Assembly (NCBI RefSeq): GCF_016859125.1 | Contig: NZ_CP069338.1 | Location: 2,878,501-2,942,500, forward strand | Source: Archangium violaceum | GTDB taxonomy: Bacteria; Myxococcota; Myxococcia; Myxococcales; Myxococcaceae | Length of the DNA stretch: 64,000 nt | Direction: 5' to 3' | In this document: positions 1-64,000 of the stretch, in pieces | Layout: every line of letters starts with the position of its first letter | How positions within the stretch are numbered: the first letter of the stretch is position 1 | Made by a program: the position numbers and the translations under genes | Notes under the pieces: model-generated | The model's database searches: none | The model's input: the letters and a program-made list of their open reading frames with translations, nothing else | What the model was told of the DNA's origin: nothing

Positions 1-744
1 GACGTGAAATTGATGACGGCCTATCGGTTGCATTTCGAGTCCGCCAACCTGGGTGCCGTGGACGCGGTGCGCAAGGGGAAGATTGGAGAGCCGCGCCTGT
101 TCAGCTCGTCCTTCAGCTTCCAGATTCAAGGCCCCAACATCCGCATCGACCGCGAGGAGGGGGGTGGAGTGCTGTGGGACATCGGCGTCTACTGCGTCAA
201 CGCGGCGCGCTATCTCTTCCGCGCCGAGCCCGAGGAGGTCTTCGCCTTCAAGGTGAAGGGCACGGACCCGCGCTTCGCCGACACCGAGGAGGCCGTGTCC
301 GCGGTACTCCGCTTCCCGGAGGAGCGCCTGGCCTCGTTCAACATCAGCTTCGGCGCCGCGGGCACGTCCACGTATCAGCTCGTGGGAACCAAGGGCAGCC
401 TCCGCCTGGAGAACGCCTACGACTACAAGGGGAAGATGACCCTCGAGCTGGAGACGAAGGGCAAGAAGCAGAAGCGCACCCTGCCCGCTCGCGACCAGAT
501 CGGCCCGGAGATTTCGTACTTCAGTGACTGCATCTTGAAGGACCAGCGGGTCGAGCCCGACGGCTGGGAGGGGCTGGCCGACGTGCGCATCATCCGCGCG
601 CTCTACACGTCGGCGGAGTCGGGCCGGCCGGTGCGGCTGGAGCCCTTCGAGAAGCGCCAGCGGCCCACGCCCGAGCAGGAGCAGCGCCGCCCGCCCGTGG
701 AGGCCCCCGAGCCGATCGACGCGGCTCCGCCCTCGGGAGGGTGA
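1..744 (+). CDS. Gfo/Idh/MocA family oxidoreductase, C-terminal part (cut by window start)
   Basis: This is the C-terminal 247 codons of an NAD(P)-dependent sugar or inositol-type dehydrogenase; the N-terminal Rossmann domain lies upstream of base 1. Visible are the substrate-domain signatures after the Rossmann fold: a YRLHFE stretch near the edge, then EPRLFSS, a GGGVLWDIGVYCVN helix with the conserved D and the Tyr-Cys-Val-Asn pattern, and the beta-sheet segment FNISFGAAGTSTYQLVGTKG. The tail after about residue 215 of the visible part is Pro/Glu-rich and not part of the fold. The substrate cannot be told from this part. The reading frame is open to the left edge, so the visible ATG and GTG codons are internal. 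Confidence 0.88.
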   Translation, partial: DVKLMTAYRLHFESANLGAVDAVRKGKIGEPRLFSSSFSFQIQGPNIRIDREEGGGVLWDIGVYCVNAARYLFRAEPEEVFAFKVKGTDPRFADTEEAVSAVLRFPEERLASFNISFGAAGTSTYQLVGTKGSLRLENAYDYKGKMTLELETKGKKQKRTLPARDQIGPEISYFSDCILKDQRVEPDGWEGLADVRIIRALYTSAESGRPVRLEPFEKRQRPTPEQEQRRPPVEAPEPIDAAPPSGG

Positions 745-885
745 GCATCGCCGGGCGAGCAGGGTCCAGCGGGCTCACATGGGGTGGCGGGAAGAACTCG
801 TGGAATGCGCACTTCCGCTGGCGCGCGGCATGGTGCATCTTCCCGCCCCCCCGCCGCCTCGCGCGGTTACATCCAGGAGCCCTGC

Positions 886-1644
886 ATGCTTCGCGCGCTC
901 ACCCTGGTGAGTCTCCTGCTCTCGTTCCTACCTGTGCAGGCACAGGAAGGTTCCACACCCACCATGGACGCGGACACCCTCGCCCGGCGGCTGGGTGAGA
1001 CGACGTGGGGCATGGAGGAGCTGCTCGCCGGCAAGGTGGAGGAGATGACCATCACCCTGCGCGTGGAGGAGCTCGACGGGGACGGCAACGTGAAGCACAC
1101 CCAGGAGCGGGTGGACCGGCTCCGGGTGAAGGACGGCCAGCAGCACCGGGAAATCCTCCAGGCGCGCAAGGACGGTCAGGACGCCACCGAGGCCATGCGC
1201 AAGGACCTGGAGGAGCGCCAGCGCAAGGGCCAGGGCCGGGCGGAGTTCAACTCGGTCAACCTGCCCTTCGCGGCTTCCTACCTGGGGCAGCACCGCTTCT
1301 CGCTGGCGGGGAGGGATCCCAAGGAGCCCAACCGGCTGCGCCTGCGCTTCGAGCCCCGCGCCGACAAGGCGCCCTCCGTGCACAAGGGCGAGGCGCTCGT
1401 GGACCCGAGCACGGGACAGCTCATCCGCTTGAGCTACAGCCCCACGCAGCTGCCGCACATGGCGGACCGGGTGGACGTGCGCATGGACTTCCGTCCCCAC
1501 CCGGCGGTGGGCCAGGTGCTCGACACGCTCCACGTGGACGCCGAGGGCGGCCTGCTCTTCTACCGCAAGCACCTGCGCATCACCGCGCGCTACTCCGACC
1601 TGGTGCCCGCCGGCGGCTCGAAGGACGTGGCCTCCACGCCTTGA
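886..1644 (+). CDS. Exported protein of unknown function
   Basis: This is a 252-residue protein with a typical Sec signal peptide (MLRALTLVSLLLSFLPVQAQ) and no lipobox cysteine, so it is expected in the periplasm or outside. I chose this ATG because an AGGAG sits six bases upstream and the signal peptide begins here; the frame is open further upstream but that part does not look like protein. The mature part is charged and probably alpha/beta. A middle stretch (about residues 140-230) alternates LRLRFEPR, GEALVDPSTGQLIRLSYSP and VDVRMDFRP, which gives it the look of a beta-rich, lipoprotein-carrier-like fold; that comparison is impression only. No family recognised. Confidence 0.72.
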   Translation: MLRALTLVSLLLSFLPVQAQEGSTPTMDADTLARRLGETTWGMEELLAGKVEEMTITLRVEELDGDGNVKHTQERVDRLRVKDGQQHREILQARKDGQDATEAMRKDLEERQRKGQGRAEFNSVNLPFAASYLGQHRFSLAGRDPKEPNRLRLRFEPRADKAPSVHKGEALVDPSTGQLIRLSYSPTQLPHMADRVDVRMDFRPHPAVGQVLDTLHVDAEGGLLFYRKHLRITARYSDLVPAGGSKDVASTP

Positions 1645-1730
1645 GGGGTGGCCCCGCGCGGCCAGGCGCATTTCCCCCAGGTGTTCCGGGTGGCCATGCC
1701 CGGCTATCCTCGCGCCCTGGGGAGGGATTC

Positions 1731-2885
1731 ATGACACGCGGGATTGGAACGTGGGGCGCTATCGCCCTGCTGGTGCTGCCCATGGCTTCGTGGGCCGAGG
1801 GCGAGCCCCTCAGGGTGGCCCTGTCCGGCAACTACATGCCGCTGCACGGATCGGACCGGAGCGGCAGGGTGGGCCTGGAGGCCGAGCTGGCCCTGGCCCT
1901 GGGCCGGGAGCTGGGGCGCGAGGTGGAGTTCGTCGATACGCAGCGGCGATTCAAGCTGGACACGCTCAAAGCAGTGGCCGAGGGCAAGGTGGATGTGAGC
2001 CTCAACTCCATCACCCCGACGCCCGAGCGGGCACAACTGGTGGACTTCACCCGCCCCTATCTCAAGCTGTCCTATCGGCTGGCGGGGCGCAAGGGCGGCA
2101 TCTCCACGGAGAAGCTGCGGCGGCTCGTGGGCCGGGTGGCCGTACCATCGGCCGCGGTCCGTGATGCGGTGGAGGCCGCGCTGCCCGAGGCGACGGCGGT
2201 GGACTGCGAAGGACTGCGCCAATGCATTCGCATGGTGGAGGAGGGGCAGGCCGACTTCGTGGCCTACGAGGACGTGGGTCTTCACCTGGCCGTGCGCGGC
2301 TCGCCCCTCGTCGTCTCCGAGGCGACCTTCGGCCGCTCGCCTCTCGCCATCGCCACGCCCAAGGGAGGGGCGGCCATCATCGACGCGGCGTTGGAGAAGC
2401 TGGGGCCCACCCTCGAGCGCCTCAGGAGGGAGTGGAAGCCCGGCACGCCCTCCCTTCTGGACTCGGAGCGCGCGCTGCTCGAGCGGCTGCCGGGGAGACT
2501 GCTCGTCCTGGTGCGGCATGAGGGGGAGTGGGTCCGGCCCAGGTACTGCTATTCACAGACGCCCGCCCTGGGCATCGAACAAACGGAGGACGGCGGATGG
2601 CAGCTGCATGCCGTCCTCGCCCAGGACACTGACATCCACGACATCCAGTCCATCCAGAAGACCGGAGAGAAGGCCTATCGGCTCAAGGTCGTGATGCCGT
2701 ACACCCGTGAGCCAACCGCGACCCTCCTGGAGCTCAAGCCGGGAGAGGAACCGGGAACGTGGCAATGCGACGCGTGCCACCCGCACGGGTCCACCTTCAC
2801 CACCCGGGCGCAAGCGAAGAAATTCCGCGTCCACGACTTCGACGCCAACAACCGCGACGCGAGCGGTAGCTGCGGTCCCCCGTGA
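1731..2885 (+). CDS. Periplasmic solute-binding protein (SBP_bac_3-like) with a Cys-containing C-terminal extension
   Basis: The 384-residue protein has a signal peptide (cleavage near ASWAEG) followed by a two-lobed amino-acid-binding type domain of about 230 residues. Landmarks are EPLRVALSGNYMPLH, GLEAELALALGRELG, the family motif VDVSLNSITPTPERAQLVDFTRPY, and a second lobe ending near residue 245. No permease or ATPase gene is adjacent, so it may act as a sensor or orphan receptor rather than in an ABC transporter. The C-terminal 130 residues are not part of the usual fold and contain CDACH, a CxxCH haem-c-type motif, plus a lone Cys near the end. Start chosen by GGAGG six bases upstream. 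The haem idea is inference from one motif. Confidence 0.78.
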   Translation: MTRGIGTWGAIALLVLPMASWAEGEPLRVALSGNYMPLHGSDRSGRVGLEAELALALGRELGREVEFVDTQRRFKLDTLKAVAEGKVDVSLNSITPTPERAQLVDFTRPYLKLSYRLAGRKGGISTEKLRRLVGRVAVPSAAVRDAVEAALPEATAVDCEGLRQCIRMVEEGQADFVAYEDVGLHLAVRGSPLVVSEATFGRSPLAIATPKGGAAIIDAALEKLGPTLERLRREWKPGTPSLLDSERALLERLPGRLLVLVRHEGEWVRPRYCYSQTPALGIEQTEDGGWQLHAVLAQDTDIHDIQSIQKTGEKAYRLKVVMPYTREPTATLLELKPGEEPGTWQCDACHPHGSTFTTRAQAKKFRVHDFDANNRDASGSCGPP

Positions 2886-3080
2886 AGAAGCCGGGACTCG
2901 ACGGGAGCAACGTCTCCCTGCTCTCCACGGCTTCCCCCGCTCGGTGAAGGTGACTTTCCATATTGGGTCATAGTCGCCAACGTATGAAGTCATGTCTGGA
3001 CTGCCTGCATGGGTCATGGCGTGAGCAACAATCCCTGGAGGCCGCTTGAAGAAGCGCTTTCGACTCCCCATGCTCCAGGC

Positions 3081-3638
3081 ATGAGTGGGTCGAAGCGCAG
3101 GGCCACCTACGAGGATCTGGAGACCGTCCCTCCCAACTGTGTGGGGGAGATCGTCGATGGCGAGCTGTACGTGAGCCCCCGCCCGGCGTCACCCCATGGA
3201 CGGGCCGCCTCCCGACTCGGAATGCTGTTGGGCGGTCCCTTCGACCTGGGCGAGGGAGGACCCGGAGGGTGGCTCATCCTGGTCGAGCCCGAGCTGCACC
3301 TGGGAGACGACGCCTTGGAGCCAGACCTGGCGGGCTGGCGCCGGGAGCGCATGCCAGAAATGCCGCATACGGCGGCCTTCACTCTGTCTCCCGATTGAGT
3401 GTGCGAGGTGCTCTCGCCCTCCACGGCGGTGCTGGACCGGGAGAAGAAGATGAAGGCCTATGCCCGTGAAGGCGGGGGTCTCCTGTGGTTGGTGGATCCC
3501 CTCCAGCAGGCGCTGGAGGTCTACCGGCTGGAGGGCCGGCGCTGGAACCGGCAGGGTCACTGGAGCGGGGGAGCCACCGTGCACGCCGACCCCTTCGCGG
3601 TACTTCCGTTGAAGCTCGCCACGCTCTGGGAGCGGTGA
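3081..3638 (+). pseudogene. Uma2-family (PD-(D/E)xK) endonuclease gene interrupted by a nonsense codon
   Basis: Reading one continuous frame gives a full Uma2-type protein of about 185 codons. The N-terminal half has TYEDLE, GEIVDGELYVSPRPA and LVEPELHLG-ALEPDLAGW. The second half has VCEVLSPSTAVLDREKKMKAYAREG and LLWLVDP. A single TGA at 3396-3398 falls between PD and VCEVLSPS, exactly where the family has Trp (PDWVCEVLSP), so TGG to TGA is the simplest reading. Everything downstream is still well conserved, so the lesion is recent or a sequencing error. Uma2 proteins are common orphan nuclease-fold proteins of unknown role in bacteria with large genomes. The weak ribosome site leaves the exact start uncertain. 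Confidence 0.82.
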
Positions 3639-3721
3639 CGCGGGGGAAGCGACTGGGCCGCGGCCACCACCCCCATAAGGTTGCCCGAGGAGGACCCTCC
3701 GTCAGGCACCAGGATGCCGCG

Positions 3722-5257
3722 CTACCGGCAGGAGGTGTAGCTCGCCCAGAGCGGATGACCGCTGGCGTCGTACACGACGAGGTTGCAGTCGTCCTGCATC
3801 GCCACGTAGGCCCCCGGGCGCCCATAGGTGTTCGACGACCAGAGGGGGCTCCCCGTGCTCGAGTACAGCACGAGGTTTCCATCCCCCTGCATGACGAAGG
3901 ACGACGTCGTGGAGCCCCAGGTGTTCGTCGACCAGAGCGCGCCCAGACGGTCGTAGATGACCACGTTCCCGTCCCCCTGGTGAGCGAGCACGGCCTTGCC
4001 GTTGCAGGCCGAGAGCGACTGTTCGCGCCCCAGCGCCTGGTCCGCGAACAGAACGCCACAGGCAGACGGAGCTGTCGCGGCGCTGAAGAGCAGACGGTTG
4101 GGCGAGCCGCTCCCCGCGTTGACAATCTTGCCTCCCGTCGAGCTGTTGAGGAGCGCCGAGCTCACCGCAGCAGGCGAGGCGTTCGGGTTGCTCTGGAGGA
4201 ACAGGGCCGCCGCGCCAGCCACGTGCGGGGAAGCCATGGAGGTGCCATCCATGCTGGCCGTGCCACCAGTGTGGTAGGCCGAGGTGATGCCCACGCCCGG
4301 GGCGAAGATGTCCACACACGAGCCGTAGTTGGACCAGGAAGGCCGGGTGTCCGAGCTGTCGGTGGCGCCCACGGTGAGGGCCTCACCCGTGCGAGCCGGG
4401 GATTTCGTGCACGCGTCGGCCGTATCGTTACCGGCGGCGACAGCATAGGTGACACCCGCGGCGATGGAGAGGCGCACCGCATCATCCACGGCCTGGTTGG
4501 CCCCGCCCCCCAAGCTCATGTTGGCCACCGCCGGCTTGGTGTGGTTGGCCGTCACCCAGTCCAGACCCGCGATGACGCCGGACCAGGAGCCCGAACCGTT
4601 GCAGTCGAGAACGCGCACCGCGTGCAGGCGGACGTTCTTGGCCACTCCCCAGGTGGAGCCGCCCACGGTGCCGGCCACGTGCGTGCCGTGCCCGTTGCAA
4701 TCCGAGGCGCCGCGGCCGTCGTTGATGGAGGTGAAGTCACCCGTGGCGCGGCCGCCGAAGTCCGAGTGGGTGGTGAGGATGCCCGTGTCGATGACGTACG
4801 CGTGCACCCCGCTGCCGGTCATATTGTAATTGTAGACACTGTTCAGCGGCCGATCGCGCTGGTCGATACGGTCCAGCCCCCAGGTGGCACCGCTCTGCGA
4901 GCCGACGGCGTAGGCGTAGCCATCCTCCACCACGTAGGACACCTGAGGCTCGGCGGCGAGTGCGCGCGCTCCGGCCTCGTTGGTCCGCACCACGAAGCCA
5001 TTGAGCGCGTGCGAGTAGGTCCGGGTGACCTGGGCACCATGGCGGGCGGCGAGCCCCTGGGCCATCGAGGACACGCTGGCGAGGGCCACGTCGGAGTCCC
5101 TCAGCACGACGATGTACTGCCCGGCGATGGGCTCGGCGGACTTCAGCAACTTGCCTGGGATGACGGGGGCAGGGACCTGCGCCCGGGCCGGCTCCTGCGC
5201 GCCGGCCGTCAGGGCGAAGCAGGAGAGTGACAGGACTGCGCTCTTCGTGATTCGCAT
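3722..5257 (-). CDS. Secreted subtilase (S8) with I9 propeptide and C-terminal B-type lectin domain
   Basis: This 511-residue extracellular serine protease starts with a signal peptide (residues 1-20). An inhibitor-I9 propeptide follows (about 45-112, QYIVVLRDS to VSYVVEDG), then a proteinase-K-like catalytic domain. The catalytic triad is visible as D157 (VIDTG), H190 (NGHGTHVAG) and S340 ([11 protein letters not shown]), with oxyanion N277 (AAGND). The last 110 residues form a bulb-type (mannose-binding-like) lectin domain with three QGDGN/QDDCN-x-V-x-Y repeats, probably binding a glycan or helping secretion. The start at 5257 is supported by GGAGAG eight bases upstream; a longer frame to 5293 has no ribosome site. 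It is transcribed away from the accessory region and a promoter candidate lies 180 bases upstream. Likely a predatory or nutritional exoprotease. Confidence 0.93.
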
Positions 5258-5435
5258 GAAGACGTCTCTCCGGTGTGCGTGGATCCGGCCCACTGGAAAC
5301 TCCGTGTCCTCCCCTGCCGCGCATCCAGTGGACCGGGAATGTGCGCGATGGAGCGCCTACGTCTCGACATGCCTACGGCCCGGTAGATGCACCCACTCTC
5401 GAACAGCGCTCGAGATTCAGCCGTGAGCATTCCTC

Positions 5436-5464
5436 ATCGTAAGCATGCTCAATTCAAGAAACAA
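5436..5464 (-). promoter_or_regulatory. Candidate sigma-70 promoter for the subtilase
   Basis: On the minus strand TTGTTT (5459-5464) and TACGAT (5436-5441) are separated by exactly 17 bases, within a patch that is markedly AT-richer than its surroundings. It would give a leader of about 170 bases before the protease start codon. Based on consensus match only. Confidence 0.35.
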
Positions 5465-5600
5465 ATGACTTATTAAACTTCATCGTTCCTGCGTACCTTA
5501 CCCTTCGAGTGCTTGAACCGAGGCTAGAATGGAGCCAATGGCCACCGCGGGCGACGAGCGACTCGATCGGCTTCACCGGGAGCGGTAGCACATGAGGACA

Positions 5601-5645
5601 GCCCTCGCCGGACGTGCGCTCCCACCGCTCACGTCCGGCGAGGGC
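5601..5645. repeat. Perfect 16-bp inverted repeat (hairpin)
   Basis: The arms 5601-5616 and 5630-5645 are perfect reverse complements (GCCCTCGCCGGACGTG on the left) around a 13-base loop containing CCCACCGCT. There is no T-run, so it is not a classical terminator. It lies downstream of the minus-strand operon ending at 5979 and just before a transposon-end-like repeat, so either a termination/processing hairpin or a mobile-element end is possible. Confidence 0.75.
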
Positions 5646-5647
5646 CC

Positions 5648-5736
5648 CATCAACGAGTGTGATGCGCGCCCGTGCGTCCTCGCTGATGCCCATCAACCAG
5701 CCGGTCCAAATCTCCATCAACAAGTGTGCGCGGCAA
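5648..5736 (+). repeat. CATCAAC-type repeats, copy A (transposon-end-like)
   Basis: There are three short units beginning CATCAAC (5648, 5691, 5715). The last two are 24 bases apart, and the 46-base block 5691-5736 matches 12127-12172 at 37 of 46 positions in the same orientation. Short, similarly spaced repeated sites are what TniA/TnsB-class transposases bind at element ends, and copy B lies just after transposase/ATPase remnants. Hence probably an end of a decayed element; the assignment is inference. Confidence 0.55.
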
Positions 5737-5750
5737 TACCCTGTGGCTCC

Positions 5751-5815
5751 GCTCCGGCCCGCACCCAACTGCGGTGCGGGCCTCCTCGGAGCGCGAGCCC
5801 CACCGCTCCTCGCGC
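5751..5815. repeat. Two overlapping GC-rich hairpins
   Basis: Hairpin one: 5751-5756 with 5787-5792 and, inside, 5756-5764 with 5774-5782 (GGCCCGCAC/GTGCGGGCC). Hairpin two: 5791-5797 with 5809-5815 (GCGCGAG/CTCGCGC). The second loop repeats the CCCACCGCTC found in the loop of the 5601-5645 hairpin. No open reading frame here is convincing. The rest of the gap up to 5978 shows nothing I can name. Confidence 0.6.
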
Positions 5816-5978
5816 CCAAACCGGCTGGTTCATTTTCCCGCGCTTCTTCATGTTCAGCGACACGCGGATCGCCAGCGCACCGTCACCCTGGGGAACATCA
5901 CGTTCCCGTAAAAGGGTAGAGCACCGGCAAGTCGACGCGGAGCAGGGACGAACGGCACCGCACCGGGTCTGCTCTTGT

Positions 5979-7319
5979 TCAATCCCGGTATCGCTCGGCT
6001 ACGCGGTAGAGCTGAGTGAGGGAGTAGTCCAGCAGTGCCTGTCGCGAGCGCATGTAGTGGCGTGCCCGGGCAAAGGGTAGCCAGACGCGATTACCCACGA
6101 GCACCTGTGCCTCGTCGAGCTTCTTTCGCGGAATCCATTGGCCGCCCAGGTTGCGCACCAGTACCTCACCCAGGTACGCGCCAATGGCAGGCACCGCGTG
6201 CTCTTCAATGGCTTCGCGCAGGCGGCTCTTCGGGAATTCCTCGCGCCAGAAGTAGAAGTCGGCGTCCGTGAGGGACTCGGGCGTCGCCTCGAAGACGGAG
6301 GGCACCTTGCTGTGCAGCAGCGCCACGAGGTGTTCGGCGAGGGTACTGTAATGCTCGCGAGCGCCCTCCGGGTCGTCTACGTCCGAAGGTAGGGCGGAGT
6401 CGGCGGGACGCCACTCCTCGGGCTCGGGTGGTTGCCACGCGTTGAGCTCGGCAATCCTGCGCTGGCGCACGTGACTGGCGGCGCGGTCCACCACACGCGA
6501 GAGGAGCGGGGCCAGGTCCGGGTGGAAGCGGGGCTCCACGGGGGCCAGCATGGCACTGCGCTCATGCAAGGTGCGCAGCACGGTGTCGAAGTCGAGGTCC
6601 GGCCGGAGGTGGGTGTGAGCGCGAGCCTGTGCGCGCCGTGCCTCCTTGCTGGAGAAGTCCGCCACGGTGGGCCACGTCACCAGGAGGATGGAGCCGTTGG
6701 GGAGTTCCTCCACCCGGTGAGCCGGCGTGGACAGCATGCGCTCGCGTCCCACGGTTTCCACCAGCTTGGGGCCGAAGACGTTGAGCCAGAATACCTCGTA
6801 GATTTTGTCGAAACCATCTCTGCGTCGAGTCTCATCGTCGCGGCCGAAATTGGGAGAGCCCGCCAACTCCATGTCATCAATGCTGTGGGCCACGGCATGC
6901 GTGACGGGATAATGGGACGCCCAGGCGCGCACCATTTCCACGAGGTGGTGGCAGCGCTCCGCCTCCGCAAAGAAGGAGAGGGGCTTCACGTTGATGAAGA
7001 TTCCCAGTTTGGGTGGCAGCGGCGGAAACCGGAGTCGTAGCGTCATGTCCAGCGCGGGCCACTTCGTCCGATAAAGTCCGATCCCCGATGTTCTTTCGCC
7101 GCGCTCCTCTTCCAGGGACTTCCAGACGGCGGCGTGGGAGTACTTGCGTCGCCGCTTACCCTCGACGACGTCCGGCATCCACCCGTCGGCGTACTCCTCG
7201 AGCGCCTGGAGAAAGGGCTCCAACTGTCCTTCCAGCGCCCCGTGCTGGTCGAATACAGTGTCGAAAGTGAGCCAGAGGAGATCCTCCGGCTGCAAATCGT
7301 GCACGCTCAGCCGCTTCAT
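5979..7319 (-). CDS. Putative immunity protein of the upstream lipoprotein toxin
   Basis: The protein has 446 residues, is soluble, and has no signal peptide or membrane segment. Its start codon overlaps the stop of the toxin gene (ATGA at 7316-7319), so the two are translationally coupled and it is the last gene of the operon. Recognisable stretches such as LGIFINVKPLSFFAEAERC, IDDMELAGSPNF, PNGSILLVTWPTVADFSSKEARRAQARAHTHLRPDLDF do not match a family I can name with certainty. The layout (accessory gene, lipoprotein with variable C-terminus, cytoplasmic gene with ATGA overlap) is that of myxobacterial sitBAI loci, where the last gene gives self-protection. Immunity is inferred from position only. 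It is larger than most immunity proteins. Confidence 0.6.
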   Translation of the reverse strand: MKRLSVHDLQPEDLLWLTFDTVFDQHGALEGQLEPFLQALEEYADGWMPDVVEGKRRRKYSHAAVWKSLEEERGERTSGIGLYRTKWPALDMTLRLRFPPLPPKLGIFINVKPLSFFAEAERCHHLVEMVRAWASHYPVTHAVAHSIDDMELAGSPNFGRDDETRRRDGFDKIYEVFWLNVFGPKLVETVGRERMLSTPAHRVEELPNGSILLVTWPTVADFSSKEARRAQARAHTHLRPDLDFDTVLRTLHERSAMLAPVEPRFHPDLAPLLSRVVDRAASHVRQRRIAELNAWQPPEPEEWRPADSALPSDVDDPEGAREHYSTLAEHLVALLHSKVPSVFEATPESLTDADFYFWREEFPKSRLREAIEEHAVPAIGAYLGEVLVRNLGGQWIPRKKLDEAQVLVGNRVWLPFARARHYMRSRQALLDYSLTQLYRVAERYRD

Positions 7320-9679
7320 TGAAACACCACCTCGACTCCCGGAACCGCTTCCTTGGTTTCGCTCACGGCTCTCTCCAACAGGATTCCATTCTTGGGCTTG
7401 AGGTCGCCCCCCTCGTAGATGAGGCGGACTCTCGGGACCTGCACCTCACTCCCCCCCGGGAAAAGGGACTGGAGGGGGCCTCGGCGGATATCCAGCGTTT
7501 CGCCATATTTCTGTAGGGCCTCGCTCGCGTCGGTAGTCATCTGCGCTGTGAGCTCCTTTTCCCCCATTGCCGAGAGGTCGCGGCTCTTGAAGCTGAACGT
7601 CTCCACGCGACGGGGCCGTCCGGCGAGCTCGCCCGTTTCAATGACGAGCACATCCGCGAAGCGCAGGCCCGGGCCCGGCTTCCTCACGCCCACATTCGTT
7701 TCAATGCGGGGCTTGTCGAAGTCCCCGAGGAAGCGGCGCTGCGCGCGGGGCAGCTGTGCGTCGGCCTCCAGCAGTGCCACCATGACGCGCTCGAAGGCCA
7801 GCCCCCGGGCAAACCACGCCCGCATCTGCTCGTAGGCCTCCCACGGCAGGGGGCCCTTGGCGGCCTTGCCCTCCTTCACCTCTCCCAGGCGCTTCTCGTA
7901 GTAGTCGACGTATTCGCGCCAGCGTGGGTTGCCCCGAGCCTCGGGAGGCGGGACATCGAGGGAGGGACGCTGCTTCTCCAGCACGCCCACGTCCTTGGGA
8001 AGGCGCGGACCCGTGGACTCGAGCTCCACCGCCGAGAGCTTTGCTTCCACCACCTCCCGCGTGTGGCCGGCCCCGTCGTCCACCAGCGAGGCCAGGCTGC
8101 CCGGGCGCTCCACGCCACGGGCCTCGTTGGAGGAGCGAGAGGGGCGTGCGGCTTCGTCCGCTACGGTGGCCGCCTCCCCGGTGCCTGTCCCCGCACCGCT
8201 CTTCCCGGGCGAGGGGCCTGCAGCCTCGGGACTGGCCTTGGACATCAGCGGCCGTGCCTTGGCCACATCCCCCCGGGCCTCGTATAGAGCCAGGGCGGCG
8301 TCCGCCCCGCCTACGGCGACAAAGCGGCCCGCCTCACGGCTGGCTTGTAGGTACCGGGCCAGTTCCCGCAGGCCCTCCACGCCCAGCAGCCCCTCCAATT
8401 GCCGCGCCGTGTCCTTGAGGGCCCGCAGCCGCAGTTCCATCGCCTCGAGTCCGGTGAGGAGGCTCAGCCCCATACCTGGTGCGCCTCGGGCCTCGGACAG
8501 GTAGCGCACGCCCTTGCTGCCCGTATAGAGGGCCACCAGCAGCGCCGCCGGCGCCAGCTCGCGCGTGGCCTGCTCGTACTTACCCTGTGCCAGCGACTGC
8601 GCGCCATGGCCCGTGCTGGCCAGCAGTCCGTAGAAACCCAGCGGCACGCCAAAGGTGAGGTGGTCGAAGCCGCCCAGCACCACGTCGCCGGCCGAGAAGT
8701 GCTGCGCTGCCCACCTCTTCTCCGCCTCGTCGAGGGCCTCCTGGTACTCCGGCGGCAGTTGGCCTCGTACGGTGGAGAAGGCGAAGGCTGCCCCGTCACC
8801 GCTCATCGGGGCGCTGGAGAGCGCGTCCCTGCCGGCGCGGGCAAGGCCTCGGCCCACGTCCTTCCATTCAAAGTCCCTGTCGGGCCGGGCCGTGGGTTTC
8901 AGCCCTCTCTTCTCCAGTGCCACTTGGAAGGCGGGCAGGAGTGCGAGCAGCTCCTCCAGCCGCTTGTCCTGGGCCAACAGGAAGAGAATCTCCCTCAGGT
9001 CGTCGTCATGGGCCGAGTTGACTACGAAGACGGCGAGCACCTCGGTTCTGACGGTTCCATAATCCTCGGTGGCCTCCACGAGGAAGGAGGTGCGCTTGCG
9101 GTTGAGGAGGCGGGCGGCGTCCTCGCGCGGTGTGCCCTGGGCGCCGAGGCGCACGGCGCGCCAGTCATCCAAGGACTCCACGAGGCGGGGCATGTCCACG
9201 CGCTCCTGCAGCGCGAGGAATTCCGCGGGTGAGGTGCATGTGAGGAAGGGGGCAAGGAGGGCCTCCCTGTCATCGGAGGAGAGGTCGGGCCAGCCTGGGG
9301 GCACGGCCACACCTCCGCAGGAGGGTGGACCCTGGATGGCAGTCTCCGCGCTGACCAACTCGCGGGGTGGTGCCTCGCCCGTGCTCGCCAGCGCGGCATC
9401 CGGGCCCAGTCCACGGGCGCTCCGACGGCGGTGCAGCCGCTCCTGCTCGCCTGGCTCGGCGGACGAGAGTTGCCCCGGCTCGTTTGTCTCCGTGGAAGCG
9501 AGAGGGGAGGGAGCCTCGAGTAGGGTACTGGCCTCCGTCTCTCGCAACGTAGAGAGGGGGCGCGGGCCTTCGGAGATTCTCCCGCCTGATTGCGGCGCCA
9601 GCGTGACGCAGCCAGTGGTGAGCAGCGCGGCTCCCAGCAGCAGCGACACCCACCTGTGCGCCAGGGCCTCAGCGCGCAT
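7316..9679 (-). CDS. Large lipoprotein, probable polymorphic toxin (SitA-like layout) with unassigned C-terminal domain
   Basis: The 787-residue protein has a clear lipoprotein signal: basic start, LLLGAALL, lipobox LTTGC with Cys24. A low-complexity Ser/Glu/Pro segment follows to about residue 110. A large helical region runs to about 480 and includes the hydrophobic stretches LGGFDHLTFGVPLGFYGLL and APAALLVALYTG. A charged linker (about 500-570) precedes a C-terminal domain of about 190 residues. That domain has FADVLVIETGEL and RRVETFSFKSRDLS, acidic and Lys positions that could fit a nuclease fold, but I cannot assign it. The start at 9679 overlaps the previous gene's stop by 11 bases. 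Lipid-modified toxins with variable C-termini are exchanged between myxobacteria by TraAB-dependent outer-membrane exchange; this role is inferred. Confidence 0.65.
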   Translation of the reverse strand: MRAEALAHRWVSLLLGAALLTTGCVTLAPQSGGRISEGPRPLSTLRETEASTLLEAPSPLASTETNEPGQLSSAEPGEQERLHRRRSARGLGPDAALASTGEAPPRELVSAETAIQGPPSCGGVAVPPGWPDLSSDDREALLAPFLTCTSPAEFLALQERVDMPRLVESLDDWRAVRLGAQGTPREDAARLLNRKRTSFLVEATEDYGTVRTEVLAVFVVNSAHDDDLREILFLLAQDKRLEELLALLPAFQVALEKRGLKPTARPDRDFEWKDVGRGLARAGRDALSSAPMSGDGAAFAFSTVRGQLPPEYQEALDEAEKRWAAQHFSAGDVVLGGFDHLTFGVPLGFYGLLASTGHGAQSLAQGKYEQATRELAPAALLVALYTGSKGVRYLSEARGAPGMGLSLLTGLEAMELRLRALKDTARQLEGLLGVEGLRELARYLQASREAGRFVAVGGADAALALYEARGDVAKARPLMSKASPEAAGPSPGKSGAGTGTGEAATVADEAARPSRSSNEARGVERPGSLASLVDDGAGHTREVVEAKLSAVELESTGPRLPKDVGVLEKQRPSLDVPPPEARGNPRWREYVDYYEKRLGEVKEGKAAKGPLPWEAYEQMRAWFARGLAFERVMVALLEADAQLPRAQRRFLGDFDKPRIETNVGVRKPGPGLRFADVLVIETGELAGRPRRVETFSFKSRDLSAMGEKELTAQMTTDASEALQKYGETLDIRRGPLQSLFPGGSEVQVPRVRLIYEGGDLKPKNGILLERAVSETKEAVPGVEVVFQ

Positions 9680-10995
9680 TGTCCACCCCCAGGCCCAAGG
9701 CGGCGTACGCACCTGGGTGCAGCGCCCCGGCCGCCTTCGGGTACAGCAGCGTGCCGCCCTCGGCCAACGCGTACAGCGTGTTGCCGAAGCGCCAGCGCAC
9801 CTGGCCGGAGTACAGGTGGCGTGCCCCCACCTGGCCGAGGCCGATCGCCAACCCATTCAGGGCCACCTCCACGCCGCGGTTGGCCAGCTGCACCGCAAGG
9901 CGTCCGTCCACGTCCACCCGGCTCCAGCCAAACACCTCCACGCCCAAAGAGAGGTGCAGGTGGCGTTGCAGCAGCCCACCCAGCCGCACCCCGTCCCAGG
10001 CCACCATCGCCTCGGCGTAGGTGGAATACCCGTCGGGGAAGGTGGCTTGTGCCAGAGGCAGCCCGGGAGTGCCCACCGCGCGCAGGCGCCCCAGCTCGTA
10101 GTCCGAGCCGAAGTATCCCTGGCGGAAGCCCCCGTGCTGCCTGCGCACCTCCAGCCGCAGCTTCATGTCCAGGGTGGGGGAAAGGGCGTCTGCCCCCACA
10201 CCGGCCACCGCCCCCCAGGCGCCGCCCACACCCGGGCGGTCTCCCCAGCCACCCAGCACGTGCAGCTCGAAGTCTGGGCGCACCACCACCACAGCCGTCC
10301 CGTCCAGGTGGGCTAGCGTCACCGGCGGTGACACTCCTCCGGCCCTGCCCCAGTCATGCACCGCCGACAGCCCCAGCGTGTAGCGGCCCTTTTGCCTCGG
10401 TGGGCCGGTGAAGAGGTGCTGCAAGTCCACCTCGACCTGTGCCCATGAGGCGCGCGCCCAGTACGTCCGAGGCGAAGGCCTCCACGTAGAGGGGGCCGAG
10501 GGTGCCGGTGAGGGAAGCGCCCGCCGGGTGGTAGTCCGGGTTGGCGCGGTTGGAGTAGCGCCGCACCAGGTGCCCGGAGAGGAGGCTGTAGCCCTCCAGG
10601 GCACCCACCCATAGGCCCACCGGGGAAGTATCCGAGCCGATCTTGAGGGCGTGCACCAACTGCCCCCAGTCCGAGAGGCTGTCCCAGTCCTCCCGGCGCA
10701 CCAGCCCAGCGCCCAGCTCGCCGCCTGCCAGACGCAGCCGCACCGGGGCACCCAGGTTGAGGCCGAGTGCCTCACCCCTGTCCACCACCAGCATGGGCGT
10801 CAGCTGGGCATAACCCTCTACTCCTCCCCCTCTACCGCTCGGCAGCAGCGCCAGCCCCGTGGCCTCCAGGCATGTCAGGTAGCGCCACCCTCCCACCCTG
10901 GATGCCGCGAGCAGCGCAGGCGCGGCTCCAGCGGGGGAGGCGGTCGGCCCTTCCACCTGGGACAGCAGCAGCAGCGCCAGCAGTGTGGAAATCAT
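9669..10995 (-). pseudogene. Exported beta-rich protein upstream of the toxin, frameshifted (sitB-like position)
   Basis: One protein is encoded in two frames. The first half (from 10995, signal peptide MISTLLALLLLSQ, then alternating beta-strand pattern to YVEAFASDVLGARLMG) goes out of frame near 10437-10448. The continuation in another frame starts at about QVEVDLQHLFTG and runs to the stop at 9669. Read together it is about 440 residues of outer-membrane-protein-like amphipathic strands (RRYSNRANPDYHPAG, HDWGRAGG, GGWGDRPGVGG). Either frame alone ends in low-quality sequence, so a one- or two-base indel, real or a sequencing error, is likely. It precedes the toxin gene and overlaps it, like the accessory gene of sitBAI operons. 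No family recognised. Confidence 0.7.
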
Positions 10996-11377
10996 CAGGC
11001 CCCCTGACGGAGTGCTCCCATTCTAGCAGGACGCATCGAATAGTCAGGACAACCAGGACAAGCCGGGAGAAATCTACCTTGAAAGTCGGAGTTGGCGGCC
11101 CGACTTCATAGTGTGCTTCCGTCGGCTTTCTCCATCTTTCCTGGGCTCCATGCCGAGGCGGGCCCATCACTCGGGCGCACGTCACACCAAGCGCTCGAGG
11201 TCCCCTTGCTGGTCGCAGCTCGCCTCTCCATGCCGCAGGCCGGACGAAGAGCTCTCCGAGGCAGAGTATGCTGCGGGTCCTAGCGACTGCGCGGCCGGTG
11301 GTTCAGACACGGACCCTGAACGCACCCGCGGCCCACTGGGAGTACCAGCGGGCCGCGAGGATGCGTTTGGTGCTGCA

Positions 11378-11605
11378 CGAGGCCCCCGCTCGCGCGGGGC
11401 GAATTCCGCCAAGCCACTACCGCATTCAGGCCCAGAGGTGGATCCCCGCTCACACGGGGAGGGTGCTGCAACTTGCACGCCGCACGGAGGAACCCCGGAA
11501 ACGGGGAGGGTGTTTCTGCGGTGCGCTCAAGTGGTGGACCCCCGGCAACCGGGGCAGGACACCAACAAGATCATAGACCGGTGGACCCCCATACCGGGGG
11601 AGCCA
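11378..11605 (+). repeat. Array of five degenerate palindromic repeats (CRISPR-like, no cas genes)
   Basis: Five units share the pattern GTGGA(t/c)-CCCC-loop-GGGG-AGGGTG: 11378-11405, 11438-11465, 11487-11512, 11534-11560 and 11581-11605. The second unit (GTGGATCCCCGCTCACACGG...) looks like a type I-E CRISPR repeat, and the gap to the first is 32 bases, the usual I-E spacer length. The next gaps are 21, 21 and 20 bases, which is not CRISPR-like. Unit palindromes differ mainly in the loop. No cas gene is in the window. It may be a decayed array end or a different iterated hairpin family. Flanking 10996-11377 holds no gene I can support. Confidence 0.5.
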
Positions 11606-11754
11606 GCTCGAGGACAGTAGGGTCTCAGGCAGCACGCGGCAAGAGGCGAGGGAAGTGTCCTCGCCGCAGTACGTTCAAGGTTCGCGGCCGGGCTCAGTGC
11701 AGGGGAGAACGACTGCTGCACAGCGCCAGGCACGCTGGCGCTCCGCCTGCCACC

Positions 11755-12025
11755 CTGCGCCGCTTTGGGCGCCCCGACGCCCTCTACCTCGACAACGGCT
11801 CCACCTACTCGGGCAAGGCCCTGGCCACCGCCTGCGCCCGCCTGGGCACCTCCCTGCTCCACGCCCGCCCCTATGACCCGGAGGCCCGCGGAAAGCTTGC
11901 ATCGCGACCTCGACCGGCTCGCCTCCCTGTGCTTGCAAAAGGCCGCACGTCGCAAGCGCAAGCTCGTCGACTCCGATGTCGTCCGCGAGGTCCTCGAGCG
12001 CCAGCACAGCCCCTCGCTGGCGTAG
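11755..12025 (+). pseudogene. Fused remnant of a DDE transposase and a TniB/ExeA-like ATPase
   Basis: The first half encodes a fragment of a DDE/rve transposase core (ALYLDNGSTYSGKALATAC, then HARPYDPEARGK, with the conserved Asp-Asn-Gly and Tyr-x-Pro-Glu). After about 11895 the frame changes, and the remaining 42 codons (LHRDLDRLASLCLQKA, VDSDVVREVLERQ) look like the C-terminus of the AAA ATPase that partners such transposases. Both genes have therefore lost most of their length, and a deletion joined what is left. No catalytic domain is complete and the element cannot be active. Confidence 0.68.
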
Positions 12026-12126
12026 CAGCCTCCTGCCCCGGCGAGCCACCCTCGCTCAGCTCCCGGTGGCTCGCCGCCCGGCCCATTCCATCACCCAGTG
12101 CGGTGACTCCACCCTCGCCGCGTGAC

Positions 12127-12172
12127 CATCAACAAGCGTGCTCACATCTCCATCAACAAGCCTGCGCGGTAA
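12127..12172 (+). repeat. CATCAAC-type repeats, copy B
   Basis: Two CATCAACAAG units lie 24 bases apart (12127 and 12151), directly after the transposase/ATPase remnant. The block matches 5691-5736 at 37 of 46 positions, same orientation, with TCTCCATCAACAAG identical. It probably marks the end of the decayed element. The toxin operon and the palindromic array lie between the two copies. Confidence 0.55.
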
Positions 12173-12770
12173 CAGAAGCAATCACCCAGGCGCTGGGTCG
12201 GATTGAGGAAGCAGGTGCACGGACAATCCTGGTGCGCAGACTGCAACCAGGGCCTGCGACTGATCCTGGAGAAGACACCAGAGGAAATCCGCGCATGGGC
12301 CCAGGACGCGTCGGTGCCCGTGAAGTACAAGACGGAAGTGCTCACGGTGCTCGAAGAAGAGGTGCCAGAGGCATGGGTGCCCACCCTCCCTGCGTTCATC
12401 TCCACGGCGGGGACCCTGCTCGATACGGCCGTGAGCCACGATAGCGAGGCCGCGTACTACCGCGAGCGTCTGCTCATTCTTCTGCTCAACCAGGAGCGAG
12501 TCGTCTCAACGCTCTCACCCGAAGCACGCTCCAGGTTGCACACCGTGGCACGGGGACTGCTCGCGGCAACGTCTCTCAACTGCGCCACCCGGGCGGCCAA
12601 CATGCTGGCGCAAATAGGTCGTCCTGAGGATGCGGCGCTCCTGGAGATGCACCGCCCGGCGGAGCCGATCTGGCCAGGAGCTTCGATGAGGCTGCCCACG
12701 GCGCCCTTTCGCTCGAAGCTCGCTGCCATTCCAGGAGAGCGCCATCTCCTCGGTCCCACGCCGCTCGACT
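12173..12770 (+). pseudogene. Truncated gene remnant of unknown function
   Basis: Coding-like sequence begins right after the transposon-end-like repeat, without a usable start. The first segment (EAITQALGRIEEAGARTILVRR) is in one frame; from about 12245 the better frame is the next one (GLRLILEKTPEEIRAWAQ, TEVLTVLEEEVPEAWVPTLPA, YYRERLLILLLNQERVV, SLNCATRAANMLAQIGRPEDAALLE). It then loses protein character where the conserved leader of the next gene starts. The text is helical and could be a HEAT-like or immunity-type protein. Lost start, a frameshift and lost end make it a dead fragment, probably truncated by the element on its left. Confidence 0.45.
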
Positions 12771-12797
12771 GTCCGGTTGTGCTAAACCCGTCGCCCG
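12769..12797 (+). promoter_or_regulatory. Conserved leader of the HEAT-repeat gene
   Basis: The sequence from CTGTCC through TGTGCTAAACCC up to the ATG at 12798 is repeated in front of the remnant copy at 17008-17037 with few changes. There is no Shine-Dalgarno match before the ATG, so the conserved TGTGCTAAAC may be the promoter -10 region of a transcript with a very short or absent leader. Inference from conservation between two copies. Confidence 0.35.
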
Positions 12798-15521
12798 ATG
12801 GCCACGAGCGACGAGCTGACGGCAGCAGACCTGGAGCGGTTGTCACGGGCGGAAGCGCCCGACCTCGCGGAGGCCGTCCTGGCCTTCCTCGGCCAACCCG
12901 ACAAGGTCCCCGAAAAGCGCCCCCAGGGAGCCCTCACCTTCGACGGGCTCCTCAACCTCCTGCGCCAGTCCCAGGCCCGCCACAGCGCCGAGGCCCGCCA
13001 CTCCGGCGCCCGCGACGCCTGGCAGCGCTACCTCGCCCAGAAGGACGTCCCGCTCCCCGCGCGCTTCGCCCTCGCCGACCTGCTCGTCTCCCTCTACGAG
13101 CGCAATACCAGCGCCTCCCGCGCCGCCCTCTTCGAGCTCGCTCGCCGCGCCGACCTCCGCTTCGGCCTCTGGGGCGGCCTCAAGCGCATCTACAAGCTCG
13201 CCGAGCAGCGCCACGACGCCGAGATGTTCGGCGTCCTCGCCTGGCGCTTCGACACCGAGCGCTCCAACGCCTACCGCACCCGCGACGTCTCCAAGGGCAC
13301 CCTCACCTATCTCCAGCGCCGCGCCTGGCGCTACCTGCGCCAGCTCGGCCAGGCAGTCCCCGAGCTCTATCCCCAGTTCGCCGTCGAGGTGCTCCGCCAC
13401 TACGAGCCCGATACCTCGTGGCGCTCGTGCTGGGTCTCCAACCACATCTGGGCCCACGAGACGGACAGCTACCACGCCGACTCCTTCCCCATCGAGCCCC
13501 CCAGCGACATGGTGAAGAAGCGCGCCTTCCCCGATGCATGGAAGCGCTCGCCCGATGCCCTCATGCGGCTGCTCGACACCTGCCAGTCGGATCCCGCCGC
13601 CCGCTTCGCCATCCAGGGCCTGCGCAAGGATTTCCCAGACGTCCTGCGCAACAACGTCACCCCCGCCTGGCTCGACAGGCTCGCCCGCCGCCCCCTCGCC
13701 AGCGCCCACGAGTTCCTCGTCGACACCCTCCAGGGCTCGCCCGAGTTCCACCAGGGCAAGCTGCGCGAGCTCGGGCTCCACGAGGCGGTGCTCGCGCTGC
13801 TCGTGTCCCCGAGCAACAAGGCCCGCGCCTACGCCATCGAGTACGCCCGCGCCCACGCGCAGGACCTCCCCGCCGAGCGCCTCGCCGAGCTGCTCGAGAG
13901 CGACTCCTCCGACGTGAAGGCCTTCGCCGCCGCCGTGCTCGAGAAGCGAAACCCGCGCGAGCTCGGCCCGGACTTCCTCGGCCGGCTGCTCGTCCACAGG
14001 CAGACCGCGAAGTTCGCCGCCAAGGCGCTCGAGCAGAGCTTCGACCGCGCCGAGCTCACCCAGAAGTTCCTCTTCGACATGCTCTTCGGCGAGCAGGAGC
14101 AGCTCCAGTGGGCGGCGAAGTACCTCAAGTCCAAATACGGCAAGGGCGAGCTGCCCGTGTCCTTCTGGAAGGCCCTGCTCGATGACGAGCGCCTGGAGGA
14201 GTACGGCAGCGACGTGGAGGAGCTGGCCCTCGAGTCGCTCGGGGCCTTCAAGCCCGCGGACATCGGCGCCGACTGGCTGCTCGACCGCTCCATCCACCCG
14301 AGCTTCGGCGACACCGTCTCCGGCTGGCTCACCGAGGCCGACGCCCTGCCCGGCCTCGACGTGGAGCGCGTGAAGGGGCTCGTCTTCAACGCGAAGTACC
14401 GCGAGGTGGCGCTGAAGCTGCTCGGCAACCGCAAGCTCTTCGCCCCGCGCGACATGGGCATTCCCTGGTTGCTGGCGCTCGCCCGGCGCGCGGACCCGAC
14501 CCTGCACCAGTTCGCCCACCGCTACCTGCTGGAGAACGTGGTGCCCGCGGACTTCAGCGAGTCCGGTGATGCCAACGCGGGCCTGGAGCGCCTCTTCGAG
14601 CTGGCGCTCGGCTCGAAGCAGCCCGCGCCCGTGCGCGCCTTCGCGCAGACGTACCTGCGCTGCCACCACCCCGTCATCGGCCCCGAGCAGCCCGAGTCCA
14701 GATCCTACCAGCTCAAGCCCCGGGCGCCGCGCAACGCGTACACCCCCGAGCGCCTCTGGTCCGCCCTCTTCGATGCCCGCGACGACGTGCGCCACTTCGC
14801 CCTCGCCGTGACGCGCGTGGAGCTGCGCGCCTGGGGCTGGCACACCCGCGTGTACGAGCTCGCCGAGGCCAACGCCAAGGAGGTGCGCAACCTCGCCTAT
14901 GACGCCCTGCTCGACGCGGGCGAGGAGAGCGCCGACAAGCGCCGCACCCTCACCCCCGACGAGTTGGATGCCGTGAAGGTGTTCACCCTCACCGAGAGCA
15001 CCAAGCGCTCCACCCGCGAGGTGGCCGTGGAGCTCATCCGCCGCCACTATGCGCGCCTGGGCGGGCCCGAGCGTCTCGCCTGGCTCATGGAGAGCGCCGA
15101 CCGAGAGGTGGGCCTTTTCGCCATCCGCCTCCTCTGGGAGAAGCACCGCCCGCTCCACCTGCCCGAGGGGTGGAAGCCCTCGGGGGCCACGGAGTCTCCG
15201 GTGGGCGCCACCGAGCGCTTCGCCAACGTGGAGGCCCTGCGCACCTTCTTGCGCCGCATGCTCTTCGGCCTGCCGCCGGGGCGCACCAAGGAGGCCCGCG
15301 AGGGCAACGTGGCCCGGAGGGTCTCGGCCAGCGAGGCCAAGCGCCGCGTGATTGAACTGGTGAGGGATTTGGGACTGGAGGACGAGAGCTTCGCCCGCGT
15401 CGTCGCCCCCGTGCTCGGTGAGTTCACCGGCTCGTTGGCGAAGGGGGAGTGGCAGAGCTGCCTGGCCTCGCTGGTGAGGCTGCGCGCGGCGCACCCCGGC
15501 GTGGAGCTCGGAGGATTCTGA
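12798..15521 (+). CDS. HEAT/ARM-like alpha-solenoid protein, first gene of the retron-associated set
   Basis: The 907-residue protein has no signal peptide or membrane segment. It is made almost wholly of helical repeats of 35-45 residues, for example KRAFPDAWKRSPDALMRLLD, LGPDFLGRLLVHRQTAKFAAKAL and PERLWSALFDARDDVRHFALAV. A block near residue 160 (LTYLQRRAWRYLRQLG, YPQFAVEVLRHYEPD) resembles the solenoid proteins found with WGR and SWIM proteins in bacterial conflict systems. No enzymatic motif is visible, so a scaffold role is likely. Its 3' end (RAAHPGVELGGF) and the following CGTATGG show that it was once directly followed by the WD40/HEAT gene now 1.6 kb away. It probably works with the next two large genes and the retron; that is inferred from order and from the duplicated gene ends. 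Confidence 0.8.
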   Translation: MATSDELTAADLERLSRAEAPDLAEAVLAFLGQPDKVPEKRPQGALTFDGLLNLLRQSQARHSAEARHSGARDAWQRYLAQKDVPLPARFALADLLVSLYERNTSASRAALFELARRADLRFGLWGGLKRIYKLAEQRHDAEMFGVLAWRFDTERSNAYRTRDVSKGTLTYLQRRAWRYLRQLGQAVPELYPQFAVEVLRHYEPDTSWRSCWVSNHIWAHETDSYHADSFPIEPPSDMVKKRAFPDAWKRSPDALMRLLDTCQSDPAARFAIQGLRKDFPDVLRNNVTPAWLDRLARRPLASAHEFLVDTLQGSPEFHQGKLRELGLHEAVLALLVSPSNKARAYAIEYARAHAQDLPAERLAELLESDSSDVKAFAAAVLEKRNPRELGPDFLGRLLVHRQTAKFAAKALEQSFDRAELTQKFLFDMLFGEQEQLQWAAKYLKSKYGKGELPVSFWKALLDDERLEEYGSDVEELALESLGAFKPADIGADWLLDRSIHPSFGDTVSGWLTEADALPGLDVERVKGLVFNAKYREVALKLLGNRKLFAPRDMGIPWLLALARRADPTLHQFAHRYLLENVVPADFSESGDANAGLERLFELALGSKQPAPVRAFAQTYLRCHHPVIGPEQPESRSYQLKPRAPRNAYTPERLWSALFDARDDVRHFALAVTRVELRAWGWHTRVYELAEANAKEVRNLAYDALLDAGEESADKRRTLTPDELDAVKVFTLTESTKRSTREVAVELIRRHYARLGGPERLAWLMESADREVGLFAIRLLWEKHRPLHLPEGWKPSGATESPVGATERFANVEALRTFLRRMLFGLPPGRTKEAREGNVARRVSASEAKRRVIELVRDLGLEDESFARVVAPVLGEFTGSLAKGEWQSCLASLVRLRAAHPGVELGGF

Positions 15522-15528
15522 CGTATGG
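15489..15528 (+). repeat. 40-bp direct repeat, copy 1 (end of the HEAT gene plus start codon of the next)
   Basis: Bases 15489-15528 match 17089-17128 at 38 of 40 positions. The block covers the last ten codons of the HEAT gene, its TGA, and CGTATGG, the last part being the severed start codon of the WD40/HEAT gene. The homology stops right after ATGG. It marks the left edge of a 1.5-kb insertion. Confidence 0.85.
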
Positions 15529-15544
15529 TCCACCCCGAGGGAGC

Positions 15545-16303
15545 ATGTCCATGAGCGGCGCGCTCCCGCCTCTCGTGACGGTGGGCTTCATGCTGGCGGT
15601 GGGTTGCGCCACCTCGCCCTCACTGAACACCTCTGCCCAGCAGCAAAGAGTCGCCCGAGGCCCCTGGTCCGAGGTGCCCGCCATCGAAATGCCCACGGGG
15701 GACACCTCCATCCCCATCGACCTGCTCCGGGACGTGGCCGATGCGCTCCTCGAGCGTCCTGGAGCCAAGGTCTGTGACCCGATGACGAAGCGCCCCATCG
15801 TGGGATTGTCCACCGAGTATTGCTCGACGGTCTATGTCGCTGGCGACCACGATTCACTTTCCTGGCGTGTGACAGAGCCCATCCAGGGAAGCCACAATTC
15901 ATGCCTCCCTCGCTTCGCGGTGAAGGACGACGACCATCCAGCCTCGCAGGTATGGGTCGTGGGATACATCCACAACCATCCGTGTGGTGCGCCTCCCTCC
16001 TCGCGAGACATCAGAGTCTGGCCGACAGATGCGTTCGACCCCTCTGTGGCCATGGCGGAAGTCCGTCTGATTCCAGGCAACCCGGCTCCGGCTACCTACA
16101 AAGACACAGGCATCGAGATGGCCTCGGCGCTGGTCGCGGAGCATCAGGGTGGGACACGTCTCTATCTGCGCTACTTCCCAACGGGCGAACTCCAGCAGTG
16201 GAGCGCGGCAAAGACTGGCTGGGTCACCCTCGGCCGCTGTACTCCAGGCACAGAGGGGCGCCCGCCCCAATGCGATCAACCTCTGCGGCTGCTGCATGAG
16301 TAG
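15545..16303 (+). CDS. Lipoprotein with a JAMM (JAB/MPN) metalloprotease motif
   Basis: The 252-residue protein has a lipoprotein signal (LVTVGFMLAVGC), so it is expected to be anchored in an envelope membrane. About residues 135-160 carry the JAMM signature: WVVGYIHNHPCGAPPSSRDI, giving H143-x-H145-P and S152-x2-D155, the zinc-binding pattern of JAB/MPN+ isopeptidases and related amidases. Flanking Cys residues (CSTVY, SCLPRF, RCTPG, CDQ) suggest disulphides. An exported JAMM protein is uncommon, as most act in the cytoplasm. It is the first of two genes inserted between the HEAT and WD40/HEAT genes. ATG 15545 has GAGGGA upstream; the ATG two codons later is equally possible. A role as a toxin effector is conceivable but not shown. 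Confidence 0.7.
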   Translation: MSMSGALPPLVTVGFMLAVGCATSPSLNTSAQQQRVARGPWSEVPAIEMPTGDTSIPIDLLRDVADALLERPGAKVCDPMTKRPIVGLSTEYCSTVYVAGDHDSLSWRVTEPIQGSHNSCLPRFAVKDDDHPASQVWVVGYIHNHPCGAPPSSRDIRVWPTDAFDPSVAMAEVRLIPGNPAPATYKDTGIEMASALVAEHQGGTRLYLRYFPTGELQQWSAAKTGWVTLGRCTPGTEGRPPQCDQPLRLLHE

Positions 16304-16324
16304 ACGCCAGTCCAGGAGAGAGAA

Positions 16325-16960
16325 ATGCTCAAGGCGTATGCGCTCGCAGGGCTCGTAACGGTGCTTCCCGGATGTGCCGTGCCCAGGACTGCCTGGAAGG
16401 GAACGGTCGAGTGGCCGGACGATTACTCGGGCAAGAACATCGTCCCGTTCATGGAAGCGGGAGCTGCACTCGCCGCGGCAGCTGCCATCCGCGAGATGGT
16501 GAAACAGGGTCTTGCCATGGATCCAGGCATGTTCTGGGGGTGCGCCAGTCCTGAGCAGGGGTTGGACGTCGCCGTCTACAGAGGTCCAACGCCGGGCCTG
16601 TATTATGTGATGCTGGAGGAACGCTTCGATCGGTGCAGCGGCCCACGCTACCGCGTGCTCGATTGGTGGTACGTGTACGCGGTCACGCCTCAAGGGGAAG
16701 TGGTGGCCGAGGCCCCACCCCCACCCGCGGATGACTCCTTCTTTTCCCCTGCGCCTCCCAGCAGCACACCTGCACAGCCCGAGCAGGCACCGCAACCTGG
16801 CACTCCGCCCTCGACTCCGGAAGCCGAAGCGCCCACTCCGACTCCATCACCCGCGCCTGAAGCTCCGCCTCCGGCGGAACCACCTCCCGCGTCGCCACCA
16901 CCCGCGACCACCGTGCCAGGTACGCCAGAGCCCGCTCCCAGCCATCCAGAAGGCTCGTGA
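16325..16960 (+). CDS. Lipoprotein with Pro-rich C-terminal tail
   Basis: The 211-residue protein begins with a lipoprotein signal (LAGLVTVLPGC, Cys17). The first 130 mature residues include FDRCSGPRYRVLDWWYVYAVTP and two or more cysteines. The last 75 residues are almost only Pro, Ala, Glu, Thr and Ser (repeated P-x-P), a flexible tail that could span peptidoglycan. AGGAG lies just upstream of the ATG and the gene follows the JAMM lipoprotein by 21 bases, so they are probably one operon. No family recognised. Confidence 0.68.
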   Translation: MLKAYALAGLVTVLPGCAVPRTAWKGTVEWPDDYSGKNIVPFMEAGAALAAAAAIREMVKQGLAMDPGMFWGCASPEQGLDVAVYRGPTPGLYYVMLEERFDRCSGPRYRVLDWWYVYAVTPQGEVVAEAPPPPADDSFFSPAPPSSTPAQPEQAPQPGTPPSTPEAEAPTPTPSPAPEAPPPAEPPPASPPPATTVPGTPEPAPSHPEGS

Positions 16961-17037
16961 AGACCTGACTCGAAGCAGTGCGTGCCCCTTCCGCTCCCGC
17001 CGTCTCTCTGTCCACCTGTGCTAAACCCCTCCACTCG

Positions 17038-17121
17038 ATGGGTACGAGCGACGAGCTGACGGCAGTAGACGTGGAGCGGTTGGCACCGGCGCACCCCGGC
17101 GTGGAACTCGGAGGAATCTGA
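17038..17121 (+). pseudogene. 27-codon deletion remnant of the HEAT gene (start fused to end)
   Basis: A short open frame begins MGTSDELTAVDVERL, like the start of the HEAT protein (MATSDELTAADLERL), and ends AHPGVELGGI before TGA, like its C-terminus (AHPGVELGGF). About 880 codons in between are missing, and the frame is kept. Its leader (17008-17037) is also a copy of the HEAT gene leader. The GGAGG inside its last codons serves as ribosome site for the next gene, three bases after the stop. It therefore records a duplication of the HEAT gene followed by an internal deletion, and it may still provide promoter and translational coupling for the WD40/HEAT gene. Confidence 0.85.
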
Positions 17122-17124
17122 CGT

Positions 17125-20100
17125 ATGGCTTCACTCGCCATCGGCCAATACGAGAAGGTCCGCGCGCTCGCGGCCAACGCGCGTCTGCTGCTCGTCGGGG
17201 GTGCTCGCGCCTCCGTGAACAGCCGCCTCACCGCCTTCGAGCCCGCCACCAACAAGGTGGCCTGGAGCGTGGAGCTTCCCGCCGCTGTCCTTGGGCTCGC
17301 CCTCGCAGGCGAGAGCTGGATCGCCGCCTGCGCGGATGGCACCGTGCGCATCGGCGCGCTCGGCGATGGAGCCGTGCAGCGCGAGCTGAAGGAGGCCCAC
17401 CGCGGCGCCTGCACCGCCATCGCCGTCACCTCGGACGGCACCCGCGCCTTCACCGTGGGCACGGATGGAGCCCTGCGCGCCTGGACGCTCGAGCAGGGCA
17501 AGCGCGTGCACGAATGGCAGGCCTCGCCCCAGCCCCTGCGCGCCGTCGTGGTGGACCCCTCCGGCACCTACGCCGCGTGCGGCGGAGATGACTCCGTGGT
17601 GCGCTCCTTCACGCTCGCCACTGGAGCCCGCCGTGACATGCCGGGCCACGAGGGCGCGGTACGGGCGCTCGCCTTCACCCCGCGCGACGGGCGCCTCGTG
17701 TCCGCTGGCGACGACGGCAAGCTGCGCATCTGGTACCTCGTGGGCGCCGTCGAGTCCGAGGTGCGTGGAGACAAGGACTCCGGCCATGCCGGCGCCGTGC
17801 TCGCCCTCCTCTTCCCGCCCACGCCCTCCGCCGAGCGCGGCGAGGAGGCCGCGGACCGCGTCTTCTCCGCCGGTGACGACGGCAAGGTGAAGGCGTGGCG
17901 CCTGGACGAGCGCCGCAAGCCGCGCACGCTCGATTGTGGCAGCAAGCCCGTGCACGCGCTCGTCTTCGCGCCGCCCGTGAACGCGCGGATGGCCAAGGCG
18001 CAGCTCGGCTCCCTCTACGCGGGCGGCGAGGATCGCACGGTGCGCCGCTTCGAGCTCGACACCGAGGGCAAGCCCGCCACCGATATCGCCACGTATGCCC
18101 ACGGCTTCAACCTGCTGGAGGAGTCCCGCCGGGGCAACCGTCCCAAGCGCGAGGCCGCCGTGCGCGAGGCCGCCGCGCTCGAGGAGCCCGAGGCGCTCGA
18201 CTTCGTCCTCTCCGTGCTCTCCACGGATCGCGAGTACGAGGTGCGCAAGCTGGCCGCCGAGGAGCTGGGCCGGCTCGGCCGCACCGGTGCCCGCGCGAAG
18301 CTGCGCGAGCGGCTGGACGACGAGAACGTGCTGGTGCGCGCCGCCGCGCTGGCGTCCCTGACCGCGCTGGAGAAGGAGTCTCCGCTCGCCGCGCCACGCG
18401 CCGCGCTGGACTCGCGCTACCCGGACACGCGCATCGCCGGTCTGCGCCAGTTGGCCTCGCTCGCGAAGGTCTCGCCGCTGGTGCCAGGCCTCATCGCCAG
18501 CAAGCTGACGGACGCGGATACCAGCGTGGGCCTCACCGCGCTGGACGCGCTGACGCAGGTGTTCCCCCAGGACAGCACCGAGCCACTGAAGACGGCCTTC
18601 GAGCGCGGCCCCGCGCACCTGCGCACCGAGGTGCTCATCCGCGCCACGGGTGCCGGCTGGCTGGGCTCGCCGCGGTTGCAGCCCCTCGTGGCCCGCGCGC
18701 TCGATGACGCGGATGCCGAGGTGCGCCGCGTGGCCTTCACCGTGCGCGTGCTGGAGCGCCGTCCGCTCGCCCACGTGCTGGAGGAGAAGGACGAGGACTT
18801 CGCCCGCGCCGCCCTCGACGTCGCACGGCGGCTCTCCCGCCGCCCCCGTCCCACCGATGGCGAGGCCCGCGCCGCCCGTGAGGCCATGCCCTCCCTCGGC
18901 AAGGCCGGTGAGCCCCTCTCCGAGGCCAGCCTGGAGCCGCTGCTCGCCGCCATGGCCTGCCGCACTCCGGACACCGCCGTGCGGGGCGCTCGGGGCCTCG
19001 CGCAGCTCGGGGATGCCCGGGCGCTCGGCGCGCTGCTGCAGCTCTCCCGCGAGCCCGACGCCGCCATCCGCCGCCAGGCCGCCGACGCTCTCCGCGCCCT
19101 CCAGGACTCCCGCGCCCGCGAACGCCTCGTGTGGATGCTGGACGACGAGAACGCCGACGTGCGCGCCACCGCCCTCGACGCGGTGGTGACGCTCGACACC
19201 GAGGCGCCCCTCTCCAGCGCCGAGGCCGCCCTGCGCTCGGCCTTCGAGGACGTGCGCGTCCGGGGCCTCGACCGGCTCGTGAAGCTCCCGGGCAAGCGCT
19301 CCGAGGCCGCCGTGCACCTGCTCGGCGACGCGCTCGAGGACGAGTCCGCCAAGGTGCGTGACGAGGCCTTCCGCACCCTCTGGGCGTGGAACGAGAAGAA
19401 CCCCCAGGAGGCGCTGGACCGCGCGCTCTCCGGCCGCTTCCCGGATCTGCGCCGCCGCGCCGTGGACGAGCTCGCCGCCCGTCTCAAGGAGGACTGGGCG
19501 CTGGAGCGGCTGAAGAAGACCGTGGGCGACCGCGACGCCGGCGTGGCCCAGGCCGCCTACGAGGCGTGGGTGAAGCACGCGGGCAAGGAGCAGGCGGAGC
19601 CGCACCTCGCCGCCATGGACACCGCGCATGCACCGCTGCGCGCCCTGGCCGCGAAGAACGCCACCCAGGCCCCCGCCGAGGCGGTGCGCTCGCCGCTCCT
19701 CAAGCTGCTGCTGGCCGAGGAGCCCCAGGTCTACCTCGCCGCCATCGAGGCGCTCGACAAGCTCATCAAGAACGAGAACGGCCCCCTGCTCGCGGGCCTC
19801 GGCTCGGGTGAGCTGCCCCTCAAGGTGCGCGCGGCCGAGCTGCTCGCCGCCCGCGGCGCCGAGGACATCATCGAGCCGATGCGCAACCTCCTCACCGACA
19901 AGGAGTTGCAGCGCATCCACCCGCCGGCCTTCCTCGCGCCGCTGCGTCACCGCGCGGCCACGGCCCTGGCCACGCTCGGCTCGCGCCGGCTGCTCTCCTT
20001 CTTCGCCACCACCCTGCTCAAGGACGAGGCCAGCGAGGTGCGCGAGCAGGCCGCCCGGGGCCTCGCCACCGCCAGCCGCCGGGGCGACGAGGGCTACCTG

Positions 20101-23100
20101 CTGGATGCGCTCGGACACTCGGACGTCGCCGTGCGCTCGTGGGCCGCGGATGGCCTGTCGCGCCTCGGCGACACGCGCGCCCTGCCCGTCCTCACCGGAA
20201 ACCTGCGCCACGAGCACCAGCCCATCCGCATCGGCGCCATCCTCTCCTTCGCCGCGCTCGGCCCGGACGGGGACAGTGGCCTCCTGCACGGCCTGGAGGA
20301 CAAGGCCCGCGAGGTACAGGAGGCCGTCTTCGCCATCATCCTCGCTCGCGACCTCCGCGCCTCGCGCCGGGGCGAGCCGCCCGATCTGCTCACCAGCGCC
20401 CTCTCCAGCGCTCGCCCCGAGGTGCGCTACGCCGCGGCCCGTGCGCTGGAGCTGCGCACCGAGACGGAGGCGTACCACGCCCACCTCGTGGAGGTGCTGC
20501 AGCCGCCCCGCCCCGAGAAGGCCGGCGACATGAAGGACTGGCCCGCCGAGAACGAGCGCGCCCGGAACATGGTGGGGCTCGCCGAGGCGCTCGCCAGCGA
20601 CGTGCCCGAGCAGCGCTACGCGGCGGCCCAGGTGCTGCAACTGCGCCACAAGCCGCTCGACTACTTCCGCGAGGCCGCGAAGGTGGCCCGCCCGCGCTCG
20701 CTCGAGGCCCCCTGGAAGCCCGAGACGTCGCCCGTGACCCAGGCCCGGCCAGTGGAGGAGGAGAAGCCCGCGCGCAACTGGCTGCGCCGCCTCTTCTCCA
20801 CCGGCACCGGAAAGGCCGCCACCGCCGAGCCCTCGCCCGAGGCGCTCGTCTCCGCCGAGAAGCAGCACCTGCGGCGGCTCGCCTTCGGCGCCTACGTGGG
20901 CCTCTTGCGACAGGTGTCCTCGGGGGATGACGAGGGCCACCGCGTGCGCCGCGACGCCGTGGACCGCGTGGTGAAGCTCACCCAGGAGGGCCATGCCGGC
21001 ACGCCCGCCGCCGTGGCCGCCCTGCTGCGAGCCCTGGAGGATCCGCACCAACTGGTGCGCAAGGCGGCCCTCTCCGGACTCAAGGAGCTGTACCCCGCCG
21101 ACTCCGACGAGCCGCTGGCGCTCGCCCTGGCCTCGCTCTCTCCGGACGTGGCGCGCGCCGCGCTGGATGAGCTCGCCACCCGCGGGGAGTCCGCGAAGGG
21201 CCGCATCTCCGCCGCGCTCAACTCGCCCCTGGCCGACGTGCGCAAGTACGCCTTCGAGCTGCTCGAGCGCCTCAGCCCTCCGGGCAGCCTGGAGCCCCTG
21301 CTGGCCGCACTCGGCAGCGAGCACGCGGACCTGCGCGTGGGCGTCATCGAGCGCCTCGCCGGTGCCAATGACTCGCGCGTCACCGAGGCCCTCGGCCGCG
21401 CCGCGGGCAGCGAGCACGAGGACCTGCGCCTGCGCGCCGCCGAGCTGCTGGCATGGCGTCAGGATGACCGGGCAGTGGAAGTGCTCGCCGCCTTCCTGCG
21501 CTCGGAGAACGCCGCCGCGGTGAAGCGAGCACAGGAAGCGCTGGCCCGGCTCGGCTCGGCCGTCGCCGTGGGGGCGCTCGCCGCCCGGCTGCGTGTCGCG
21601 ACGGACGCGACCGAGCGTCTCGCCCTCGTGAAGGCGCTGGGACGCACCCGTCGCCCCGAGGCCGTGGACGCCCTGGCGCGGCAGCTCGACGATGAGACGC
21701 CCCTGGTGCGCCACGCCTGCGTGAGCGCGGCCATGGACGTGGCCACCCCGCCCGAGAAGGACGAGAAGGGCGAGCGCAAGCGCGACATGGCCCTGGCGAT
21801 GCGCTTCCTCCGTTCGGCCGTGCGCAGCGCGGACCCGATGGTGCGCAAGGCCGCCGCCACCGAGTTGGAGCAGGGCGACGACGTGGGCCAGGACGAGCTG
21901 CTCACCGGCCTCTTCGCGGACCGGGACGTGACGGTGCGCATGGAGTCGGTGGCGCGCTACGCCTCGCGGGTGATGAACAAGGGCGCGAAGGTGGAGCCAC
22001 TGGAGGAGGTGCTGCTCGGAGGGGCACGCGAGCTGATGCTGCCCGCCGCCGAGGGCGTGGCCTCCCGGGGTCGCACGAGCGCCCTGCGCCCGCTGCTGCT
22101 GTACGTGCGCGCGGGCGAGGAGGGCGAGCGCGAGCGAGCACTGCTGGCCCTGGGCACGCTGGGTGATGCGCGCGCCCTGTCCGAGCTGGAGCAGGTGGCG
22201 GCCGGTGGCACGCCCGAGGCTCCGGTGGAGACGAGCATGGTGGCCGCGGCCCTCGAGGGACTGGGCCGGCTCGCCCCGAAGCTACCCGAGGGCGAGGACC
22301 GCCGCCGCGTCGAGGAGAAGGTGGAGCTCACCGCACTGGAGGCCCGGGACAGCGCGCTTCAGAAGGCCGGCGTCCGGGGACTGCGCTTCATCGGCGGCGA
22401 GCGGGCGCGCTCGCGCCTGGAGACGCTCCTGCGCGACGACGACACCGACAACGAGGTGCGCACCACCGCGGCCCAGGAGCTGGGCAGGTTGGGAGACACC
22501 GCGGCCGAGGGCGCGCTGGCCTCGGTGCTGAACGACTGGGATGACGACCTGCGCAAGGAGGCGCGCAAGGCACTCGACGCGCTCTTCCCCAAGGAGCGCA
22601 TCCGGGTGGAGTTCCTCGCCGTGGCCAGCGATCAGGAGGACATCTCCGAGCCCGCCGCCAGCTACCTGGCCACCGAGGCGGACCCGATGCAGCTCCTGCC
22701 GCGCCTGGCCACGCTGGACAAGGAAGAGCTGCGGCAGCGGCTGCGCCGGGGACTTGTTCGGCGCGCGTCACTGCCCGCTGGAGCGCTCGCGATGCTGCTC
22801 GGCCACGAGAAGCCCTCCGCGCGCGAGGAAGCCGCGTGGCTGGTGGGCGCGCGCACCGGTGAGCAGGACACGACCCGCGCCTGGTCCACGGAGGAGCGCG
22901 CTTCGCTGGGCCGCTCCATCACCACCGCCGAGCGCCGCACCGCCTCCGAGTGGGCCTCCACGCCCGCCCCCAAGCGCGAGCCCCTCGCCAAGGCCTGGGA
23001 GCGGCTGCTGTGGGCGGGCTCTCGCCTGGGCGTGACGGAGCTGGCCAGGGCCGCGAAGGAGATCCTCCAGGGCGGTGAGACCAAGGCCCCCGCCGGGGTG

Positions 23101-23598
23101 CGCCTCGAAGCGGCCCGAGCGCTGGGCCGGCTGAACACGGCCCCCGAGGCCCTGCGTGCAGCGCTCACGGACCCGGACGCCGAGGTGCGCGAGGCCGCCA
23201 CCACCGCCCTGGCCAGCATCGCCCCGGAGCGAGCCGCCGAGTGGGCGCTCGCGGTGCAGCCGTTCGATCCGGTGGCCACGGGCCCCGCGGGTGCGACGGT
23301 GCGCGGCCCGAAGCAGCTCGCCACCTCCGAGGCCCGCCGCATGGCCCTGCCCTCCGTGCTGGCCGGCAAGGAGCTGGAGCCGCTGCGCCCGCTGGCCACC
23401 CACAAGGACGAGCAGGTGCGGCAGGATACGTGGGCCGCGCTGGGCCGCCTGGGAGGGACCGACGCGGCGGAACTGCTGCGCGGCCAGGCCTTCGACAAGT
23501 CGCAATCCGTGGAGCTGCGGAAGGCCGCCTACCGCGCCCACAAACGAGCACTCCGCGCCGCCGAGCGCGCCCGGAAGAACGAAGGGAGCCCGTCGTGA
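17125..23598 (+). CDS. Giant WD40 + HEAT (PBS-lyase-type) repeat protein, second gene of the retron-associated set
   Basis: The 2157-residue protein has no signal peptide. Residues 1 to about 330 are WD40 beta-propeller blades (AVTSDGTRAFTVGTDGALRAW, ALAFTPRDGRLVSAGDDGKLRIW, RVFSAGDDGKVKAW, LYAGGEDRTVRRF). The remainder is about 50 HEAT/PBS-lyase repeats of around 30 residues with the typical VRxxAAxALxxLG pattern (VRKLAAEELGRLG, VRDEAFRTLW, VRTTAAQELGRLG). A basic, low-complexity break occurs near 1215 (NWLRRLFSTG). No enzymatic motif. Such giants usually serve as binding platforms. The start has GGAGG ten bases upstream, inside the preceding remnant. Its stop overlaps the GTG start of the SWIM gene (GTGA), so these two are translationally coupled and presumably act together. 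Confidence 0.87.
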   Translation: MASLAIGQYEKVRALAANARLLLVGGARASVNSRLTAFEPATNKVAWSVELPAAVLGLALAGESWIAACADGTVRIGALGDGAVQRELKEAHRGACTAIAVTSDGTRAFTVGTDGALRAWTLEQGKRVHEWQASPQPLRAVVVDPSGTYAACGGDDSVVRSFTLATGARRDMPGHEGAVRALAFTPRDGRLVSAGDDGKLRIWYLVGAVESEVRGDKDSGHAGAVLALLFPPTPSAERGEEAADRVFSAGDDGKVKAWRLDERRKPRTLDCGSKPVHALVFAPPVNARMAKAQLGSLYAGGEDRTVRRFELDTEGKPATDIATYAHGFNLLEESRRGNRPKREAAVREAAALEEPEALDFVLSVLSTDREYEVRKLAAEELGRLGRTGARAKLRERLDDENVLVRAAALASLTALEKESPLAAPRAALDSRYPDTRIAGLRQLASLAKVSPLVPGLIASKLTDADTSVGLTALDALTQVFPQDSTEPLKTAFERGPAHLRTEVLIRATGAGWLGSPRLQPLVARALDDADAEVRRVAFTVRVLERRPLAHVLEEKDEDFARAALDVARRLSRRPRPTDGEARAAREAMPSLGKAGEPLSEASLEPLLAAMACRTPDTAVRGARGLAQLGDARALGALLQLSREPDAAIRRQAADALRALQDSRARERLVWMLDDENADVRATALDAVVTLDTEAPLSSAEAALRSAFEDVRVRGLDRLVKLPGKRSEAAVHLLGDALEDESAKVRDEAFRTLWAWNEKNPQEALDRALSGRFPDLRRRAVDELAARLKEDWALERLKKTVGDRDAGVAQAAYEAWVKHAGKEQAEPHLAAMDTAHAPLRALAAKNATQAPAEAVRSPLLKLLLAEEPQVYLAAIEALDKLIKNENGPLLAGLGSGELPLKVRAAELLAARGAEDIIEPMRNLLTDKELQRIHPPAFLAPLRHRAATALATLGSRRLLSFFATTLLKDEASEVREQAARGLATASRRGDEGYLLDALGHSDVAVRSWAADGLSRLGDTRALPVLTGNLRHEHQPIRIGAILSFAALGPDGDSGLLHGLEDKAREVQEAVFAIILARDLRASRRGEPPDLLTSALSSARPEVRYAAARALELRTETEAYHAHLVEVLQPPRPEKAGDMKDWPAENERARNMVGLAEALASDVPEQRYAAAQVLQLRHKPLDYFREAAKVARPRSLEAPWKPETSPVTQARPVEEEKPARNWLRRLFSTGTGKAATAEPSPEALVSAEKQHLRRLAFGAYVGLLRQVSSGDDEGHRVRRDAVDRVVKLTQEGHAGTPAAVAALLRALEDPHQLVRKAALSGLKELYPADSDEPLALALASLSPDVARAALDELATRGESAKGRISAALNSPLADVRKYAFELLERLSPPGSLEPLLAALGSEHADLRVGVIERLAGANDSRVTEALGRAAGSEHEDLRLRAAELLAWRQDDRAVEVLAAFLRSENAAAVKRAQEALARLGSAVAVGALAARLRVATDATERLALVKALGRTRRPEAVDALARQLDDETPLVRHACVSAAMDVATPPEKDEKGERKRDMALAMRFLRSAVRSADPMVRKAAATELEQGDDVGQDELLTGLFADRDVTVRMESVARYASRVMNKGAKVEPLEEVLLGGARELMLPAAEGVASRGRTSALRPLLLYVRAGEEGERERALLALGTLGDARALSELEQVAAGGTPEAPVETSMVAAALEGLGRLAPKLPEGEDRRRVEEKVELTALEARDSALQKAGVRGLRFIGGERARSRLETLLRDDDTDNEVRTTAAQELGRLGDTAAEGALASVLNDWDDDLRKEARKALDALFPKERIRVEFLAVASDQEDISEPAASYLATEADPMQLLPRLATLDKEELRQRLRRGLVRRASLPAGALAMLLGHEKPSAREEAAWLVGARTGEQDTTRAWSTEERASLGRSITTAERRTASEWASTPAPKREPLAKAWERLLWAGSRLGVTELARAAKEILQGGETKAPAGVRLEAARALGRLNTAPEALRAALTDPDAEVREAATTALASIAPERAAEWALAVQPFDPVATGPAGATVRGPKQLATSEARRMALPSVLAGKELEPLRPLATHKDEQVRQDTWAALGRLGGTDAAELLRGQAFDKSQSVELRKAAYRAHKRALRAAERARKNEGSPS

Positions 23599-25442
23599 GC
23601 ACCGCCACCCACCACGCCGTCGAGCTGCGTTACGCCACCACGAGTGACGTGGACGCCATCGCCGACGCCTCGCGCGTCCTGCTCGCCCTGGAGGGCTCTC
23701 GTGGCACCGTGGGCGTGCGCGGCCGGGTCCGCGAGCCCGCCCTCTTCCGCGACGCGCTCGCCGCCACGCTGGGCATCCTCGCCTCGGACCTGCGCTACCG
23801 GGGCAAGGACCGCACCGCGTACCTCGCGTACCTGATGAAGCAGGGCAAGCGCGCCACCGCTCAAATCTGGGAGGCCCAGAAGGCCTTCCTGGAGCAGTCC
23901 CTGGAGGGCGACAAGCAGGCGGACGCGGTGTTGGATCCGCTGCTCACCGTGGACCCGGACCAGGTGTCGCTGGAGGTGTTCTCCCGCGACGAGAGCGCCT
24001 ATGCGCGCCTGTCCTTCGACAACTCGCTCTTCGAGGGCCGCGAGGCCGCGCACGGCTCCACCTTCCTGGACGTGCCGGCGGACCTGCTGGCCAAGGTGGA
24101 CCGGCTGCGCACCTACGTGCCGGTGTCGCTGGAGGCCCACGTGGCCCTGCCCGCGCGAAGCACCGAGCAGGCCCGAGCCCCGCGCAATGTGGAGGTGCCC
24201 CACGCCTGGCTGCGCGGCTTCCTCCAGGTGCAGTCCGCCGCCACCCTGCCCGCGAGCACCTGCACGCTCGCGCCGATCGACCTGTACAACCTGCTCTTCG
24301 CGCTGCGCACCCGGAAGGCGAAGAAGGCACCGCGCGCGCTGCGCTTCGAGCTCGTCCCCGGCGCACAGCCGAGGCTCGTGCTGGAGCCGTGGGAACTGGT
24401 GCTGGAGTGCCACGGGCCGAAGTACCAGGGCAGCACGCCCGCGGTGGTGCGCACCTTCGGGCGGCAGCGGCTCGCGGCCCTCGCGCGACTGCTGCCCCAC
24501 GCCCAGGGCGTGCGCGTGCAGATGCTCGGGCCCGGGCTGCCGGTGTTCTGGGTGATTGATCTCGGTCCCGCCACGCTGACACTGGCGCTCACCGGGTGGA
24601 CGGAGAGCGGCTGGTCCAGCGCCGCGGCCTTCGATGCGCTCATGCCGCGCGCGGTGCCGGACGGGCTCGCGGAGAAGCTGCGCAACCGGCTGCGCACGGA
24701 GGGCCCTCGGACCTTCGAGGAGCTCGCCTCGGGCACGGACGCGCCGAAGGAAGCGGTGCGAGCGGCGCTACAGCTCGAGTGCCTGCGCGGGCGCGTCCTC
24801 TATGACATCGCCCGGGGGACGTACCGGCCGCGCGAGCTGCTCGCCACGCCCGTGGACGAGGCCGTCATCCGCTACGGCAACGAGCGCGAGGAGCGGGCAC
24901 ACCGGCTGCTGGGCGACGGCGGCCCGGGAGCGGGAGAGGTGAAGCTCACCAAGGTGCACGACGTGGTGGGCGTGGGCACGAAGCTCCACGGCGAGGTGGT
25001 GGACCGCGAGGCGGTGCGCAGCTTCTTCCCGAGCTTCCTCCTGGACCTGGAAGGCCGGGTGCGCGAGGCGAGCTGTGGCTGCCCGCCCTACCGGCGCTCG
25101 GGGCTGCGCGAGGGTCCGTGCGAGCACATGATCGCCCTGCGGTTGGCGTATGCGAGGCAGAGGGCACAAGAGGAGGCACTGCGGCAGACGCCGAAGGGCC
25201 GGGCGCTCATCCGCGCGGAGACGCGCTCGTACGTGCGGCGCGACGAGTCCGGCCAGGAGCAGGTGTACCGGGTGTCACTGGACGGCAAGCTGGTGTCGGT
25301 CGAGTGGGGCCCGCGCCTGGGCGAGCAGCGCCACCAGCGGCTGTGGTTCGACACGGACTCGGAGGCGCGCACGGCCTACTTCACACGCCTGGAGTCGCTG
25401 GCGGCCGAAGGCTTCATCGACTCGGTGGGCGGGACGGTGTAA
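23595..25442 (+). CDS. Winged-helix + SWIM zinc finger + WGR-like protein, third gene of the retron-associated set
   Basis: This protein has 615 residues from a GTG start overlapping the previous stop, with GGGAG upstream. The N-terminal 350 residues are a conserved region I cannot name. A winged-helix domain lies at about 355-415 (EKLRNRLRTEGPRTFEELAS, APKEAVRAALQLECLRG). A SWIM zinc finger follows with C494-x-C496-x12-C509-x-H511. The C-terminal 65 residues match the WGR fold (VYRVSLDGKLVSVEWGPRLG to YFTRLESLAAEGF). SWIM and WGR domains bind nucleic acid or poly(ADP-ribose)-related partners in other systems. I recall that retron surveys list winged-helix/SWIM and HEAT proteins as companions of one myxobacterial retron class, which fits the retron that once followed directly (see the 30103-30132 copy of this gene's end). 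Confidence 0.85.
   Translation: MSTATHHAVELRYATTSDVDAIADASRVLLALEGSRGTVGVRGRVREPALFRDALAATLGILASDLRYRGKDRTAYLAYLMKQGKRATAQIWEAQKAFLEQSLEGDKQADAVLDPLLTVDPDQVSLEVFSRDESAYARLSFDNSLFEGREAAHGSTFLDVPADLLAKVDRLRTYVPVSLEAHVALPARSTEQARAPRNVEVPHAWLRGFLQVQSAATLPASTCTLAPIDLYNLLFALRTRKAKKAPRALRFELVPGAQPRLVLEPWELVLECHGPKYQGSTPAVVRTFGRQRLAALARLLPHAQGVRVQMLGPGLPVFWVIDLGPATLTLALTGWTESGWSSAAAFDALMPRAVPDGLAEKLRNRLRTEGPRTFEELASGTDAPKEAVRAALQLECLRGRVLYDIARGTYRPRELLATPVDEAVIRYGNEREERAHRLLGDGGPGAGEVKLTKVHDVVGVGTKLHGEVVDREAVRSFFPSFLLDLEGRVREASCGCPPYRRSGLREGPCEHMIALRLAYARQRAQEEALRQTPKGRALIRAETRSYVRRDESGQEQVYRVSLDGKLVSVEWGPRLGEQRHQRLWFDTDSEARTAYFTRLESLAAEGFIDSVGGTV
25413..25442 (+). repeat. 30-bp repeat, copy 1 (3' end of the SWIM gene)
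   Basis: The last ten codons of the SWIM gene (FIDSVGGTV-stop) recur at 30103-30132 as FIDSASGMV-stop, 24 of 30 bases identical, same orientation. The two copies bracket the 4.7-kb segment with the ATPase, TOPRIM-like, unknown, toxin and immunity genes. Confidence 0.8.
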
Positions 25443-25457
25443 CCGCCAGGAGCCTGC

Positions 25458-26051
25458 TCAACGCCCCTTGCGCTTACGCCGCACCGGACTCCACCCAACC
25501 GGTGCGGCCCGGATTCGTTCGAACTCGTCCACGGCCTTCCGCATCGAGCGCACCACCCCATGAGGCAGCGGTTGCCGCGTTGCCAGCATCCGCGCGAACT
25601 TCTGCGCTGCGGGCTGGCGATCCTCGTCCCGAACCGCATGGAGCCTCTTGTAGTCGGTCTGCTCGTCCGCCTTCCCGTGCTTCAGGAAGTGAACCCAGGT
25701 CTCCATCTGGCGCCGGGGTACCCAGAGGGAGATCCGCTCCTTTCTTCCTCGCGCCGGCTCACCCGCGACTCGCAAGCGCTCGGCGAGCTGCCGCTCCCTT
25801 CCTCCTTCTGGCTGGGTATCCGCATCAATGACCACGAGAAGATCTCGTTGTCCCCCGCCCTTGCGGTTGGCATGAACCTCCGCCGGATAGGCGCCAAGCA
25901 CGTGGTCGTATGCCGAGCCCCTTCCACTCCTGGAGATGTTCGCGGTGATCTGGTCCTCTCTCCATCCACACTGCCGGAGGCACCGATAAGCGAACCGGTA
26001 GTCAGCCACACCTTCACAGAGGACCACCACACGAACGCGTCGGCTACTCAT
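25458..26051 (-). CDS. TOPRIM-like partner of the upstream ATPase (candidate defence effector)
   Basis: The 197-residue cytoplasmic protein has TOPRIM-type motifs: VVVLCEGVADYRFAYR near the start (acidic Glu in CEG) and LLVVIDADTQ (Asp-x-Asp) near residue 70. A middle stretch GRKERISLWVPRRQMETW and a basic C-terminus (SPVRRKRKGR) follow. The start at 26051 overlaps the end of the ATPase gene by 8 bases, so the pair is coupled. ATPase plus TOPRIM two-gene units include OLD-like, PARIS-like and RloAB-like anti-phage systems; which of these it belongs to cannot be decided by eye. It converges on the SWIM gene with 15 bases between stops. Confidence 0.68.
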   Translation of the reverse strand: MSSRRVRVVVLCEGVADYRFAYRCLRQCGWREDQITANISRSGRGSAYDHVLGAYPAEVHANRKGGGQRDLLVVIDADTQPEGGRERQLAERLRVAGEPARGRKERISLWVPRRQMETWVHFLKHGKADEQTDYKRLHAVRDEDRQPAAQKFARMLATRQPLPHGVVRSMRKAVDEFERIRAAPVGWSPVRRKRKGR

Positions 26052-27147
26052 CGACCCACCCTCGCGCGAGCAATTCGGACACGGGCAACCCCGCGCCATC
26101 GCCAGGGACCGTGCGTACCCGTGCTGGCCCACCGCCCTCGCGCTCGAGAAGAAGACCCTGCGTGGGCGCGAGGAAGTCGATCAACCCGGGGTTGTGGGAG
26201 ATGAGCAGCGCCTGGCCACCCGCCTCCGTCTCGTCCATGAGGCGATTGAGCCAGGGTTGTATCTCTCGCGGCGAGAGGAAGCTCTCCGGCTCGTCGATGC
26301 AGAGCGTGCTCGCCTCACCGGAAACCGCGTGCAGCAACGCGTAGAGCACGACCAGCGCGCGCTGCCCCTCGGAGAGCTCGTTGAAGGCGAAAACGACGCG
26401 CCCACGCCGTCGCGGTGAGGCAAACGAGAACTGGAGCAGATGACTGCCACGCCCCTGCTGCTCGAATTCGTAATCCCGGAACCCTTCGAGCACGATGCGC
26501 AGGCTTCGCTTGAGGTTGCGTGAGAACGCCGCACGAGCGTCCTGCATGGCCAGAAGCCAGGAAGCGAAGTTGGACAGGTCTCGTTCCAGGAAGCCTCCCT
26601 TGCCTTCCCGAGCCACGGCATCCAGGGTCTGCGGCACCGGTCGGAAGACCCAGATACGCGCCAACCTGTCCGTCACCCAGGTCAACCCCTCCGACCGGTA
26701 CTTGCTCGGCAGGTTCGACAGCGGCGACACCTTGGACCCTGCCGGAAAGGTGAAGGCAACACCACCAGTCCAGGGCCAGACCTTCACCTCTTCTCCAGAA
26801 AACGAATAGCGCACCTGGTTCTCGCGGAGGATCTCCTCACGCTCGATGAAGCTGTCCTGACCTCGCTCGTGACGGATGGCCAGTCGGTACGTATAGGCTC
26901 CATCCGGTCCTCGCAGCTCGAGTTCGAACGTCTGGATGCTCTTGTCGAGCCAACGGGTTCGCGTCGAATCCGGGAACAGCGACGCCGCGGGGCTACCGTC
27001 AACGACGAGCTGCCGGAGCTTGAACAGGACTTCGAACACCGCGCTCTTGCCTGCACCATTCGGGCCCAGGAGCAACGTGAGCGCGCCCGGTTCGAGCGTG
27101 GCCCGTTCGAAGCAGCGGTAGTTGTCGACGAAGAGGCGCGTAATCAT
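26044..27147 (-). CDS. AAA (RecF/OLD-like, AAA_21) ATPase
   Basis: The 367-residue SMC/ABC-like ATPase opens with LFVDNYRCFE and Walker A GPNGAGKS (about residues 27-34). The signature-like LSEGQRALVVLYALL, Walker B ASTLCIDEPESFLSPREI and the H-loop LLISHNPGLIDFL are in the C-terminal third, the order seen in OLD/RloA/AriA-type ATPases. The middle 150 residues are variable. I chose MITRLF at 27147; an ATG six codons earlier (27165) is an alternative. With the overlapping TOPRIM-like gene it forms a probable two-gene defence cassette. The cassette sits inside the insertion that separates the SWIM gene from the retron. Confidence 0.85.
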   Translation of the reverse strand: MITRLFVDNYRCFERATLEPGALTLLLGPNGAGKSAVFEVLFKLRQLVVDGSPAASLFPDSTRTRWLDKSIQTFELELRGPDGAYTYRLAIRHERGQDSFIEREEILRENQVRYSFSGEEVKVWPWTGGVAFTFPAGSKVSPLSNLPSKYRSEGLTWVTDRLARIWVFRPVPQTLDAVAREGKGGFLERDLSNFASWLLAMQDARAAFSRNLKRSLRIVLEGFRDYEFEQQGRGSHLLQFSFASPRRRGRVVFAFNELSEGQRALVVLYALLHAVSGEASTLCIDEPESFLSPREIQPWLNRLMDETEAGGQALLISHNPGLIDFLAPTQGLLLEREGGGPARVRTVPGDGAGLPVSELLARGWVDE

Positions 27148-27196
27148 CGTGTGTCGTTCCACCATAGTGCTTCTGGTAGGACCCGACCAGAAGCGC

Positions 27197-27880
27197 TCAC
27201 GCTCGCTCGTAGCCGATGCTCCCGACGAAGAGCCTCCGCGTACCGGCTCTCGCGAGGCACCGCGAGCCGCTCGCGGAGAAAGCAAGCGGCTCGAGACCCG
27301 CCGCGTCGAAGAGGGGGCGCCGCTGCTTCGTGCGCCGGTCGAGCACGGCCAGCGTCTCCCCCTCGTCCGTGCGCCAACTGGTGCCAGCGCTCGCGTCGGC
27401 GACCACGACCGCATGCGGCCCGGCCCAGAGCATCGGTAGGTCATACCTCGAGTAGCGGTCATCCACTGTGCGCGGGGCTCGGCTCACCTCTCGTGCCCAG
27501 TGCTGGAAGTCCCCCGGGTGCTCCTCCCGCTGCGCCATCACCATCGCCGTGCCGTCCTGGAGCGACACGTGCAGGGCGTCGCACCGCAAAGCGCGCGCGA
27601 TGATGCCGAGCCGATGCTCGCCCGACGGCCCCGGCTTCGCCAGCAGGTCGAGAGGCGCGGTTTTGACGACGGACCAGCCGCCTCGGCTGGCCCCGAGCGC
27701 AAGAGCCCACCGATCGGAAGTCGCCCCCGTTCCATATTGCATCCTGTCCCATGTCTCGCGTTCGCGCCGCACGTAGGGCGCCGCCACGAGGCCTTCCTCC
27801 GAGCAGAGGTCGCGGATGGCTCGCTCGAGAGCATCGAGGTCGTTGGTCCGGAAGAACGTCGCCTGTCCCCATTCACCCAT
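27197..27880 (-). CDS. Conserved-looking protein of unknown function
   Basis: The 227-residue protein has no signal or membrane segment. Start MGEWGQATFFRTND is chosen because GAAGG lies seven bases upstream; an ATG seven codons earlier has no properly spaced site. It has aromatic-rich strands (RWALALGASRGGWSVVKTAPLDLL, LRCDALHVSLQDGTAMVM) and ends with FVGSIGYERA. It resembles small SMI1/Imm-type immunity proteins in composition and context, but I cannot assign it. It lies 49 bases upstream of the ATPase gene on the same strand and is divergent from the toxin gene, so it may belong to either module. Confidence 0.6.
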   Translation of the reverse strand: MGEWGQATFFRTNDLDALERAIRDLCSEEGLVAAPYVRRERETWDRMQYGTGATSDRWALALGASRGGWSVVKTAPLDLLAKPGPSGEHRLGIIARALRCDALHVSLQDGTAMVMAQREEHPGDFQHWAREVSRAPRTVDDRYSRYDLPMLWAGPHAVVVADASAGTSWRTDEGETLAVLDRRTKQRRPLFDAAGLEPLAFSASGSRCLARAGTRRLFVGSIGYERA

Positions 27881-27970
27881 GGGGGCGCCTTCTATATTCA
27901 TCCCCCCATGCGCGTCACCGCTCGACCAGTCCGTGTGGCTGTTGCACGCGCCACCTGTCAGCATGAAGCC

Positions 27971-29353
27971 ATGAGACCGCTGACATCCGCCGCGCACCTG
28001 GCCGCCGTGCTGCTGCTGCTGGCCTCCGGTGCCCTCGCCGCTGAGGCGGATGATTTCCAGTTGCTCTTGCGGCACAGCGGACTGCCGCAGTCCGTCTACC
28101 TGCCACCAGGCCAGCCCCTCACCCCGGAGAAGGCCCAGGCCCTCTGGCGGGGACTCGTGGACGGCCCCGCCAACCTGAGAACCTTCGCCCCCCGCACCAC
28201 CCTGGCGCGCCTGCTACACGAGTCCTCCGCCACTGGCAGAACCCTGCCCTACGCCGAGTTGCTCGCCCGCACCGAGCGCTTCCGCCGTCTGGTGGTGGCC
28301 CGGCCGGATGGCTACTGCGCCGTGGCGCTCACCGGCACGCCCATCTCCTGGCTGGGACAGCCCACCCTTCAGCAGGGGGAGCTGTACGTGCAGCGTATGC
28401 GCGTGGGCGCATTCCACTTCGACGGGGGTGGCGTCTACTTCATCGTGGACGAGGCCCTGCACAAGCAGGAGTCACCACCCGTGGGCGAACGGGGCGCGGG
28501 AAGAGACCCCGCCACCGCTGCACTGCTGGGTGCGGAGGCCGCACTGGAGGAGATGGCACGGGGACTGGCGGCCCTCCTCACCGAGCCGGCTCGCACCCTG
28601 GAAGGTCTGGCCCACCTGCCCACAGCGGTGTCGGGTCTCATCGCCAGCTCGCCCGAGTACTTCGCCCGCTACGGGGCGATGAACCTGGAGGACCAGATTC
28701 GCGAGGCGGCACGGCTGGCCACCCACGTGCTGACGCTCCAGGGAGGTGCGACTACGGTGGGACTGCGACTGGCCTCCGCCACGCGGCTGCCGGTGCTCGC
28801 CCTCTCGGCAAGGGGCACACTGGCGGTGCACGAGGTGGCCGTACCCGCCGGAGCCGTGACGGCGGTGGTCGGGACCGGAGCTACGCCTATCTCCATCGTC
28901 CTCATGGCGCAGGGCAGCGAGGTGACCGGGGGCAGCAAGTCCTGGCCTCCGCCTCCCGAAGGGCCCGGCCAGTGGATTCAGAAGACGGAGCACATGAGCG
29001 ATGAGGCCAAGCGATTCCAGTCCGAGATGACGGGTGCCCCGGAGGGCTGGGTCTACCGCGTCCGCACAGGCCCCGGACCCAAGGACTACGTGCACTTCGA
29101 CGGCTTCAAGGACGGCGTGCTCATCGAGGTCAAGGGCCCTGGTTACAAGAAGCTCCTCGAGAAAATGCAGGGCAAGCAGTGGTTCGAGGGCGTCGAGGAA
29201 ATGCTCGAACAGGCCGAGCGCCAGGTCAAAGCAGCCCGTGGGACTCCCATCCAATGGCATTTCGCCGAGCGCGAGGTAGCGGACTTCATGCGCGAGCTGC
29301 TCAAGCAACAGAACTCCGGCAGCATCAAGGTCATCCATACCCATGCACGGTGA
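27971..29353 (+). CDS. Polymorphic toxin with C-terminal Tox-REase-5 nuclease domain
   Basis: The 460-residue protein starts with a Sec signal peptide (residues 1-24, LLLLASGALAAE; no lipobox). A variable 270-residue region follows, with a hydrophobic segment near 285-315 (VAVPAGAVTAVVGTGATPISIVLMA). The last 130 residues are the restriction-endonuclease-fold toxin domain: GQWIQKTEHMSDEAKRFQS, VHFDGFKDGVLIEVKG with D377, E386 and K388 in the D...ExK arrangement, then EQAERQVKAARGTPIQWHFAE. It should cut DNA in target cells. The immunity gene follows 12 bases after its stop. ATG 27971 is chosen because the signal peptide begins there. Export route is unknown. Confidence 0.85.
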   Translation: MRPLTSAAHLAAVLLLLASGALAAEADDFQLLLRHSGLPQSVYLPPGQPLTPEKAQALWRGLVDGPANLRTFAPRTTLARLLHESSATGRTLPYAELLARTERFRRLVVARPDGYCAVALTGTPISWLGQPTLQQGELYVQRMRVGAFHFDGGGVYFIVDEALHKQESPPVGERGAGRDPATAALLGAEAALEEMARGLAALLTEPARTLEGLAHLPTAVSGLIASSPEYFARYGAMNLEDQIREAARLATHVLTLQGGATTVGLRLASATRLPVLALSARGTLAVHEVAVPAGAVTAVVGTGATPISIVLMAQGSEVTGGSKSWPPPPEGPGQWIQKTEHMSDEAKRFQSEMTGAPEGWVYRVRTGPGPKDYVHFDGFKDGVLIEVKGPGYKKLLEKMQGKQWFEGVEEMLEQAERQVKAARGTPIQWHFAEREVADFMRELLKQQNSGSIKVIHTHAR

Positions 29354-29365
29354 GGACTCACTCGA

Positions 29366-30097
29366 ATGAAGGAAACATATTACGTGGGAGCCTACTGGCT
29401 ATCCCGGCGGGAGTCGGCCGAGACCTGCGCCCAGCGTGCGGAGTCCTTCTTCCGTCTGCTGGCCTCGTGCGACCCGAGCCTCGCTCACTGGTTCAGAAAA
29501 GGCCGCACCCTCGAAGAGGCGCTGAAGCATCGCCTTGAACCCGATGCCGCGAGTCTCGCGAAGGTATTCCACCAGCAAGCGCAGAAGGAAGGACGCTTCG
29601 CCGACGACGGCTTCTCGCTGAGGGGCTGGAATGGGCAGACCCACGAGGCAGCGAGCACCCTGTCACTCCTCTGTGGTGATGCATCCGTCTGGGTCTCCAA
29701 CTCGTGCCTGTTCAACCCGCCAGAGGAAGGCCCCGCCGAGGAGCGCGTACTCCAGACCTCCGTGCTTGCCCAGATACTGCGCGCCATGGCCATGGCCTTC
29801 GAACCCGAGTGGGGCATCGCCACCTCTTCTCAGCATCGGAACCTGGTGGCGCCGGAATCCGCCAGGGCCGGCACCTTCGTCGGCTGGCTCATGTACTTCT
29901 CCCACCGGCGCGGCCCACTGCCCCCCCTGCCTCCGCCCGTCCACATCGAGGCCGTGGAGAACAAGGGCACGCTCGTCATCCTCACCCCCGAGCGTTTCAC
30001 CGCCTCCAACCCCGCCCACGTGGAGCTGGCGCGCGACGTGGCCGAGCGCCTCGCCCAGGCCGGCCTGCTCACGCCCCTGCGCCCGTGGGAGACCTGA
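29366..30097 (+). CDS. Imm52-family immunity protein
   Basis: The 243-residue cytoplasmic protein has the family's opening pattern MKETYYVGAYWLSRRESAETCAQRAESFF, then LASCDPSLAHWFRKG and LRGWNGQTHEAASTLSLLCG, and EWGIATSSQHRN. Imm52 proteins are the usual partners of Tox-REase-5 toxins, and here the gene follows one by 12 bases. It presumably binds and blocks the nuclease domain. Its stop is followed within six bases by a copy of the SWIM gene's tail, which places the right end of the inserted segment here. Confidence 0.85.
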   Translation: MKETYYVGAYWLSRRESAETCAQRAESFFRLLASCDPSLAHWFRKGRTLEEALKHRLEPDAASLAKVFHQQAQKEGRFADDGFSLRGWNGQTHEAASTLSLLCGDASVWVSNSCLFNPPEEGPAEERVLQTSVLAQILRAMAMAFEPEWGIATSSQHRNLVAPESARAGTFVGWLMYFSHRRGPLPPLPPPVHIEAVENKGTLVILTPERFTASNPAHVELARDVAERLAQAGLLTPLRPWET

Positions 30098-30102
30098 CGG
30101 CC

Positions 30103-30132
30103 TTCATCGACTCGGCATCCGGGATGGTGTAG
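30103..30132 (+). repeat. 30-bp repeat, copy 2 (orphan end of the SWIM gene upstream of the retron)
   Basis: Ten codons (FIDSASGMV-stop) match the end of the SWIM gene at 25413-25442, in the right phase and with its own stop, but without the gene. This is the scar showing that the retron once followed the SWIM gene directly. Confidence 0.8.
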
Positions 30133-30135
30133 AAA

Positions 30136-30151
30136 ACCCCTCAGGAGGGGT
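30136..30151 (+). terminator. Short hairpin after the orphan SWIM tail
   Basis: ACCCCTC (30136-30142) and GAGGGGT (30145-30151) pair perfectly around two bases, four bases after the stop codon of the SWIM-tail copy. No T-run follows. It may be the original end-of-operon hairpin of the accessory genes. Confidence 0.4.
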
Positions 30152-30184
30152 GGACGCGACGAAGCACGGCGAACGCGCCAGGTA

Positions 30185-30465
30185 GCGCGAGTGGTCGAGA
30201 GAGGTCCGGAAAGCATCAGCCTTCGCGCCTCGAGCGCGGGAGCGGCGCTGCGCCGCTCTGGAAGCAATGCAGGACACTCTCCGCAAGGTAGCCTGTTCTT
30301 GGCTCTCTCCCGGTAGAGGGGCATGGGCCCCTCGGGGAGCTGAGCCAACGACGCAACCGCCGTTTCCCCAAGGGGCCCATGCCCCTCTACCGGGGAGAGC
30401 CGGTGAGGCTACCGTGCCCCAGGTGAGCAGGTGGTGGATTCCAGGCCTCTCTCGACCGCTCGCGC
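30185..30465 (+). ncRNA. msr-msd: Retron msr-msd RNA (Mx162/Sa163 type)
   Basis: This is the template/primer RNA of the retron. The terminal inverted repeat a1 (30185-30206) pairs with a2 (30444-30465) over 22 bases with only G-U wobbles. Downstream of a1, AGC trinucleotides at 30212 and 30218 are candidates for the branch guanosine. msr hairpins follow, including a perfect 7-bp stem 30241-30247/30251-30257. The msd part is one long hairpin: outer stem 30287-30294/30406-30413, inner stem about 36 bp (30301-30338 with 30364-30401, one bulge) and a loop of about 25 bases. If cDNA starts next to a2 and stops near the msr/msd border (about 30281-30286) its length is about 160 nt, matching the large myxobacterial msDNAs. 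It ends 45 bases before the reverse transcriptase start. Confidence 0.92.
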
Positions 30466-30510
30466 CCCCCCGTCCCCCATGACGTCTCCTCGCCGTACCG
30501 AGGTGCCGCG

Positions 30511-31935
30511 ATGACCGCGAAGCTCGAGACGTTCGTCCCCGCAGCGGCCCCCGTGGTGGTGCCCGCCCCCGCCCCTGTTCCCGCCTCCGCCAACGTGGTG
30601 GCCCAACGCGAGGTGAGCCAGCGCGAGGAGCAGGCACGGCTGGCTCGCTGGAAGGCGATTGAAGAGGCCGGCGGCCAGGAGGCGTGGGTCGAGGCCGAGC
30701 TGAAGGCCAAGGGGCTCGCGCCCGAGCACGAGGATCCGAGCGGCCTCTCCGAGAAGGAGAAGGCGGCCTGGAAGGAGAAGAAGAAGGCAGAGGCCGCCGA
30801 GCGCCGCGCGTTGAAGCGCCTGGCGTGGGAGGCGTGGCGCACCGCGCACATCAACCACCTGGGCGCGGGGGTGCACTGGGAGGAGGCGGGAGGCCCGGAC
30901 AAGTTCGACCTGAAGGACCGCGAGGAGCGGGCGAAGGCGAACGGATTGCCGGAGCTGGAGTCGGCCCAGACGCTGGCGAAGGCGCTGGGGCTGAGCGTGG
31001 CGAGGCTGCGCTGGTTCAGCTACCACCGGGAGGTGGACACGGGGACGCACTACCGCAGCTGGGAGATTCCCAAGCGGGACGGTGGGAAGCGGACCATCAC
31101 CTCGCCGAAGAAGGAGCTGAAGCAGGCGCAGCGATGGGTGCTGGCGAACGTCATCGAGCGGCTGCCGGTGCACGGAGCAGCGCACGGCTTCGTGGCGGGG
31201 CGCTCCATCGTCACCAACGCGCTGGCGCACAAGGGCGCGGACGTGGTGGTGAAGATGGACATCAAGGACTTCTTCCCGTCGGTGACGTGGCAGCGGGTGA
31301 AGGGCCTGTTGCGCAAGGGAGGGCTGGCGGAGGGCTCGGCGACGCTGCTGGCGCTGATGGCCACGGAGGCGCCGCGCGAGGTGGTGCAGTTCCGCGGGAA
31401 GACGCTGTACGTGGCGAAGGGGCCGCGCGCGCTGCCGCAAGGGGCGCCGACGTCACCGGGAATCACCAACGCGCTGTGCCTGCGTCTGGACAAGCGGCTG
31501 TCGGCGCTGTCGAGGCGGTTGGGCTTCACGTACACGCGCTACGCGGACGACATGACGTTCTCCTGGCGCAGGAGCCGGGGGAAGACGGAAGCGCCAGTGG
31601 CGGTGCTGATCGCCCGGGTGGAGAAGGTGCTGGAGGCGGAGGGCTTCCGGGTGCACCCGGACAAGACGCGAGTGATGCGTCCGGGGAACCGGCAGGTGGT
31701 GACGGGACTGGTGGTGAACGAGGCCCCGAAGGGCCAGCCCGGAGCGCGAGTGCCGCGCGAGGTGCTGCGCCAGTTGCGAGCGGCGCTGCACAACCGGGAG
31801 AAGGGCAAGCAAGGCAAGGAAGGCGAGACGCTCGAGCAGCTCAAGGGCATGGCCGCCTTCATCCACATGACGGATCCGGCGAAGGGCCGCGCGTTGCTGG
31901 AGCGGCTCGCCGCGCTGGAGAAGCGCGAGGCGTAA
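30511..31935 (+). CDS. ret: Retron reverse transcriptase (Mx162 type)
   Basis: The 474-residue protein makes the branched msDNA from the upstream msr-msd RNA. The first 170 residues are a Pro/Ala-rich start and a charged helical stretch (EKEKAAWKEKKKAEAAERR), the N-terminal extension seen in myxobacterial retron RTs. The RT core follows: motif X as NALAH (236-240), VVKMDIKDFFPSV, PQGAPTSPGITNALC, the catalytic YADD (344-347) and motif Y as VTG (397-399). Together the X and Y motifs separate retron RTs from group II intron and other RTs. GAGGTG lies six bases before the ATG. It is now separated from its likely protein partners by an inserted segment. Confidence 0.95.
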   Translation: MTAKLETFVPAAAPVVVPAPAPVPASANVVAQREVSQREEQARLARWKAIEEAGGQEAWVEAELKAKGLAPEHEDPSGLSEKEKAAWKEKKKAEAAERRALKRLAWEAWRTAHINHLGAGVHWEEAGGPDKFDLKDREERAKANGLPELESAQTLAKALGLSVARLRWFSYHREVDTGTHYRSWEIPKRDGGKRTITSPKKELKQAQRWVLANVIERLPVHGAAHGFVAGRSIVTNALAHKGADVVVKMDIKDFFPSVTWQRVKGLLRKGGLAEGSATLLALMATEAPREVVQFRGKTLYVAKGPRALPQGAPTSPGITNALCLRLDKRLSALSRRLGFTYTRYADDMTFSWRRSRGKTEAPVAVLIARVEKVLEAEGFRVHPDKTRVMRPGNRQVVTGLVVNEAPKGQPGARVPREVLRQLRAALHNREKGKQGKEGETLEQLKGMAAFIHMTDPAKGRALLERLAALEKREA

Positions 31936-32099
31936 CGCGGCTCGAAGCGCCTGCTGTCACGAGTCGAACGCATCGAAGCTCCCATCCAACTCGCCACCTC
32001 ACCAGGCGCTACACTCCTCCTATGGGGGGCCTGAAAATGCGTGGGCTACCGGAGAGGCTTCTTGCCTGCTCGGGTCAACGGCAAGATCTGCCGGGGGAC

Positions 32100-32591
32100 A
32101 TGAGCATGAACCGTAACCGGCAGGACTGGTGGCGCTCGGTCGCGATGCGAAGGGATCAACTTCATCAGGAGCTGTTCGCGGCCAGGGTTCCCTACGCTGA
32201 GTTCGAGCGCGCGCTCCTGGCCCAGGAGAAACAATTCCTGCGTGAAGCTCGCACGGAGAGCGAGCGCAGGCTCATCCGGGCGCGTACCGCCCGGACCCTG
32301 TTCACCGAAGCGTTCGCCTTCGGCCTTCCCTGAAAGGATTTCGGACGCGCGCTGCGCCGCTTCCAGCGATTGGGGCTCTCCGACTCGGACGACCGCGTGC
32401 ATGCGGCCTGTCTCTACGTCCAGTCCCTGGACCTGTTCCCCAAACGGGCCCGTGAGGCCTGGACCCTGCTCGAAGACGCCGAACGCAGAACGAAAGCCCT
32501 ACGCCGTGCAAATCCCCTCCGCGAGGAGAACCTCGAGGCCATCGCCCACACGAAGCAGGTGGCCCGGGTGCGCAGACCCGAGCCCCGCTGA
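32100..32591 (+). pseudogene. Small helical protein downstream of the RT, split by an in-frame stop
   Basis: The first part (77 codons, MSMNRNRQDWWRS to FTEAFAFGLP) has GGGGGA four bases before its ATG and is a charged helical protein. A TGA at 32331-32333 ends it, yet the same frame continues without a break: KDFGRALRRFQRLGLSDSD, AACLYVQSLDLFPKRAREAWTLLEDAERR, to a stop at 32589-32591. The second part has no ATG and no ribosome site. The likeliest reading is one gene of about 160 codons with a nonsense change (for example CGA to TGA). The alternative is a short gene followed by a non-coding tail. Function unknown. It ends exactly where the convergent gene on the other strand ends. Confidence 0.55.
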
Positions 32592-34457
32592 TCAGTGCAC
32601 GGGCTCCAGCGCGAGCTCCACGCCCTCGGTCTTCTCGAAAACAACGAAGCCGTTGGCCCGCGCTCGCCGCAACGTGAGCTGGTAGAGCGCGGCGCTCTCT
32701 GAATCCCTTCCCGCCTCGATCTTGAGCTCTCCGAGCCGCTTCTGCCACCACTCCCGCGTGTGGCCCGCTCGCAGCTCGACCACATCGGACGGGCCCATCA
32801 CTCGTGACGACGCCAGCGTGGCATCTCCCATGAACACGGCCGATACGCCCGCCGTCTCCTCGTCCGCGCTCAGGCCGCCCTCGCTCCACTGCTTCACCAC
32901 CTTGCCCTCCGCGTTCCGCTGCACCCACCACCCCGACGGCCTCCCCTGGTTGAACGCGCCCTCCACCTCCACCAGCCCCGACTCGAACCACCTCGCGTGC
33001 CGCCCGTGCACCACGCCTCGCTGGTAGTTCTTGCGGTACCTCGGGTTCCCGTTCGCGTAGTACGTGGTGCTCTCTCCTGAGAGCTGTCCTCCCGCGTACC
33101 CCATCTCCAGCGCGCGCTGCCCGTCCGCCCTGTACAGCTTCCACCTCCCGTCCGGCTGCCCCTCGGCGTAGGACGACTCCTCCAGCAACACGCCCCGCTC
33201 GCTCCACATGCGGAAGGTGCCGTGCCGCTGTCCCTGCCGGTACTCGCCGCTCTCCAGCAGCCGCCCGTCCCAGGCTCGCGTCTGCGCCCGTCCCTGCCTC
33301 CGTCCATCCGGCAGCACGCACGCGCCCACCCACCGGCCCCCGGCTCCCTGCGTGGAGCGCAGCGCCGTTCCCGACTCGCACGTCCTCGCCTCGCTCCGGA
33401 TGAACCACACGAGGGGAACCGCCACCACGCAGACTCCCAGCGCCACTGCCCACGCCGCCGTGACGAGCGGCCCCCTGGAGCCACCCCTTCGAGCGGCCGA
33501 GCCCCAGCCCCGTCCCTTCCCTCCCGTGGTCACCGGTGCCTCGCTGCCGCGTGCCAGCACCCGAAGTGCCCTTCCCACCCCGAACAGCACCCCGGCGAAG
33601 GCCGCCACCGACAGCACCCGGAGCGCCAACGCCGCCACGAAGAGGACCTCCCCGGGCTCGCGCGCCGCTTGAATTCCGAACGACACGGAGAGGACGTCGA
33701 GCGCCACGGCCGCCACGGTCCTCACCTTCAATCGCAGACGGAGTCCGGGCTCGAGGGACTCGGCGGACGAGCCCAGCTCGCCCAGCACCAGCGGTCCTCC
33801 CACCAGGTGCACGCCCGGCACGAGCGCGAGCGCCAACCACTCCACCAGGCCCTGCTCCATGGGCACTCGGGCCCACAGCGACAGCCGGTGTCCCACGGCC
33901 AGCGCCAGCGCGAACAGGCCCCACGGCAGCAGCGACAGCACCCACGCAGAGGGCGCGAAGAAGTCCGAAGGCGCCCCCGTGAGCGCGGGCACCCACACGA
34001 GCATCGTCAGCAGCGGCGGGAAGCGCGCGGGCAGCAGGCCCTGGGTGAGCAACACGGCCCCCGTCCCCACCAGCGCCAGCACGCCCACGGCGAAGAGCTT
34101 CCGGGCCGCTCCCGGTCGCGGCGCCACCACGGGCTCCACGGCCTCGACAGGCGCCGCGGCTCCTCGGCCCACCGGGACGGAGACCGGAGGTGTCGCCTTC
34201 CTCACCGGAGGCGTGGGAGAGGAAGACGGCGGGCTCCACTGCGGCGCGCGGACGGGCAGTGCATCCCGGTCCAATCCCTGGCGCCCTCGAGAGGGGCCCC
34301 TGTCCAGGTCCAGCTCCAACCCGGAATCCCCGCCCAGGTCCAACTCCAACCCGGAGCCCGAGTCTTCCAGGAGCGCTCCACAGCGGGCGCAGCGGCCCTG
34401 GTACAGGGAGAGCGGGTGTTGGCAGGAGGGGCAGGAGGACGGAAGGGCGGTGCTCAT
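32592..34457 (-). CDS. Membrane protein with N-terminal zinc ribbon and C-terminal MORN/YwqK-like repeats
   Basis: The 621-residue protein opens with a zinc ribbon (CPSCQHPLSLYQGRCARCG). A low-complexity Pro/Arg linker to about residue 120 follows, then several hydrophobic segments (LFAVGVLALVGTGAVLL, WVLSLLPWGLFALALAV, PLVTAAWAVALGVCVVAVPLVWF). The C-terminal 280 residues carry repeats of the YwqK/MORN kind (GRLLESGEYRQGQRHGTFRMW, GQRALEMGYAGGQLSGESTTYY, GNPRYRKNYQRGVVHG). Such repeats form beta-hairpin stacks, probably exposed outside the membrane. No enzymatic motif. The start at 34457 is the first Met before the zinc ribbon. Confidence 0.75.
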   Translation of the reverse strand: MSTALPSSCPSCQHPLSLYQGRCARCGALLEDSGSGLELDLGGDSGLELDLDRGPSRGRQGLDRDALPVRAPQWSPPSSSPTPPVRKATPPVSVPVGRGAAAPVEAVEPVVAPRPGAARKLFAVGVLALVGTGAVLLTQGLLPARFPPLLTMLVWVPALTGAPSDFFAPSAWVLSLLPWGLFALALAVGHRLSLWARVPMEQGLVEWLALALVPGVHLVGGPLVLGELGSSAESLEPGLRLRLKVRTVAAVALDVLSVSFGIQAAREPGEVLFVAALALRVLSVAAFAGVLFGVGRALRVLARGSEAPVTTGGKGRGWGSAARRGGSRGPLVTAAWAVALGVCVVAVPLVWFIRSEARTCESGTALRSTQGAGGRWVGACVLPDGRRQGRAQTRAWDGRLLESGEYRQGQRHGTFRMWSERGVLLEESSYAEGQPDGRWKLYRADGQRALEMGYAGGQLSGESTTYYANGNPRYRKNYQRGVVHGRHARWFESGLVEVEGAFNQGRPSGWWVQRNAEGKVVKQWSEGGLSADEETAGVSAVFMGDATLASSRVMGPSDVVELRAGHTREWWQKRLGELKIEAGRDSESAALYQLTLRRARANGFVVFEKTEGVELALEPVH

Positions 34458-34517
34458 GGCAGTCTTCGCGGGCCAGCCTGCCTCGACCCTCCTTCCGTTA
34501 CCAGTCCCCACGGCGTC

Positions 34518-35789
34518 ATGCGCTCCACACGTCTCGCGCTCTCCTTCTCCGCCTCGGTGGCCCTCCTGCTGCTCGCGCCCTCGGTGCTCGCCGCGCCCTT
34601 CGAGGTGGAGACGTCCCGCGCCTCGCCCCACCACCCGCTGCTGGTGCTCGCCCCGCGCGAGGCGAAGCGCTCCACGCTCACCATCGTCTTCAACGTGGGC
34701 GCCGCGGATGACGGCATGGTCAACGGGCTGACGCGCATCTCCCAGCACGCGCTGCTGCACGCCAACGCGCGCGGCAGCTACGCGTCCCTGTACACCGCGC
34801 TCTACGGTGCCGCCGCGACGCTCGAGATGCGCACCGGGCTGCACGAGAGCCGCTTCACCCTCACCGCCTCGCCCGAGGACTTCGACGCGCTCGCCCGCAC
34901 GCTCCTCACCACCGTGCTCTCGCCGAAGCTCGACCCGCGGCGCTACGAGGCGGCGCTGGAGCGGGCCGAGAACGACGCGCAGCCGCTCGACCCGGATGTC
35001 TGGCTGGAATTGCTGCTGGTGCGCGCGATGCTCGAGGAGGAGACGCGTTACAGGGATCCGCACCTCGGCTCCGTGTCCGACGCCCAGGGCATGCCGCTGA
35101 ACGCGGTGCGCGAGCACCTCTCCAAGATGCTGGCGCCGTGCAACGCCACCGTCATCGCCACCGGGCGCTTCGACGCCAAGGCCCTGCGCAAGCTGGTGTC
35201 GGGCTTCCGCGGCGGCACCGTCCTCGAGCGCAAGCGTCCCACGTTCAAGCTGCCCTACAAGCGCCGAACGCCCGCCTCGCGCGAGGTGCAGGTGCTCGCC
35301 TATCCCCTCCGTATCCAGACGGCTCGCGACGCGGCGGCGGCGCGGGTGCTCGCGACATTGCTGGAGGAGCGGCTCTTCCAGCGCTTCCGCAACGCCGGGG
35401 TGGGCTACAGCTTCGCCTCCGAGCCCGTCTTCACCGCCTCGCTCGACGCGCTCGCGCTCATCCTCCCGGCCGCGGAGCGCTCGGGCATCGACCTGGGCCC
35501 CTTCCTGCGCGAGGAGGTGCGCGCGGTGAGCGAGGGCCAGCTCGAGCCCGGCGCCTTCGAGCGCCACCAGAAGGCCAACCTCATCCGGCTGCGCCTGGCC
35601 GATCGCGAACCGCTCGAGGTGGCCGAGGCGCTGAGGACCGCCCGCGAGCGGCCGGCCTGGTACGGCCCGGAGCTGCCCGCGGCACTCGAGTCCCTCACCC
35701 CCGAGGCCCTGCGCGAGGTGGCCTCCGCCTGGCTGCGCGAGGAGTCCTCCATTCAAATCCACTTCCTCACCGTCATGGAGGGCCGCTAG
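34518..35789 (+). CDS. M16-family peptidase-like protein, catalytic motif lost
   Basis: The 423-residue protein has a signal peptide (LALSFSASVALLLLAPSVLA) and the M16 (insulinase) alpha/beta fold. At the position of the zinc motif HxxEH it has ISQHALLHAN, so it cannot bind zinc as an active enzyme. The rest follows the family (FTLTASPEDFDALARTLL, SPKLDPRRYEAALERAEND, NATVIATGRFD, RVLATLLEERLFQRFR, GVGYSFASEPVF). Bacterial M16 proteins often come as an active/inactive pair that form one chamber; the active partner follows, sharing one base with this stop. Periplasmic peptide degradation is likely. Confidence 0.87.
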   Translation: MRSTRLALSFSASVALLLLAPSVLAAPFEVETSRASPHHPLLVLAPREAKRSTLTIVFNVGAADDGMVNGLTRISQHALLHANARGSYASLYTALYGAAATLEMRTGLHESRFTLTASPEDFDALARTLLTTVLSPKLDPRRYEAALERAENDAQPLDPDVWLELLLVRAMLEEETRYRDPHLGSVSDAQGMPLNAVREHLSKMLAPCNATVIATGRFDAKALRKLVSGFRGGTVLERKRPTFKLPYKRRTPASREVQVLAYPLRIQTARDAAAARVLATLLEERLFQRFRNAGVGYSFASEPVFTASLDALALILPAAERSGIDLGPFLREEVRAVSEGQLEPGAFERHQKANLIRLRLADREPLEVAEALRTARERPAWYGPELPAALESLTPEALREVASAWLREESSIQIHFLTVMEGR

Positions 35790-37123
35790 TGCGCACGAAC
35801 CCGCTGATGCCCCTCGCGGGCCGGGCCGTGCTGCTGGCCCTGGTGCTCCTCTCCACCGTGTCCCTGGCCCGTGGCCGGGCCCGAGCCCGGGCCCGTGGCG
35901 CGGTGGAGGCCGCCCCGACGCTGCGTCCGACGGTGGAGAAGCTCCCCGATGGGAGCGAGCTGGTGCTCGCGCTGCGTCCCCAGGCGGCGTGGGCCTCGCT
36001 GCACTACGTGGTGCGCACCGGCTCGCGCAACGACCCCGGGGGCAAGGAAGGGCTGGCGCATCTGCTCGAGCACCTCATCTTCCACGGCACCTTCGACGTG
36101 CGGGGCGATGACTTCCAGCAGGCGGTGAAGGCCGCGGGCGGTAGATTCAATGGCCTCACCAGCGCCCACTCCACCACCTACGTGTTGGAGGCTCCGGCGG
36201 AGTCCTTCCTGCCACTGGCCGAGCAGCTCGTGCGCATCGTCACCAGCCCCAAGCTCGACCCGCGGCAGATGCAGCGCGAGGTGGAAATCATTGGCACCGA
36301 GAGCCAGTACTTCGGCCAGGGCCCGGGCTTCCACGAGCACCTGGAGGACACGCTCTTCGCGGGGCCGGGCTCGCGTTCCATCCTCGGCACCCAGCAGACG
36401 CTCAACGGCATCACCCGCGAGGACCTGTCGGGCTTCTACACGCGGCACTACCTCCCGGCCAACACCAGCATCGTCGTCACGGGCGGGGTGAAGCGCGAGG
36501 AGGTGCTCGGGATGCTGGAGCGCTCCGTGCGGCTGCCCCCCTCGCGGCCCGGAGAGTACAAGCCCGCGCAGGTGCCGCCGCCGCTGCTGCCCATCGAGCA
36601 GACCACGCGCGCCTACTTCAGCCTCATCGCGTATGGGTACGCGGTGGCGCCGAGGGACCAGGGCACGTGCCCGCGCGCGGCGGCCCTGCTGAAGTTGCGG
36701 CTGCTGCGCTCGCTGCACATCGAGGAGCCGATGGCGATGGGCATGGAGGTGCAGTGCATGACGCTGCGGGGGAACACCTTCCTGATGGCGCTCGCCTTCA
36801 GTGCCTCCATCAACTCGAGCACGCTGCCGGACCGGATGCAGCTGGCCTTCGCGGGGCTGGCGACGGAGCCCCCGACGGCCGCGGAGGAGAAGCTGGTGGA
36901 CCGGCACATCCAGCGGGAGTACGCGCAGCGCGAGGAGGATGACCTGGGGCGGGGAACCCAGCTGGCGCGCGAGGTGGCCCAGCCGCGCTCGGGCCCCCTG
37001 AATCCAGCACGGCTGTTGATTCCTCCCACGCGCCTACCTCGAGGGGCCGTGCGGGACTTCGCGCGCCGCACCTTCGTCCCCGACCGGCAGGTGGTGGTGA
37101 ACTTCTCGCCCTTCGCCGGCTGA
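35789..37123 (+). CDS. M16-family zinc metallopeptidase, active subunit
   Basis: This protein has 444 residues from a GTG that overlaps the stop of the previous gene by one base, with GGAGG six bases upstream. A signal/anchor sequence (AVLLALVLLSTVSLA) precedes the peptidase domain. The zinc and catalytic motif is present as H91-L-L-E94-H95 in GLAHLLEHLIFHGT, with the downstream glutamate in REVEIIGTE. The usual substrate-binding strands follow (GGRFNGLTSAHSTTYV, FYTRHYLPANTSIVVTG). It pairs with the inactive M16 protein encoded just before. Confidence 0.9.
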   Translation: MRTNPLMPLAGRAVLLALVLLSTVSLARGRARARARGAVEAAPTLRPTVEKLPDGSELVLALRPQAAWASLHYVVRTGSRNDPGGKEGLAHLLEHLIFHGTFDVRGDDFQQAVKAAGGRFNGLTSAHSTTYVLEAPAESFLPLAEQLVRIVTSPKLDPRQMQREVEIIGTESQYFGQGPGFHEHLEDTLFAGPGSRSILGTQQTLNGITREDLSGFYTRHYLPANTSIVVTGGVKREEVLGMLERSVRLPPSRPGEYKPAQVPPPLLPIEQTTRAYFSLIAYGYAVAPRDQGTCPRAAALLKLRLLRSLHIEEPMAMGMEVQCMTLRGNTFLMALAFSASINSSTLPDRMQLAFAGLATEPPTAAEEKLVDRHIQREYAQREEDDLGRGTQLAREVAQPRSGPLNPARLLIPPTRLPRGAVRDFARRTFVPDRQVVVNFSPFAG

Positions 37124-37172
37124 GGCATAAGTTTCCAGAGTTTCCGCCGCTCGCACACCAGGAGGACGCGCC

Positions 37173-38513
37173 ATGCCCCCCCCACAGCTGCCGCCCGGGC
37201 CCCGCCAGCTCAAGCCCCTGCAGACGTTCCGCTTCCTCAAGAACGCCACGGCCTTCCTCTCCGAGTGCCGCTCGCGCTACGGGGACCCCTTCACCGCGGC
37301 GCTGCCGGTGGGCGACGTGGTCGTCACGGGGGACCCCGAGGGCGTCCGGGACATCTTCAGCGCGGACCCGGCCCTCTTCGAGCCGCTGGGCCACCTGATT
37401 CTGGCGCCGGCCGTGGGGGACAACTCGCTGCTGTTGATGGGAGGGCAGCGCCACAAGCGCGAGCGCAAGCTGCTCATGCCGCCCTTCCACGGCGAGCGCA
37501 TGCGCGCCTACGGACTGTTGATGCGGGACATCACCCTGCGCGCGGCCGAGGGCCTGCGGCCGGGAAGCACCCTCCGCGCCCAGGACGTCACCCAGGCCAT
37601 CTCCCTGGACGTCATCATCCGCGCCGTCTTCGGCATCGAGGAGCCGGAGCGCATGCGGCGCTTCCGCGAGGCCCTGTCGGTCTACATGGAGTCCTATACG
37701 CCCCTGCTGATGGCGGCGAAGCCCCTGCGGCGCTCCTTCGGCGGCCTGGGTCCCTGGGCGCGCTTCCAGCGCCACGTGGCGGAGCTGGACCGGATGCTCT
37801 CCGAGGAGCTCGCCACGCGGCGCGGGCACGAGGAGGGGCACGAGGACATCCTCAGCCTGCTGCTCGGCGCGCGGGACGAGGAAGGCCAGCCCATGACGGA
37901 CGCGGAGCTCAAGGACGAGCTGCGCACGCTGCTGCTCGCGGGCCACGAGACCACGGCCATCGGCCTGGCCTGGGCGCTCCACCACCTGCACCACCACCCC
38001 GACACGCTCGAGCGGCTGCTGAAGGAGCTGGCCCCCCTGGGAGCGGTGCCCGAGCCGGAGGCGCTCGCGAAGCTGCCCTACCTGGGCGCGGTGTGCGACG
38101 AGTCGCTGCGCCTGCACCCCATCATCCCCGTGGTGGGCCGCCGCACCGTGGCGCCCTTCACCCTGCGTGGACGTGAGCTGCCCGCGGGCACCGGCATCAT
38201 GGCCGCCATCTGCGTCGTGCACCGGGATCCGGTGCTCTACCCCGAGCCCGAGCGCTTCCGGCCGGAGCGCTTCCTGGAGCGCAAGTTCTCGCCCTTCGAG
38301 TACCTGCCCTTCGGTGGTGGGGCGCGGCGCTGCATCGGCGCGGCCTTCGCCCTGTACGAAATGCGCATCGCCCTGGGCACGCTGCTGGCGGCGCACCGCT
38401 TCGCGCTCGCGAGCGGCGAGCAGGAGCGTCCGGTGCGCCGCAACGTCACGCACGCCCCCGAGAACGGCGCGGAGCTGGTGTATCAGGGGCCGCGGCACGG
38501 AGCCCTCGCATGA
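37173..38513 (+). CDS. Cytochrome P450
   Basis: The 446-residue soluble P450 has all landmarks. The oxygen-binding I-helix AGHETT is at 256-261, the K-helix ExxR is in CDESLRLHP, the PERF segment is PERFRPERFLE, and the haem loop FGGGARRCIG has the ligand C387. The short Pro-rich N-terminus (PPPQLPPGPRQLKPL) and the absence of a membrane anchor fit bacterial CYPs of the fatty-acid/terpenoid hydroxylase type. AGGAGG seven bases before the ATG is a strong ribosome site. No ferredoxin or biosynthetic neighbours make the substrate guessable. Confidence 0.95.
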   Translation: MPPPQLPPGPRQLKPLQTFRFLKNATAFLSECRSRYGDPFTAALPVGDVVVTGDPEGVRDIFSADPALFEPLGHLILAPAVGDNSLLLMGGQRHKRERKLLMPPFHGERMRAYGLLMRDITLRAAEGLRPGSTLRAQDVTQAISLDVIIRAVFGIEEPERMRRFREALSVYMESYTPLLMAAKPLRRSFGGLGPWARFQRHVAELDRMLSEELATRRGHEEGHEDILSLLLGARDEEGQPMTDAELKDELRTLLLAGHETTAIGLAWALHHLHHHPDTLERLLKELAPLGAVPEPEALAKLPYLGAVCDESLRLHPIIPVVGRRTVAPFTLRGRELPAGTGIMAAICVVHRDPVLYPEPERFRPERFLERKFSPFEYLPFGGGARRCIGAAFALYEMRIALGTLLAAHRFALASGEQERPVRRNVTHAPENGAELVYQGPRHGALA

Positions 38514-38672
38514 CGGAGTCTGGACGGCATCCGCACGGAGCGCGAACCCGCGTAGCTGCCTGCCTGCCTGCTCACCCGCCCCCCGGCCGCGAGGGTGGCC
38601 GGAGCGGCGGTCATCTGCTACGAATGGGCCCACTTCCGCCCCGGCACCCCACCCGGCGGCGGTGGGCCCGGC

Positions 38673-41600
38673 ATGATTTCCCCTTCGAGGCTGCACGCAC
38701 TGTCGGCGTTCCTGCCCGGCTCGCTGGTGCGTGCCCTCCTGGAGGATGACGCGCGCCCGCGAGAAGGGGCCTGGCGCGAGCAGCAGGGCGCGGTCCTCTT
38801 CGCCGACCTGACGGGTTTCACCGCCCTGGCCGAGGCGATGGAGAAGAGCGGCCCGTCCGGCGCCGAGCGCCTGCGCGGCATTCTCGACGCGTGCTTCTCA
38901 CGGCTCATCGACACCCTGACCGTCCACGGCGGTGACGTGCTGCGCTTCGCCGGGGACGCGCTGGTGGCGCTGTGGCCGGCGGATCCGAGCGGAGGGCTGT
39001 CACGCGCGGTGCGTCTGGCGGCCCGTGGCGCCCAGGTGGCGCAGGCCCTCATCGACGGCAGCGAGCCGGTGGACGGAGTACGGCTGCGGCTGAAGGTGGG
39101 CATCGGCGCGGGCACGGTGCGGCTCTCCGACGTGGGCGGAGAGAAGGGACGCTGGGAGTTCCTCGCCTCGGGCGAGCCGCTGCTGGAGATGACGCAGGCG
39201 GAGCAGGCGGCGCAACCGGGGGAGATCATCCTCGGCCCGCGCGCCTGGCTCTTGTTGGAGGGCGCCCAGGCGGAGCCCCGGGGGACGGCGGGCTGGAAGC
39301 TGGTGGAGATGGAGCCCGTGCCGCTGCCGGAGGTGCGCCCGCTGGAGCCGGGGCCGGAGCTGGAGCCGGCGCTGCTTGCCTACCTGCCGCTGGTGGTGGC
39401 GCACCGGCTGGAGGCCGGGCATGGCCAGTGGCTGTCCGAGTTCCGCACCGTCACGGTGCTGTTCATCAACCTGGGCGCGCGGGAGTTCGCCGCGGGCCAG
39501 AAGCCCGAGGAGTTGCAGCGCGCGCTGCGCACCCTCCAGTCGGTGCTGTTCCGCTACGAGGGCAGCGCCAACCAGGTGGTGGTGGACGACAAGGGCGTGG
39601 TGGTGGTGGCGGCCTTCGGGCTGCCGCCGCATTCGCACGAGGACGACGCGGCGCGGGCGGTGCAGACGGCGCTCGACCTGCGGGTGGCGTTGAGGGAGCA
39701 GGGCGTGCGCCACAGCATGGGTCTGGCCACCGGGCGCGTCTTCTGCGGCACCACGGGCGGGGCCACGCGGCGCGAGTACGTGATGGTGGGCCATACGGTG
39801 AACCTGGCCGCGCGGCTGATGCAGGCGGCGGCGGACGACGTGCTCTGCGACGCCACCACGCTGAGACTGGTCTCCTCGCGGCTGCGCTTCGAGACACTCG
39901 CGCCGCTGCGGATGAAGGGGATCACACACCCGGTGCCGGTGTTCCGCCCCGAGGAGAGCACCCGGGAAGCGGAGGCGTCCACGCGGGACACGCGGGTGGT
40001 GGGACGCCAGGAGGAGCGCACGCGGCTGGCCTCGGGGGTGCGGGCGCTGGCGGAGCGGGGCGTGGGCGCCACCGTGTTGCTCGAGGGCGAGGCTGGCATC
40101 GGCAAGTCCGTGCTGGTGGGCGAGGTGCTGGAGCGGGCCCGGACCGCGGGCCTCTCCACGGCGCTGGGAGCGGGCACGTCGATGGAGCACGCCTCGGCCT
40201 ACCGCGCGTGGCGCCCCGTGCTCTCGCGCCTGCTGGGGCTGGAGGGGTTGCCGGACGAGGCCGCCCGCACCGCGCTCCTGATGGAGCGGCTGCGCGCGAG
40301 GCCCGAGCGCGATGCCTGGGCGCCACTCCTCAACGGGGTGCTGCCGGTGGAGGTGCCGGAGAACGAGGTGGTGCGGAGCATGTCCGCCAGCCTGCGCGGC
40401 GCCAACACGCGCGAGCTGCTGGTACAACTGCTCGACGAGTGCACCGCGGAGCGTCCGCGGGTGGTGGTGCTCGAGGACGCGCACTGGCTGGACTCCTCCT
40501 CCTGGGAGCTGGCGCAGGCGGTGCAGCGGCGGGTGAAGCGGCTGCTGCTGGTGCTCTCCCTGCGGCCTCTGGGCGAGAGCGTCCCGCCCGAGTACCGCGC
40601 CCTGCGCGACGCGCCCGGCACGGTGCACCTGCCGCTCGAGCGGATGCCCCACGAGGAGGTGCTGACCCTGGTGCGCCAGCGGCTCGGCGTGCGCCACCTT
40701 CCCGCCCAGGTGGGCACCTTCATCCGCGACCGTGCCGAGGGCCACCCCTTCTTCAGCGAGGAGCTGGCGTGTGCCCTGCGCGACGCGGGCTACCTCGTCA
40801 TCGAGCGCGACGAGTGCCGGCTGGTGGCGCGCTCGGTGGAGAAGATGGGGTTGGATCTGCCCGGCACCATCCAGGGCCTGCTCACCAGCCGTATCGACCG
40901 CCTCACGCAGCAGCAGCAGCTCACCTTGAAGGTGGCCAGCGTGCTCGGCCGCACCTTCTCCTTCGAGCTGCTGCGGGCCGTACACCCGGTGGAGCAGGAC
41001 AAGGCCACGCTGCCCGAGCAGCTCGCCGCGCTGGAGCAACTGGGCCTGGTGCAGCGCGAGGAGGACTCCATGGGCGGCGCGGTGTATGCCTTCAAGCACG
41101 TGCTCGTGCAGGAAGCGGCGTACCACCTGATGGCCTTCTCCCAGCGCCGGGAGCTGCACCGGGCGGTGGCGCTCCTCCACGAGCGCGAGCAGGAGGAGCG
41201 GGGCGAGCCCCTGCAGCCCCTGCTGGCGCACCACTGGCGGCTGGCGGAGGAGCCCGGGCGGGCGCTGGAGCACCTGGAGCAGGCCGCGGAGGCCGCCTTC
41301 TCGCGCGGGGCACATGCCGAGACCATCGCCCTGCTCAAGCGGGCCCTGGAGCTGTCCACGAATGGCTCCGAGCCGGTGGACGCGTTGCGCAGCGCCCGCT
41401 GGAACGCGCGGCTCGGCAACGCGTACTACATCCTCGGTGAAACGGAGCACAGCCGGAATCACTGTGACAACGCCTTGAGGCTGCTGGGCCTGTCGCGGCC
41501 TTCCACGCCGTGGGGCTGGGGTGGCCGGCTGGCGTGGGAGTTGATGCGGCACGCCTCGCACATGACGCTGGGGCGCTGGCTGCCGGAGCCGGCTACGCCC

Positions 41601-42743
41601 GAGGAGCGGGAGCGGCTCGCGATCGCCGCGAGCATCTTCAGCACGCTCTCCGAGCAGAGCTTCTTCGCGGACCGGATGCTCGAGCACATGACGTCCAACT
41701 TCGTCGCCGTCAACAACGCGGAGGCGGCGCGCGACTACGCGTCGGCGACGCTCGCCTACAACGCGGTGGGGTACATGGTGGGCCTGGGCCGGATGCATGG
41801 GCTGGCGGACCGGTACTTTCGCCGGGCCAGCATCAAACAAGACACCCGGCCGCCCATCACCGACATCGTCCATGGCGCCTACCAATTGACCTTCGGGCGC
41901 TGGGAGGAAGGTCTGGACCAGGTGGAGACGGGCGTCGCCGCGGCCGGCCGCAGCAACGATCGCTCCACCCTGTGCATGGGCCTGGAGGTGCTGGGCATGG
42001 GGCTGGAGATGGCGCGCGAGCCGGGCGCCGCGCAGTACGTGCGCGAGTCCATGCTGCGGGTGGCGAACGAGGCCTCCAACGCCGTCAACATGATGTGGGC
42101 CCTCACGGAGATGGCGCCCACGCTGCTGCTGCTCGCGAGGCTGGACGAGGCGGTGGAGCGGCTGCGCGAGGCGGAGTTCCTGCTGCCGTGGGCGGATCCG
42201 CTCGCCGTGGCGCGCTATCACTGCAACTCGGCGCTCGTGGCCCGGCGCACGGGCGAGCACGCCCGCGTCATCGTCCATGCGCGCGAGGCCCTGCGCATGC
42301 TGAGCAAGCGCCCGCTGGTGGTGTGGTCCGACCTCACTTCCCTGACGGCGTTGGTCCAGGCGTGCCTGGAGCTCTGGGAGGAGAAGCGAGGCACGGGAAC
42401 TCCCCTGGAGGCCGAGTCCCGGGCCCTGGCCGCCGAGTCCCTCCGAGCGCTGCGCAAGGCGAGCCGGCTCTACCCCACCGCGCTCAGCCGCGCCGCGCGC
42501 CTGGAGGGGACACAAGCATGGCTGGAGGGCCGCACCGAGCGTGCCCAGTCCCTGTGGCTGCGCGCCATCGACCACGCGCGCACCTACCGCATGCCCACCG
42601 ATGAGGGACTGGCCCATTACGAGCTGGCCCGCACCGCCCGCGCCCCCGGCGGCACCCGCGCCATCCACCAGTCCCGGGCCGTCCTCATCTTCGAGCGACT
42701 GGGAGCCACGGGCGCACTGCAGACCGTCGAGACGTTGTCCTGA
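38673..42743 (+). CDS. Tandem class III cyclase domains + AAA ATPase + TPR regulator (soluble adenylyl cyclase-like)
   Basis: The 1356-residue cytoplasmic protein has the layout of mammalian soluble adenylyl cyclase and many myxobacterial regulators. Cyclase domain 1 (about 35-210) keeps both metal aspartates (FADLTGFTALAE and FAGDALVALW). Cyclase domain 2 (about 265-420) has lost the first one (LFINLGAR) but keeps VNLAARLM, so an active site could form between the two domains. A STAND/AAA ATPase follows with Walker A GEAGIGKS (near 472) and Walker B VVVLEDAHW (near 600). The last 550 residues are TPR-like helices. The start MISPSRL is chosen because upstream codons lack protein character and GGTGGG precedes it. 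Likely makes cAMP in response to a ligand. Confidence 0.85.
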   Translation: MISPSRLHALSAFLPGSLVRALLEDDARPREGAWREQQGAVLFADLTGFTALAEAMEKSGPSGAERLRGILDACFSRLIDTLTVHGGDVLRFAGDALVALWPADPSGGLSRAVRLAARGAQVAQALIDGSEPVDGVRLRLKVGIGAGTVRLSDVGGEKGRWEFLASGEPLLEMTQAEQAAQPGEIILGPRAWLLLEGAQAEPRGTAGWKLVEMEPVPLPEVRPLEPGPELEPALLAYLPLVVAHRLEAGHGQWLSEFRTVTVLFINLGAREFAAGQKPEELQRALRTLQSVLFRYEGSANQVVVDDKGVVVVAAFGLPPHSHEDDAARAVQTALDLRVALREQGVRHSMGLATGRVFCGTTGGATRREYVMVGHTVNLAARLMQAAADDVLCDATTLRLVSSRLRFETLAPLRMKGITHPVPVFRPEESTREAEASTRDTRVVGRQEERTRLASGVRALAERGVGATVLLEGEAGIGKSVLVGEVLERARTAGLSTALGAGTSMEHASAYRAWRPVLSRLLGLEGLPDEAARTALLMERLRARPERDAWAPLLNGVLPVEVPENEVVRSMSASLRGANTRELLVQLLDECTAERPRVVVLEDAHWLDSSSWELAQAVQRRVKRLLLVLSLRPLGESVPPEYRALRDAPGTVHLPLERMPHEEVLTLVRQRLGVRHLPAQVGTFIRDRAEGHPFFSEELACALRDAGYLVIERDECRLVARSVEKMGLDLPGTIQGLLTSRIDRLTQQQQLTLKVASVLGRTFSFELLRAVHPVEQDKATLPEQLAALEQLGLVQREEDSMGGAVYAFKHVLVQEAAYHLMAFSQRRELHRAVALLHEREQEERGEPLQPLLAHHWRLAEEPGRALEHLEQAAEAAFSRGAHAETIALLKRALELSTNGSEPVDALRSARWNARLGNAYYILGETEHSRNHCDNALRLLGLSRPSTPWGWGGRLAWELMRHASHMTLGRWLPEPATPEERERLAIAASIFSTLSEQSFFADRMLEHMTSNFVAVNNAEAARDYASATLAYNAVGYMVGLGRMHGLADRYFRRASIKQDTRPPITDIVHGAYQLTFGRWEEGLDQVETGVAAAGRSNDRSTLCMGLEVLGMGLEMAREPGAAQYVRESMLRVANEASNAVNMMWALTEMAPTLLLLARLDEAVERLREAEFLLPWADPLAVARYHCNSALVARRTGEHARVIVHAREALRMLSKRPLVVWSDLTSLTALVQACLELWEEKRGTGTPLEAESRALAAESLRALRKASRLYPTALSRAARLEGTQAWLEGRTERAQSLWLRAIDHARTYRMPTDEGLAHYELARTARAPGGTRAIHQSRAVLIFERLGATGALQTVETLS

Positions 42744-42851
42744 ATCCTCACTCCCTGTGAATCGCTTCACAGCATCGCGGAACCCGCCGACTACAATTCA
42801 AGGTCAGCGGGAGGGGGGAACGTTTCACATCATCCCGCGGGAGCGCACCAC

Positions 42852-44114
42852 ATGCCGTCGAGTCTCTGGACCCATGACTTCATGGACGAGATGCGGACGA
42901 GGATGGATCCACTCGCCGATGCAGTGATCGAAAGACTGTTCACTGAAGGAAAGGTGGACGCGGTCAACCGGCTGATGAGGACCCTCGTCGAGAACGATGA
43001 TCTGCCATCCAGCCAGCTGCCACCCTATGTAAGGGATTACCTCGCGCGCACGCGGGCGTCCGTGCCGAGGTTGGATTCAGAGAAGCTGCGCCAGGGCCAG
43101 GAGCTCTTCGACCTCTTCGGCCCCGAGGTGATGATGATCCTCGGCTTCTACTCGCTGCCGGCGGCGTACGCGGCGCGCAAGGGTGTCCAGGTGCTCTACC
43201 GCACCGGATTCCTGCAGAAGCGTCCCGTGCGGCGCGTCTTCGAGACGGCCCAGATGGTCGTGGATGTAATGACCGAGGGCGGCCTCGAGCCCGACGGACG
43301 AGGCGTGTGCACCACGCAGAAGGTGCGGCTGATGCATGCGGCCGTCCGCTACATGATCCGCCACGACACGCGCCACCCCTGGGACGCGCGGGAGCTGGGC
43401 GAGCCCATCAACCAGGAGGACCTGGCCGGCACGCTGATGACCTTCGCCTTCGTGGTGCTCGAGGGGATGAAGGCCCTCCACATCGAGCTCACGCCGGAGC
43501 AGCAGGAGGCGTGGCTCTACGCGTGGACGGCCGTGGGGCGCATCATCGGCGTGGACGAGCGGCTGATTCCGGCCAACGTGGACGAGGCGCGCCAGCTCAC
43601 CCGGCTCATCCGCCAGCGGCAGGTGGCGTACTCGGAGGAGGGCGTGGCCATGACGGCCGAGCTCATCGAGGGCATGCAGGCACTCACGCCGGACATCCTG
43701 GATGGGCTGCCGGCGAGCATGATCCACTTCTTCCTGGACCAGGACCAGTGGCAGGGGCTGAACGTGGCGGACATGCTGAAGGTGCCCAAGCCGGACTGGA
43801 CGGCCATCATTCCCCAGGCCGTGAAGTACGTGGGCGAGCTCACGGACTGGGTGGGTGACAACACCTTCGTCGCGGCGAAGCTGCTGCGCTTCATCAGCAA
43901 GGACATCGTCGAGGGGATGCTGCTCGTGGAACGCGGAGGCCAGCGCACGCCCTTCTACATCCCGGAGCACCTGCAGGACCGGTGGCGCATCAAGGCGGGC
44001 ACCCGCGCCGCGAACGCCCGGCGCAGGAGCGAGACCGAGGCGGCGCTCCTATCGGCGGCGGCCGCCCAGCACCGGACTTCCGAGCAGAACGACTCCAGCA
44101 AGAAGGTGGTCTGA
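42852..44114 (+). CDS. MpaB/rubber-oxygenase (Lcp)-like DUF2236 family protein
   Basis: The 420-residue helical protein of the oxygenase family includes latex-clearing protein Lcp and fungal MpaB. The family core is visible: LFDLFGPEVMMILGFYSLPAAYAARKG, RRVFETAQMVVDVMTEGG, KVRLMHAAVRYMI (conserved His and Arg), GEPINQEDLAGTLMTFAFVVLEGM and WTAVGRIIGVDERLIP. Members bind haem b and cleave or oxidise isoprenoid chains. No signal peptide is present. The membrane terpene-cyclase homologue starts two bases after its stop, so they form an operon and probably share an isoprenoid substrate. Confidence 0.85.
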   Translation: MPSSLWTHDFMDEMRTRMDPLADAVIERLFTEGKVDAVNRLMRTLVENDDLPSSQLPPYVRDYLARTRASVPRLDSEKLRQGQELFDLFGPEVMMILGFYSLPAAYAARKGVQVLYRTGFLQKRPVRRVFETAQMVVDVMTEGGLEPDGRGVCTTQKVRLMHAAVRYMIRHDTRHPWDARELGEPINQEDLAGTLMTFAFVVLEGMKALHIELTPEQQEAWLYAWTAVGRIIGVDERLIPANVDEARQLTRLIRQRQVAYSEEGVAMTAELIEGMQALTPDILDGLPASMIHFFLDQDQWQGLNVADMLKVPKPDWTAIIPQAVKYVGELTDWVGDNTFVAAKLLRFISKDIVEGMLLVERGGQRTPFYIPEHLQDRWRIKAGTRAANARRRSETEAALLSAAAAQHRTSEQNDSSKKVV

Positions 44115-44116
44115 CC

Positions 44117-44866
44117 ATGCACCCGACCTTCACCTTCGAGCAGGTTCGCGGCGGTCCGTTCGATCCGTTCGCGTGGTTCAACGTCATCGGTGAGATTGGC
44201 TGCGTCTTCTGGATTCTCGCCTACGTCCTCATCATCCGGAAGTGCTTCCAGGACAAGTCCTACGGCCTGCCGCTGGTGGCCATCTGCATGAACCTGGCCT
44301 GGGAGACACTGGCCTCGTGGGTCATCCCCAATCCGGTGCCGCTCTGGCACTTCTTCGACCGGGTGTGGTTCTTCGTGGACCTGGTCATCGTCTACCAGCT
44401 GCTGCGCTACGGCCGGGAGCTGCAGACGATTCCGGAGATTCGCAACAGCTTCTACGCGGTTGTTGCTGGCACGGTGATGCTCTCGACGTTCGGCCTGTAT
44501 GCCTTCTACGTCCAGTACCACGACATGCTGGGGCTGATGGGCGCGTTCATGGTGAACCTCGTCATGAGCGTGACCTTCCTCTTCTTCGCCTTCTCGCGCC
44601 AGCATCAGGGCGGGCGCGGGCTGTCGGTGCCCGCGGCGTGGTGCAAGATGCTGGGCACGCTGGGCACCTCCATCGAGTGCCACTACGTGATTGGCCTGAC
44701 GCAGGACTGGCTGGGCGGGCTGAACTTCCTCACCTTCCTGTGCCTCTCCATCTTCCTGTTCGACTGCCTCTACATCTACGTGGTGACGAAGGTGGTGAAG
44801 GCGACGACTCGAGAGCCGGAGCCCGAGGCGAGGCGGGAGCAGCCCACCCTGGCGGTGGTGGCCTGA
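44117..44866 (+). CDS. Transmembrane terpene-cyclase homologue (Pyr4/PaxB-like)
   Basis: The 249-residue membrane protein has seven predicted helices. It fits the Pyr4/PaxB class: FWILAYVLIIRKCFQDKSYGLPLVAICMNLAWE carries the conserved Asn-x-x-Trp-Glu of the active site, RVWFFVDLVIVYQLLRYG and the tail SIFLFDCLYIYVVTKVV contain the second conserved Asp. These enzymes protonate and cyclise prenyl epoxides or alkenes. Some bacterial relatives may have other roles, so cyclase activity is inferred from the conserved acidic residues. It follows the oxygenase gene by two bases, forming a small isoprenoid-type operon without a visible prenyltransferase nearby. Confidence 0.78.
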   Translation: MHPTFTFEQVRGGPFDPFAWFNVIGEIGCVFWILAYVLIIRKCFQDKSYGLPLVAICMNLAWETLASWVIPNPVPLWHFFDRVWFFVDLVIVYQLLRYGRELQTIPEIRNSFYAVVAGTVMLSTFGLYAFYVQYHDMLGLMGAFMVNLVMSVTFLFFAFSRQHQGGRGLSVPAAWCKMLGTLGTSIECHYVIGLTQDWLGGLNFLTFLCLSIFLFDCLYIYVVTKVVKATTREPEPEARREQPTLAVVA

Positions 44867-44878
44867 GCACGGCGAGGA

Positions 44879-45373
44879 CTACGCCTCGTCGGAATCCTCC
44901 AGCTCGCGCGTCATCTCCAACATGGTGACGCGCCAGCCGAGCCGGGCGAAGAGCCGCTGGGCCGCCTCGTTCTTCGTCGCGGTCATCAACATGACGCGCG
45001 GCACCCCCTGGGCCCGCAGCCGCCGCAGCAGCTCCTCGGCGAGCAGCGCGCCCACGCCCCTTCCTCGCACCGACTCATCCACCCAGAGGTCGTGGAGCTC
45101 GGCGTGCTCGTCGCGCAGCGCGTTCCAGTCCCGCCCCTCCAGGGTGGCGTAGAGGTAGCCCACCACCGTGCCATCCCGCTCGGCCACCAACACCACCGCC
45201 CCCTGGCGCTTCAGCTCCCGCGTCAGCCACCAGCGGTAGCCGGACTCCAGGTCCTCCTCGGGCGTCATGAAGCGCCTGGGGTCGTACGCATGGTGCAGGC
45301 GCACGAGCGCCGCGCCCATGCGTCCCAGCGCGGGCCCGTCCTCGGGCCGGGCGGGTCGGACGGAGAGGGGCAT
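44879..45373 (-). CDS. GNAT-family N-acetyltransferase
   Basis: The 164-residue single-domain GNAT protein has [20 protein letters not shown], then the acetyl-CoA site [24 protein letters not shown] (motif A, RGRGVG), and motif [14 protein letters not shown]. Substrate unknown. It is encoded on the strand opposite the terpene-cyclase gene and directly follows the kinase operon with one base between genes, so it may be its last gene. Confidence 0.88.
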
Positions 45374-45374
45374 C

Positions 45375-46717
<1,343 letters not shown>

Positions 46718-46721
<4 letters not shown>

Positions 46722-48625
46722 GCCCTGTTCTCCTCGCCCGAGATGGGCAGATCAATCGTAAACGTAGCACCCTGGCCACGGCCTTCGCTGGAGCAGGAGA
46801 GGAACGCATCCATCTCCGCCGCGGCAAGTGCGCTGATGTGAAGGCCGAACCCGTGTCCGTCCTTCTTGGTGGTGAATCCCTGGGTGAACAGGCGGGGGGC
46901 GTCCTCCGGGGAGATGCCTACCCCATTATCCGCCACGGCGATACGCAGTCGCTCGGCGGCGATGCGTTCCACCCGGATGGTGAGGAGCTTGTCCGCCCGC
47001 CCGCACTCCAGCAGCGCATGGCGCGCGTTGCTCATCAGGTTGAGCAGGATTTGAAGCAGCTTGTGCCGGTCCACCCGCACCAGGGGTACCTCGGTATACT
47101 CGCGCTTCACCTGGATGCCCAGGCGCTCGAAGGACACGGAGTGCAGGCGCAGCGCGTCGTCCAACAGCGCCGTCACCTCCAGCCGCTCCACCACTCCCGA
47201 GAAGCGCGCGTGCTCCTGCTGCATGCTCACCACGCTCTTGATGTGCTCCACGCTCTTTTGCAACGTGCGCACCTCGTCCAGCAACTCCGCCCGCTCCACC
47301 GTGAGCTGCGACGTGAGCGCCTTCAGGTAGGCGGGCAATTGCCTGCCCCGCCCATCCTCCGTGAAGAAGTGCCCCAGGTCCGCCGAGTGCTCGGTCATCA
47401 GCTCCGTGGCCTTCGACAGGCCGGACAGCCGCGACTGGTGCAGCCGCTCGGACAGGAGGTTGACGGACACGTTCACGCTGTTGAGTGCGTTGCCCACGTT
47501 GTGCAACACGCCGGTGGCGATCTCCGCCATGCCCGCCTGGCGCGACACGTCCAGAAGGCTGCGGTGCATCTCCCCCAGCCGGGCCTCGGCCTCCTTGCGG
47601 TCCGTGATGTCCCGGCCGAACACCGTCATCCCCACCACCCGGCCCGCCACGTCGAGCACCGGGTTGACGGAGATGTCCAGCACCCTCGGCCGCTTGAGCC
47701 GCGAGGGCGAGGCCTCGAAGCGCACGCGCTTGCCAGCGAGCACCTGCGCGGTGCACTCCTGCCAGCGTCGGCGCAGGGACTCCGGCGCGAAGTCCGGGAG
47801 GAGGTGCGCCCCGGGCTCCAGCTCCACGCCGATCAACTCCCGGTACATCTCCCCGAGCGCGGGGTTCGCCGCGATGACCCGCCCATCCATATCCACGGAG
47901 CACACGACGTCCTCCGTGTTCTCCAGCAGGCTCGTCAGCTTGCGCTCGTGGTCTCGCAGCGCCCGCAGCGCCCGCTCGAGCGCCGAGTTCGCCTGCTCCC
48001 TCACCGCGGTGAGCAGCCAGCTCATCCCCCAGCCGGCCAGGAGGAAGAGCGCGGCCAGCAGGCAACGCCCCCACGGGCCGGGAGCCGCCGCGGAGGCCAG
48101 CGGCAACACCAGCCCCACGCCCAGGGCGCCAAAGGCCACGAAGAAGAGGGCCCGGCGGGGCCCCAGCAGGTAGACGCACAGCATGGGAAGCAGCATGCCG
48201 CCCGCATGCGTCCCCACGCCCACGTCCCCCAGGAGCAGCGCCGCCACCACGAAGCCCGCCGTCAGCACCGTGCACAGCAGCAGCGCCGGAATCCGCGAGG
48301 AGCTGCTCCGGCGCAGCAGCAGCAGCGACGTCACGCTGCCCGCCCCGCCCACCAGGGCCACCGCTCCCATCAGCAGGGGAAGCGGCATCCTCGGCACCCA
48401 GAGGAAGAACAGCACGTCGCACAGCAGCAGCACGCCGTGGGCGGCCACCAACATCCGGCAGCGGCCGAGCTCCTCGGCCGACGCGCGACGCAACCGCCTG
48501 GAGAGGCATGAGTCCAGACGCGCCAACAGCCGGGCCGCCACGCCCACGCGCGCGGCCCCCTGCCCCGACGGCTCCAGCCCTCCGGCTCCCTGCGCTCCCG
48601 CGACCCTGGTGGACATGCTCGACAT
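46718..48625 (-). CDS. Membrane PAS sensor histidine kinase
   Basis: The 635-residue protein has about six hydrophobic helices in residues 45-200 ([48 protein letters not shown]). A PAS domain follows ([29 protein letters not shown] to [18 protein letters not shown]), then an H-box of the HNVGN type ([16 protein letters not shown]) and a HATPase domain ([42 protein letters not shown]). GGGAGAG lies nine bases before the start. Its stop overlaps the start of the receiver-kinase gene. Signal unknown. Confidence 0.92.
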
Positions 48626-48777
48626 GAAACGGGCGCTCTCCCTACCACTACCGCCCGAGTATGCCTGAAACCCGGCGAGCCCCGCAGGAGTGGAACAAGT
48701 GACCGCGAGACTGGAAGTATCCGCTCGCCGAGTCTCCTGCTACCCACGTGGGTAGACTTCACCTCACATCCCGGGAG

Positions 48778-49389
48778 CTATTCCTCCCACTCCACGTGAA
48801 ACAGGGCGCCGCGTCCCTCACGCGACACCACCCGCGTGCGCACCCGCCGGCCGCCGGCCAGGGCCACGCACGCCTCGAGAAAGCCCTGGTAATACGAGGG
48901 CTGCTCCATCACCTCGTTGAGCCCCACCTCGCACGCGGTGGGAGACAGCTCGGTGATGTGCGCTTCCACGTAATTGTCCGCGCTGCGCAGGGTGTTGTTC
49001 AGCCGACGCAGCATGCGCAGCGGCCCCAGCAGCCGGGCCACGCCCACCATGGCGCGCCCCATCAACGTGTGCGTCATGCCGTTCACCACCTCGCGCCCCA
49101 GCTGGCGCCACGCCTCCTCGCGCGGCAGCAGCGGATAGAGGTCCGCCACGGCGATCTCCAGGCCCCTCTTCCACGCCTCGTCCGAGTAGGCGGGCAGCAG
49201 GGGTCTGGCCAGGTCGATGCCCACCCCTCTCAGCGCCTGCCAGGCCTGCGCCGACAGCCGGCTGCTCAGCGAGAAGCGGAAGAGCCCTTCGACCGTGTGC
49301 TCGAACACCAACCGCCGCTGCGCCGCGGACGAACGCCCGGCGCCCGGCTCCCGAGTCTCCCCGAGCCCCTGCATGCTCCACGCTCCCAT
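48778..49389 (-). CDS. DUF2378 family protein (myxobacterial paralogous family)
   Basis: The 203-residue soluble protein belongs to a family found in many copies in Myxococcales. Features: RRLVFEHTVEGLFRFSL, LRGVGIDLARPLLPAYSDEAW, PREEAWRQLGREVVNGMTHTLMGRAMVGVARLLGPLRMLRRLNNTLRSADNY, and a C-terminal beta part ending FHVEWEE. No function is established that I know of. It resembles ligand-binding helper domains. ATG 49389 is used; a GTG three codons earlier is equally possible because neither has a clear ribosome site. Confidence 0.85.
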   Translation of the reverse strand: MGAWSMQGLGETREPGAGRSSAAQRRLVFEHTVEGLFRFSLSSRLSAQAWQALRGVGIDLARPLLPAYSDEAWKRGLEIAVADLYPLLPREEAWRQLGREVVNGMTHTLMGRAMVGVARLLGPLRMLRRLNNTLRSADNYVEAHITELSPTACEVGLNEVMEQPSYYQGFLEACVALAGGRRVRTRVVSREGRGALFHVEWEE

Positions 49390-49508
49390 GACAGTCACAC
49401 CGAAAAATTAGGAACGCGGCCCCAGGGTCCCCAGTCCAGGAGCGATCACCCGGGCAAGGTGATGGTGGATGGATGACGTTTGGTGCTCCCCATCGGGCAC
49501 CGGGCTGT

Positions 49509-50744
49509 TCACCGCGAGACGCCGCTCAAGGGGTGCGGCGTGGGGCCGGGCTCGAGGTAGGCCCGGCCCTCCGCGAAGGCGGCGATGCGCGTCCACAGCT
49601 CGGCGAAGGCCAGCGCGTCGAAGCCCGAGGAGGAGTTGAGCAGGTCATAGCGCTTGAAGGTGCCATGTGGGTCCTCGGAGGTGTCGGCCTGGAAGTGGCC
49701 GATGACGTCCGCGTGGTCGGCATCCACGAGGAAGCTCGAGGCCGCGTCGGGCCAGACCTGGGAGACGGTGTTGACGAGCCCGTCGTTGTCCGCCGGGGTG
49801 AGCATCCGGGCGGACCGGGGCTCCAGCAGCTTCTGCACGGCCTGCGCCGGGCCCAGCCGCGCCACCGGTGACTCGGCCGTGAAGGCATGCAGCCGGTTGA
49901 AGAGATCGAACCACCGCCCCGTGCGGGGCCGCGCCACGGTGACGATGGAGGCGTAGCGGATGCCGTGCTCGACGAGGAAGCGCCGCTCGCCCTCGGGGTC
50001 GTCCTCGTGCGCGGGGCTGGGAGGCGCGTCACCGAGGCGCTCGGGGTTGAGGTCGCTCAGCGCCGAGGAGTCGCTGGCCATGTGGAGCAACCAGCGCAGC
50101 AGCTCGAAGTACGCGGCGCGGGCAAGCGCGCTCGGGTACGCGCCCTCGTCACAGTAGCTGCCCTCCAGCGTGTCGAGGAGGGCGTCGATCCAGTTGGCCG
50201 ACGCCTGGCGCTTGCCCCGGAAGAGGACGTGGCGAAGCAGCCAGCCGCTCGCGGCGGTACCGCGCTCGCGCAACCCGCGCGCGCTCTCGAAGCAGGCGCG
50301 CAGCAGGGGGCGGATGAGGAGGGCACGCACCAGCGGCTGGTTCATCCGGCGGACGAGGTTGGTGCCGCGATGGGGCGTGGAGAGGAACTGCACCGAGCGG
50401 ATGTGGCCGAGCACCTTCAGCGCCGGAGCCTCCCCGCGTGGATTCGGGGAGCGCTCCAGCTCGCGGTAGAGGTGCAGGAGCTGGCGCAGGTCGAGCCCCC
50501 CCGTGGAGTGTCCCACGAGGTGGAGCTCGTCTCCGGGACGGAACACCTTGCGCTGCCAGCGCTCGTCGAGGAAGGCGCGGAGCTGCTCGGCGCGGGTGCG
50601 CACACTGGCGGTGGGCAGGTTGGGGAAGTAGTGCAGGACGAGCGGCGTCCGCTCCAGCACGCGGGTGACACCTTCGTAGTAGCGCAGGGTTCCGAGGGCA
50701 TCGAACCCACCGAAGCCCGGGACGAGCACGAGATGACGGTTCAT
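49509..50744 (-). CDS. Lipase-like alpha/beta hydrolase
   Basis: The 411-residue protein has the fold's opening strand HLVLVPGFGGFD and the nucleophile elbow LHLVGHSTGGLD (Ser in GHSTG). It also has SVQFLSTPHRGTN, as in triacylglycerol lipases, and a C-terminal ADNDGLVN segment plus DADHADVIGHF that can supply the acid and His. No signal peptide. A long insertion (about 140-260) should form the lid. GAGGTGG precedes the ATG at 50744 by five bases; the frame is open further upstream but lacks protein character. Substrate unknown. Confidence 0.85.
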   Translation of the reverse strand: MNRHLVLVPGFGGFDALGTLRYYEGVTRVLERTPLVLHYFPNLPTASVRTRAEQLRAFLDERWQRKVFRPGDELHLVGHSTGGLDLRQLLHLYRELERSPNPRGEAPALKVLGHIRSVQFLSTPHRGTNLVRRMNQPLVRALLIRPLLRACFESARGLRERGTAASGWLLRHVLFRGKRQASANWIDALLDTLEGSYCDEGAYPSALARAAYFELLRWLLHMASDSSALSDLNPERLGDAPPSPAHEDDPEGERRFLVEHGIRYASIVTVARPRTGRWFDLFNRLHAFTAESPVARLGPAQAVQKLLEPRSARMLTPADNDGLVNTVSQVWPDAASSFLVDADHADVIGHFQADTSEDPHGTFKRYDLLNSSSGFDALAFAELWTRIAAFAEGRAYLEPGPTPHPLSGVSR

Positions 50745-50967
50745 CGAGACCACCTCAGGGAGCCGCTCCCCGCCGCGGGGACGCCGGGCCAGCGAGCCAG
50801 TGAAGACGAAGGGAGGAGTCACGGCCATCGCACCCGGGTCCAACGCGGCGTGCACTCCCCCACACCGCGGCCCGCGAGATGTGGAACTTCGAACATCCGT
50901 TGGTGAACCCGCGCCTGCCCGAGGCGCCTACCCGCCCACCGCTCGAGTGGTCTAGAACCCACCCCCT

Positions 50968-51384
50968 ATGGATGACGCTCGCCACGAGAGGATCGCCGAG
51001 CTGTGCGCCATGGGGGAGGAGCTGGCGGAGCGGAAGGATCTCGAGTCCGCGCTGTTGAAGTTCCGCGAGGCCCTCGCGCTCATTCCGAGGCCCGTAGAGG
51101 AGCACGACGCGGCGCTTCGAATCCTGTGCGCCATCGGGGACACGTGCTTCCTGATGGGGCGGTTCAGCGAGGGGAAGCACGCGCTGCAGGGCGCGGTGCG
51201 CAGCCTCGGGGGACTGGGCCCGCCCATCCTCCATCTGAGGCTGGGGCAGTGTGAGCTGGAGCTCGGCAACCGGGAGCGGGCCGGGGAGGAGCTCCTCCGG
51301 GCCTACCAGGGAGGGGGCGACGCGCTCTTCGAGGGCCACGACCCCAAGTACCTGGCGCTCGTGAAGTCCCTGATGCAGCCGTAG
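50968..51384 (+). CDS. TPR-like small protein
   Basis: The 138-residue all-helical protein has tetratricopeptide-like helix pairs (ELAERKDLESALLKFREALALIP, RILCAIGDTCFLMGRFSEGKHALQGAV, LHLRLGQCELELGNRERAGEELLRAY). Proteins of this kind recur in many bacteria with large genomes, often beside toxin or Sel1 genes, and are thought to be protein-binding. No operon partner on this strand. Confidence 0.8.
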   Translation: MDDARHERIAELCAMGEELAERKDLESALLKFREALALIPRPVEEHDAALRILCAIGDTCFLMGRFSEGKHALQGAVRSLGGLGPPILHLRLGQCELELGNRERAGEELLRAYQGGGDALFEGHDPKYLALVKSLMQP

Positions 51385-51402
51385 GAAACGAGCGGGCACG
51401 GC

Positions 51403-51810
51403 TCAGACGGTGATTTCGATGCGATTACCATCGGGGTCGAGCACGACGCACTCGTAGTACCCGTCACCCGTCTGCCGGGGACCATCCACCTCGGGGAGGC
51501 CCTGGCGACGGAAGCGCTCGGCCATGGCGTCGACCGCCTCGCGGGAGTTCTGGAATCCGAGCGCATCCAGCAGCGCCTTCACCGGCTCCAGTTGCCCGGG
51601 CTCGACCGGAATCATCAGGTCCACGACCCCCTTGCCCTCGCAGCCCGGCACGGAGGTGCTCCCCACGTGCTCCACCATGACTTCAGGCAGGTGCTCGCGA
51701 ACAGCCTCACCCACGCGCCGGGCCACCTCCACCACGCGAGCGTCATAGGGACGACAGGCGACTGTCTCGCGGACATACGGCCCGATGATGCGGGGAACGG
51801 TCTCGAACAT
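51403..51810 (-). CDS. Chimera of a GrpB-family start and a VOC (glyoxalase-like) end
   Basis: The reading frame has 135 codons. Residues 1-90 are GrpB/nucleotidyltransferase-like (VEHVGSTSVPGCEGKGVVDLMIPV, the family's GSTSVPG motif). Residues 95-135 are instead the last strand of a VOC domain (DGYYECVVLDPDGNRIEITV), while the remaining half of each family is absent. It looks like a deletion that joined two neighbouring genes in frame. The product is unlikely to be a working enzyme of either kind, although a novel small protein cannot be excluded. No strong ribosome site is seen before the ATG. Confidence 0.65.
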   Translation of the reverse strand: MFETVPRIIGPYVRETVACRPYDARVVEVARRVGEAVREHLPEVMVEHVGSTSVPGCEGKGVVDLMIPVEPGQLEPVKALLDALGFQNSREAVDAMAERFRRQGLPEVDGPRQTGDGYYECVVLDPDGNRIEITV

Positions 51811-51836
51811 CTGATTTCATCTCCAGGGGATGGAGT

Positions 51837-52307
51837 TCAGACTTCGTCGTCAGGCAGGAGCGTGCGAAGCAGCTCGTCGTCGGGGCTGAGCGGGCGCCAA
51901 CCGGGCGGCGGCGGCGTGGCGAGGAGAGCCGTCATGATCTGTCTCGCACGCTCCTCGTGGGTCTCTGGGGTGAAGCTAATCCACGAGGAGAGTGCCATGG
52001 CAACGGCGAAGCGGTTTGCATCGTCCAGCACGGCCGGCCAACCTTCGGGGAGGTTTTCGGCCAGTTCGCGCACAAGCTGCCCACGCACCAAACGTGTGAC
52101 CTGATGGCTCCGCTCAGCCTCCGCGACCAATCCGCTGAACACCTGCACCGCGTTGACATCGTCCTCGCCGAGTTCCTCAGCTAATGCAATCAGCGAGGCA
52201 GTGGGGCGGGCACTCGCGAAGGCGGTGAGCGAGTCATAACCACGCTCGCGGACTCGTTCATAAAGGCGGACCTTCCAATTGTCTCGCCAAGTACTTTTTT
52301 CGCTCAT
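51837..52307 (-). CDS. Putative immunity protein of the DUF2380/SitA-type toxin
   Basis: The 156-residue soluble, mostly helical protein (ASLIALAEELGEDDVNAVQVFSGLVAEAERSHQVTRLVRGQLVRELAENLPEGWPAVL in short helices; C-terminus acidic). It begins five bases after the toxin gene's stop, or overlaps it if the GTG at 52316 is used. That position and its small size are typical of sitI genes. I recognise no domain. Function is inferred from context. Confidence 0.62.
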   Translation of the reverse strand: MSEKSTWRDNWKVRLYERVRERGYDSLTAFASARPTASLIALAEELGEDDVNAVQVFSGLVAEAERSHQVTRLVRGQLVRELAENLPEGWPAVLDDANRFAVAMALSSWISFTPETHEERARQIMTALLATPPPPGWRPLSPDDELLRTLLPDDEV

Positions 52308-52312
52308 TGCCC

Positions 52313-53818
52313 TCACCAGGGAATGAAATCCATCGGAATGCTATAGCTCTTCATGCGATGCGCGACGATTTTCAGGATCTCGCTTCGCGTCAACGTCCGG
52401 CCAGCCGCAGTCTCGGCGTCGATTAGCGACTTCATGATCATCTGGTTCCATTCGCCGGGCCACGTGCGGCCCAGGCGCCAATCGCCCCCGCCATGGATCG
52501 CCTCGTGGTTTGCCTTCTCCATTCTGACGCAGAACTGGTCGATGCTCATTTCGCCAGTGAAGCCGCGCTTCTCGAACCACTCGCGGAACTCTCTCGGCAG
52601 CACGTGGTGCCGCGGTGGCTCGGCCATGCCAGCCCCCGCCCTGTCGGTCTGGCGCATGCCACGTACCTCTGGCCCATCACCGAGCGCGTCTCGCACGCCC
52701 CGCGGCAGCTCGTCGTGAGCCTCCGCCATCACCACCTGGCCGGCGTGGATCCGCACGGCCGCGCTGACAGCTGAAATGGAGATGACGCCCGCCCGCACGA
52801 GCCGGCGCATCATCTCCACCCACTCGGCGGACACCACAATCCGCGTCCCCATCATCACGCCGTTCGAGCCCACCACCATACCCACTCCAAGCGTGGCGGG
52901 TGCGCTCGGCGGCAGCCGGGGCAGCGACACTCTCATCGCCGAGAGCATGGTGAGCATCTCCATGCTCTGCGCCGCCGCCATCAACTTCCCCACGCGCTCC
53001 TCCGCCACGCGCACCGCCCTACGCGTCGCCTCGAACTCGGCGGTGAGCTGGCCCATCAGCGCGGGAAGCTCGCTCGCCGCCGCCTCCACCCGCCCTGGCT
53101 CCAGGGACGCCAGCTCCGTCATGGCCGGCTCGAGCATCTCCTGCCAGCGCGCCATGTCCACGAGCAGCTTCTCCTCGCTGTAATACGGGCACTTCTCGAG
53201 CACGACGTCGGCGAGGTTCAGGAAGTCGAGCCATGTGGCCAGCAGGATGGAGCCGAACATCGCGGCCTGGAGCCGTGGGCCCGTGAGCCGAAGGAGCGCG
53301 AGCTCCATATCCGGGTCATCTACCTCCGAGGCCGCTTTCGTCAGACGGGTGGCACCACCGAGCGCGGCGTTCATCCATTTCAGTTGATTGACGCCATGGG
53401 CGACGTAGGGCCTGAACACGCCGCCGACCTGACCGCCGATGCCCTCCTTGCTGGTCGCGAGCATGGAGAGCATTCTCCCCATGCGCTCGGAGGAGACAGA
53501 CACATCGTCAATGGCACCGCGCACCGCTCGACGGGTCCATGCGACGTCATGGGGGACCGCTCCCCCAATGGCTCCCGCCACGCAGCAAGGGCCCACCCCA
53601 CGCGAGCCTCGGGGGCGGTACAGCCGTTCCGATGCCCCCGGCTCCGGCATGGCGGGTGGTGGGGACACCAGGGCTCGCGGCGGCTCGGCCACGCGCGGTG
53701 TGTAACGCAGGCGCGTCCCGTGGCTGGACGGTGGCGGCAGCGACGCACAACCGGTGGTCAACAGAGCCAGGGCGAGCACCAGCCCCGCCCTCCGAGTCCA
53801 CAACGCGGCGGTGCGCAT
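52313..53818 (-). CDS. SitA-type polymorphic toxin lipoprotein (DUF2380/TIGR02269-like C-terminal domain)
   Basis: The 501-residue protein has a lipoprotein signal ending in LTTGC (Cys24), the same lipobox as the other lipoprotein toxin in this window. A variable middle contains hydrophobic stretches (GSILLATWLDFLNLADVVL, RLVRAGVISISAVSAAV). The C-terminal 110 residues have HHVLPREFREWFEKRG, ANHEAIHGGGDWR, GEWNQMI and EILKIVAHRM, the His-rich pattern of the Myxococcus lipoprotein family DUF2380, whose layout is that of an HNH/AHH-type nuclease. In Myxococcus such lipoproteins are transferred between cells by outer-membrane exchange. GGAGAGG lies four bases before the ATG. The immunity gene follows directly. 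Confidence 0.78.
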   Translation of the reverse strand: MRTAALWTRRAGLVLALALLTTGCASLPPPSSHGTRLRYTPRVAEPPRALVSPPPAMPEPGASERLYRPRGSRGVGPCCVAGAIGGAVPHDVAWTRRAVRGAIDDVSVSSERMGRMLSMLATSKEGIGGQVGGVFRPYVAHGVNQLKWMNAALGGATRLTKAASEVDDPDMELALLRLTGPRLQAAMFGSILLATWLDFLNLADVVLEKCPYYSEEKLLVDMARWQEMLEPAMTELASLEPGRVEAAASELPALMGQLTAEFEATRRAVRVAEERVGKLMAAAQSMEMLTMLSAMRVSLPRLPPSAPATLGVGMVVGSNGVMMGTRIVVSAEWVEMMRRLVRAGVISISAVSAAVRIHAGQVVMAEAHDELPRGVRDALGDGPEVRGMRQTDRAGAGMAEPPRHHVLPREFREWFEKRGFTGEMSIDQFCVRMEKANHEAIHGGGDWRLGRTWPGEWNQMIMKSLIDAETAAGRTLTRSEILKIVAHRMKSYSIPMDFIPW

Positions 53819-53867
53819 ATCCTCTCCTGGCCCACGGAAGCGAAGGCGGCGTGCCTTCGCGTACGGC

Positions 53868-54650
53868 TCAAGCAGCCTGCCTCGCGCGCTCCAGGAGGAA
53901 GTGGACCAGGGCGGGCCAGGACTCGCGGAGCTTGTCCGTCGAGGCCTCACCAAACACGGTGACGGGGTCCACGTAACGGCGCTCGCCCGTGAGCCGCTCC
54001 ACGCTCCAGGAGAGCAGGGCATCCCTCAGGCCGCGCATGGGGCCGCCGAGAACATGGGTCGCGGGCCCTTCCAACAGCGCTCGAGCCTGGGCCCAGTCCT
54101 CGCGTCGGCAGGCGATGACGCCGTTGACGAGCACGATGAGGGGATCCTCGGCGTCCTGGGCCCGAGCCCCCGCGAGCCGCTCTTCCGCGACGCCCAGGGC
54201 TCCCTTGAGCGCGGAGATCAGGGCAAGACGCACGGGGATGTGCGTGCGAACCTGGGCGGGCAACTCCTGGGTGTCCTGGGCCGTGGTGAAGTCACGCTCG
54301 GCCGCATCCAGGTGCCACAAATGCAGATGGCACACGCCAACGTTGAAGGGGATGACGCCCTGCCCCTCTTTCTTGAGCAGGGGGCGCGCGGTTTCGAACT
54401 TCTCGAGAGCGGCGGCGATGCGCCCTCTCGACAGGAGGGTGTTGCCCTCCGCGTTCAATTGCCATCCCTTCTGGTTTCGCTTGCCAACGATGGCGCCGAC
54501 GACCACGGCGAGCACCACCACGAGGAACACGGGAATCCAGCCCGACAGGTCCGGTAGCGGTGTGCCGGGTTGCCGGAAGAAGCCATAGAAGGCGACGAAC
54601 AGAACGAGGAGCAACACCCACAGGCCGATAAGACGCATCGCGCTTCGCAT
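53868..54650 (-). CDS. Membrane-anchored TPR-like protein
   Basis: The 260-residue protein has two N-terminal membrane helices (LIGLWVLLLVLFVAFYGFF and WIPVFLVVVLAVVVGAIVG). A soluble part with TPR-like helices follows (EGNTLLSRGRIAAALEKFETARPLL, GVCHLHLWHLDAAERDFTTA, SALKGALGVAEERLAGA). No enzymatic motif. It lies 49 bases upstream of the SitA-type gene on the same strand, but its content suggests a housekeeping scaffold rather than part of the toxin locus. Confidence 0.72.
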   Translation of the reverse strand: MRSAMRLIGLWVLLLVLFVAFYGFFRQPGTPLPDLSGWIPVFLVVVLAVVVGAIVGKRNQKGWQLNAEGNTLLSRGRIAAALEKFETARPLLKKEGQGVIPFNVGVCHLHLWHLDAAERDFTTAQDTQELPAQVRTHIPVRLALISALKGALGVAEERLAGARAQDAEDPLIVLVNGVIACRREDWAQARALLEGPATHVLGGPMRGLRDALLSWSVERLTGERRYVDPVTVFGEASTDKLRESWPALVHFLLERARQAA

Positions 54651-54679
54651 GGGCCGTCTGTAGCATGTCGGGTGAGGCG

Positions 54680-55840
54680 TCAACACCGTCCCTGTTCTGG
54701 ACGGCCCATGGCCCTCCACCGCCGGACGCGCGCGAGCATTTCCTCGGGAAGCGCGTCCCGAAGCACCTCCCGCCCCGTCCGCTCCAGGGCCTGGGCTCGC
54801 ACGACCCAGGAGCCACAACTCGCCGGCCGGGTGATGCGCAGCCGCACCGTCGTCCGGAGCCCTCGCGTCCAGTCCGACTTGTAGGCCTCGACGCCTCGCA
54901 GGAAGTCATACTCGGAGAAGCCCTCGGCCAGCGCATCCCGGAACGTCTCGCCCACCAGGACGAGCCCCACGCTCCGCGCCTTCCACTCGGGGTCGTATCC
55001 CGCGTTGTAATAACTGAAGGTGCGTCCGTGCAGCAGCGCGTAGACGGACGCCACCGCCCTGCCCTCCACCGACATCAAGTAGATGCGAGCCCTTCCCGCT
55101 TCCGCCAGGAGCGGCACCACCGTCTGGTGGAAGGCCTGGATGCACGGAGCATCGAGCGCGCTGCGCCCTCCCCAGCGCAAGGCATGCAACCGGAGGAACT
55201 CTGGCAGCGCGCGCGCGAGTTCCTCACGTCCCTCCGCCCTCGTGATGGCGAAGCCCCGCTGGCGCTCGAGCCACTTGCGGCGACGCAGGAAGTTGTCGGC
55301 CCGGGCCACCCGCGCCAAGAAGGTATCGAAGCCCTCGCCGGCCTCGAACGTCTCGTACGGACAACGGTTGCGCGCGGTGCTCTCGAGGTTCCACCCACGC
55401 GTTCGGCAGCGCGCGCCCAGGAGCGCCACCGTGGGGGACGTCTCCTCCATGTCCGACAACTCCAGGACGTCCCACTCGCGCCAGGTGCTCGCGAGCGCCT
55501 CGGCCAGGGCCTCGGTGAGGGACGCCTCGTCCCCGGGCCGGAGCACGGCATCGAGGTAATCGCTCCCCACGCCCTCATCTCCCAGGAACCGGAGCCACCT
55601 CAGACGGGCACCTCCCCATCGCCGCTCCTCGATGGAGAGCGGCAGCACTCCGGCGAGCACGCCCTCCCCGTCCCTCACCGTGAGGAGGAAGAGCCGCCGG
55701 TGTCCTCCGAGGTGCTGATGCCAGCCGAAGAGCCACTCCCAGGTGTTGAAGACGCGAGCCCGACTGGACTCACACAAACGCCGCCACTCGCCGCGCAGCG
55801 CCAGGAAGTCCCGCGTCTCCCGAATGACATCCACCTTCAT
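54680..55840 (-). CDS. CelD/FemAB-like GNAT acyltransferase for surface polysaccharide
   Basis: The 386-residue protein is of the CelD/BcsL group, with two tandem GNAT-like folds. Early part: FNTWEWLFGWHQHLGGHRRLFLLTVRDG and GVLPLSIEERRW. Late part: ARIYLMSVEGRAVASVYALLHGRTFSYYNAGYDPEW and GLVLVGETFRDALAEG, ending EYDFLRGVEAYKSDW, the family signature DFLRG-x-E-x-YK. Members acylate sugars or add amino acids during exopolysaccharide synthesis. The start overlaps the stop of the aminotransferase gene (ATGA), making it the third gene of a tight operon. Confidence 0.87.
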   Translation of the reverse strand: MKVDVIRETRDFLALRGEWRRLCESSRARVFNTWEWLFGWHQHLGGHRRLFLLTVRDGEGVLAGVLPLSIEERRWGGARLRWLRFLGDEGVGSDYLDAVLRPGDEASLTEALAEALASTWREWDVLELSDMEETSPTVALLGARCRTRGWNLESTARNRCPYETFEAGEGFDTFLARVARADNFLRRRKWLERQRGFAITRAEGREELARALPEFLRLHALRWGGRSALDAPCIQAFHQTVVPLLAEAGRARIYLMSVEGRAVASVYALLHGRTFSYYNAGYDPEWKARSVGLVLVGETFRDALAEGFSEYDFLRGVEAYKSDWTRGLRTTVRLRITRPASCGSWVVRAQALERTGREVLRDALPEEMLARVRRWRAMGRPEQGRC

Positions 55841-56973
55841 GTCTCCAGCGCCTCTCGCGCCACCCGCGCGACGTGCTCGATGTCCTCGGGGCCGAGCCCC
55901 TGATGGCAGGGGAGCTCCACCACCCGCTGGCGGAGTGCCGTCACCTCCGGGAAGTGCTCGCACGTCGCCGCGGGATGGCCGGATCTCCAGAAGTCGACCG
56001 CCTGGATGCCGCGTGACCACAACAGGCGCAGCGCGCGATCCTTGTCATCCACCTCCAGCGCATAGAAGAGCGGGCACACCCCAGGCGGCAGCGAGGACCA
56101 GGTCGCTCGCTCGGGTCTGCCAATACGCTCGTGGAGGTGGAGCCAGTTGGCGCGCCGGCGACGCACCACTTCGTCCGCGTCCACGTTCCTGAGCACCCTC
56201 TCGGCGACGGCGCTCATCCCGAAATGGACCACCGAGGGGTCGAAGTCCTGGGTTCCCACCGGAACGTCCTCGAGTCGCGCCATGGCCCGGACATGACAGG
56301 TGAAGGACTTCGTCACCCCGCGCAGCAACCTGCCCGTCCCCTGGGAGCGGCGCTCGGCCGCCATCAGCATCGAGCCGGTCAGGTGCGAGAGCGTCGGCAG
56401 GAGCGGAGGCGGTGTGAGTGCCATGGGCCCGGCCTCGCGGCATTCCCGCATGAGCAGGCCCCCCCCATGAGGCACGGGGAGCGTCTTGTAGAAGCAGAAG
56501 ATGGCGGCGTCTCCCCTGCTCCCCAGCGGCCGGTCGGCCTCGCGGGAGAAGAGCGACAACGCACAGTCCTCGATCAGGAAGACGCCGCATCCGCGAGCGA
56601 CCTCCGCCAGCTCCTCCAGGGGCTGGGGGAAACCCGCGTAATGAATGACATAGATGGCACGCGTGCGAGGCCCCACGCGCGAGCGGACGTCGTCCGGATC
56701 CATCCGCCCCGACGCATCCACGCGCGCGAACCGGAGCCGTGCTCCCGCGTGGAGCAGGGCGGCGATCTCCACGCCATGGTGGTACGCCGGGACGATGACC
56801 TCCCACCCCTCGAGCCCCAGCAACCTGGCGGCCCACCACACCGCATTGCGGCCCAGATAGGTCAGCTCGAGCCCGGTCCTGTTGAAGGGGAAGAGGACCC
56901 TACGGTCAGAACGCGGCACCCAGTGCGCCGGACCGAGATCCGGCACCGACGGAATGGCCATCAGCGCATCCAT
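55837..56973 (-). CDS. DegT/DnrJ/EryC1/StrS-type PLP aminotransferase
   Basis: The 378-residue protein is related to sugar aminotransferases. PLP-site landmarks are NAVWWAARLLGLEGWEVIVPAYHHGVEIAALL, RAIYVIHYAGFPQPLEELAEVARGCGVFLIEDCALSLFS (Asp of the pyridine-nitrogen pair) and DAAIFCFYKTLPVPHGGGLLM with the candidate Schiff-base Lys. The early SRTG-like motif is FNRTG. GAGGAGG lies seven bases upstream of the ATG. It overlaps the deacetylase gene before it by 13 bases and the acyltransferase gene after it by 4, so the three are co-translated. It probably makes an amino sugar for a surface glycan. Confidence 0.85.
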   Translation of the reverse strand: MDALMAIPSVPDLGPAHWVPRSDRRVLFPFNRTGLELTYLGRNAVWWAARLLGLEGWEVIVPAYHHGVEIAALLHAGARLRFARVDASGRMDPDDVRSRVGPRTRAIYVIHYAGFPQPLEELAEVARGCGVFLIEDCALSLFSREADRPLGSRGDAAIFCFYKTLPVPHGGGLLMRECREAGPMALTPPPLLPTLSHLTGSMLMAAERRSQGTGRLLRGVTKSFTCHVRAMARLEDVPVGTQDFDPSVVHFGMSAVAERVLRNVDADEVVRRRRANWLHLHERIGRPERATWSSLPPGVCPLFYALEVDDKDRALRLLWSRGIQAVDFWRSGHPAATCEHFPEVTALRQRVVELPCHQGLGPEDIEHVARVAREALET

Positions 56974-58130
56974 CCACTCACCTCCTCGAGCCAATGTTTC
57001 ACCGCGGGTTCCTGGTGGTTCCACGTCAGCTCGAAGGCCAACTCCGAGACCGGTACGGGAGCCCCGATGCGTGGAAGCTCGAGCAGCCCGCTCTCTGGCG
57101 AGCAGAGCCCCGACCGGGTGGTGACAGCCGCTTCGAAGTAACGGCTCGCGAGCGCCGTCACCGCGGGGTTCGTGGCCCCATTGGGGTAGGAGAAGAGCGT
57201 CGGCCGCACACCCAGCTTCTCCTCGAGCGTGTCACGACAGGCTCGAAGCTCCCGCTCCACCTCCGCGAGCGAAACCCGCGTGAGGATGGGGTGGCGCTCC
57301 GTGTGGGCACCAATCTCGAATCCCTGGCGTGACAGCTCCCGCACCTCCTCCCAGGAGAGGAAACGGTTCTCGTCATTCACCGGAATCGGAAACACCGCGC
57401 GCAGCCGCCCCACGATGTCGAGCATGCTCTCGTGCGGCAGCTCCTTGAGGTACTCGACGCATGCCATCATCAGGACGCGCGGACTCAAGCCGAGCGAGCC
57501 AAGCCGTGTGATGGCCGGGTCTCCACATGCACGGCACAGCTGCTCGGGCGGGTAGCGGGAGAAGAGCTCCTCCAACTCATACGCCCACATCCAGCCGTCG
57601 GTGCCGACCAATCCCGTGGTGACGAAGAACGTCGCCGGGATGCCGTAGCGCGAGAGGATGGGCGCGACGAGGTACAGGTTGTTGCGATAGCCATCATCGA
57701 AGGTCAGCGCCACGACCTTCGGGGGCAACCCCACCCGCCCGGAGAGCCCCGCGACGAGCTCGGACAGGAGCACGGGCCGGTACTCTCGCGCCAGGAAGGC
57801 GACATGTCGCTCGAACTCCCGGACATCGAGCACCGGCTCGCCCCAGACGCCCACCGGCCGCCGCTGGACCTTGTGATAGAAGAGGATGGCCGCGTGACGC
57901 GCTCTCACGGACCTGGAAGCCAGGTGGAGGCCCAGGTTGTACGAGAGGGCCTTCACGCCCCTGGTCACCCAGGACGTCCAGCGCGGCTCGATGCCCATGC
58001 GCGCGCGCAACACCACCCGCTCCAGATCGACCTGGTTCCTCGACCTCGCCAGATCGACCTGGTTCCTTGACCTCGCCAGGTCGACCTGATTGCGCCTGGC
58101 TGAAGCAACGAACGTATGGGTCTGCTTCAT
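56961..58130 (-). CDS. Polysaccharide deacetylase (NodB homology domain)
   Basis: This protein has 389 residues and is the first gene of the glycan operon. The NodB domain shows ALTFDDGYRNN (catalytic and metal Asp), FEIGAHTERHPIL (metal His-x3-His) and LFSYPNGATN. Upstream comes AAILFYHKV typical of the family. It removes acetyl or other N-acyl groups from a lipid-linked or polymeric sugar. The N-terminus carries an in-frame tandem repeat (RNQVDLARS, three copies). GGGGGGA lies four bases before the ATG at 58130; an ATG eleven codons earlier is possible. Confidence 0.9.
   Translation of the reverse strand: MKQTHTFVASARRNQVDLARSRNQVDLARSRNQVDLERVVLRARMGIEPRWTSWVTRGVKALSYNLGLHLASRSVRARHAAILFYHKVQRRPVGVWGEPVLDVREFERHVAFLAREYRPVLLSELVAGLSGRVGLPPKVVALTFDDGYRNNLYLVAPILSRYGIPATFFVTTGLVGTDGWMWAYELEELFSRYPPEQLCRACGDPAITRLGSLGLSPRVLMMACVEYLKELPHESMLDIVGRLRAVFPIPVNDENRFLSWEEVRELSRQGFEIGAHTERHPILTRVSLAEVERELRACRDTLEEKLGVRPTLFSYPNGATNPAVTALASRYFEAAVTTRSGLCSPESGLLELPRIGAPVPVSELAFELTWNHQEPAVKHWLEEVSGWMR
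58024..58104. repeat. 27-bp tandem repeat, three copies, inside the deacetylase gene
   Basis: Units 58024-58050, 58051-58077 and 58078-58104; the first two differ at one base, the third is more diverged. Because 27 is a multiple of three, the repeat adds nine residues (RNQVDLARS) per copy near the N-terminus without breaking the frame, so copy number could vary between strains. Confidence 0.9.
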
Positions 58131-58375
58131 GAGTCCCCCCACCCGGTGCATTGCAACCACCACGCCGGAGCGGTAACTCCTTGAAAGACCAGCGAAAGCG
58201 CGGCCACGCTGGGCAAAGCATTCCCGAGCGTTCCCCTGGCACTACCCGGAGAGGCGTGAACACGTCACTCGCATCAGACAGCCATTGGATGAAGAGCAGG
58301 GACTCCAGGGCAGAGCGCCAGGAGCGGGGTCGGAGCGGCTCGGGCGGCAGCTCGACGCGGAGACGACGAAGACGC

Positions 58376-59113
58376 TCAGGCCGTGAGCGTCCGGTCGAAC
58401 AGCTCGAGCAGCCTGCTCCAGTGCCGTTCGGAGGCGTCCTTGTCGTAGACGGACGACCCCTCCACCGCATAGCCGTGGCGCGCGCCAGCGTAGAGCTCGG
58501 AGCGAGCCTTGACGCCCGCCTCCTTCAAGGCCGCCTCCAGCCGGGCGATTGCCTCGGCCGGCATGGAGCCGTCCTGGTCCGCATGGCCGAAGTAGAGCTC
58601 GCCCTTCACCTTCCCCACCACCCGGTGAGGACTGTCGGGCTCATCCGTGGCCAGGCGTCCCCCATGGAAGGAGGCCGCCGCGGCGATCCGCTCCGGGAAG
58701 TCCGCCGCCATGCGCACCGCCATGGAGCCACTCATGCAGTAACCCACCACGCCCACCCGCGAGCCCTTCACCCTCGGCTGACTGGCGAGGAAGTCGAGCT
58801 CGGCGGCGGCGTCCGTCCTGACACGCTCGGGCGTCAGCGTCGCGATGAGCCCGAAGATGCGCTTGCGGAGCGTCTCGTCCGCGAAGGAGCCCTCGAGGTT
58901 GGGCAGCGGCGCGCGGCCTTCCCGGTAGTAGACGTTCGGCAGCAGGACGACATATCCCGCCTTCGCCAACCGCCGCGCCATGGCCTCGAACGCCGGCCGG
59001 ATTCCCATCGCATCCGTCAGCAGGATGACCGCCGGCGCCTGTCCCTGTCCGTCTGGATGGAACAACTTCGCGTCCATCGTGCCTTCAGGCGTCTTGATGT
59101 CCACGTCTTGCAT
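58376..59113 (-). CDS. Dienelactone hydrolase family protein
   Basis: The 245-residue alpha/beta hydrolase has PAVILLTDAMGIRPAFEAMARRLAKAGYVVLLPNVYYR, the cysteine nucleophile elbow RVGVVGYCMSGSMAVRMA, and GELYFGHADQDGSMP with the acid Asp. The His is in SELYAGARHGYAV. DLH family members hydrolyse lactones or esters. The start MQDVDIK is chosen for AGAGG/GGAGG upstream. The 245 bases between this gene and the deacetylase start show no gene. Confidence 0.92.
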   Translation of the reverse strand: MQDVDIKTPEGTMDAKLFHPDGQGQAPAVILLTDAMGIRPAFEAMARRLAKAGYVVLLPNVYYREGRAPLPNLEGSFADETLRKRIFGLIATLTPERVRTDAAAELDFLASQPRVKGSRVGVVGYCMSGSMAVRMAADFPERIAAAASFHGGRLATDEPDSPHRVVGKVKGELYFGHADQDGSMPAEAIARLEAALKEAGVKARSELYAGARHGYAVEGSSVYDKDASERHWSRLLELFDRTLTA

Positions 59114-59256
59114 GAGCCTCTGTCCTCCCACGGTTTCGTCAACCGGCTCTAATTCATGGAACGAGCCCGTGCCACAGGAACGACGCGCCGCCTATCTCCT
59201 CGCCGGTCCCCAGGCATGTCGTCATCCATGACGGAGTGGACGACCCGAGCACCCGC

Positions 59257-61023
59257 TCAGCGTGAGGCGGACTTCGCCGGGCCCACCCAACCGGGGAGAA
59301 CGGCCTCGTCGATTCCCGTCGCCCCATCCTGCTCCAACCGGGCCTTCACCTTCGGAGGAGCCCCGACGAGCACGTCCCGCCCGCGCTCGAACCGCTGTGC
59401 CTTCACCAGCGCCAGGGTGGCCCGGTCCAACAGGAGCGCGCGACGCGGGGACGGTACGAGCAGGAGGGAGATGTCCTTCGTCAGCGCCTTCACCGCGTCG
59501 GGCTCGAGCGTCCCGTCGCTCCGGAAGAAGCGCGCCTGGACCTCGTCGTTGCTCCTGTAGTCGTCACCTCCCCCCACCTGCTCGAGCCAGTGGGCGTATT
59601 CGCCCCGTCCATCGGCTCGCTTCGGCTCCGGGATGCCCTTCAGGCCCCGCTGCCCCCAGTGGTACCAGCCCGCCTGGAAGGCCGAGCCCGCGTCCAGCTT
59701 GCGCGCGAAGCTGAAGGTGCTGTCCGTGGTCGCGCCCACGCCGCCATGGCACCCGATACAGGCGGTGGTCTCCTCGACGTTCTGGGGACGCAGCTCCCCG
59801 CCCGCGTCCTCGATGAAGCCTTGCATCAACCAACCGGAGCCCGTGCCCACGCCGCGCTCCGCGTCCGCGAGCACCGTCTTCAACTTGTCGGGGTGCTTCA
59901 TCTTCTCCCGGACCTCCGCCTCGGCCGCCAATTGGAGGTCGCTGTACGTCAGCCAGCGGGTCTTCCGCATGTAGCGCAGCTCCTTCATCCGAGCCGCCAT
60001 GCGCACCTGGTCTCCGTCCACATCGAGGTAGCGCAAGCTGTGGAGGAACTCGGTGCCTCGTGGGTAGAGGCCGGCCGCGGGCCAGCCCTCCCGTGTCCGG
60101 TCCAGCCCCGCCGCCTGCCCCACGTATCCGAAAGGACGCTCGGGCTTCGGCGGCCACACGAAGGCCACGCGCGTCGCCATCCCGAGCACGCCATCTCCGT
60201 CGAGATCCGAGCCGAGCTCGCGCTCATCCGTGGGTGGCAGCGGCACGTCCACCCGGCGGATGAAGGCCTCCAGGATGGCGAGGTTGATGCGATACACGGC
60301 CCTGCTCTCGCGTCCGTCCCGGTCCCTCCGGAACGCGTCGGGAAGCCGGATGAACACGTCTCCCGCGCTCCCGTTGGTGGGCCAGAACATGCCTGGAAAC
60401 GGGGCATAGGCGAACGCGCGCCAGCCCGTCATGCGCCCGTCGGGTGAATGATCAAAGCCCTCGGTGTCTGGCTGGAACCAGCAGTCCGGGGTGTAGCCCT
60501 CCCACCGGCCATTCCCGTTCACGTCCCAGGCGGCGGGCGGATGTGCCAGCGCCGCGGCGAGCCGGAGCCCACCACGCTCATCCACGTAATTGCTCGAGCG
60601 CACCCAGGCCAGCAGCTCGGCGTCGGGCAGCTCGACGGGCGGCGGCGGCTGGAGCACGTTCGTCCAGCGATTCTCCTCGGCGGAGCGCGCCACCGAGAGG
60701 ACCGTCTGGACCTCGGCGTCCTCGACGAAGTTGGGCGCGCGGGGCGTCTGGTGACACGCGAAGCAGCCGTTGTGCGTGCGGCCGCCGGGTGTGTCCTGGG
60801 TGACCGCGTAGCACTGCGCCGGCAGGTAGGCCGCTGGATTCGAGAGCCGGGGCGGCACGCGTGCGTTCGCTGGCAGGGTGGCCGCGAGCGCCTCCCGCAC
60901 CTGGGCGACCGGTGTCGGCGTCGGCGTGGGGCCACGCGAGCCGCCCGAACGCCACACGACGGCCGCTCCCACCACGAGCAACCCGGTTACCAGCACGATT
61001 CCTGTCGCCCTTTGGCGGCCCAT
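59257..61023 (-). CDS. Di-haem c-type cytochrome, exported
   Basis: The 588-residue protein has an N-terminal signal/anchor (GIVLVTGLLVVGAAVVW). It has two CxxCH haem-attachment motifs: GCFACHQT near residue 90 and ACIGCHGG near residue 425. Asp-rich turns such as WDVNGNGRWEGY, DLDGDGVLG and YLDVDGDQVR resemble calcium-binding loops. It is therefore a periplasmic or surface electron-transfer protein or haem enzyme; the specific reaction is unknown. The start is placed at the Met before the signal sequence. The PhoX-like lipoprotein gene lies 90 bases upstream. Confidence 0.82.
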   Translation of the reverse strand: MGRQRATGIVLVTGLLVVGAAVVWRSGGSRGPTPTPTPVAQVREALAATLPANARVPPRLSNPAAYLPAQCYAVTQDTPGGRTHNGCFACHQTPRAPNFVEDAEVQTVLSVARSAEENRWTNVLQPPPPVELPDAELLAWVRSSNYVDERGGLRLAAALAHPPAAWDVNGNGRWEGYTPDCWFQPDTEGFDHSPDGRMTGWRAFAYAPFPGMFWPTNGSAGDVFIRLPDAFRRDRDGRESRAVYRINLAILEAFIRRVDVPLPPTDERELGSDLDGDGVLGMATRVAFVWPPKPERPFGYVGQAAGLDRTREGWPAAGLYPRGTEFLHSLRYLDVDGDQVRMAARMKELRYMRKTRWLTYSDLQLAAEAEVREKMKHPDKLKTVLADAERGVGTGSGWLMQGFIEDAGGELRPQNVEETTACIGCHGGVGATTDSTFSFARKLDAGSAFQAGWYHWGQRGLKGIPEPKRADGRGEYAHWLEQVGGGDDYRSNDEVQARFFRSDGTLEPDAVKALTKDISLLLVPSPRRALLLDRATLALVKAQRFERGRDVLVGAPPKVKARLEQDGATGIDEAVLPGWVGPAKSASR

Positions 61024-61113
61024 GTCCTGCTCCCACGAGGAATGCCGCGGAGCATCCCCGGAAGTCTCCTCCCGGGAATGCCCCACGGTTGTCTGTGATA
61101 CGGATGCGCCTGC

Positions 61114-63066
61114 TCAGTCCATCGCCGGGAACGGGCCGATGTAACCGGTATACGACTGCGTCACGTTCCGATCCGACCCCACCACCTTGTCCGTATCGGA
61201 CTCGGCATAGGGGTGCTGCACCTGCGCCTTGATGTACGCATAGCCATTGATGTTCGGATAGAAGTAGACGCCCGTCGTCTCCGAGCCGTAGGGCGCGGAG
61301 AAGATGCGGGTCAGCTCACGCGTGACGATGTTGTAGGCCCACACCATGTCATTCTGGTGGCCGTCGACGGTGTCCTCGCCGATGAGCAGCGTGTCGTACC
61401 CGTTGATGAAGGACAGGTTGTCGGGATTGGCGATGCCATTCACGCTGCACACGTTCACGATCGCCGGTTGGGGGACGCCGTTGCCGTCCGGGAGCGTGAA
61501 GGTGGGATCGTAGTAGGGGCTGTTGCTCGGGTAGAGGCTCGCGCCAGGCGCCTTCAGCCAGATGCCCTCGACGAGCGGCGCGGCGGACTCGACGACGTAG
61601 TCACTCCCGATGGTAGCGTTGGGCGAAACGGCCATCTCGTAGACCGCGCCACAGTCGTTGCGCGCGACCTGGATGTGATTGGGCCCGCCGAGATCCTTGT
61701 TCGCCGGGTCGTTGATCATCCCGTGGTTCAACTCGCTGAAGGACACGTAGAGCCGGTGGGCGGTGGGGTTGAACGTGATGCCCTCCGTCTTCCGGAACTC
61801 GGTGGTGGCCCCGACATAGGCCGCGTACCGGCGGCTCTCCAGGCGCGAGGCCGCCAGCTCCTGACCGGGCTTCAGCCTCAGGCACTCGCGACCGGTCTCG
61901 GTGTTGATGGCACGGAACCCGGAGTCCGCGCTCGGGCAGGTGCCATCGGCGGACTGGGGCTCGGTCTCGAAGATGTGCGAGAACTGGATGCCGCCGTCGA
62001 TCAGCGCCTTCACCTCCGCGTCCGTCGCGCTGGGACCCAGGGGCAGCCAGTAGATGTCCGCCCGGCCCGAGGGCAGACCCGAAGCGGTGGTCTGGAACCA
62101 CCGCGCCGCGTAGAGCTGGCCCTCGGACAGGTCCCCCGGCCGCTTCGCCACGAACATGTAGAAGCTGTCGTTGCTGCCGTCGTCGCTCAGGTAGACGGTC
62201 TTTTCATCCGGCATCACATACGCGAGCTCGAGCGCGCGCCGGCCCGCCGCGTAGTGCTTCGTGACGGTGGTGGTGCCCGAGCCGTCGACCGCGACCTCGA
62301 CCACGTAGCCATAGCGGTACGGGGAGAAGACCGCCTTCGCCTCGTCGATGGAGGCCGTGGCCGGATCCAGCCCCCAGTAGCGCAGCATGGAGCGCTCCGC
62401 CGAGGTGAGGGCACTCACCGAGGCCGCGTTCTCATACACGCGCGCATCCGTCGGGTACTCCTCGCTGCTCAGGTTCGTGTTCCAGGGGGACACGCTGCCA
62501 GCGCAGGGCGTCCAGTAGCCCTCCACTCCCGAGAAGTCGATGGGCCGGGTGTTGAGGACCGTGAGCTTGCCATTGGGCTCCTGGCGGAGCTCGGAGAGGT
62601 ACATCGCCGCGGGCGTGGTCTCGAACTGGGTGAGCTCGAAGAGCTTGCCGCCCACTGGAAGGAGCGCCGAGAAGTCGTTGGACGGGGAGATGAATTCCGA
62701 GCCGTCCGCGTTCTTCACCGGCTGGCCGTCCTTCTGGATCATCCGTCCGAAGATGTGCTCGCCGATGGGCTGGCCGGAGCGCAGCACGGTCTCGTACTGG
62801 ATGGCGACCTCCTGGCCGTTCACGTTCGCCTTCGGGCTGGCGTAGACGGCCCGCTTCTCGTCCAGCGTGCGCGCGGCATTCACCGGCGTGAAGCTGAGTG
62901 ACTTGCCACCGCCAACCGCCGGGCCCTGCGGACCCTGTGGGCCTTGTGGACCCTGGGCCCCAGGCGCTCCGTCTTCACCACTGCACGCGGAAAGCGCGAG
63001 CGCCGTCAGCGACGCCCACATCAAGCGCCCCGTGCGGCGCTTCCACCTCGAATGAACCAATCGCAT
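61114..63066 (-). CDS. PhoX-like (DUF839) lipoprotein phosphatase with collagen-like linker
   Basis: The 650-residue protein has a lipoprotein signal ending LALSAC. Directly after the anchor is a short Gly-x-y collagen-like linker (GAPGAQGPQGPQGPQGP). The rest matches the PhoX/DUF839 beta-propeller pattern: TEGITFNPTAHRLYVSFSE, GGPNHIQVARNDCGAVYEM, NPDNLSFINGYDTLLIGEDT and MVWAYNIVTRELTRIFSAPYGSETTGVYF. PhoX enzymes are calcium/iron phosphatases of the cell surface. The Glu and Asp ligand segments appear present, but activity is inferred. Confidence 0.8.
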   Translation of the reverse strand: MRLVHSRWKRRTGRLMWASLTALALSACSGEDGAPGAQGPQGPQGPQGPAVGGGKSLSFTPVNAARTLDEKRAVYASPKANVNGQEVAIQYETVLRSGQPIGEHIFGRMIQKDGQPVKNADGSEFISPSNDFSALLPVGGKLFELTQFETTPAAMYLSELRQEPNGKLTVLNTRPIDFSGVEGYWTPCAGSVSPWNTNLSSEEYPTDARVYENAASVSALTSAERSMLRYWGLDPATASIDEAKAVFSPYRYGYVVEVAVDGSGTTTVTKHYAAGRRALELAYVMPDEKTVYLSDDGSNDSFYMFVAKRPGDLSEGQLYAARWFQTTASGLPSGRADIYWLPLGPSATDAEVKALIDGGIQFSHIFETEPQSADGTCPSADSGFRAINTETGRECLRLKPGQELAASRLESRRYAAYVGATTEFRKTEGITFNPTAHRLYVSFSELNHGMINDPANKDLGGPNHIQVARNDCGAVYEMAVSPNATIGSDYVVESAAPLVEGIWLKAPGASLYPSNSPYYDPTFTLPDGNGVPQPAIVNVCSVNGIANPDNLSFINGYDTLLIGEDTVDGHQNDMVWAYNIVTRELTRIFSAPYGSETTGVYFYPNINGYAYIKAQVQHPYAESDTDKVVGSDRNVTQSYTGYIGPFPAMD

Positions 63067-63336
63067 CCTGTCCCCTCGTCTTGAGATGCCCTCGGAGCCG
63101 CTGTCGCCAGGCCGGCTCCGAAGGCCCGCGGATGCTCCGGCGGCGGGTGACCTCTCCGCAAGAGGAGGCGTGACCTTCCCGTTACAAATGCATCCGCTCG
63201 CCCGGCTGCTCGCACTTGGAGTTCAGTCGCCCCATCCGTGCGGCTGTCCCATGACGCGGGGCGCAATCCATTGTAGCTCCCAGTTCCTTCCCCAGCCGGT
63301 GAGTGACACGCGCACCGGAGGGATCAGACAGGCGCC
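63067..63336. other. Intergenic stretch with no recognised feature
   Basis: It lies between the divergent PhoX-like gene and the threonine dehydratase fragment. Short open frames here lack protein character and I see no convincing promoter or RNA. It should contain the promoter of the PhoX-like gene. Confidence 0.5.
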
Positions 63337-63506
63337 ATGAGCACGCCCGCCCCCGAGTTGGAGCTCCGCCCCTCGCACGTCATCACCGCTCGCCGCGGCA
63401 TCTCGCCGGTCATCCGCCACACCCCGCTCGAGCCCAACGCCACCCTCCCGAAGCTCGCGGGCGCCCCCGTGCTGCTCGAGCTGGAGAACCTCCAGGTCAC
63501 CGGCCG
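63337..63506 (+). pseudogene. N-terminal fragment of a threonine/serine dehydratase gene
   Basis: About 56 codons read MSTPAPELELRPSHVITARRG, then PVIRHTPLEPNATLPKLAGAPVLLELENLQVTG. That is the conserved start of PLP-dependent threonine dehydratases, just before the Lys-containing SFKxRGA motif. The homology stops right there, and what follows is Gly/Cys-rich nonsense produced by the reverse complement of a Gln/Pro-rich tail. The gene has lost its catalytic Lys and nearly all of its length; it is a dead fragment left by a deletion. Confidence 0.75.
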
Positions 63507-63512
63507 TAGCGG

Positions 63513-64000
63513 CTACGGCTGCGGTGGCTGGGGCTGCGGCTCCGCCTGGGGCGGCGGCTGCGGTTGCGGCTGCGCCCGGCGGTACTCCTCGTAGCCCTTG
63601 GAGTAGGTGCCGCCGAAGAGCTTGTCCAGGTAGGAGAAGAAACCGGCGTAGTTGCCGAAGAAACGCCGGTGGTGGAAGTCGTGGTAGACGGGCCCCTTGT
63701 AGAAGGGAACGAGCAGCGCCGGGTTCCACGGCACGTCGTAGCCCGAGTGCCCATCGGCCGCCTCGAGCTGCCGGAACACAATCCACGCCCACAGCGTCAC
63801 CACGTGCGCCCCCACCAGCGCGGGCCCCATCATCACCAGCGTCGAGGTCAGCATGAACTCGACCGCGTGCATGTAATTGCCGGTGAGCGCGAAGGGCGTG
63901 GTGATGCGGTGGTGCACCGAGTGGATGTGTTTGTAGAGCCAGCGCGTGTGCAGCGCCCGGTGCATCCAGTAATAGAGGAAATCGTCCAGGACGATGAAGA
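63513..64000 (-). CDS. Sterol desaturase / fatty acid hydroxylase family protein (N-terminus beyond window end)
   Basis: The last 162 codons of a membrane di-iron hydroxylase are visible. Histidine motifs are HRALH and HSVHH early on and HDFHH (YHDFHHRRFFGNYAG) later, the standard family ligands. Hydrophobic segments lie between them. The C-terminus ends in a Gln/Pro-rich tail (QPQPQPPPQAEPQPQPPQP) that may be a recent addition from the deletion that also truncated the dehydratase gene. The frame continues past base 64000. Confidence 0.9.
   Translation of the reverse strand, partial: FIVLDDFLYYWMHRALHTRWLYKHIHSVHHRITTPFALTGNYMHAVEFMLTSTLVMMGPALVGAHVVTLWAWIVFRQLEAADGHSGYDVPWNPALLVPFYKGPVYHDFHHRRFFGNYAGFFSYLDKLFGGTYSKGYEEYRRAQPQPQPPPQAEPQPQPPQP

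Follow-up and report, generated by a model that had tools for sequence, protein, structure and literature searches.

A type XIII retron of Archangium violaceum, split by inserted toxin genes, with a predicted PCNA-like clamp fold in its SWIM protein

The 64-kb stretch of Archangium violaceum DNA analysed here (the window) carries a complete retron that is a further member of an already known class, split by inserted toxin genes. Four reading frames are open on the forward strand (12798-15521, 17125-23598, 23595-25442 and 30511-31935), and all four products were hit by type XIII models of PADLOC-DB 2.0.0, namely HEAT-ARM_XIII twice, SWIM_XIII and RT_XIII. Both HEAT-ARM_XIII matches are nearly full length, SWIM_XIII covers residues 8-522 of 615, and we regard the assignment to type XIII as practically certain. 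The parts of the system are one reverse transcriptase (RT), one retron RNA, a SWIM protein, an all-HEAT scaffold and a WD40 plus HEAT scaffold. Third-position GC contents (GC3) of the four genes, in the order given, are 0.95, 0.93, 0.94 and 0.93, which is host-like and unlike the inserted cargo. The initial annotation had described three large genes followed by a complete retron, and the open frames, the GC3 values and the complementary RNA arms bear this out; the GTGA overlap that it had noted was found as well, the TGA of the giant gene lying within 23595-23598, where the SWIM gene starts. The published class with HEAT and winged-helix-SWIM companions that it had mentioned agrees with the type XIII matches of all four proteins. 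Retron types were reportedly classified by Mestre and colleagues in 2020. Type XIII retrons combine RT_XIII, SWIM_XIII and both HEAT-ARM_XIII proteins with an RNA beside the RT, as in the window, which differs from the models by the cargo between SWIM and RNA. As an overall explanation, a resident type XIII retron with a clamp-fold SWIM protein and two scaffolds, split by cargo, is likely. In the literature searched, PMC11953036 was the only paper found to contain both retron and type XIII, and its accessible text names the type once, merely as a PADLOC prediction in Variovorax. The same literature yielded no mechanism for type XIII retrons, nor any mention of the clamp fold, the template arrays or the Watson-Crick outer stem described below.

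The first scaffold, HEAT/ARM alpha-solenoid protein 1 (907 aa; 12798..15521, + strand), matched PDLC02921 over residues 6-903 with 1022 bits, and its AF2 model is nearly all helix (pLDDT 87.7, pTM 0.58); searches of Pfam and NCBIfam gave no match. The second, a giant protein of 2157 aa (17125..23598, +) with a WD40 propeller and a HEAT solenoid, matched PDLC02919 over profile positions 5-1970 of 1972 with 1565 bits, and Pfam detected WD40 and HEAT_2 domains. The gap between the two genes (window 15522-17124) is a second, very variable site of the retron locus, ranging from 22 bp (genome G003) to about 31 kb (G035); it measures 27-31 kb in G035-G038 and 23-25 kb in G053 and G068, and in G002 and G006 it holds gene pairs that read as toxin-immunity-like, without Pfam support.

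The RT (474 aa; 30511..31935, +) was matched by 62 PADLOC families, RT_XIII (PDLC02956) being the best with E 1.5e-159. Pfam RVT_1 matched with E 8.7e-21, and the solved structure nearest by sequence is the Ec86 RT (E 1.4e-37). The protein carries the usual RT motifs NALAH, YADD and VTG. Immediately upstream lies the msr-msd RNA (30185..30465, +), recognised by its a1/a2 helix, a CAGC site, an msd hairpin and covariation. The a1 arm (30185-30218) and the a2 arm (30432-30465) are 34 nt long and 82% complementary, the CAGC branch-type site occupies 30217-30220, and the msd hairpin (30309-30394) has 30-nt arms at 30309-30338 and 30365-30394 that are 97% complementary. Among 49 homologous RNAs, 44 of the 90 predicted pairs showed two-sided compensatory change. 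This retron is predicted to make msDNA. According to the accessible text of the review PMC6868368, CAGC is the priming or branch motif of Mx162 and Sa163. These retrons, from Myxococcus and Stigmatella, share with the window the CAGC branch site and an extended RT N-terminus, a likeness at the level of features, and they are reported as vertically inherited (accessible parts of PMC6868368 and PMC8867640, which name no companion genes). The window retron was probably inherited vertically as well. Downstream of the RT, on the reverse strand, a 1056-aa frame (32592-35762) gave a weak MORN-repeat match alone in Pfam.

The outer part of the msd stem is both highly variable and almost strictly Watson-Crick paired. 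In the 49 aligned RNAs, its mean entropy is 1.2 bits per column, against about 0.05 at the base, and out of four possible Watson-Crick pair types, 3.6 occur per position. Of 980 cells in this distal stem, 961 are Watson-Crick, one is G-T and 18 are other combinations; G-T occupies 63/931 and 36/637 cells in the helices found only in the RNA. The basal stem, which is also part of msDNA, keeps G-T (98/980 cells, from two invariant pairs), so that a DNA-level ban on G-T would be limited to the outer stem. Near absence of wobble pairs in a variable helix would be the trace left either by selection on a DNA duplex or by two-sided template-switch mutation.

On the latter reading, the stem sequence is neutral and a perfect hairpin is all that is needed, quasi-palindrome template switching turning one-sided mutations into two-sided ones and clearing G-T in the process. 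We consider this quite possible, though somewhat short of probable. It is favoured by the perfect arms, 20-38 nt long, of hairpins detected in the SWIM-RT interval, and by stem divergence, which on average stays close to that of four-fold synonymous sites (0.286 against 0.279 in the 0.25-0.3 bin), so that variability alone is no proof of selection. Two observations speak against it. Stem divergence exceeded the synonymous rate at p<0.01 in 11 of 84 close pairs, although pairs share genomes. Moreover, 20 representative stems contain 25 palindromic hexamers, compared with 13.5 in mononucleotide, 16.0 in dinucleotide and 11.3 +/- 3.5 in GC-matched controls, the last drawn from locus sequence, and palindromic tetramers likewise exceeded three different controls; as these stems are still related, we treat the excess as a lead. 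No exact match of the window stem core was present in the viral contigs searched. A perfect hairpin was absent from 13 of 25 distant loci scanned. In two planctomycete relatives, the short interval from SWIM to RT contains a long hairpin (L275:11813-11910 and L284:11852-11962), perhaps a smaller retron RNA.

Several relatives provide one RT with more than one template. In two Hyalangium genomes (G039 and G041), the interval from SWIM to RT contains a tandem of two complete RNAs, and a copy of the SWIM 3'-end stands before the second. Two RNAs were also found in G009, G095 and G091, the last assembled from overlapping contigs, where a SWIM-end copy between the RNAs was not seen. At least two RNAs are thereby present in 5 of the 65 family genomes carrying the RNA, G010 and G092 having been left out of this count because their contigs break inside the RNA. 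With locus L233, where one RT has two RNAs, and L249, the total is seven genomes with 2-3 different hairpins per RT. At L249 (11998-14360), three RNAs with different hairpins accompany one RT, one before and two after it. Within the four RNA pairs measured, 85-86 of 87 positions of the 5' part and 25-28 of 28 in the loop are identical, and the arms agree at only about half of their positions. Stem types cross species borders: copy 1 of G039 and the single copy of G040 differ at 6 of 28 positions, and a second type is shared by copy 2 of G039, copy 1 of G041 and G042, with 7-11 of 28 differing. Our reading is a birth-and-death process among tandem templates.

The association of the proteins with each other and with the RT is widely conserved. 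Among 96 family genomes, RT_XIII (E <= 1e-90) and SWIM_XIII were each found in 69 and the giant and HEAT protein 1 each in 65, these last two in an identical set of genomes. The initial annotation had proposed looking in related genomes for SWIM and HEAT genes lying away from retrons. From 195 genomes of the phylum we collected 114 strong SWIM_XIII places (E <= 1e-100), and in 103 of them a same-strand RT_XIII lies within 2 kb downstream. Four more, all from the genus of the window, have their RT_XIII 3.8-60.7 kb away, and seven have none on the same contig. Five of these seven contigs (G004, G010, G020, G091 and G092) stop in or just past the retron RNA, that of G005 extends 13.2 kb without an RT, and G156 lay outside the inspection of contig ends. 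In a second collection of 78 loci, many from the same organisms as the first, the RT alignment begins 10-863 bp past SWIM in 70; the remaining eight comprise two Archangium loci with an insertion and six that run out of contig. This collection takes in Sorangium and Planctomycetes such as Gemmata, with unchanged gene order, and its nearest named loci are from Archangium (93-94% for SWIM). At the locus of laboratory Myxococcus xanthus (L217), SWIM precedes the RT by 404 bp, and the giant and HEAT genes lie upstream. The conserved SWIM/RT linkage and HEAT/giant co-occurrence support the earlier proposal of one multi-component system, whose parts may assemble into one complex.

Type XIII modules also occur in other arrangements. 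Of 13 RT domain places in the genome of the window, the type XIII model (E <= 1e-90) fits only two. The second of its type XIII retrons (L202, own genome C1:1243500-1258500) encodes a WGR-propeller protein of 474 aa, a WGR-HEAT protein of 1024 aa, a SWIM protein of 548 aa and an RT of 505 aa; its RNA was not found by the window-type motif. In G091 and G092, WGR is fused to the giant. The reshuffling in L202 and this fusion suggest a joint action of the modules. Seven Myxococcus-type genomes (genus g19) have a weaker SWIM homologue (E about 1e-52 to 1e-56). In the one of these examined (L208), this protein, SWIM_XIII-like as in type XIII (E 1.5e-60), is followed by a large DUF6493/DUF7824/DUF7825 protein, with neither RT nor retron RNA motif within the 15 kb read. 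The association between SWIM and retron is not absolute.

A SWIM/DUF6493 relative without a retron fits the view that these genes form a housekeeping or developmental module, for example one for repairing the DNA of large myxobacterial genomes, and serve no role in phage defence. The host-like GC3 of the retron genes and the occurrence of RT_XIII in 27/27 genomes of genus g19 and 16/16 of g5 point the same way. This view is weakened by the toxin-immunity cargo recurring at the locus and by the description of retrons as bacterial immune systems in the accessible part of PMC12548924; on balance, we find it rather doubtful.

The SWIM protein (615 aa; 23595..25442, +) matched PDLC02972 over residues 8-522 with 529 bits, its gene sitting within a longer ORF starting at 23241. 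It is predicted to combine a PCNA-like clamp fold, a winged-helix region, a SWIM zinc finger and a WGR-like tail. The zinc finger has the form CxC..CxH (C494, C496, C509 and H511), and Pfam SWIM was matched in 42 of 44 relatives. Residues 40-342 (23712..24620, +) adopt a two-domain fold resembling the PCNA sliding clamp in a predicted structure, a single AF2 model built from 44 sequences. Identity to PCNA clamps is 9-16%, and the protein differs from them by its fusion to winged-helix, SWIM and WGR-like parts and by extra helices at 71-104. The 44 members matched 17 Pfam families, none of them a PCNA family, and a PDB sequence search gave no match at E up to 1. Helices 227-245 and 289-302 are conserved and basic, helix 48-63 has no net charge, and of the would-be ring-lining helices only some are basic. 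The model makes a clamp fold very probable; that the protein also functions as a clamp is conceivable, though somewhat short of probable. A WGR-like end had been proposed earlier. Its support is moderate: the modelled C-terminal domain (residues 541-604; 25215..25406, +) has four strands and a helix, and hhalign aligned it without gaps over 61 columns to WGR domains of related systems (E 8e-4, probability only 25%), but Pfam WGR matched 3 of 44 relatives (best E 0.037) and not the window protein.

The two-domain fold and the conserved basic helices would also suit a decoy or sensor of phage replisomes, which would imitate a sliding clamp and be triggered by an engaged phage clamp loader or clamp-binding polymerase and not by damage to msDNA. 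Concordantly, 24 of the 50 viral matches listed carry the names PCNA, DnaN, polymerase III or beta clamp, and the majority of the remainder are unnamed or uncharacterised. Such a decoy leaves the variable Watson-Crick outer stem and the multiple templates unexplained, and we judge it unlikely.

We tentatively favour a mechanism in which msDNA serves as bait and the SWIM protein as clamp. The RT would make msDNA, whose hairpin duplex would be the bait, and RT-msDNA together with the propeller and HEAT scaffolds would keep the clamp protein inactive. A phage, or a nuclease that it sets off, may then cut, modify or displace the bait, upon which the clamp-SWIM-WGR protein would be freed or loaded onto replicating DNA and stall replication. 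The outcome would be abortive infection that spares neighbouring cells. In some relatives, multiple templates per RT may supply multiple baits. The bait idea is favoured by the Watson-Crick outer stem, the excess of palindromic hexamers and the 2-3 hairpins per RT in seven genomes. No catalytic effector domain was found in the proteins of the system, and the killing step is therefore a guess. For the class as a whole, it is a speculative and rather improbable extension that type XIII retrons form a clamp-based multi-bait immunity, in which a PCNA-fold SWIM effector loads DNA and the RT serves an array of templates whose hairpins replace one another through tandem duplication and loss, so that the double-stranded DNA baits shown by a cell keep changing.

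In the window, four unrelated genes (25458-30097) separate the SWIM gene from the retron RNA. A small gene (25458-26132, -) gave a weak DUF3226 match below the cut-off (E 0.0037), and it overlaps an AAA_21/OLD-like ATPase gene (26044 to about 27147, ORF to 27462, -; Pfam AAA_21 E 3.6e-20, PADLOC best HEC-01A E 3e-30). GC3 across 25458..27462 is 0.73-0.76, compared with 0.93-0.95 in the retron genes. These are followed by a Tox-REase-5 polymorphic toxin gene (27971..29353, +, the likely start by reading of an ORF from 27500; PF15648, E 1.4e-11) and an Imm52 immunity gene (29366..30097, +; PF15579, E 1.6e-87). Just beyond, 30100..30132 (+) repeats the 3' end of the SWIM gene (25410..25442, +) at 26 of 33 positions, the second-best matches to this 33-mer on both strands of the window being 22/33. 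The earlier claim of a SWIM-end copy in front of the RNA is thus upheld. That the retron once directly followed SWIM, also claimed, is in keeping with relatives outside the genus, in which SWIM adjoins the RNA; by eye, the window sequence past the copy is similar to their junction. Nine family genomes from other genera were fetched in which both genes share a contig. In seven of them the SWIM-to-RT gap between alignments is 395-414 bp, just room for the RNA; in the other two, both Hyalangium, it is 722 and 812 bp. The tandem RNAs with a SWIM-end copy in Hyalangium offer a natural origin for the window remnant: SWIM end and RNA may have been duplicated together, the first RNA later lost, and cargo then have entered.

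All six genomes of the genus of the window have an interruption between SWIM and RT. The distances between model matches are 5.4 kb (G000), 4.5 kb (G002), 3.8 kb (G006) and 60.7 kb (G003); in G004 the interruption is about 1 kb, two contig ends overlapping exactly within the RNA, and in G005 at least about 49 kb (13.2 + 35.7 kb) if both contigs are right. The SWIM-end copy is kept at 24-26 of 33 nt in G000, G002 and G005, and by eye only its last dozen or so bases remain in G003, G004 and G006. G000 contains Tox-REase-5 and Imm52, G002 has relatives of the two, its toxin match being in two pieces, and in G005 Imm52 is accompanied by no more than a short toxin match. G006 has a LysM and a pentapeptide-repeat protein, toxin-immunity-like by reading, and G003 large NRPS-like genes and a MoxR/DUF5682/VWA cluster. 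This cluster of MoxR-type AAA, DUF5682 and VWA_CoxE genes (L130/L131, G003 C1 about 160903-167363) lies inside the 60-kb split. The window genome holds 18 copies of Imm52, which 59 of 96 family genomes carry, and as common cargo it was left out of the retron's own parts. That the toxin-immunity and ATPase genes are working retron parts is very improbable: the retrons of G002 and G005 likewise have relatives of the window Imm52 beside them, but Imm52 is widespread, the site has other contents in G003, G004 and G006, and SWIM has an RT within 2 kb in 103 of 114 cases. On the favoured reading, toxin-immunity and ATPase genes came to lie between SWIM and RNA in Archangium and left the SWIM 3'-end copy at the old junction.

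In Archangium genomes, the locus can come apart into its protein and RT halves, in one by about 60 kb, with both genes intact. For the class, the predicted clamp fold of the SWIM protein is a concrete lead, suggestive of a DNA-loading effector and of a connection with replication. That arrays of different templates accompany one RT and that G-T is avoided in the outer hairpin suggests that what is read is the msDNA duplex itself.
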